Origin: an uncultured Bacteroidales bacterium
GTDB lineage: Bacteria; Bacteroidota; Bacteroidia; Bacteroidales; F082
Direction: 5' to 3'
Assembly (NCBI GenBank): GCA_946410535.1
Contig: CAMKAR010000005.1
Coordinates: 1-23,117, forward strand
Length of the DNA: 23,117 nucleotides
Position 1 is the first letter of the stretch. Every line of letters begins with the position of its first letter. The notes under the pieces are model-generated. The model saw only the letters and a program-made list of their open reading frames with translations. It did not search any database and was not told where the DNA came from. The position numbers were made by a program, and so were the translations under genes. This document shows, in pieces, positions 1 through 23,117 of the stretch.

Positions 1-1
1 C

Positions 2-115
2 CGTTACGTGCTCTTCATCATCGACAAGTACGCTGGTGCCACCAACCTCATCGACGAGCTTGACATCCGCAAGGGCGAACCCCAGCCGCTGCGCGTGGAA
101 GAGGAGAAGATCTAA
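2..115 (+). CDS. C-terminal fragment of an unrecognised protein
   Basis: An open frame runs in from the left edge and stops at TAA 113-115, giving 37 residues that begin RYVLFIIDKY and end in the charged tail VEEEKI. The codons look like those of the neighbouring genes. The frame is followed at once by a REP doublet and a terminator, as expected for a gene end. I do not recognise the family from this short tail. The visible part holds a short hydrophobic stretch (YVLFII) followed by a mainly charged, acidic end. The rest of the gene lies outside the window. Confidence 0.6.
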   Translation, partial: RYVLFIIDKYAGATNLIDELDIRKGEPQPLRVEEEKI

Positions 116-121
116 AAACGG

Positions 122-196
122 TTGTAGGGCTGTCACATCGTGGCAGCCGCAGGGAAATATCCCAAATGCGGCTGCCGTAATACGACAGCCCTACAA
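122..196. repeat. REP-type inverted doublet, intergenic
   Basis: Two 30-base units face each other around a 15-base spacer (152-166) that can itself fold (GGGA...TCCC). The left unit (122-151) and the reverse complement of the right unit (167-196) agree at the outer 13 bases (TTGTAGGGCTGTC) and the inner 10 bases (GGCAGCCGCA). Each unit has the layout of a REP: the tetranucleotide GTAG (124-127) followed directly by an imperfect stem-loop, GGCTGTCAC / ATC / GTGGCAGCC (128-148). The mirror unit is GGCTGCCGT / AAT / ACGACAGCC (170-190) then CTAC (191-194). The left unit recurs inside the U32 gene at 18619-18647. GTAG-headed REPs are known to be moved by RAYT transposases; none is present in this window. 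Confidence 0.85.
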
Positions 197-206
197 ACAA
201 AACCAC

Positions 207-242
207 AAAAAACGGCTGATTTAATACATTGGCCGTTTTTTT
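207..242 (+). terminator. Rho-independent terminator
   Basis: AAAAAACGGC (207-216) pairs perfectly with GCCGTTTTTT (232-241) around a 15-base loop, and the 3' arm ends in a run of seven T (236-242). It would end the transcript entering from the left edge. It sits directly upstream of the CotH-gene promoter. The stem is short in G/C, so its strength is uncertain. Confidence 0.65.
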
Positions 243-245
243 GTG

Positions 246-253
246 TATTTTTG
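246..253 (+). promoter_or_regulatory. Bacteroidota -7 box for the CotH-type gene
   Basis: TATTTTTG matches the TAnnTTTG consensus. It lies 19 bases before the ATG at 273, giving a leader of roughly 13-15 bases. No convincing -33 TTTG is present at the usual spacing. Confidence 0.55.
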
Positions 254-272
254 CCTCGAGAATCTTAGCATT

Positions 273-2105
273 ATGGCAAAAATCCGATTTGGCATATTGT
301 GGAGCCTTTTCCTCGCCCTCGTTTCGGCGCAAGCCCAAACCGACACTGTGGTGTTCTCGGCCCATGGTGGCTTTTATGAAGAGACTTTTGCGCTCGAACT
401 GTTCAGTTCCAACCCGCAGAACCACATCCGTTATACCACCGATGGTAACCGTCCCACGGCGCAATCGGCACGCTATGAGGCGCCGTTGCAGATGGATTAC
501 AGCCTCTATTCGAGGTCCGACATCTACACCATCGTCAACTGTCCCCATCCTGATTTCTTCCTGCCCGACAGCATTCGCCATTGCATCGTGATTCGAGCGG
601 CGGTTTTCGACGAGAACGACAGCTGTGTGAGTCGGGTGGCGACCCACAGCTATTTCATTCGTGCCTTGGGCTGCGACACGCATGGCCTGCCCGCCGTTTC
701 GCTCTGTGCCGACTCGTTGGATTTGTTTGGCTACGAGCGAGGCATTCTCGTTCCTGGCATTAATTTTAACCCGTATAACCCTTATGCCACAGGCAATTAT
801 TTCATGAAAGGCCGCGAATGGGAACGGCAGAGCAACTTCGAGTTTTATGAAGCCGGTGGCAGCGTCGGCGTCAACCAGCTATTGGGGCTGCGCACCCATG
901 GCAAGCAGTCGCGCTGGCGCAGCCATAAGGGCTATTCCCTCTATGCCCGCGAGGAGTATGGCAAGAAGCGCATCCACTACAGGTTTTTTGACACCACCCC
1001 GTTGGAGAAATTCAAGCACCTCACTCTGCGCCCGTTTTCGAGCACATGGAATGGCGCTGGCTGCCAGGATCATCTCTGCAACCTCATCGCCCATCCGCTC
1101 GACGTGGAGACCCTCTCGTCGCGCCCTTGCGTGTTGTTCATCAACGGCGAGTATTGGGGCGTGTATTATGTGGAGGAGAAACCCGACGAGAACTATTTGG
1201 AAGACCACCTTGGCGTGAACAAGGATCGTGTCACCATCATCAAGGAATGGCAAGAAGTGGAATGCGGCACTGCCGACAACTTCGATGCGCTGCTTGCCTG
1301 GATGGAGCAGGCCGACCTTGCCGACGAGGAGCAATATGCCTATGCCGCAGCGCATATCGACATTTCCAATTTCATCGACTATTTTGTCTTCGAGCTTTTC
1401 GCCCTCAACCTCGACTGGCCGGCCACCAACACACGCTGCTGGCAGGAGGGCGACGGCAAGTGGCGCTGGATCTTCTACGACGGCGACGGGTGCTTGGTCG
1501 AGAAAGACGATTTCAATGCCTTCGCCAATGCCACCTATGAGGGCGAACCAGTTTGGCCTACCAACAGCAGGGCTACACTGTTCTTCAGGCGCTTGCTTGA
1601 GAACGAGGGGTTCAAGGCGCAGTTTTGCAGCCGTTTCAACACGTTAGCGGCAACCACATTCGCCTATCAAAACACCAAACCCTATTTCGACGGCATCTAC
1701 CAAGCCTTGCAGCCCGAGGTGCCCAACCAGATGGAGCGTTTCAACATGCCGCACACCATCGCTGGCTGGGAGAACTACAGCATGCCTGTGATCCACTCTT
1801 TCCTGATGCATAGGCCCATCCATGTCATCGCCGAATTGAACGAGTTCTTGTCTGTCGTGGAGCCAGTGGCCCATGTGGCGAAATGCTATCCCAACCCTTT
1901 CACTGAGGAGCTTCGCATTGTCGTTGATGCCGAGAGCTTCGGCGCAAAGGAGGTGGCTGTTTACGATGTGATGGGGCGGAAAGTCTACGCGCAGCCGTGT
2001 TGGTTGGACAAAGGGGATAATGAGATTGTGCTTCATCCCAATCTAAGCTCGGGAGTGTATTTGTTGCAAGTGGGTGGGCATTCGCAGCGCATTGTGCGGC
2101 TCTAA
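273..2105 (+). CDS. Secreted CotH-kinase-type protein with T9SS sorting domain
   Basis: The product is 610 residues from ATG 273. An in-frame ATG at 243 would place ten extra residues before the signal peptide and would overlap the -7 box, so 273 is preferred. Residues 1-22 form a signal peptide ending in the AQAQ region. Residues 25-75 resemble a chitobiase/hexosaminidase C-terminal-type beta domain (RYTTDG...PT). The CotH-kinase region spans about 180-520, with LTLRPFSSTWNG, FINGEYWGVYYVEEKPDENY, NLDWPATNTRCW and WRWIFYDGDG (acidic pair D403/D405). Residues 535-610 are a type A T9SS sorting domain (CYPNPFTEEL ... LSSGVYLLQV). CotH family members are atypical protein kinases, and the sorting tail predicts export to the cell surface or medium. 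The target is unknown. The gene's stop overlaps the stop of the convergent SGNH gene. Confidence 0.85.
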   Translation: MAKIRFGILWSLFLALVSAQAQTDTVVFSAHGGFYEETFALELFSSNPQNHIRYTTDGNRPTAQSARYEAPLQMDYSLYSRSDIYTIVNCPHPDFFLPDSIRHCIVIRAAVFDENDSCVSRVATHSYFIRALGCDTHGLPAVSLCADSLDLFGYERGILVPGINFNPYNPYATGNYFMKGREWERQSNFEFYEAGGSVGVNQLLGLRTHGKQSRWRSHKGYSLYAREEYGKKRIHYRFFDTTPLEKFKHLTLRPFSSTWNGAGCQDHLCNLIAHPLDVETLSSRPCVLFINGEYWGVYYVEEKPDENYLEDHLGVNKDRVTIIKEWQEVECGTADNFDALLAWMEQADLADEEQYAYAAAHIDISNFIDYFVFELFALNLDWPATNTRCWQEGDGKWRWIFYDGDGCLVEKDDFNAFANATYEGEPVWPTNSRATLFFRRLLENEGFKAQFCSRFNTLAATTFAYQNTKPYFDGIYQALQPEVPNQMERFNMPHTIAGWENYSMPVIHSFLMHRPIHVIAELNEFLSVVEPVAHVAKCYPNPFTEELRIVVDAESFGAKEVAVYDVMGRKVYAQPCWLDKGDNEIVLHPNLSSGVYLLQVGGHSQRIVRL

Positions 2106-3841
2106 GGCGTTTCCAAGCTGTAGTAGTTCTTCTTGATGAGCCTGTTGACGATCCAGCGGGCGTCGATTAGCGTTTGTTGCTCCACGGAAAGGCCGTTTTT
2201 GGCCGCTTTTTCCTCGATTTGTTTCATGGTGTTGGGTTTGCTGCGGAGCTGTTGCAGCATGTCGGCAACGAGTTGTTCAACGCGGTCGCGCTTGGCTTCG
2301 GGGTCGGCCATGTCGCGCATCAAGGGTTGGCCTTCGATGATGTTGTGGGCTTCCATGAGCAGCACTTGTTGCAGCGTGGCGTATTGGATGACGGTTTGGC
2401 AGGTCGAGAGGTTCCACATCCAGGCCGAGTCTTTCTTGATTTCGTTGATGGCGACGATTTCCTTTATCCTCGGGTTGCGCAGGGCGGGGAGGCTGTCGGA
2501 GGCCAATTCGGGGAAGTAGCGTTCGGGATGGTCGTAAACCAACTGTGTGGCTTTCGGCCAAAGTCGTTGCTTGTAGTTGCTGTCGGCAAGCGGCTCGACG
2601 ATTGAGGCCAAGGTGAGGCTGTCGTGCCTCAGGCTGTCGATGAGGCGGAGGTAGGTCGGGTTGATGTCTTCCAAGCTGTAGCAAAGGTTGAGGATGGTCT
2701 TTGCGGCAAAGTCGGAGGTGCCTTTGTTCAGCTGGTTGCCCGTGGTGAACCACACCACATAGTCGAAGCTGAGGAGTTTTTCGAGGAAGTCCAATTGGTT
2801 CACGCGGGTGGTCTCGGTCAGGTTTTGGCCCGAATAGGCGGTGGAGAAATAGTACCAAAACTCGGTGGTCTCAAACATTTCGTTGAAGGGCACGAAGAGG
2901 TTCATGGCCCAAAAATAGGAATTGCCGATGAAGAGCACTTTGGGCTTGGTGCAACTTGTGTCGGCCTCGATGCTGACGTGGCGGCGTGGGGCGTAGCCGT
3001 ATTGGTGGCGAAGGGGGCGGGTCAGGTTGAGGAGCAGCTCAAGGTCGTTGTCGTAGTCGTGGTCGCGTTCGGGGGTCTCGTAGGTCTCGCCGATGCGGAT
3101 TTTGGGCAGTTTCGTGCCTTTCAGTTGGCCCATGAGGCGCGTCAGCGTGTCGGCGGCATAGACCGAAGGGAAGATCCAGTGCGCCCCAGCTTGAGGGATG
3201 AGCGGATAGTTGACCGTGTCGTTGATTTGGCTGAACCAACGGGTCATTTCGATATAGGGGAAGCCGCTTTCATCGAAGCGTTGGGCGAAATGGTCGCAGG
3301 CGTTGAAGCCTGTGGAGTCTTTTTCCCCATCGGGCAGGAACTCGGGATAGAGGAAGCTCTTTTCGGGGGCCATGAAAACCAAGAGGTCGACGCCGTTCTC
3401 TTTCAGGATTTGGCGTGCCCAGCTCATGTATTTCGCCTCGTGGTCGAACTTCTCGCGGGCCTCGTCGATGGAAGGATGCCAGCGGAGCAGCTCCTGGCCG
3501 TAGTAGTCCCTGACGCTTTGGGGATAGTAGAGCCAGCCTTGCTTTCCGGCCACCACGTCGTGGGCGTAGGTCTTGCGATAAAAGTCCCAAAGGTATTGGT
3601 TGTAGAGGCGTATGACGGGTTCGCGGAAGCCGAAGTGTTGGCTCGCGTAGGCCTCTGTTTCTTTGCCGAAGCTGCCTGATTGGTAGGCCTCAAGCCCGAA
3701 TTTTGGCCTGTCGGTTTCTTTGGTGACGCCATTGAGGGGTTTCACAGGAAGCCAATGAAGCCAGCCTTGCAGCAGGGGCATGAATCCCAGCACGGTAAGC
3801 AGGATGAATAGCACGAGGTCGTATTTCGGCTTTTTCCCCAT
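2102..3841 (-). CDS. AlgX/AlgJ-like SGNH O-acyltransferase paralogue (last gene of operon)
   Basis: 579 residues. A signal anchor at about 8-28 should place the rest in the periplasm. It shares the family block FGFREPVIRLYNQYLWDF (70-87). The SGNH-type core has the nucleophile motif GNSY (S308) and the His motif GAHW (219-222). The Asp of the classic DxHW motif is Gly219 here. Two C-terminal helical repeats follow: one around 458-505 (IKEIVAINEIKKDSAWM ... EAHNIIEG) and one around 521-566 (MLQQLRSKPNTMKQIEEKAA ... DARWIV). The expected role is transfer of acetyl or another acyl group to a polysaccharide, using a group delivered by one of the operon's MBOATs. It abuts the next gene upstream with no gap and overlaps the CotH gene tail to tail by four bases (CTAA). 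Its closest relatives in the operon are the SGNH proteins at 11025-12767 and 9448-11028. Confidence 0.8.
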   Translation of the reverse strand: MGKKPKYDLVLFILLTVLGFMPLLQGWLHWLPVKPLNGVTKETDRPKFGLEAYQSGSFGKETEAYASQHFGFREPVIRLYNQYLWDFYRKTYAHDVVAGKQGWLYYPQSVRDYYGQELLRWHPSIDEAREKFDHEAKYMSWARQILKENGVDLLVFMAPEKSFLYPEFLPDGEKDSTGFNACDHFAQRFDESGFPYIEMTRWFSQINDTVNYPLIPQAGAHWIFPSVYAADTLTRLMGQLKGTKLPKIRIGETYETPERDHDYDNDLELLLNLTRPLRHQYGYAPRRHVSIEADTSCTKPKVLFIGNSYFWAMNLFVPFNEMFETTEFWYYFSTAYSGQNLTETTRVNQLDFLEKLLSFDYVVWFTTGNQLNKGTSDFAAKTILNLCYSLEDINPTYLRLIDSLRHDSLTLASIVEPLADSNYKQRLWPKATQLVYDHPERYFPELASDSLPALRNPRIKEIVAINEIKKDSAWMWNLSTCQTVIQYATLQQVLLMEAHNIIEGQPLMRDMADPEAKRDRVEQLVADMLQQLRSKPNTMKQIEEKAAKNGLSVEQQTLIDARWIVNRLIKKNYYSLETP

Positions 3842-5173
3842 TTATTCCTTTTGCTTTTGCTTGTCCATCTCGATGGCGTAAATGGCATTCAGGCGGAGCA
3901 TTTCGTCGAGTTCGATGCCACGCTCGATGGCCTGCTGCTTGACGCTTTCGAACCATTCGGGCGTGTTCTTGATGTTTTGGATGATGTTTTGGATGCGCAG
4001 TTCTTTGCTTTCAGCATCGCGGTCGACGAAGGCGTGTTGGGCGGTCTCGCAAAAGCCGAACATGTAGTCGTAGGCATAGACCGAGGTGGTGATGACCATC
4101 ACTAAGTCGACTTCGTCAATCACTTTGTACACGTCGGGATAGTATTTCACCTTGCCCAAGAATTCGATTTTCTTGGTGATGACCTCGTCGTTGTATTTCC
4201 AGTAGTCGCACCGTCCGAAGGCGTCGGCGAAGGCCGATTCGTGCAGCTGGATGAAATAGCTGTCGGCGATGACGAGGATGTCGGGCTTGCGCAAGGTGGT
4301 GTCGCTGAGGGCCATGATGGGCTGTGGGACGGCGGGTTTGCGTATGGGCAACAGCAGATTCATCAGTTTTTCGATTTCGCCGTCTTGCTTCGAGTATTTG
4401 GTCGACAGGTTCTCGTCGACGCAAACGATATGCGGCATCTCCTGCCCGATGAGGCTGCCGATTTTCGTCAGTACCGAGTCGGCCACGAAGGGGATGGTGC
4501 TTTCGGCCCAGTGGGTGCCGTAGCGGGTGTACATGGGATACTTCGTCTGTCCTTTCAGCGATTGGAAATAGCTCAAGAAGTCGATGTGGGGGATGCCGTT
4601 TTGCTCGAACAATCGGGTGTAGTATTGTTGCACGTTGAAGGGCATGATGGAGTCGCGGTATTCTTGCGGCATATATTCTGGATACACCCAAGTCTTCGAC
4701 GGCGCTTCCACGAAAAGGAACTGTGTGCCATGGTTGCGCAGGCTGTCGATGAGCACAAGGGTCTTCCCGATGTTGCGTTGGGCTTCGGCTTCAAAGGCTT
4801 CTTGCGATGCGTAGTGGTGCCCAAAAGTCTTGCCTGTCACCTCGTCGAGATACATCTTGAGAAACATTTCCTTGTTTTCGCCACGGATGATGTTGTCGTT
4901 GGTCGATTTGCCGAACAGCGAGAACAGACATTGGTTGAAGGATCGGATGCAAACTTCGCGGAAGCCGCTGTTTCGTTTGGCGTGGTCGGTCAGGTAGTTT
5001 TGGAAAGAGCCGTCGTAATAGGTCTTGAACGTCAGTTTGACGGGTTGCTCGTTGGGGACATAGCCCGACAGGGGCTTCATCTTCACGACATGCGTAAACC
5101 CTTGTAATAGCAAGGCGCAGAGCACCGCAAAGACGCAAACGAATTGGACGAGGAAGTGCTTGTTCTTTTTCAT
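3842..5173 (-). CDS. DHHW/AlgX-like SGNH protein, short type
   Basis: 443 residues with an N-terminal membrane anchor (about 8-25) and a predicted periplasmic SGNH-like domain. Visible motifs are APSKTWVYPEYMP (157-169), the His motif GTHW (219-222, Gly219 at the usual Asp place) and the nucleophile motif ADSY (S305). One C-terminal helical repeat (about 390-436) contains IIQNIKNTPEWFESVKQQA and ends LNAIYAIE. It is most similar to the short SGNH protein at 6608-7966, sharing QGFTHVV near the N-terminus and the GEIE/GELE ... LLLP segment. The two likely arose by duplication. It lies three bases downstream of the MBOAT at 5177-6592 and is the natural partner of that protein. Unlike its paralogue at 6608-7966 it keeps the serine. 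The substrate is unknown. Confidence 0.78.
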   Translation of the reverse strand: MKKNKHFLVQFVCVFAVLCALLLQGFTHVVKMKPLSGYVPNEQPVKLTFKTYYDGSFQNYLTDHAKRNSGFREVCIRSFNQCLFSLFGKSTNDNIIRGENKEMFLKMYLDEVTGKTFGHHYASQEAFEAEAQRNIGKTLVLIDSLRNHGTQFLFVEAPSKTWVYPEYMPQEYRDSIMPFNVQQYYTRLFEQNGIPHIDFLSYFQSLKGQTKYPMYTRYGTHWAESTIPFVADSVLTKIGSLIGQEMPHIVCVDENLSTKYSKQDGEIEKLMNLLLPIRKPAVPQPIMALSDTTLRKPDILVIADSYFIQLHESAFADAFGRCDYWKYNDEVITKKIEFLGKVKYYPDVYKVIDEVDLVMVITTSVYAYDYMFGFCETAQHAFVDRDAESKELRIQNIIQNIKNTPEWFESVKQQAIERGIELDEMLRLNAIYAIEMDKQKQKE

Positions 5174-5176
5174 GGC

Positions 5177-6592
5177 TCAGAATCGGAAATAGATGAAGGG
5201 ATTGAAGTCGGAAACACAAAGCGACCCTGCCGAAAGCACAAACAGCACCAAGGTGATGGCAAACATGGTCCACGAGAGGGGCTTGGAATAATGGTCGGCA
5301 AAGATGCTGTCTTGCAGCCGTTGTCCGAAGGGCAACAGTGTAAGGAAAGAGAACGCGATGGCAAGGGCAAAGACGCACCAGAATTGTGCATCGCCGGCCA
5401 CGGTGAGGCCATTCCTAAACGCGAACAGGGCTTGATAGAAGCCACCGGCATCGGCAGCCGTGTCGACGCGGAAGAGCACCCAACCCATGGCGACCAGGAA
5501 GAAGGTGATGACGACCGAAGGAACCGTGCCAGCTTTTTTCAGCAGGTTTTTTAGGAAGAGCTTGTCGGCGCAGATGAACAAGCCGTGGAAGGCGCCCCAA
5601 AGGACGAAGTTCCAGCTGGCACCGTGCCACAAGCCCGAGAGCAGGAAACAGAGCCAGAGGTTGAAATACATGCGTCCCTTGCCTTTTCGGTTGCCGCCGA
5701 GCGGGATGTAGAGGTAGTTCATGATGAAGTTGCCCAAGGTCATGTGCCAACGTTTCCAGAACTCGGTGACGCTGCGGCTGGTGTAAGGGTCGTTGAAGTT
5801 CTCGGGGAAGCGGAAGCCCATCATCTTGCCAAGGCCGATGGCCATGTCGCTGTAGCCCGAAAAGTCGAAATAGATTTGGAAAGTGTAGGCGAGGATGCCA
5901 ATCCAGGCGGTACCCGTGGCCAAGTCACCGTAGTTCATGCCAAACACTTGATCGGCATAGAGGGCCATGGTGTTGGCGATGAGCACCTTCTTGGCCAAAC
6001 CGATGACGAAGCGGTAGAACCCCAAGGCGCGGTCTTCCATCGTGCTGGTGCGCGAAACCAGTTGCGCCGCCACGCTGTTGTAGTTGACGATGGGGCCTGC
6101 GATGAGCTGCGGGAACATCATGATATACAGCACATAATCGGTCAGCTTCTGGCTGGGCGGTGTTGTGCCGCGATACACGTCAATGGTGTAGGTGATGCTT
6201 TGGAAGGTGAAGAACGAGATGCCGATGGGCAGTGCCACTTTCATCCAGCCGATGGGTTCGTGATGCGCCCAACCCAAGATGGCGTTGAGGTTCTCCATGA
6301 AGAAGTTGGCGTATTTGAAATAGAGCAGCAGCCCCAAGGCCATGACGACGGAAAGGCCGCAAAGCAATCTCTTCGTACTTGTTTTCTCCGTTTTGGCCAT
6401 GCCTCGCACCAAAAAATAGTTGACGATGCACTCGCCGACGAGCAGGAAAACGAAGTCGGGCGCGCCGTAGGCGTAGAAAACCAAGGAAAAGAGCAATAGG
6501 GTATAGTTTCTGAATTTCTGCGGCGTGATGAAATAGGCTATCAGGAAGATAGGCAGAAAAAAGAAAAGGAAGATGTTGCTGCTGAATACCAT
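5177..6592 (-). CDS. MBOAT-family O-acyltransferase, AlgI-like
   Basis: 471 residues, strongly hydrophobic with many membrane segments. The MBOAT signatures are present: PQLIAGPIV (161-169), FDFSGYSDMAIGLG (242-255), EFWKRWHMTL (277-286, H283), YIPLGGNRKG (295-304), LSGLWHGASWNF (318-329, H323) and LWGAFHG (331-337, H336). In AlgI and DltB systems these His-bearing segments line the acyl-transfer channel through the inner membrane. Compared with the other two MBOATs of the operon it lacks about 18 residues between roughly 217 and 230, in a loop just before the FDFSGYSDM segment. The start ATG follows an A-rich leader. It sits between two short-type SGNH genes, which are probable partners that receive the acyl group in the periplasm. 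Confidence 0.9.
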   Translation of the reverse strand: MVFSSNIFLFFFLPIFLIAYFITPQKFRNYTLLLFSLVFYAYGAPDFVFLLVGECIVNYFLVRGMAKTEKTSTKRLLCGLSVVMALGLLLYFKYANFFMENLNAILGWAHHEPIGWMKVALPIGISFFTFQSITYTIDVYRGTTPPSQKLTDYVLYIMMFPQLIAGPIVNYNSVAAQLVSRTSTMEDRALGFYRFVIGLAKKVLIANTMALYADQVFGMNYGDLATGTAWIGILAYTFQIYFDFSGYSDMAIGLGKMMGFRFPENFNDPYTSRSVTEFWKRWHMTLGNFIMNYLYIPLGGNRKGKGRMYFNLWLCFLLSGLWHGASWNFVLWGAFHGLFICADKLFLKNLLKKAGTVPSVVITFFLVAMGWVLFRVDTAADAGGFYQALFAFRNGLTVAGDAQFWCVFALAIAFSFLTLLPFGQRLQDSIFADHYSKPLSWTMFAITLVLFVLSAGSLCVSDFNPFIYFRF

Positions 6593-6607
6593 AAGTTGTT
6601 CTTATTT

Positions 6608-7966
6608 TTAATGTTGGTTATTGTTGTCTTGTTCGTTCTTTTGCATTTGAAAAACATACGCGGCGTTCAACCTCAGGTTTTCTTCTACGCTGATGCCGCG
6701 TTCTTGGGCTTGTTCTTGTATGGCCTTGAACCAGTTTGGGTCGTTCTTGATCGATTCCATGATGGAGCGGATGGCTTCTTGCTCTTGTATGCTGCCGTTG
6801 GAATAGAGCTGCAAGGCGGATTGGGTAAAGCCGCTCATGTAGTTGAGCAGGTAGTTGGAGGTGTAGAGCGCAATCACGATGTCGGCTTGCTTCAGGGTCT
6901 CAGCCGTTCCCATGAGTTGGTCGAGGTATCTCCAGTTCAACTCGGGCCTTGAGGAAATGGAGGTCTTGTTATAGAACCAGAAGTCCCAGCGGTTGAAGGC
7001 GTTGACGAAGCAGGAGCCTTGCAACGGAGTGAAATAGCCGTCGCCTACGACAAGCAGGTTGGGCCGGTCCTTGCCTATGGTGTCGCGCAAGGTGGCTACA
7101 GGCCTCGATGCCTTGGGCTTGCAGTAGGGTAGGAGCAAGTCGATGTGGGTCTCAAGTTCGCCATCTTGGTCGGAATAGTTGCGGCTGAGGTTGGGGTCGA
7201 CGACTTCAATGTTGGGGAAGCGGTAGTCGGTAATCGCTTCGAGTTTCCTTAATATCGAGTCGGCCACGAATGGGATGGTGGCTTCGGCCCAATGGGAGCC
7301 GGTGCGTGTGTAGAGCGGGTAGGGGAAACGGTCTTTCAGCGTCTTGAAACAGGTGTAGAAATCAATGTACGGAATGCCGTTTTCCTCGAAGAGCTGGGCA
7401 TAATATTCTGCCAGCGCGAAGTCGGAGATGCTGTCTTTGTATGCGTCGGGCATATATTCGGGATAGACCGCCGGCTTGGTAGGACAGAGGACAAACAGGA
7501 AGCGCGTGCCGTGTCGGCGAAGGCTGTCGATCAAGGTCAGCGTCTGCCCGACGTTCTTTTGGGCATCGGCCTTGGCGTCGTCGACGGTGCCGTATTTGTC
7601 CAACAAGAGCTTCCCGGCAACGTCGTTGATGTTGCCTTTCAGGAAAAGCTCGTGGTGTTTGCCTTCAACCACGTTCGGATTGGCGATTATCCCGAAACAA
7701 TTGTAGGCGACTTGGTTGTGGCATCGGCTGAAAAACTCCCTGAACCCCGTGTTTTTCCTTGCTTTCTGTTCAAGACACTCCTGATAGGAGCCGTCAATGT
7801 AGGTGGCCCAGGTCAAATCCACTTCTTGTTTCCCGACCTTGACTTTATCCGTATATGGGCTTAAAGGTCGCGTTGGCACGACATGGGTGAAGCCTTGCAA
7901 CGCAATGAATGCGAGCAAAACCATGAAGCTGGCGAATGGGATGATATGATGCCGAGGTTTTTCCAT
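6608..7966 (-). CDS. DHHW/AlgX-like SGNH protein with nucleophile Ser replaced by Gly
   Basis: 452 residues, N-terminal anchor at about 9-25 and a predicted periplasmic SGNH-like domain. It parallels the protein at 3842-5173 throughout (QGFTHVV, YPEYMPDAYKDSI, VADSIL, DQDGELE). The His motif is GSHW (223-226). Where the family has GDS or GNS, this protein reads GDGY (308-311), so the expected catalytic serine is Gly310; the codon is GGC, one base from AGC (Ser). The frame is otherwise intact, without stops or shifts. This suggests a protein kept for binding or as a partner subunit rather than a decaying gene. A C-terminal helical repeat (about 397-441) contains SIMESIKNDPNWFKAIQEQA. It starts two bases after the MBOAT gene 7969-9438 ends, and is followed after 15 bases by the MBOAT at 6592. 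Confidence 0.78.
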   Translation of the reverse strand: MEKPRHHIIPFASFMVLLAFIALQGFTHVVPTRPLSPYTDKVKVGKQEVDLTWATYIDGSYQECLEQKARKNTGFREFFSRCHNQVAYNCFGIIANPNVVEGKHHELFLKGNINDVAGKLLLDKYGTVDDAKADAQKNVGQTLTLIDSLRRHGTRFLFVLCPTKPAVYPEYMPDAYKDSISDFALAEYYAQLFEENGIPYIDFYTCFKTLKDRFPYPLYTRTGSHWAEATIPFVADSILRKLEAITDYRFPNIEVVDPNLSRNYSDQDGELETHIDLLLPYCKPKASRPVATLRDTIGKDRPNLLVVGDGYFTPLQGSCFVNAFNRWDFWFYNKTSISSRPELNWRYLDQLMGTAETLKQADIVIALYTSNYLLNYMSGFTQSALQLYSNGSIQEQEAIRSIMESIKNDPNWFKAIQEQAQERGISVEENLRLNAAYVFQMQKNEQDNNNQH

Positions 7967-7968
7967 GA

Positions 7969-9438
7969 TCAGAACCTGAAGTAGATGAACGGACTGAAGC
8001 CACTGGCGTTCAATGCGCCGAGGCAGAAGATGAAGGCCAGGATGCTGACAATGAAGGCCACGATGTGTTGCCGTTTGTTGTATTCAGTGAAATAGACTTT
8101 GTCTTGCACTTTAAGGCCGAACTTCGAGAGGGTGAAGAACGAGAAGAAGGCGGCCACGAGCATGGTCACATAGAGGTGCGGGTTGTCGCCGAAGTGGAAC
8201 GGGGCGAAGTCGAAGGCGAACAGGCGCTTGATGAAGAGCCACGACAGGTCGATGCGCTCGATGCGGAAGAAGCAGCGCGTCAGCACGATGATAAGGAAGG
8301 TGAAAAACACGCTCGGGATGCGCCCTAATCGCTCGTTGAATTTCTTCAAAAACAGCTTGTCGGCGCAGATGAAGATGCCTTGCAAGGCACCGTAGACCAC
8401 GAAGTTCCACGCCGCGCCGTGCCACAAACCGCTGACCAAGAAGCAGAACCACAGGTTGAAGTATTTTCGGGCTTCGGTCTTCACGCGGCTGCCGCCCAAG
8501 GGGAAGTAGAGGTAGTTCTTGATGAACACGCTGAAGGTTTGGTGCCAACGACGCCAAAACTCGGAGATGGTGGTGGATACATAAGGGTTGTCGAAGTTTT
8601 CGGGGAACTTGAATCCCATCATGCGGCCCAAACCGATGGCCATGTCAGAGTAGCCGGCAAAGTCGAAGTAGATTTGGAAGGTGAAGGCGAAGATGGCGAT
8701 CCAGGCGCTGGTCGAGTCGATGGTCGCGATTTTGTTGGCGATGTCGGCCAACTGGGCCGAGGTGAGCACGTCGTAGTTGGAAGGGCCAAGCAATTTGTCG
8801 ACTTGGAACCCGATGACGTCGGCGATCAACACCTTCTTGCACAAGCCGATGACGAAGCGATAGAAGCCTTGCAGGCGGTCGGTGTAGAGCGACTCGCGGC
8901 TGCGGATTTGGTCGGCAATGTCGCAGTAGCGCACGATGGGGCCGGCAATCAGCTGCGGGAACATGACGATGTAGAGCATGTAGTCGCTCAGCCGCTGCAT
9001 CGGCTCGTTCACCTTGCGGTAGGTGTCGAGGGTGTAGGTCACGCTTTGGAACGAGAAGAACGAGATGCCGATGGGCAACAAAATCTTGGTCCATTGCAGC
9101 GGCTGGCCTCCAAACCAGCCGCGCACTGCGTTGATGTTTTGCATCGTGAAGTTGCCGTATTTGAAATAGAACAGCAGCCCGATGCTGATGGCTATCGAGA
9201 TGCCGCAAAGCAGTTTCTTCATTCCGGGCTTCTCCACCTTGTTCATCCAGCGCACCAAGTAGAAGTTGGCGATGACTGACACGATGAGGTGGATGATGAA
9301 CTCGGGCGCGCCCCAGGCGTAAAACACGAGCGAGGCGAGCAGCAGGAAATAGTTGCGGACTTTCTTCGGCAGGATGAAATACACCAAGAAGAAAATCGGC
9401 ATGAAATAGAGTAGGAATACGTTGCTACTGAATACCAT
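7969..9438 (-). CDS. MBOAT-family O-acyltransferase, AlgI-like, variant third His
   Basis: 489 residues and polytopic. Motifs: PQLIAGPIV (161-169), FDFAGYSDMAIGLGRMMGF (259-277), EFWRRWHQTF (293-302, H299), YFPLGGSRVK (311-320) and SGLWHGAAWNF (336-346, H340). At the position where both sibling MBOATs read WGA[FL]HG, this one reads YGALQG (349-354), so the third His is Gln353. The loop basic patch also differs (GGSRVK instead of GGNRKG). The protein is otherwise close to the MBOAT at 12771-14237, including the 18-residue segment missing from the third copy. It is downstream of two long SGNH genes and two bases upstream of the short SGNH gene lacking its serine. Substrate or partner specificity may therefore differ from its siblings; this is inference. 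Confidence 0.9.
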   Translation of the reverse strand: MVFSSNVFLLYFMPIFFLVYFILPKKVRNYFLLLASLVFYAWGAPEFIIHLIVSVIANFYLVRWMNKVEKPGMKKLLCGISIAISIGLLFYFKYGNFTMQNINAVRGWFGGQPLQWTKILLPIGISFFSFQSVTYTLDTYRKVNEPMQRLSDYMLYIVMFPQLIAGPIVRYCDIADQIRSRESLYTDRLQGFYRFVIGLCKKVLIADVIGFQVDKLLGPSNYDVLTSAQLADIANKIATIDSTSAWIAIFAFTFQIYFDFAGYSDMAIGLGRMMGFKFPENFDNPYVSTTISEFWRRWHQTFSVFIKNYLYFPLGGSRVKTEARKYFNLWFCFLVSGLWHGAAWNFVVYGALQGIFICADKLFLKKFNERLGRIPSVFFTFLIIVLTRCFFRIERIDLSWLFIKRLFAFDFAPFHFGDNPHLYVTMLVAAFFSFFTLSKFGLKVQDKVYFTEYNKRQHIVAFIVSILAFIFCLGALNASGFSPFIYFRF

Positions 9439-9447
9439 AGGTTGTCT

Positions 9448-11028
9448 TTATTTAAATAGTTCTCCGTTTTCGATTTGTTGTTTGATGACCCATTGTGCGT
9501 CTTTTTCCAAGATGGTGTCGATGGGCAGCCCGCGTTCTCGGGCTTTCTTTCTGATCATCTCCATCTGTTCGGGATAGTTGCGCCAGGCTTCAATCATCTC
9601 GTCTTTCTTGGCGCGGATGAAGGCTGCGGTGTCGGTCACGATGCCGTTTGTTGTCTGCGTCAGGCTGATTTCGTTCAGTGCGGCCTCGATGCGTTTGGTG
9701 TTGCGTATGGTGGGCATGGCTTCGCCTTCGAGGCCGGGGATGAGTTCGGGGTCGTTGTTCAGCATCCAGGTGATGTTGGCGCGAAGCTCGTCGTCGGTCT
9801 TGTCGTCGTAGCCTTTCGTGTGGCGCATACGGTCCATGCGGTCGGCGACGGTGGCCTCAAAGAGGCTGTCGCTCACGCAAAGCTGCATCAGTGCGTCTTT
9901 GGCGAAGCCGAAGGTGGCCTCCCACCATTGGTGGCCTGCCGAGTAGAACACCACATAGTCGGCGTTGAGGATATGGCGCAGGCGGTCGATGTCTTTCACG
10001 TTTTCTTTCTTGTTTTCGAAGCCCTCGAAGGCGGTGTTGTTGTAGAACCAGATTTCCTTGTCGGCCATCAGTTTTTTCGTGGGGAGGAATTCGTTCATGC
10101 TCCAGATGAACGAGTCGCCCACAAACAGCACCTTGGGCTTGCGGTGGGTGGCAGTGTCGATGACGGTGACGTCCGACTTGAATTTGGTGCGGTCGCCACT
10201 GATGCGGAAGAGCAGGTTCAAGGTCTCCTCGTCGCCTTCAAGCTTGTCCGATTCGTAGGCGATGGGTGCTCCGATGCGGATTTCGGGGAACTTGGCCTCG
10301 CCGCCGAGGGTGTTGATGAAGCGGAACAGCGAGTCGTAGCCGTAGGTGGCCGCATAGCGCCAGTGCGAGTCGGTCTTAGGGAAGATGGGGAACGTGGCGG
10401 TGTCTCTCATCTGCACGAACCAGTCGGTCATGTCGATGAAAGGGAATCCGGTTTCCGTCATCCGTTTGGCGAAGTAGTCCGTCAGGTGGAGGGTGGTGGT
10501 GTCGGCATCGCGGCGGGGCAGGTATTCGGGGTAGACCTCGGGCTTGTCGGGCGCGATGAAGGCCAAGAACTCGATGCCGTAGTCTTTCAGCACATGGTGC
10601 ACCTTGTTCATTTGCCGCAGCTCGATGTCGACGTCTTTCATGGCTTCCTCGTTCGACTTGTAGTGCTTCAGCAGTTCCGTCCCGAAGTGTTCGTTGACGG
10701 CCTGGGCGTAAAACAGGTAGCCGTCCTTGCCGGGCACGATGAAGTGGCAGTAGGTCTTGTTGAAGGTTGTCCAAAGGTATTGGTTGTAGATGCGGATGAT
10801 GGGTTCGCGCATCCCGAAGTTCTCGCTGGCGTATTTCTCGATTTGCGTCTGGTAGGCGTTCGTGCGGTAGCTGTCGAAGGTCAGTTCGGGCTTGGGTGTA
10901 GGCTCGAAGGCGCCTATCAGGGGCTTCACCATGATGAGGCCCGTGTGCTCCTGAATCAAGGGCATGAAAAGGAACGCCATCAGCAGGGCAAACAATATCA
11001 GGTCATATCTCATTCCAGGCTTCCTCAT
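9448..11028 (-). CDS. AlgX/AlgJ-like SGNH O-acyltransferase with complete Ser-Asp-His motif set
   Basis: 526 residues from the ATG at 11028. A longer frame opens at 11082, but its first 18 residues are charged and precede the signal anchor. The 11028 start gives the typical ATGA overlap with the upstream stop. The anchor spans about 9-26. The family block FGMREPIIRIYNQYLW is at 71-86, DSHW at 220-223 (D220, H222) and GDSF at 304-307 (S306). It is the only one of the seven SGNH paralogues with Asp in DxHW, so it is the best candidate for a fully canonical AlgX/AlgJ-type transferase. The C-terminus has the helical repeat (about 475-520) ending DAQWVIKQQIENGELF. It is followed after nine bases by the MBOAT at 9438. 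Confidence 0.82.
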   Translation of the reverse strand: MRKPGMRYDLILFALLMAFLFMPLIQEHTGLIMVKPLIGAFEPTPKPELTFDSYRTNAYQTQIEKYASENFGMREPIIRIYNQYLWTTFNKTYCHFIVPGKDGYLFYAQAVNEHFGTELLKHYKSNEEAMKDVDIELRQMNKVHHVLKDYGIEFLAFIAPDKPEVYPEYLPRRDADTTTLHLTDYFAKRMTETGFPFIDMTDWFVQMRDTATFPIFPKTDSHWRYAATYGYDSLFRFINTLGGEAKFPEIRIGAPIAYESDKLEGDEETLNLLFRISGDRTKFKSDVTVIDTATHRKPKVLFVGDSFIWSMNEFLPTKKLMADKEIWFYNNTAFEGFENKKENVKDIDRLRHILNADYVVFYSAGHQWWEATFGFAKDALMQLCVSDSLFEATVADRMDRMRHTKGYDDKTDDELRANITWMLNNDPELIPGLEGEAMPTIRNTKRIEAALNEISLTQTTNGIVTDTAAFIRAKKDEMIEAWRNYPEQMEMIRKKARERGLPIDTILEKDAQWVIKQQIENGELFK

Positions 11029-12767
11029 GGTTTTTCCTCCAAAACGATTTCTCCCTTTTCCACCTTTCTGTTGATGATCCACCGCGCATCGGCGCGAAGC
11101 TGTTCTTCGAAAGTCATGCCGTTATTCTGCGCCTTTTCCTCGATTTGCTTGACCACTTGCGGCTTGTTTCTCATTTCCTCCATCATGCCACGGACAAGTA
11201 TCTCCATTTTGGCCTCGGCAGGAATCTCTTCGGTCATGTCGCGCATCAGGGGCTTGCCGTTGATGACATTCTGGGCTTCAGACTTCAGCAGTTCGTCGAT
11301 GGCGACATTTTGGAGATAAGACTGGTATTCCAAGGCGCTCATCCATTGTGGGTCGTTTTTTATTTCCTTGATGGCCAGCACCTCTGGGATTCTTGGGTTT
11401 CGGGCCGTGGGGATGCTGTCGCCCGCCAGTTCCACGAAATAGTGTTCGATGCCTTTCTTGAGGGTCGTGTTTGCGATGCGCCATATATGGTTGTTGCGTT
11501 CCGCGTTGGTCATGTCTTTGGTTTTCAGGAGCGTCAGGCTGTCTCTGCGAAGGCTGTCCAGTATGCGGTAGCGCGTTGCTTGCACCATGCTGTCGTCGAG
11601 GCAAAGGCTCATCAAGGCGGTTTCGGCAAACATGTAGCTCGTTTTGTACATTTGGTTGCCATCGGTGAACCACACCACATAATCGTGGTCGAGCACTTTC
11701 TGCAAGATGTCAAGCGTGCCTACGCTGGCTTGGAATTGGTAGTTCCTGCCATAGTTGGCGGTTGAATTATAGAACCAGTATTCGGAGTGGGAGAACATGT
11801 CGTCGAACGGGATGAAGTAGTGCATTCGCCAGAGGAACGAGTTGCCGACGAAGAGCACGCTGGGCCAAATCGTGGCCGAGTCTTTCACGATGGTCACTTC
11901 GGCGTCGAGCAGCTTGTCGTCGTTGTGGGGGAGCTTGCGCATCAGGTTGAGGGTGTTTTCAAGGTCGCTGTCGCCCAACTTGGTCTTGGGCGAGCTTTCG
12001 CGCAGCGGCCCGATTTTCATCTCAGGGAAGCGTTGCCCGTTGAGCGCTCCCATGAAGCGGAACAGGGAGTCGGCGGCAAGCACTGCCGAGAACCCCCAGT
12101 GGGCGCCTGCCTGGGGCATGAGCGAATAGGGCAGCGTGTCGGCTTCCTTGAGTTCGAGGAACCATTTTGTCATCTCTATGTAAGGGAAGCCGTATTCGTC
12201 GAATTTGGCGGAATAGTATTCACGGGCGTTGACGGTGGTGGTGTCGTGCTTGCGGTAGGGCAGGTGCTCCGGATAAAGGAAACCCTTGTCGGGGGCCATG
12301 AACATGAGGAACTCAATGCCATAGTCTTTCAGTACGCCACGCAGTTTCCACATCAAACGGGCCTCGCGGTCGAAATCGGCGCAGGCCTCTTCCTTCGTGT
12401 CGTACCAGCGGTACATTTCGGTGCCGTAATACTCGTTGACGTGTTGTATATAATACGACCAATAGTCTTTCCCGATGACGACTTCATCGCTGTAGGTCTT
12501 GCGGAAAAAGTCGTAAAGGAACTGGTTGTACATCCTGATGAGCGGTTCCCTGAATCCGAAATGCTCGCCAAGATAGTTCTCGGTTTGCGTCTGGAAAGTG
12601 GTGGTGCGGTAGTTGTCCCATGTCAGTTCGGGTCGGGGTGCCGCCTCGTAGACGCCACTCAACGACTTGGCGGGGGCAATCGGGAGCGACTGCCTGATGC
12701 CGAAGCTGAACAGGAGGAGCATCGTCAGCACGAACAAGATCGTTGGGATGATTCTACGCTTTTTCAT
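11025..12767 (-). CDS. AlgX/AlgJ-like SGNH O-acyltransferase paralogue
   Basis: 580 residues, signal anchor at about 6-24, then a predicted periplasmic SGNH-like domain. Motifs: FGFREPLIRMYNQFLYDFF (70-88), APDKGFLYPEHLPY (158-171), GAHW (221-224, Gly221 in the Asp place) and GNSF (308-311, S310). Two C-terminal helical repeats are visible: about 459-505 (IPEVLAIKEIKNDPQWM ... EAQNVINGKP) and about 520-573 (MEILVRGMMEEMRNKPQVV ... DARWII). Between the core and the repeats is a segment shared with the protein at 2102-3841 (SLRRDSLTL, YFVELAGDSIPTARNPRI). It starts three bases after the MBOAT 12771-14237 stop and shares an ATGA overlap with the next SGNH gene, so the two are probably translationally coupled. 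Confidence 0.8.
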   Translation of the reverse strand: MKKRRIIPTILFVLTMLLLFSFGIRQSLPIAPAKSLSGVYEAAPRPELTWDNYRTTTFQTQTENYLGEHFGFREPLIRMYNQFLYDFFRKTYSDEVVIGKDYWSYYIQHVNEYYGTEMYRWYDTKEEACADFDREARLMWKLRGVLKDYGIEFLMFMAPDKGFLYPEHLPYRKHDTTTVNAREYYSAKFDEYGFPYIEMTKWFLELKEADTLPYSLMPQAGAHWGFSAVLAADSLFRFMGALNGQRFPEMKIGPLRESSPKTKLGDSDLENTLNLMRKLPHNDDKLLDAEVTIVKDSATIWPSVLFVGNSFLWRMHYFIPFDDMFSHSEYWFYNSTANYGRNYQFQASVGTLDILQKVLDHDYVVWFTDGNQMYKTSYMFAETALMSLCLDDSMVQATRYRILDSLRRDSLTLLKTKDMTNAERNNHIWRIANTTLKKGIEHYFVELAGDSIPTARNPRIPEVLAIKEIKNDPQWMSALEYQSYLQNVAIDELLKSEAQNVINGKPLMRDMTEEIPAEAKMEILVRGMMEEMRNKPQVVKQIEEKAQNNGMTFEEQLRADARWIINRKVEKGEIVLEEKP

Positions 12768-12770
12768 GAC

Positions 12771-14237
12771 TCAGAACCTGAAATAGATGAAAGGACTGAA
12801 ACTGGTGGCGTTCAATGCGGCCACGCAGAACACGAAGGCGCAAGCCGCCACAATCCACACCGCGATGGATTGCTTGTCGTTGAACTCGGTGAAGTAGGCC
12901 TTCTCCTGCACCTTTTGGCCGAACTTGGTCAGCGTGAGGAACGAGAAGAGGGCCGCCACCATCATCGTGACGTAGAGTTGGGCGTTGCCGCCGAAAGGCA
13001 GCCATGCAAAATCGAAGGCGAACATGCGCTTGATGAGCAGCCAGGCCAAGCCGAAGTCCTCGACGCGGAAGAACACCCATATGATGTTCACCGTGAGGAA
13101 AGTGAGGATGACGCTGGGCACCGTGCCTATCTTTTTCATCACCTTGCCGAGGAAGAGCTTGTCGGCGCAGATGAAGAAGCCGTGCAACGCGCCCCAAACC
13201 ACGAAGTTCCACGAGGCGCCATGCCAAAGTCCCGACAGCAGGAAGCAGACCCAAAGGTTGAAATACATTCGTCCTTTGCCCTTGCGGTTGCCGCCGAGCG
13301 GGATGTAGAGGTAGTTCATGATGAACGCGCCCAAGGTCATATGCCAACGGCGCCAAAACTCGGTGATGCTGCGCGAGGTGTAGGGGTTGTCGAAGTTCTC
13401 GGGGAAGCGGAAGCCCATCATGCGGCCCAAGCCGATGGCCATGTCGCTATAGCCGGCAAAGTCGAAGTAAATCTGGAAGGTGTAGGCCAACGACACGATC
13501 CAGGCCGAGGTGCTGTCCAAAGCCGCCACGCGGGTGAAGATGTCGGAGACTTGGCTCGCGTCCAGGAGGGAATAGTTGGCAGGCCCCAATATGGCGTCGA
13601 CCTGTGCCCCGATGACATCGGCGATGAGGATTTTCTTGCACAGGCCAATGACGAAACGGAAGAAGCCCTGCAAGCGGTCGTCCATGGTCGATTCGCGGCT
13701 GCGGATTTGGTCGGCCACGTCGCAATAGCGGATGATGGGACCGGCAATCAGCTGCGGGAACATGGTGATATACAGCACGAAGTCGGTGAGCTTCTCCATC
13801 GGTTGGTTCACGCCACGGTAGGTGTCCAAGGTGTAGGTGACGCTTTGGAACGAGAAGAACGAGATGCCGATGGGCAGCATGATGCGTTTCCAGGTGAGGG
13901 GCGCGTGTCCCGTGAGGCCGAGGATGGCATTCAGGTTTTCCATCGTGAAGTTGCCGTATTTGTAGAACACGAGCAGCCCGATGGGAATGATGATCGACAG
14001 GCCGCAAAGCAGTTTCTTCAGGCCTTTCTTCTCGGTCTTGCACATCCATTTGACCAGGAAGAAGTTGGCCACCGTGGAGCCGACAAGCTGGAAGATGAAC
14101 TCGGGGGCTCCCCAGGCATAGAAAATGAGCGAGGCCAGCAGAAGCACATAGTTCCGGGCTTTCCTCGGCGTGAGGAAATAGACCAGGAAGAAGGCTGGCA
14201 TGAAATAGAGCAGGAATATGTTGCTACTGAATACCAT
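12771..14237 (-). CDS. MBOAT-family O-acyltransferase, AlgI-like
   Basis: 488 residues and polytopic. Motifs: PQLIAGPII (161-169), FDFAGYSDMAIGLGRMMGF (259-277), EFWRRWHMTLG (293-303, H299), YIPLGGNRKGKGRMYFNLW (311-329), LSGLWHGASWNF (334-345, H339) and VWGALHG (347-353, H352). All three His residues expected for the AlgI type are present. It should move acyl groups across the inner membrane to the SGNH partners. Its start lies inside the last codons of the upstream SGNH gene: a 14-base overlap in which that gene's TAG is read here within the Ser codons. The first 15 bases are the same as in the MBOAT at 7969-9438. It closes the first J-I-H-like cassette (two long SGNH genes plus an MBOAT). 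Confidence 0.9.
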   Translation of the reverse strand: MVFSSNIFLLYFMPAFFLVYFLTPRKARNYVLLLASLIFYAWGAPEFIFQLVGSTVANFFLVKWMCKTEKKGLKKLLCGLSIIIPIGLLVFYKYGNFTMENLNAILGLTGHAPLTWKRIMLPIGISFFSFQSVTYTLDTYRGVNQPMEKLTDFVLYITMFPQLIAGPIIRYCDVADQIRSRESTMDDRLQGFFRFVIGLCKKILIADVIGAQVDAILGPANYSLLDASQVSDIFTRVAALDSTSAWIVSLAYTFQIYFDFAGYSDMAIGLGRMMGFRFPENFDNPYTSRSITEFWRRWHMTLGAFIMNYLYIPLGGNRKGKGRMYFNLWVCFLLSGLWHGASWNFVVWGALHGFFICADKLFLGKVMKKIGTVPSVILTFLTVNIIWVFFRVEDFGLAWLLIKRMFAFDFAWLPFGGNAQLYVTMMVAALFSFLTLTKFGQKVQEKAYFTEFNDKQSIAVWIVAACAFVFCVAALNATSFSPFIYFRF

Positions 14238-15843
14238 GGTTTTCTGTTTTCGTGTTGGTGTCTTTTGTTGATGGCACTATCAAGGTGCCCTTTTCGATTT
14301 GTCGCTTGACGACCCAAACGGCGTCGTCGCGTAGGGCTTGCTCGTAGGTCTTGTTGTGTTTCTTGGCTTTCTCAAGTATCGCTTCCTTCGACTTGGGGTC
14401 GGTCGAGAGGCGTTTCATGATGCGTTGTATCTCGCGTTCGACGAAGGCGGTCGAGTCGAGGACGATGGTGTCGGCAGGCTTGCTTTCCCATTTCAGCTTG
14501 CCGGTCTTGATTTTGTGGTCGACAATCCAAACAGCGTCGTCGTACACAGCCTTGTCGATGGTCTTGTTGTGCTTGATGGCTTTCTCGCGGATGGATTTCA
14601 TTGAGTTGGGCGAGGCTAACAGGTTGCGGATGGTGCGTTGTATCTCGCGTTCTACGAAGTCCATCGAGTCGAGCGCGACCTCTTCCACCCCGAAGGCTTC
14701 CAAGGCTTGCTGCGAGAAGTTGTCGTTCATGCGGTATTGCGTGGTGGCGCTATAAAGCAAGACGACGAAATCGGAAGAACACAACTCGTCGGCCATGTCG
14801 ATTTCGCTCACCGAGTGGTGCAGCTTGTCGTAATGGATGGTGTTGTTGTAGTACCAATAAGGCGACTGGGCAAACAATTCGTCCAAGGGGATTTGGTCGG
14901 CGATGGTCCACCAGAAGGAGTCGCCGATGATGATGATTTTCGGCTTTTCAGCCGTCATGTCGCCATCGGTGGTGGCTTTGGCGTAATGATACTTGGGCTT
15001 GGGCATGGGGCGCAACAGGTTGAGCAGCTGTTCCAAATCGTCGTCTGACCCTCTAGCATTGTCGAGAACCCTTGGCCCGATGACGATGTTCTTCATGTTG
15101 ATGCCGCCCAAATGTTCCATATAGCGAATGAGCGTGTCGGCGGCATGGAGGGCGGCATATTTCGACCAGTGTATGCCGGTTTGCGGAAACAGTGCGAAGT
15201 CGGCGGTGTCTTTCATCTGGAGGAAGAAGCGTTCAAGGTTCAAGTGGTTGACGCCAATCTTGGTGAACTCCGCTTCGTTGAAGAAGCGTGGCGACAGGGC
15301 CGGCTCGCCTCGATACGAGGTGTCGGGGTTGTCGGGCAGATGCTCCGGGCAAATCAGGTCTTTGCCGGGTGCCATGCACACGAACAGGTGGGTTCCTTGC
15401 TCTTCAAGGATTTGCTGGAGACGAAGCAGCCGCTGGGCCTCTTCCGAAAGCATCGTGGCCATCTGCGCCGAGTCGCTGGCATAGTAGCGGAATCGGGTCT
15501 GGTAGTAGTCGGCCACAGTGCTGGGTTGGTAGAGCCAACCGTCCTTGCCGAACAGGACTTGTTCCTCGGCAACGGGAGTGTCCCTGTAAAAGTCCCAAAG
15601 ATATTGGTTGTAGAGCCGGATCATAGGTTGCCTGAAACCGAAGCTCTGTTTCAAGTGTTGCTCGGTCTGTTGCTGGTAGCTGCCGTCCCGCAAGTCCTTG
15701 AAACGCAATTCGGGCATGGGTTGTTCGACGACGACTCCCTTGAGGTCTTCGAAACTGAAGAGGTTGAACCGTTTTTGCAGCATTGAGGCGAAAAGCAGCA
15801 GGGCGGTCAGCGCAAACAGTATGGTCTTCGTCGTAGCTCTCAT
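14224..15843 (-). CDS. AlgX/AlgJ-like SGNH O-acyltransferase with duplicated C-terminal repeat
   Basis: 539 residues, signal anchor at about 7-23, predicted periplasmic. Motifs: FGFRQPMIRLYNQYLWDFY (68-86), APGKDLICPEHLPD (158-171), GIHW (223-226, Gly223 in the Asp place), AADTLIRYMEHLGGINMKN (234-252) and GDSFWW (307-312, S309). It pairs closely with the upstream gene at 15840-17453 and shares its ICPEHLPD, HLNLE and MEHLGGINMKN segments, so the two are recent duplicates by family standards. The C-terminus has two 60-residue tandem repeats (391-450 and 462-521), 33 of 60 positions identical by my count. The start forms an ATGA overlap with the upstream stop, and the end overlaps the MBOAT start by 14 bases. 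Confidence 0.82.
   Translation of the reverse strand: MRATTKTILFALTALLLFASMLQKRFNLFSFEDLKGVVVEQPMPELRFKDLRDGSYQQQTEQHLKQSFGFRQPMIRLYNQYLWDFYRDTPVAEEQVLFGKDGWLYQPSTVADYYQTRFRYYASDSAQMATMLSEEAQRLLRLQQILEEQGTHLFVCMAPGKDLICPEHLPDNPDTSYRGEPALSPRFFNEAEFTKIGVNHLNLERFFLQMKDTADFALFPQTGIHWSKYAALHAADTLIRYMEHLGGINMKNIVIGPRVLDNARGSDDDLEQLLNLLRPMPKPKYHYAKATTDGDMTAEKPKIIIIGDSFWWTIADQIPLDELFAQSPYWYYNNTIHYDKLHHSVSEIDMADELCSSDFVVLLYSATTQYRMNDNFSQQALEAFGVEEVALDSMDFVEREIQRTIRNLLASPNSMKSIREKAIKHNKTIDKAVYDDAVWIVDHKIKTGKLKWESKPADTIVLDSTAFVEREIQRIMKRLSTDPKSKEAILEKAKKHNKTYEQALRDDAVWVVKRQIEKGTLIVPSTKDTNTKTENHGIQ
14281..14673 (-). repeat. Intragenic tandem repeat (two 60-residue units)
   Basis: Within the SGNH gene 14224-15843, codons 391-450 (14494-14673) and 462-521 (14281-14460) encode related units. 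Each opens with LDS-x-x-FVEREIQR, has KHNKT in the middle and DDAVW near the end, and closes with G-x-L. An 11-residue linker lies between them. The same unit in diverged form ends all seven SGNH proteins of the operon. Confidence 0.85.
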
Positions 15844-17453
15844 TGCTGCTTCGTCTTTGGGTTTTTGTCTTTCTTCGGGATTTGCAGGCTGCCGCGCTCC
15901 AATCGGTGTTTCACGATCCAGAGTGCGTCGTCGTTGATGGCTTGTTCGAGGGTCTTGCCTTGCTGCTGCGCTTTATCCTTCATGGTGGCCATCTGCGACG
16001 GGGTGCCCTTTATTTCCCTGATGATTTTTTGCACCTCCATGTCGACGAAGGCGATCGAGTCCATTTCGAGATAGGCTTGGGCGCGTTTCGAGCGTTTGGT
16101 GATGATGCTGTCGTTCAGCTCGGGGAAATAGTTCTCGGGGTAGGTGTCGATGAGCCATTGCGCCGAGTTGTGGATGGCGACGTCCACCTCCTTGCCCTCC
16201 TCTTGGGCCTTTTCTTCTATCTTGGCCAACCAATTGGAGTCGGCACGGATGCCTTTCTCGATGCGAGCGTAGGCGGCGTCTATCTCTTCGGGGTCGTAGC
16301 AAAGCGCCATCAAGGCATTTTTCGTGAATCTGTTGTTCATCTTGTAGAGTTGCGTCGTGCTGTAGAACAGGTTGATGAAGTCGGAGGTGAGCAGCTCATA
16401 CACCAAGTCGACGTCTTTCACCGAATTGTAGGCCTTGTCGAAATAGATGGTGCTGTTGTAGTACCAATAGGGGCTTGATGAAAAGATGTCGGGCAGGGGG
16501 ACTTGGTTGGCGATGTTCCACCAAAACGAGTCGCCTACGGTGAGCAACCGAGGCCGGTCGGCGGTTGAGTCGTTGTCGGTGGTTGCCGATGCATAGTAAT
16601 ACTCGAAGTTGGGCAGCGGCCTAATGAGGTTGAGCAGGCCTTCAAGGTCGTTGTCAGGCGCTTGCACGTCTTTGAGCGTCCTCGGCCCGACGACCACGTT
16701 CTTCATGTTGATGCCGCCAAGGTGTTCCATGTAGCGGACAATCGTGTCGGCGGCATGGAGGGCGGCGTAAGCCGACCAGTGGGTGCCCGTTTTCGGGAAC
16801 GGCATGTAGTCGATGGTGTCTTTTATCTGGAGGAAATAATGCTCCAAATTGAGGTGGTTGACGCCTAATCTGGTGTATTCGTCTTCAAGGAAATAGCGTG
16901 CCGACATCCGCGTCGTGTCTTGGTATCTCCCAACGGGTTTGTCGGGGAGATGTTCGGGGCAAATCAGGTCTTTCGACGGCACGATGCAGGCAAACAAATG
17001 GCAGCCGTATGGCTCAAGGATGTGCTGCAACTGATAGACGCGCTTGGCTTCCTTGGCTAACATCTGCTTCATCATGTCGGCATTGAGGGCATGCTGGTGG
17101 AAATGAGTCTGGTAATAGTCGTCGACGGCCCAAGGCTCGTAAAGCCAATCGTCCTTGCCGACGATGAGGATGCCCCGTGGGACGTAGGTCTTGCCGTAGA
17201 AGTCCCAAAGGTATTGGTTGTAGCACCTGAGCAACGGCTCGCGAAAGCCAAAATGCTGCTTCAGGTAGGCCTCGGTGCCGCTTTGGAAGCTCCCGTCGGC
17301 ATAGCTTTTGAGCGACAGGGAGGGCATGGGGGCGGGCACTTCAACGCCTTTCAGCTTGGGGAAACTGAAAACATGGGTGGCCTTCTGTATCAACGAAGCG
17401 AAGAGAAACACCGCTAAAATGCCGCATAATATGGCGTAAAAATGTTTTTTCAT
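15840..17453 (-). CDS. AlgX/AlgJ-like SGNH O-acyltransferase paralogue, first gene of operon
   Basis: 537 residues, signal anchor at about 6-22, predicted periplasmic. Motifs: FGFREPLLRCYNQYLWDFYG (68-87), PSKDLICPEHLPDKP (159-173), GTHW (223-226, Gly223 in the Asp place), AADTIVRYMEHLGGINMKN (234-252) and GDSFWW (307-312, S309). Two C-terminal helical repeats: about 393-436 (IEKGIRADSNWLAKIEEKA ... SAQWLID) and about 471-521 (VQKIIREIKGTPSQM ... DDALWIVKHRLERG). It carries the segment NYFPELNDS, which matches YFPELASDS in the last gene of the operon, so the first and last members share an older common layout. It is transcribed from a -7 box at 17477-17484, divergently from the U32 gene. Confidence 0.82.
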   Translation of the reverse strand: MKKHFYAILCGILAVFLFASLIQKATHVFSFPKLKGVEVPAPMPSLSLKSYADGSFQSGTEAYLKQHFGFREPLLRCYNQYLWDFYGKTYVPRGILIVGKDDWLYEPWAVDDYYQTHFHQHALNADMMKQMLAKEAKRVYQLQHILEPYGCHLFACIVPSKDLICPEHLPDKPVGRYQDTTRMSARYFLEDEYTRLGVNHLNLEHYFLQIKDTIDYMPFPKTGTHWSAYAALHAADTIVRYMEHLGGINMKNVVVGPRTLKDVQAPDNDLEGLLNLIRPLPNFEYYYASATTDNDSTADRPRLLTVGDSFWWNIANQVPLPDIFSSSPYWYYNSTIYFDKAYNSVKDVDLVYELLTSDFINLFYSTTQLYKMNNRFTKNALMALCYDPEEIDAAYARIEKGIRADSNWLAKIEEKAQEEGKEVDVAIHNSAQWLIDTYPENYFPELNDSIITKRSKRAQAYLEMDSIAFVDMEVQKIIREIKGTPSQMATMKDKAQQQGKTLEQAINDDALWIVKHRLERGSLQIPKKDKNPKTKQQ

Positions 17454-17476
17454 CCCTTTAGGTCGAATACAAACTG

Positions 17477-17484
17477 CAAAAATA
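17477..17484 (-). promoter_or_regulatory. -7 box of the MBOAT/SGNH operon
   Basis: Read on the minus strand the site is TATTTTTG, a full match to TAnnTTTG. It lies 23 bases before the operon's first ATG (17453-17451), which allows a leader of about 17 bases. I do not see a good -33 TTTG at the expected distance. It shares a 74-base divergent region with the U32 promoter, with only 31 bases between the two -7 boxes, so the two transcription units may influence each other. Confidence 0.6.
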
Positions 17485-17493
17485 CGAAATTAA

Positions 17494-17523
17494 TTGTTAT
17501 CGTTCGGAAAAAGCGTAATTTTG
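17494..17523 (+). promoter_or_regulatory. Promoter of the U32 gene, apparently leaderless
   Basis: TAATTTTG at 17516-17523 matches TAnnTTTG, and TTG at 17494-17496 lies 19 bases upstream, the usual spacing for the -33 element. Only four bases (CGGC) separate the -7 box from ATG 17528, so transcription should begin at or beside the A of the start codon. Confidence 0.65.
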
Positions 17524-17527
17524 CGGC

Positions 17528-19288
17528 ATGGAAACGACGAAAATCGAACTGCTCGCGCCTGCCAAGGACTGCGAGGTGGGCATGGCGGCCATCAACCATG
17601 GCGCCGATGCCGTCTATATCGGTGGCCCCGACTTTGGCGCCCGCGAAAAAGCTTCAAACTCGATTGGAGACATCGAACGCCTTTGCCGCCACGCCGCATT
17701 GTATGATGCCAAGGTGTATGTTACGCTTAATACTTTGTTGTATGACAACGAATTGGAACGCGCCCGAAAGATGGCCTACGACTGCTGGAACGCGGGCGTG
17801 GATGCGCTCATCGTGCAGGACATGCAGCTGCTCCAACTCGACCTGCCGCCCATTCCGCTTCATGCCAGCACGCAGTGCGACAACCTGACCGTCGAGCGGG
17901 TGCAGGAACTCGAAGCCCTTGGATTCAGCCAAGTGGTGCTGGGTCGCGAGCTTTCAATTCGCGAGATTCGCGAGATTCGCCGGCAGACTACCGTCCCTCT
18001 TGAGTTTTTCGTCCACGGCTCGCTCTGCGTCAGCCACAGCGGACGGTGCTACCTGAGCCAACACATCGGCCATCGCAGCGCCAACCGTGGCGCTTGTGCC
18101 CAGCCTTGCCGCCTGCCTTGGGACTTGCTCGATGAGAACGGGAAAGTGCTAGCCAAAAACCGTCATCTGCTGTCGCTCAAGGACTTGAATAATAGTGCCC
18201 ATCTCGAAGAACTGATGGATGCGGGCATCACGAGCTTCAAGATTGAGGGGCGAATGAAAGAGGCCGATTATGTGAAGAATGTGACGGCATTCTATCGACA
18301 GAAATTGGACGAAATCCTTGCCCGTCGTCCCGAATATGAAAAGGCCTCGCGGGGGCATTGTGCCTACAACTTCGAGGTCAATCCTGAGAAATCCTTCAAC
18401 CGTGGCTTCACCGATTTCTTCTTCAACGGGCGACAGAAGGGCATCGATGCGCCGTTCACGCCGAAATCGATGGGCGAATACGTTGGCGAGGTCGTGTGGT
18501 GCAATCCGCTCCGCATGGAAATCGAGACCGACAAGGTGCTGCACAACGGCGACGGCCTTTGTTTCCTGAACCACGATAACGAATTGGTGGGACTGCGTGC
18601 CGATGTGGTAAACGGATCTGTAGGGCTGTCACATCGTGGCAGCCGCATAACCGTTTCGTGCAATCGTCCCCACGGTGCCTATCGTGGCGCAAAAATCTAC
18701 CGCAACCTCGACCTCGAATGGCAAAAACAGGTGGATGCCTCGACGGGTAACCGCAAAATCGACATTGATTTGGCATTGGCCGAAACGGAGACAGGATATG
18801 AATTGATGGCTTACTGTAGAGACGCGGCGCGCCACGTCTCTACCAGCGTACAATGCGACAAAATCACCGCCAACAACCCCGAAAAGGCCACCGAAAACAT
18901 CCGCAAAAAGGCCCTGCAATGGGGCGACACACCTTTCAACCCCCTGAATTTGGAATTAAGATTCACCGAACCGCGCCTCATCCCTGCCTCGGTCATCGGC
19001 GAGATGAAACGCGAATTGGTGACGAAACTGACCGATGAATTGGTTGAAAACCATCGGAATAAACGCGAAACCCGCTGTACAGACGTTGCGCGCAACGTCT
19101 CTACCATTGATCCCGACGAAATCCCTGCCGCATTAATGACCTGCCACCATTGCATCCGCTATGCCAACGGCCTATGCAGCAAGGAAACAGGCCAGAAGGC
19201 CACGCCCTTGTTCATCCGCAACGGCGCGAACACCTTCCGCCTCGAATTTGATTGCAGGAATTGCCTGATGCGTGTAGTCAGCCAATGA
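17528..19288 (+). CDS. U32-family protein (RlhA/TrhP-like RNA hydroxylase) with three palindromic insertions
   Basis: 586 residues. It begins with the family N-terminus KIELLAPAKDCEVGMAAINH, so ATG 17528 is the only suitable start. The U32 signature is at 159-177 (EFFVHGSLCVSHSGRCYLS), with Cys167, Cys174, Cys190 and Cys194. The C-terminal end has CHHC (539-542), C550 and CRNC (576-579). Length and layout resemble the RlhA (YdcP) branch with a DUF3656-type segment. In E. coli, RlhA and TrhP add hydroxyl groups to 23S rRNA and tRNA, with dependence on prephenate and iron-sulfur cluster synthesis; they are not proven peptidases. The odd feature is three palindromic DNA elements read in frame at residues 364-373, 430-439 and 517-526, all in the C-terminal half, away from the Cys signature. 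The frame stays open throughout. It ends in an 11-base tail-to-tail overlap with the TPR gene. The exact RNA target is not determinable here. Confidence 0.85.
   Translation: METTKIELLAPAKDCEVGMAAINHGADAVYIGGPDFGAREKASNSIGDIERLCRHAALYDAKVYVTLNTLLYDNELERARKMAYDCWNAGVDALIVQDMQLLQLDLPPIPLHASTQCDNLTVERVQELEALGFSQVVLGRELSIREIREIRRQTTVPLEFFVHGSLCVSHSGRCYLSQHIGHRSANRGACAQPCRLPWDLLDENGKVLAKNRHLLSLKDLNNSAHLEELMDAGITSFKIEGRMKEADYVKNVTAFYRQKLDEILARRPEYEKASRGHCAYNFEVNPEKSFNRGFTDFFFNGRQKGIDAPFTPKSMGEYVGEVVWCNPLRMEIETDKVLHNGDGLCFLNHDNELVGLRADVVNGSVGLSHRGSRITVSCNRPHGAYRGAKIYRNLDLEWQKQVDASTGNRKIDIDLALAETETGYELMAYCRDAARHVSTSVQCDKITANNPEKATENIRKKALQWGDTPFNPLNLELRFTEPRLIPASVIGEMKRELVTKLTDELVENHRNKRETRCTDVARNVSTIDPDEIPAALMTCHHCIRYANGLCSKETGQKATPLFIRNGANTFRLEFDCRNCLMRVVSQ
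18619..18647 (+). repeat. Single REP unit inside the U32 gene
   Basis: All 29 bases are identical to 123-151, one arm of the intergenic doublet. The unit has GTAG (18620-18623) followed by GGCTGTCAC / ATC / GTGGCAGCC (18624-18644). It is read in frame as SVGLSHRGSR (residues 364-373). No partner arm lies nearby. Confidence 0.85.
18816..18843. repeat. 28-bp palindrome inside the U32 gene, copy 1
   Basis: The outer arms are GTAGAGACG and CGTCTCTAC and the centre is GGCGCGCC. The 28 bases equal their own reverse complement except for one mismatched pair. It is read in frame as CRDAARHVST (residues 430-439). It is 24/28 identical to the copy at 19077-19104. Confidence 0.85.
19077..19104. repeat. 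28-bp palindrome inside the U32 gene, copy 2
   Basis: The arms are GTACAGACG and CGTCTCTAC with centre TTGCGCGCAA; there is one mismatched pair. It is read in the same frame as copy 1, giving CTDVARNVST (residues 517-526), 13 residues before the conserved CHHC. Confidence 0.85.
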
Positions 19289-20948
19289 AAGGCCGCACCA
19301 CATCGGCAGGGTTCTCCAATCCAGTCTTTTTCTTGATGCTGAGCCGGCTCTTGCTGACCGTGTTTTCTTTCAGGTCGAGGATGTAGGCGATTTCCTTCAC
19401 GCGGAACGAGAAAAATGACAGCAAACAAATGGCCTGTTCGGTCTCGGTCAGCTCGGGATGCTTGTTTTTCAGCTCTGCCAAAGCATTGGGATAGACCGCG
19501 TTAATCTCGTTGATCAGTCGCAGATAGAGGTTGTCGTTTTGTTCCTTGTAGATGTTTTGCATTCGCGTCTTCAAAGCCTCGCTCGAAAGGCGCTCCTTGG
19601 TGTCGTAGTCTTTTTGCAGCCGCAGCTTTTCCTCTTGCAGCCGCAGGGTTTCTATCTGTTTTTCCTTGCGGTGGCGATAGGAGACGAAAACCACTGCCAG
19701 CAGCGCCAACATCAAAGCGGAAATGAGCAGGTAGAGCCGCATCCTTTTCATCTGTTGCTCGTCGTGAAGGCGTTGCAGGGCAAGGCCTTTCTCGTATTCG
19801 TCATTCACTTCGGCGACTTCCTTTCCCACAAAGTCAAACTCCTCGGCGTGCTCAAAATAGAGGTCGGCGTAGCGTTGCGCGTTTTCCAAATCGCCTTGCG
19901 CCAAATAGGATAGCAACAGGTATTTGTAGGTCTCGGTCTCCTCCAAATCCGGGCCAGCCAAGGTCCCAACTTGTTGGCCGAAATAGATGGCCGAGTCGTA
20001 TTGTTGCAGTTCGTAGTAGCCGCTGCAAAGGCTGTGGTTGAGCAGCGATTTGTACGCCAATGCTGAATGGGTATCTTTCTTTCCCAGTGTTTGTAGGCCT
20101 TTTCGGCTCGTGGCCACGGCTTGATGAAGCAGTTGCAGCCGTTCCGCCTCGGAATCGTATTTCCCGTAATCGAATTGGGTCATGTAATATAGGTTGGCAA
20201 GTACATAATAATAAGCCCCTTCCACGGTGTCGTGGGCGGCCTCGGCAAAACGACGTCCGTTTTCGATGTACATCATGCACGAGTCGTATTCTTCAAGCTC
20301 CAAGTAGTTGTTACCCAGAATGAACGAGGGCTTGATGCGTTGTCTCGTTGCGTCGTGTTCGGCATAGAATTGATCGGCGAGTTTGGCGTAATGGATGGAT
20401 TCTTCCACGAAGCCCGTGGAGGAATAGAAGGCACTGAGTCTCATCTGGATTTGGCTCCTGAAAGTTCCGATGATGGTTTGCTCGTCATCGTCGGAGCATC
20501 GCAGCAGCCGCTCGTCGACGTGTTGGCAGGCCTCGATGCAATGCAAGGTGCGCAGCGCGAGTTCAGTAACGGTCTTTTCGTCGCTACCGTTGAGGAGGGC
20601 AATGCGGCTTCGGGCGTAGTAGGTCAGCGCTTCGAAGTATTTCTCGTCGTGGCTCGAAAAATAATCCTCGGCCACTTGCAGCAGCGAGTCGGCTTCGGTG
20701 TCGGTGAAGTCAATCAGGCTGATGGCTTGGGCCTTCAGTAGGCAATAATGCGCCCGCTCTTTTTGTGATAGTGCCTCAATGTGCAATGTGTCAAGGATTT
20801 GCAATGCGCTGTCGGGATGGCGGGCATAAAAACACTCCACATCGTAAAGCACATCTTCCTGAGGCGATGGCAAGGCCTTGCGTTGCTGGCAAGCCTTCAA
20901 AGCCAGCAATGCCAAAATAATGCCTAATGTTTTGACAATGTGTTTCAT
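19278..20948 (-). CDS. Membrane-anchored TPR protein with LuxR-like DNA-binding C-terminus
   Basis: 556 residues. The N-terminus (1-20) is a signal peptide ending LLALKAC, so Cys20 could be lipidated, although Lys in the lipobox is unusual. Residues 30-380 are helical and TPR-like (for example YDSCMMYIENGRRFAEAA, YDSAIYFGQQVG, GDLENAQRYADLYFEHAEEF). A membrane segment at about 403-424 is followed by a charged coiled coil (425-470). The C-terminus (498-548) reads ELTETEQAICLLSFFSF ... VKEIAYILDLKENTVSKSR, which fits a LuxR/GerE-type helix-turn-helix. Such proteins are common in Bacteroidota and probably sense a periplasmic signal while the C-terminus acts in the cytoplasm. Targets are unknown; the neighbouring GLUG/T9SS gene is one candidate. 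It has its own -7 box four bases before the ATG. Confidence 0.75.
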   Translation of the reverse strand: MKHIVKTLGIILALLALKACQQRKALPSPQEDVLYDVECFYARHPDSALQILDTLHIEALSQKERAHYCLLKAQAISLIDFTDTEADSLLQVAEDYFSSHDEKYFEALTYYARSRIALLNGSDEKTVTELALRTLHCIEACQHVDERLLRCSDDDEQTIIGTFRSQIQMRLSAFYSSTGFVEESIHYAKLADQFYAEHDATRQRIKPSFILGNNYLELEEYDSCMMYIENGRRFAEAAHDTVEGAYYYVLANLYYMTQFDYGKYDSEAERLQLLHQAVATSRKGLQTLGKKDTHSALAYKSLLNHSLCSGYYELQQYDSAIYFGQQVGTLAGPDLEETETYKYLLLSYLAQGDLENAQRYADLYFEHAEEFDFVGKEVAEVNDEYEKGLALQRLHDEQQMKRMRLYLLISALMLALLAVVFVSYRHRKEKQIETLRLQEEKLRLQKDYDTKERLSSEALKTRMQNIYKEQNDNLYLRLINEINAVYPNALAELKNKHPELTETEQAICLLSFFSFRVKEIAYILDLKENTVSKSRLSIKKKTGLENPADVVRPFIG

Positions 20949-20952
20949 GGGG

Positions 20953-20960
20953 CAAAGATA
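20953..20960 (-). promoter_or_regulatory. -7 box of the TPR regulator gene, apparently leaderless
   Basis: Minus-strand TATCTTTG matches TAnnTTTG and is separated from the ATG (20948-20946) by four bases (CCCC). This is the same geometry as the U32 gene. No clear -33 TTTG is seen; that region overlaps the end of the upstream GLUG gene. Confidence 0.55.
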
Positions 20961-20977
20961 ATGAAAATCTTGTTCCC

Positions 20978-22753
20978 TTATTCCACTACAATTTTCGCCG
21001 TCTCCCCGTCAATGGTGAGGAAATACATTCCTGAAGGCAAAGCCGAAACATCGATTTGCTGGACATCTGACACGATTTGGCCTGATTGCAACACCTGTCT
21101 CATCAGGTTGGTGATTCGGTAGGTGTTGGCATGTACAGATGGTGTGCACACCGTCTGTACAAACAATACGTTGTCGGCAGGATTGGGATAGACGCTGTAA
21201 CGGTTCGCTGCAGGTTGTTCCTTCACCTGCGTCAAATCCATCTCCCCAATCACGGGGAAGCCGCGATTGATGCCATCCGTGTCCTCAATCCAGGTGCATT
21301 CGCCCATTGCGCCTGCATTCAATGCCTCAAGCAGGTCGGTGGTGCCGTATTGCGCCTCGTCGAGCGTCCAAGTGGTCGCGTTGGTGCCTTCGTTGAAGGC
21401 GCACGAGCCGGGAAGATAAACATAACTCGGGCCGCTTGCGTTATAGACATAGGCTGGGATGTCCTCGTTGCCATAGTAATAGCAGTTGCGGATGGCTGTG
21501 TCGCTGAGGATGGCGGGGATGATGTGCCCATAATGCTCATTGGTCAGGTTGGGATGTTCGATCTTGTTGATGCGTCCGGCGTTATAGACGTTGTAAACAA
21601 ATCCTTCTGTGGGTGAACCTGTTATGCCTCCAATTTGTGCCACAGAGGGATGGGTGTCCGACAGTGAAGCTGTCAAATCTCCCGTGTTGTAGCAGTTGGA
21701 GATGGAGCCGTCGCTGCCTGCGATGCCGCCCACGAGGATCATGTCGGTCCCTTGCCCTTTTACTGAGGCCATGTTGCCGCTCATGCGAATGGTTGTGAAG
21801 ATAGGTGTTCCGATGATGCCACCTGCGTTGCTGCCGCCTGTCACTTCACCTGAGGGATGGTTGATGCAATATTCAATCAGTCCAAACGAGCCGCCTTGCC
21901 CGACCAATCCGCCTGCCGTGATTTTTCCCGAAACCCTGCCGTAGTTGTGGCAATGGCGGATGATGTAACTTCCTCGCCCGACCATACCGCCTGCCGTGCT
22001 GGTGTTCCACATGTCGCCGATTTCGCCGTTGTTCACGCAGTGGCTGATGAGCACATTGCCGTTCTCCATCTCGGTGTGGCCTGCAATGCCACCCAAGTCG
22101 AAGGCTCCGGCAGTGACAAGCGCGTTGTTGGTGCAGTTTCTGATGAAAACGGTGTCGTTGCCGATGCCTTCCGCCGAAAAACTCCCGACGATGCCGCCAA
22201 CACGATTGCCGTAAGCCTCCACAATGCCGTCTACGACGCAGTTGCTGATGCTGGTGTTGACGGCCATTCCGACCACTATCCCCCCATATCCGCCTTGCGT
22301 CATGCTTGATTCCACAATCTGGAGGTTTTGTACAACGGCACGCACCGTGCACCCAAACAGCCCCAGTGCATCTTTGTTGTCAGCATACAAATCACTGATG
22401 ATGTGGTTGTTGCCTTCAAAAATGCCTTTGAATGGGTTGGCTGGCTCCACATGAGGATTGACGGGGTTGGCAAAGCTGGCGTACACGGTGCCAATGGGTG
22501 TCCAAAGCATACCTTTGGAGCCGTTCATACAAAGGTCGGCGGTCAGCACATAGCAATTGGCGTTGCCGCCGGCGGTTTCGTTGGTCTCCTGGGCCAGCAG
22601 CGCCAATTGTTCCGCCGTGGCGATTTGGTAGGGGTTCTCGGGAGTGCCGTCGCCACCAGCGTAGGATTCGGCCACCGTGCCATCCCAAGGGGCTTGCGCT
22701 CCGCACATCATTCCGAGCGCGAGCAAAACCGAAAGTATAATCTGTTTTTTCAT
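20978..22753 (-). CDS. Secreted GLUG-repeat protein with T9SS type A sorting domain
   Basis: 591 residues from the ATG at 22753. A frame opens at 22834, but its extra 27 residues precede the signal peptide and overlap the promoter and terminator. Residues 1-19 are the signal peptide (MKKQIILSVLLALGMMCGA). Residues 36-120 contain a GTPENPYQIATAEQLALLA motif typical before GLUG repeats. From about 155 to 400, repeated G-G-[ILM]-[VAI]-G units alternate with [IF]-x-[NH]-C segments (for example GGIVGSFS, GGIAGHT, GGMVGRG, GGLVGQG, GGIIGTP, GGIAGSDG), consistent with a beta-solenoid. Residues 519-591 are the sorting domain (YSVYPNPADNVLFVQ ... ALPSGMYFLTIDG). The sorting domain is interrupted by a palindrome-encoded segment at about 532-541. 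It is probably a surface or released adhesin-like protein; the ligand is unknown. Confidence 0.82.
   Translation of the reverse strand: MKKQIILSVLLALGMMCGAQAPWDGTVAESYAGGDGTPENPYQIATAEQLALLAQETNETAGGNANCYVLTADLCMNGSKGMLWTPIGTVYASFANPVNPHVEPANPFKGIFEGNNHIISDLYADNKDALGLFGCTVRAVVQNLQIVESSMTQGGYGGIVVGMAVNTSISNCVVDGIVEAYGNRVGGIVGSFSAEGIGNDTVFIRNCTNNALVTAGAFDLGGIAGHTEMENGNVLISHCVNNGEIGDMWNTSTAGGMVGRGSYIIRHCHNYGRVSGKITAGGLVGQGGSFGLIEYCINHPSGEVTGGSNAGGIIGTPIFTTIRMSGNMASVKGQGTDMILVGGIAGSDGSISNCYNTGDLTASLSDTHPSVAQIGGITGSPTEGFVYNVYNAGRINKIEHPNLTNEHYGHIIPAILSDTAIRNCYYYGNEDIPAYVYNASGPSYVYLPGSCAFNEGTNATTWTLDEAQYGTTDLLEALNAGAMGECTWIEDTDGINRGFPVIGEMDLTQVKEQPAANRYSVYPNPADNVLFVQTVCTPSVHANTYRITNLMRQVLQSGQIVSDVQQIDVSALPSGMYFLTIDGETAKIVVE
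21132..21161. repeat. Palindrome inside the GLUG/T9SS gene
   Basis: Thirty bases, with plus-strand arms TGTACAGATGG and CCGTCTGTACA around TGTGCACA and one mismatched pair. It is related to the U32-gene palindromes by the GTACAGACG arm. It is read on the minus strand in frame as VQTVCTPSVH (residues 532-541). Confidence 0.8.
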
Positions 22754-22783
22754 CGTGTTGGGGTTTTTGTTGGTTTGTCTCTG

Positions 22784-22791
22784 CAAAACTA
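22784..22791 (-). promoter_or_regulatory. -7 box of the GLUG/T9SS gene
   Basis: Minus-strand TAGTTTTG matches TAnnTTTG, 30 bases before the ATG at 22753. The leader is A/C-rich (ACAAAAACCCCAACACG). The -33 element is not clear. Confidence 0.55.
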
Positions 22792-22795
22792 TAAC

Positions 22796-22828
22796 AAAAA
22801 TCCGCCAAAAACACAAGGCTTTGGCGGA
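22796..22828 (-). terminator. Rho-independent terminator of the upstream minus-strand gene
   Basis: TCCGCCAAA (22801-22809) pairs perfectly with TTTGGCGGA (22820-22828) around a ten-base loop. On the minus strand the stem is followed by TTTTTGTT (22800-22793). It lies immediately before the GLUG-gene promoter, the same terminator-then-promoter layout as at 207-253. Confidence 0.7.
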
Positions 22829-22971
22829 ATCCATATTTTTGTTTTTGAATAATGTTGTAAATCAATGGATTGTGGAAACGAAATCCATATTTTGGGAAGG
22901 TGGTTAGAGTTGAAACGGAGCCAAAACACCTTTAAAGTAATGGCCAATTGCTAACTCGTACCCACTTGTTG
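22829..22971. other. Intergenic stretch without recognised feature
   Basis: A/T-rich spacer of 143 bases between the terminator and the stop of the right-edge gene. Apart from a weak seven-base inverted repeat (22865-22871 with 22882-22888) I see no gene, promoter or RNA in it. Confidence 0.4.
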
Positions 22972-23115
22972 TCATTCTTCGCGGACAAACATCAAATTCG
23001 TGTCGGGCCCGAAAGTGACCTCAAACTGGAAATAATCGCGCTCGTCCTTCTTGATGTTGAAAAAGTAGGTTTGCCCCAACTTCAGGTTTTCGAGGATGAT
23101 GTCCAAATGGCGACC
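22972..23115 (-). CDS. C-terminal fragment of an unrecognised protein
   Basis: An open frame enters from the right edge on the minus strand and ends at TGA (22974-22972), giving 47 residues. The fragment reads GRHLDIILENLKLGQTYFF and ends TNLMFVREE. Alternating hydrophobic and polar residues (YFQFEVTF) suggest beta-strands. The family cannot be named from this tail. A terminator about 145 bases downstream (22796-22828) supports a real gene end. Confidence 0.55.
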   Translation of the reverse strand, partial: GRHLDIILENLKLGQTYFFNIKKDERDYFQFEVTFGPDTNLMFVREE

Positions 23116-23117
23116 GC

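Follow-up and report, generated by a model that had tools for sequence, protein, structure and literature searches.

To our knowledge, each characterised MBOAT-SGNH system pairs a single MBOAT with one or two SGNH proteins, and the determinants of acceptor specificity are therefore hard to study. The WssF-I system for cellulose acetylation in Pseudomonas fluorescens, which also combines an MBOAT with an AlgJ-like transferase, is encoded with the cellulose synthase and has fewer of both components than the locus described here. Alginate acetylation in Pseudomonas uses the MBOAT AlgI together with AlgJ and AlgX, SGNH proteins of permuted order (His before Ser) with PxK and HW motifs (motifs as given in the available part of PMC4148444). 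In peptidoglycan O-acetylation, the C-terminal FxYxxF of the MBOAT PatA feeds a separate SGNH protein, PatB, and the DltB/DltD/DltX relay of teichoic acid D-alanylation also runs from MBOAT to SGNH through a Tyr (both from the accessible text of PMC12148441).

We analysed a window of 23,117 nucleotides from an uncultured Bacteroidales bacterium (contig CAMKAR010000005.1). Positions 2102-17453 hold ten open reading frames, all on the minus strand, which encode proteins of two kinds alone: SGNH proteins of the AlgX/AlgJ type (S) and MBOATs (M). Similar to the alginate system, the array combines MBOATs with SGNH proteins of the AlgJ/AlgX fold, including the permuted order and the PxK and HW motifs. 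Unlike that system, it has ten genes (3 M and 7 S) with no synthase or export gene, its DxH Asp is mostly replaced by Gly, its S proteins have helical tail repeats where AlgX carries a carbohydrate-binding module, and the locus is mosaic between species. PatA/PatB has a single M and a single catalytic SGNH, and PatB has the canonical order with Ser before Asp/His, whereas the array S proteins follow the order of AlgJ. What is new here is that the S/M array lies in a fixed slot between a U32 gene and a CotH gene, and that this slot is remodelled; no description of such arrays was found among the titles and abstract openings listed in searches of an open-licence library.

Organization of the array

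The genes are transcribed in the order S1 S2 M1 / S3 S4 M2 / S5 M3 / S6 S7 (17453 to 2102; Table 1), with intergenic distances of -4, -14, 3, -58, 9, 2, 15, 3 and 0 bp. The overlap of 58 bp between S3 and S4 stems from the listed GTG start of S4 at 11082. The in-frame ATG at 11028, giving a gap of -4 bp, is the likelier start, and with it the gaps span -14 to +15 bp. All seven S proteins scored above the Pfam cut-off for PF16822 (ALGX; 27.5-48.6 bits, cut-off 26.5), and all three M proteins above that for PF03062 (MBOAT; 90.7-111 bits, cut-off 27). The open reading frames and Pfam families thus bore out the first-pass annotation, which had described a tight run of ten genes from two families in the order S-S-M, S-S-M, S-M, S, S and had assigned them to O-acyl transfer. 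It had also noted that the run includes no polymer-synthesis gene, and rightly so: there is no polymer synthase or export gene among the ten array genes, and a Pfam scan of 14 window genes gave no synthase. The four scanned genes outside the array gave matches to CotH, U32 and, weakly, DUF6377/GerE, and one encodes a Por-tail protein.

Table 1. Features of the array and its borders (window coordinates)
Feature	Position	Strand	Remarks
Slot border, S7 side: CotH-kinase protein, Por secretion tail	243..2105	+	Convergent with S7; syntenic in relatives
S7, AlgX/AlgJ-type SGNH, 579 aa	2102..3841	-	PF16822; GxHW, GNS
S6, AlgX/AlgJ-type SGNH, 443 aa	3842..5173	-	PF16822; GxHW, ADS
M3, MBOAT, 471 aa	5177..6592	-	PF03062; 3' of the Ser-less S5 type in 9/9 readable relatives
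M3 FxYxxF motif, FIYFRF, C-terminal	5180..5197	-
S5, SGNH-fold, 452 aa	6608..7966	-	PF16822; Gly in place of nucleophile Ser (GDG)
S5 residue 310 codon, Gly at catalytic Ser position	7037..7039	-
M2, MBOAT, 489 aa	7969..9438	-	PF03062; 85-99% identity in 14 relatives compared
M2 FxYxxF motif, FIYFRF, C-terminal	7972..7989	-
S4, AlgX/AlgJ-type SGNH, 526 aa from ATG	9448..11028	-	PF16822; sole array S with D-x-H and Ser
S3, AlgX/AlgJ-type SGNH, 580 aa	11025..12767	-	PF16822; GxHW, GNS; AlgJ is top PDB match of model
M1, MBOAT, 488 aa	12771..14237	-	PF03062 111 bits; WHG His motif; C-terminal FIYFRF
M1 FxYxxF acyl-shuttle motif, FIYFRF, C-terminal	12774..12791	-
S2, AlgX/AlgJ-type SGNH, 539 aa	14224..15843	-	PF16822; 49% identity with S1
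S1, AlgX/AlgJ-type SGNH, 537 aa	15840..17453	-	PF16822 48.6 bits; GxHW, GDS; two tail repeats
Candidate promoter element TATTTTTG, TANNTTTG type, upstream of S1	17477..17484	-	Motif enriched window-wide
Slot border, S1 side: U32 peptidase/DUF3656 gene	17528..19288	+	Syntenic in relatives

The divergent gap between S1 and the U32 gene is 74 bp long and contains a match to TANNTTTG at 17484-17477, 23 bp 5' of the S1 start. This match, TATTTTTG, is a candidate promoter element of the Bacteroidota TANNTTTG type. Because the TANNTTTG motif is enriched over the whole window (17 observed, 7.7 expected), the match supports one promoter only weakly. Sigma-70-like sites were near expectation (6 vs. 7.1). 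Terminator-like patterns were in excess (32 vs. 19.3 expected, both strands; 10 of the 32 on the operon strand), and in view of this excess in the array region we treat the single transcript as an assumption. An invertible promoter, as at a phase-variable surface locus, was considered and rejected, since 16900-18100 contains no inverted repeat of at least 12 bases.

MBOAT proteins and the probable acyl relay

The WHG His motif is present in the three array MBOATs and in all 149 MBOAT frames of at least 440 aa; the C-terminal F.Y..F, which reads FIYFRF in each array MBOAT, is present in 147 of the 149. The latter is the FxYxxF acyl-shuttle motif as defined in the part of PMC12148441 available. 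Because each MBOAT keeps both the catalytic His and this tail, acyl transfer probably follows the known relay from MBOAT to SGNH protein. By analogy with PatA/PatB and DltB/X/D, each MBOAT would take an acyl group, probably acetyl, from cytoplasmic acyl-CoA, load it on the Tyr of its FxYxxF tail and hand it across the inner membrane, where periplasmic AlgJ/AlgX-type proteins would move it via their active-site Ser onto a glycan.

An MBOAT-to-SGNH relay also operates in D-alanylation, and the DltB family TIGR04091 was the sole NCBIfam match of the three MBOATs, while both PDB sequence matches of M2 were DltB. However, M1-M3 scored 149.5-155 bits against a curated cut-off of 375, and we rejected their membership in DltB. 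The array MBOATs carry FxYxxF themselves, whereas in the Dlt system the motif lies on the separate DltX (accessible text of PMC12148441), and Pfam found no carrier protein or ligase among the 14 window genes scanned. Teichoic-acid-type D-alanylation, or another system fed by a carrier protein, is thus extremely unlikely.

M1-M3 have exact repeats of up to 41 bp in common, a possible starting point for duplication and misassembly alike, and the relatives are nearly all metagenome assemblies; the array might then be a neutral build-up of duplicates or an assembly artefact. We judge this very improbable. The nearest assembly compared, G001 (the same assembly as L009, with an identical contig of 65,957 bases, and not independent of it), has the identical gene order, with the array split inside M3 between two contigs, so the array is not peculiar to this window. 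In addition, the frames are open throughout the array, dozens of the 73 loci compared have S/M arrays too, and dN is low against dS for S5 (see below) and for M2 (0.03-0.04 vs. 0.58-0.81 between the window and L012, L014, L065, L066 and L067).

Active sites and structure of the S proteins

The models of S3 and S5 (pLDDT 89.2 and 84.5) both matched AlgJ (4o8v) best in the PDB, followed by AlgX (4knc) and AlgKX (7ula), with PatB1 (5v8d) lower. Both show an N-terminal helix followed by a soluble body, and we propose that the S proteins are membrane-anchored and periplasmic. The triad His is present in all seven array S proteins and the Ser in six, S5 having Gly. Among relatives' S proteins of at least 350 aa, His was found in 257 of 257 and Ser in 247. 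The DxH Asp is mostly Gly (GxH): it is kept in one of the seven array proteins, and 39 of the 257 relatives have Asp and 3 have Glu. Asp-to-Ala variants of AlgJ lost acetylation in vivo, and the esterase activity of triad variants in vitro fell by only about 80% (available part of PMC4148444). Thus, with the Asp absent from six of the seven, some array S proteins may have little or no activity. In Gly, Asp, Ser and Ser-less types alike, an acidic residue is retained about 40 positions ahead of the Ser site, and it could serve the His.

The Ser-less S5 type is a conserved one. Purifying selection acts on it (dN/dS about 0.12-0.15 in comparisons with L014, L016, L065 and L066), M3 comes next in all nine cases that can be read, and this is the only tight S-M pairing observed. 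Specific pairing is not general, since M2 adjoins many different S clades. Probably, the S5 type does not itself transfer acyl groups but serves M3 as an accessory subunit.

These features could also mean that several S proteins are not transferases. Acting as esterases or binding subunits, they would trim, present or protect the acylated glycan, and activities working against each other would set the net level of O-acylation. Besides the six proteins without the Asp and the selected, M3-linked Ser-to-Gly type, the acetylesterase activity of AlgJ (PMC4148444, as far as its available text goes) agrees with this explanation. On the other hand, the His is universal and the Ser nearly so among the 257 relatives, the upstream acidic residue could take the place of the Asp, and GxHW is likewise found in distant Bacteroidota loci that have a single M and a single S (L072, L074, L075, L081), with no other such partner seen there. 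We regard this explanation as unlikely for the array.

Remodelling of the slot among relatives

The array occupies a fixed slot between the U32 and CotH genes, and the contents of the slot are remodelled. Twenty-four of the 73 loci were complete slots, in metagenome-assembled genomes of related Bacteroidales. They showed 18 arrangements; M numbers ran from 1 to 3 and S numbers from 2 to 7, the smallest slot having 1 M + 2 S and the largest 3 M + 7 S. S frames shorter than 300 aa were left out of the arrangements (split genes in L062), and both these S counts and the set of 257 proteins exclude 22 minus-strand GH16-like proteins, which matched the S profile solely through the shared tail repeat. 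The expansion claimed by the first-pass annotation held up as large and lineage-specific in the genomes sampled: G001 has seven ALGX proteins, compared to at most five in the other 197 genomes of the order sample and at most three in the other 295 of the phylum sample.

Between the window and L052, dS was 0.33, 0.16 and 0.36 for the U32, M1 and M2 genes, and 1.37, 2.03 and 1.19 for S1, S2 and S4. A clade of the window, L009 and L052 was recovered in the U32 tree (100/100) and the M2 tree (99/99). S1 (AU p 7e-9) and S2 (p 0.002) both rejected this clade; S4 did not (AU p 0.078). In the M1 tree L065 joined the window group (100/100), a grouping that U32 rejects (p 4e-119), and the clade without L065 was neither recovered nor rejected (p 0.2). 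In close pairs, apparent replacement was seen in 18 of 68 S matches vs. 2 of 37 M matches (Fisher p 0.009, with pairs that are not independent; GH16-like proteins excluded). At the level of sequence, these data show that S genes were replaced between lineages while adjacent MBOATs stayed. Old paralogues lost in different lineages could give the appearance of some replacements, and because the comparison genomes are nearly all metagenome assemblies, mixing of strains at assembly could fake some mosaics. A scan of viral contigs with M2, for mobile carriage, gave no relative.

The first-pass annotation had suggested that this may be a multi-step acylation machine, which modifies one or several surface glycans at several positions or with several acyl groups. 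As a fixed machine, each S-M group would acylate another position of one glycan, or another glycan, and the whole set would cooperate in each strain. Three S subgroups and three MBOAT clades can be distinguished (in clusters that still count GH16-like proteins under S), and some arrays are intact between species (L017/L060/L021, S 96-99% identical, in identity bins that also count GH16-like proteins under S), as such a machine would have it. However, the complete slots vary in size as described, M genes neighbour each other without an S between them in L019, L024, L035 and L067, and the same M2 lies beside many S clades. Gene number and order vary, M and S are lost or swapped independently, and outgroups have single M-S pairs; parallel, exchangeable modules fit these observations better than fixed sequential steps. 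We therefore consider the fixed machine quite unlikely.

We think it fairly probable that the ten genes encode a modular system that O-acylates an extracytoplasmic glycan, with few conserved MBOATs and an exchangeable S set at a remodelled locus. The few MBOATs would feed S proteins that are more numerous and diversify fast; these, we take it, set the acceptor residue or position. The sequences show a locus remodelled as S genes are gained, lost and replaced from lineage to lineage, so that strains would differ in acylation pattern. More tentatively, this could be a serotype-like mosaic acylation locus. The MBOATs would then be common acyl pumps and, by their homology, recombination anchors, the SGNH genes would be acceptor-specificity cassettes, and the nucleophile-less SGNH would be dedicated to M3. 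The helical tail module, which a GH16-like envelope protein also carries, would dock the enzymes on one glycan-processing complex. A GH16-like protein with the tail repeat common to S proteins is encoded in 10 of the 24 complete slots; a search with its alignment gave no relative of solved structure at E 0.01.

Near-identical MBOATs paired with many different SGNH partners amount to a natural swap experiment, through which one can test directly how specific the partners are, whether the triad Asp is needed and what the Ser-less partner does. On the modular reading, rumen-type Bacteroidales would use acylation to diversify a surface glycan, and such diversity could matter for phage and host recognition. 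The host of the array is a gut bacterium, and the slots of its relatives look like the outcome of repeated re-tailoring of a surface coating.

Gene content and organization of the array

The ten genes encode seven AlgX/AlgJ-type SGNH proteins (S1-S7) and three MBOATs (M1-M3) in the order S1 S2 M1, S3 S4 M2, S5 M3, S6 S7. Pfam scores passed the cut-off for ALGX (PF16822) in seven of the ten and for MBOAT (PF03062) in three, and together with the ORFs they confirmed the gene order and coordinates proposed in the first-pass annotation. Intergenic distances range from -14 to +15 bp when S4 is begun at ATG 11028 rather than GTG 11082. For the chemistry, the best account is the established MBOAT-to-SGNH relay, in which the acyl group passes through the Tyr of a C-terminal FxYxxF motif. 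What is new is the array, with few conserved pumps and many divergent, exchangeable acceptor-side proteins; a Ser-less member and a tail repeat common to a GH16-like protein are also new. Acceptor specificity would be set by the S proteins.

Features of the window and of related loci (L, loci from relatives, mostly Bacteroidales MAGs; G, sampled genomes; C, contigs)
Feature	Position	Strand	Remarks
Ten-gene S/M array	window 17453 to 2102	minus	ORFs and Pfam
Array flanks			U32/DUF3656 gene on one side, CotH gene with Por secretion tail on the other; Pfam
CotH border gene	window 243-2105
DUF6377/GerE-match gene and Por-tail protein	window 19278-22834		beyond U32
GH16-like membrane- or lipoprotein-like protein	L013:15989-17950	minus	also L015, L022, L032, L043 and others
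LtaS-like sulfatase-family membrane protein	L031:7933-9972	minus	inside/beside array; in slot
LtaS-like sulfatase-family membrane protein	L057:14997-17438	minus	then AT3 acyltransferase and DUF2079 gene
LtaS-like sulfatase-family membrane protein	L042:19387-21465	minus	inside/beside array
Putative LtaS-like protein	L034:7921-10029	minus	by resemblance
AAA ATPase gene	L024:16347-17483	minus	PF01637; between GH16-like gene and CotH
Putative AAA ATPase gene	L025:18037-19173	minus	by resemblance to that of L024; between GH16-like gene and CotH
DUF553 gene	slot of L026
Split S region	slot of L062
Second MBOAT array type	L082:3724-13509		G289 C27
Longer lone MBOAT gene	G001:C61:15484-15957		L003

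The CotH border gene diverges fast (mostly 38-67% identity to the window's copy among compared loci; 96% in G001, the assembly of L009) and is doubled in some relatives (L015, L035, L037 and L066 are named for this gene); in function it may be part of the variable slot between U32 and CotH. Two further genes beyond U32, one matching DUF6377 and GerE weakly and one for the Por-tail protein, are 96-99% identical in G001. The whole window contains 17 copies of TANNTTTG against 7.7 expected, a number reached in 0 of 100 shuffles; sites upstream of S1 and of U32 are among them.

Motifs and active sites

The S proteins form three groups by identity (S1/S2, 49%; S3/S7/S4, 33-44%; S5/S6, 44%). M1 and M2 are 70% identical, and M3 shares 53-59% with them. 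All three window MBOATs have WHG and the C-terminus FIYFRF. MBOAT frames no shorter than 440 aa number 149 in the fetched loci, a set that counts some G001 genes twice; of these, 147 have the F.Y..F end and all have WHG. F-x-Y-x-x-F is an acyl-shuttle motif: in PatA its Tyr becomes auto-acetylated, and PatB can use the acetylated peptide as a donor (PMC12148441). Models of S3 (pLDDT 89.2) and S5 (pLDDT 84.5) both predict an alpha/beta core with a helix at the N-terminus and a tail that is likewise helical; AlgJ is the top structural match and AlgX the next.

The triad of AlgJ/AlgX consists of Asp-x-His and Ser (D190, H192 and S288 of P. putida AlgJ; PMC4148444). Compared with this triad, the window S proteins keep His in seven of seven and Ser in six (Gly in S5), whereas Asp is kept in S4 only and is Gly in the other six. 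In the 257 S proteins from L009-L081 that reach 350 aa, the three positions read Gly-His-Ser in 176, Asp-His-Ser in 39, Ser-His-Ser in 25, Gly-His-Gly in 10, Glu-His-Ser in 3, and Ala-His-Ser and Asn-His-Ser in 2 each. Gly at the Asp position also occurs in distant one-M-one-S Bacteroidota loci (L072, L074, L075, L081), and thus is not special to arrays. An acidic residue about 40 positions N-terminal of Ser, found in the Gly, Asp, Ser and Ser-less types, could stand in for the triad Asp.

The Ser-to-Gly type has ten examples with 57-100% identity to S5 and a dN/dS of about 0.12-0.15 in four comparisons. It is followed directly by M3 or a fragment of M3 in all nine cases in which the contig includes a following gene; in the tenth (L011) the contig ends there. 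M3 also occurs without this type (L019, L067) or with a Ser-bearing relative instead (L017, L021, L060). Judged from these sequences, the Ser-less member is maintained and tied to M3.

Variation and mosaic evolution of the slot

An M2 scan with one genome per GTDB species gave 73 loci, a set capped at the 80 best among 126 confirmed stretches. By their titles most are Bacteroidales MAGs, with ruminant or horse gut as the source of many, and 24 of the loci have both slot borders. With GH16-like proteins set apart and S fragments below 300 aa dropped, the 24 complete slots hold 1-3 M and 2-7 S genes in 18 distinct arrangements; the window (7 S and 3 M) tops this range jointly with L066. S and M genes stand alone in 14 of the 24, meaning no GH16-like gene and no stretch above 300 bp without a called gene; such stretches occur in five slots (L024, L025, L026, L031, L062). 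Four-M arrays are found in loci lacking the far border, e.g. L017, L021 and L060. In outgroup loci a single M is accompanied by one or two S genes, often beside a GH16-like gene (L043, L046, L049-L051, L057, L071), and therefore the array probably grew from such an M-S pair.

When the window is compared with L052, dS is 0.33 for U32, 0.16 for M1 and 0.36 for M2, against 1.37, 2.03 and 1.19 for S1, S2 and S4. These three S proteins of L052 are 83-90% identical to their L066/L011 counterparts but 61-70% to the window's. The window, L009 and L052 group together in the U32 (100/100) and M2 (99/99) trees; this grouping is rejected by S1 (AU p 7e-9) and S2 (AU p 0.002). The best S4 tree splits the three (support 98-99), although the AU test does not reject the grouping (p 0.078). 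L065 matches the window at 97% (M1) and 92% (S3) of amino acids and at 91% and 84% of third positions, but at only 61% of U32 third positions; its grouping with the window clade in the M1 tree (100/100) is rejected by U32 (p 4e-119).

In close pairs (U32 third-position identity at least 78%), 18 of 68 S matches but 2 of 37 M matches have an identity of 60% or less, an excess of replaced S genes with a Fisher p of 0.009, although the pairs share genomes. In far pairs (below 70%), identity of at least 82% was found for 14 S matches out of 2544 and 12 M matches out of 1629, so clear recent transfers are few and affect both gene types. L017, L060 and L021 have one common, unshuffled array with S proteins 96-99% identical. 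The window's M1, M2 and M3 have common exact repeats, the longest of 41 bp. Of its 22 exact repeats of at least 18 bp, 15 fall between MBOATs, so the MBOATs could be recombination anchors.

Tail repeat and associated genes

The S tails contain repeats roughly 50 residues long, which the S3 model shows as helical. By profile, one to three repeats are present in 238 of 272 S frames and none in the other 34. Searched against 3189 ORFs, the tail profile matched only those S frames and 26 of 27 short S-profile hits, which comprise five fragments and 22 proteins roughly 590-710 aa long. An EIDIE motif is conserved in 14 aligned members of these 22 GH16-like proteins; the GH16 Pfam score was below threshold in the two scanned (E 0.001-0.003). 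The GH16-like protein carries one S-type tail repeat and is encoded beside the array in the opposite orientation, frequently adjoining CotH. It is present in 10 of the 24 complete slots and in 30 of 60 genus genomes, with tail-only hits in three more, including G001. Its gene lies on a contig with ALGX hits in all seven positive genomes common to the family (100) and genus (60) samples (G248, G264, G269, G282, G287, G292, G296). Some arrays (L031, L057, L042) contain or adjoin a sulfatase-family, LtaS-like gene. Taken together, the GH16-like genes, with their S-shared tail repeat, and the LtaS-like genes suggest an envelope glycan as the target.

Distribution

Only one genus in the family, order and phylum samples had sets of six or seven ALGX genes; these counts are lower bounds, as PF16822 misses diverged S proteins. 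In 100 family genomes, members of the genus have up to 7 and other genera at most 4, and ALGX is absent in 6 of 26 genus members. The next highest count is 5, spread over two contigs, in 198 order genomes and 3 in 296 phylum genomes. The genus also has a second type of MBOAT array, in which four MBOATs alternate with partners about 305-345 aa long that the S profile did not catch; GDS/GGS/GNS-like motifs are present in some of the partners. A separate, longer lone MBOAT gene (frame about 625-665 aa) occurs in G001 and, similarly placed, in no fewer than eight further members of the genus.
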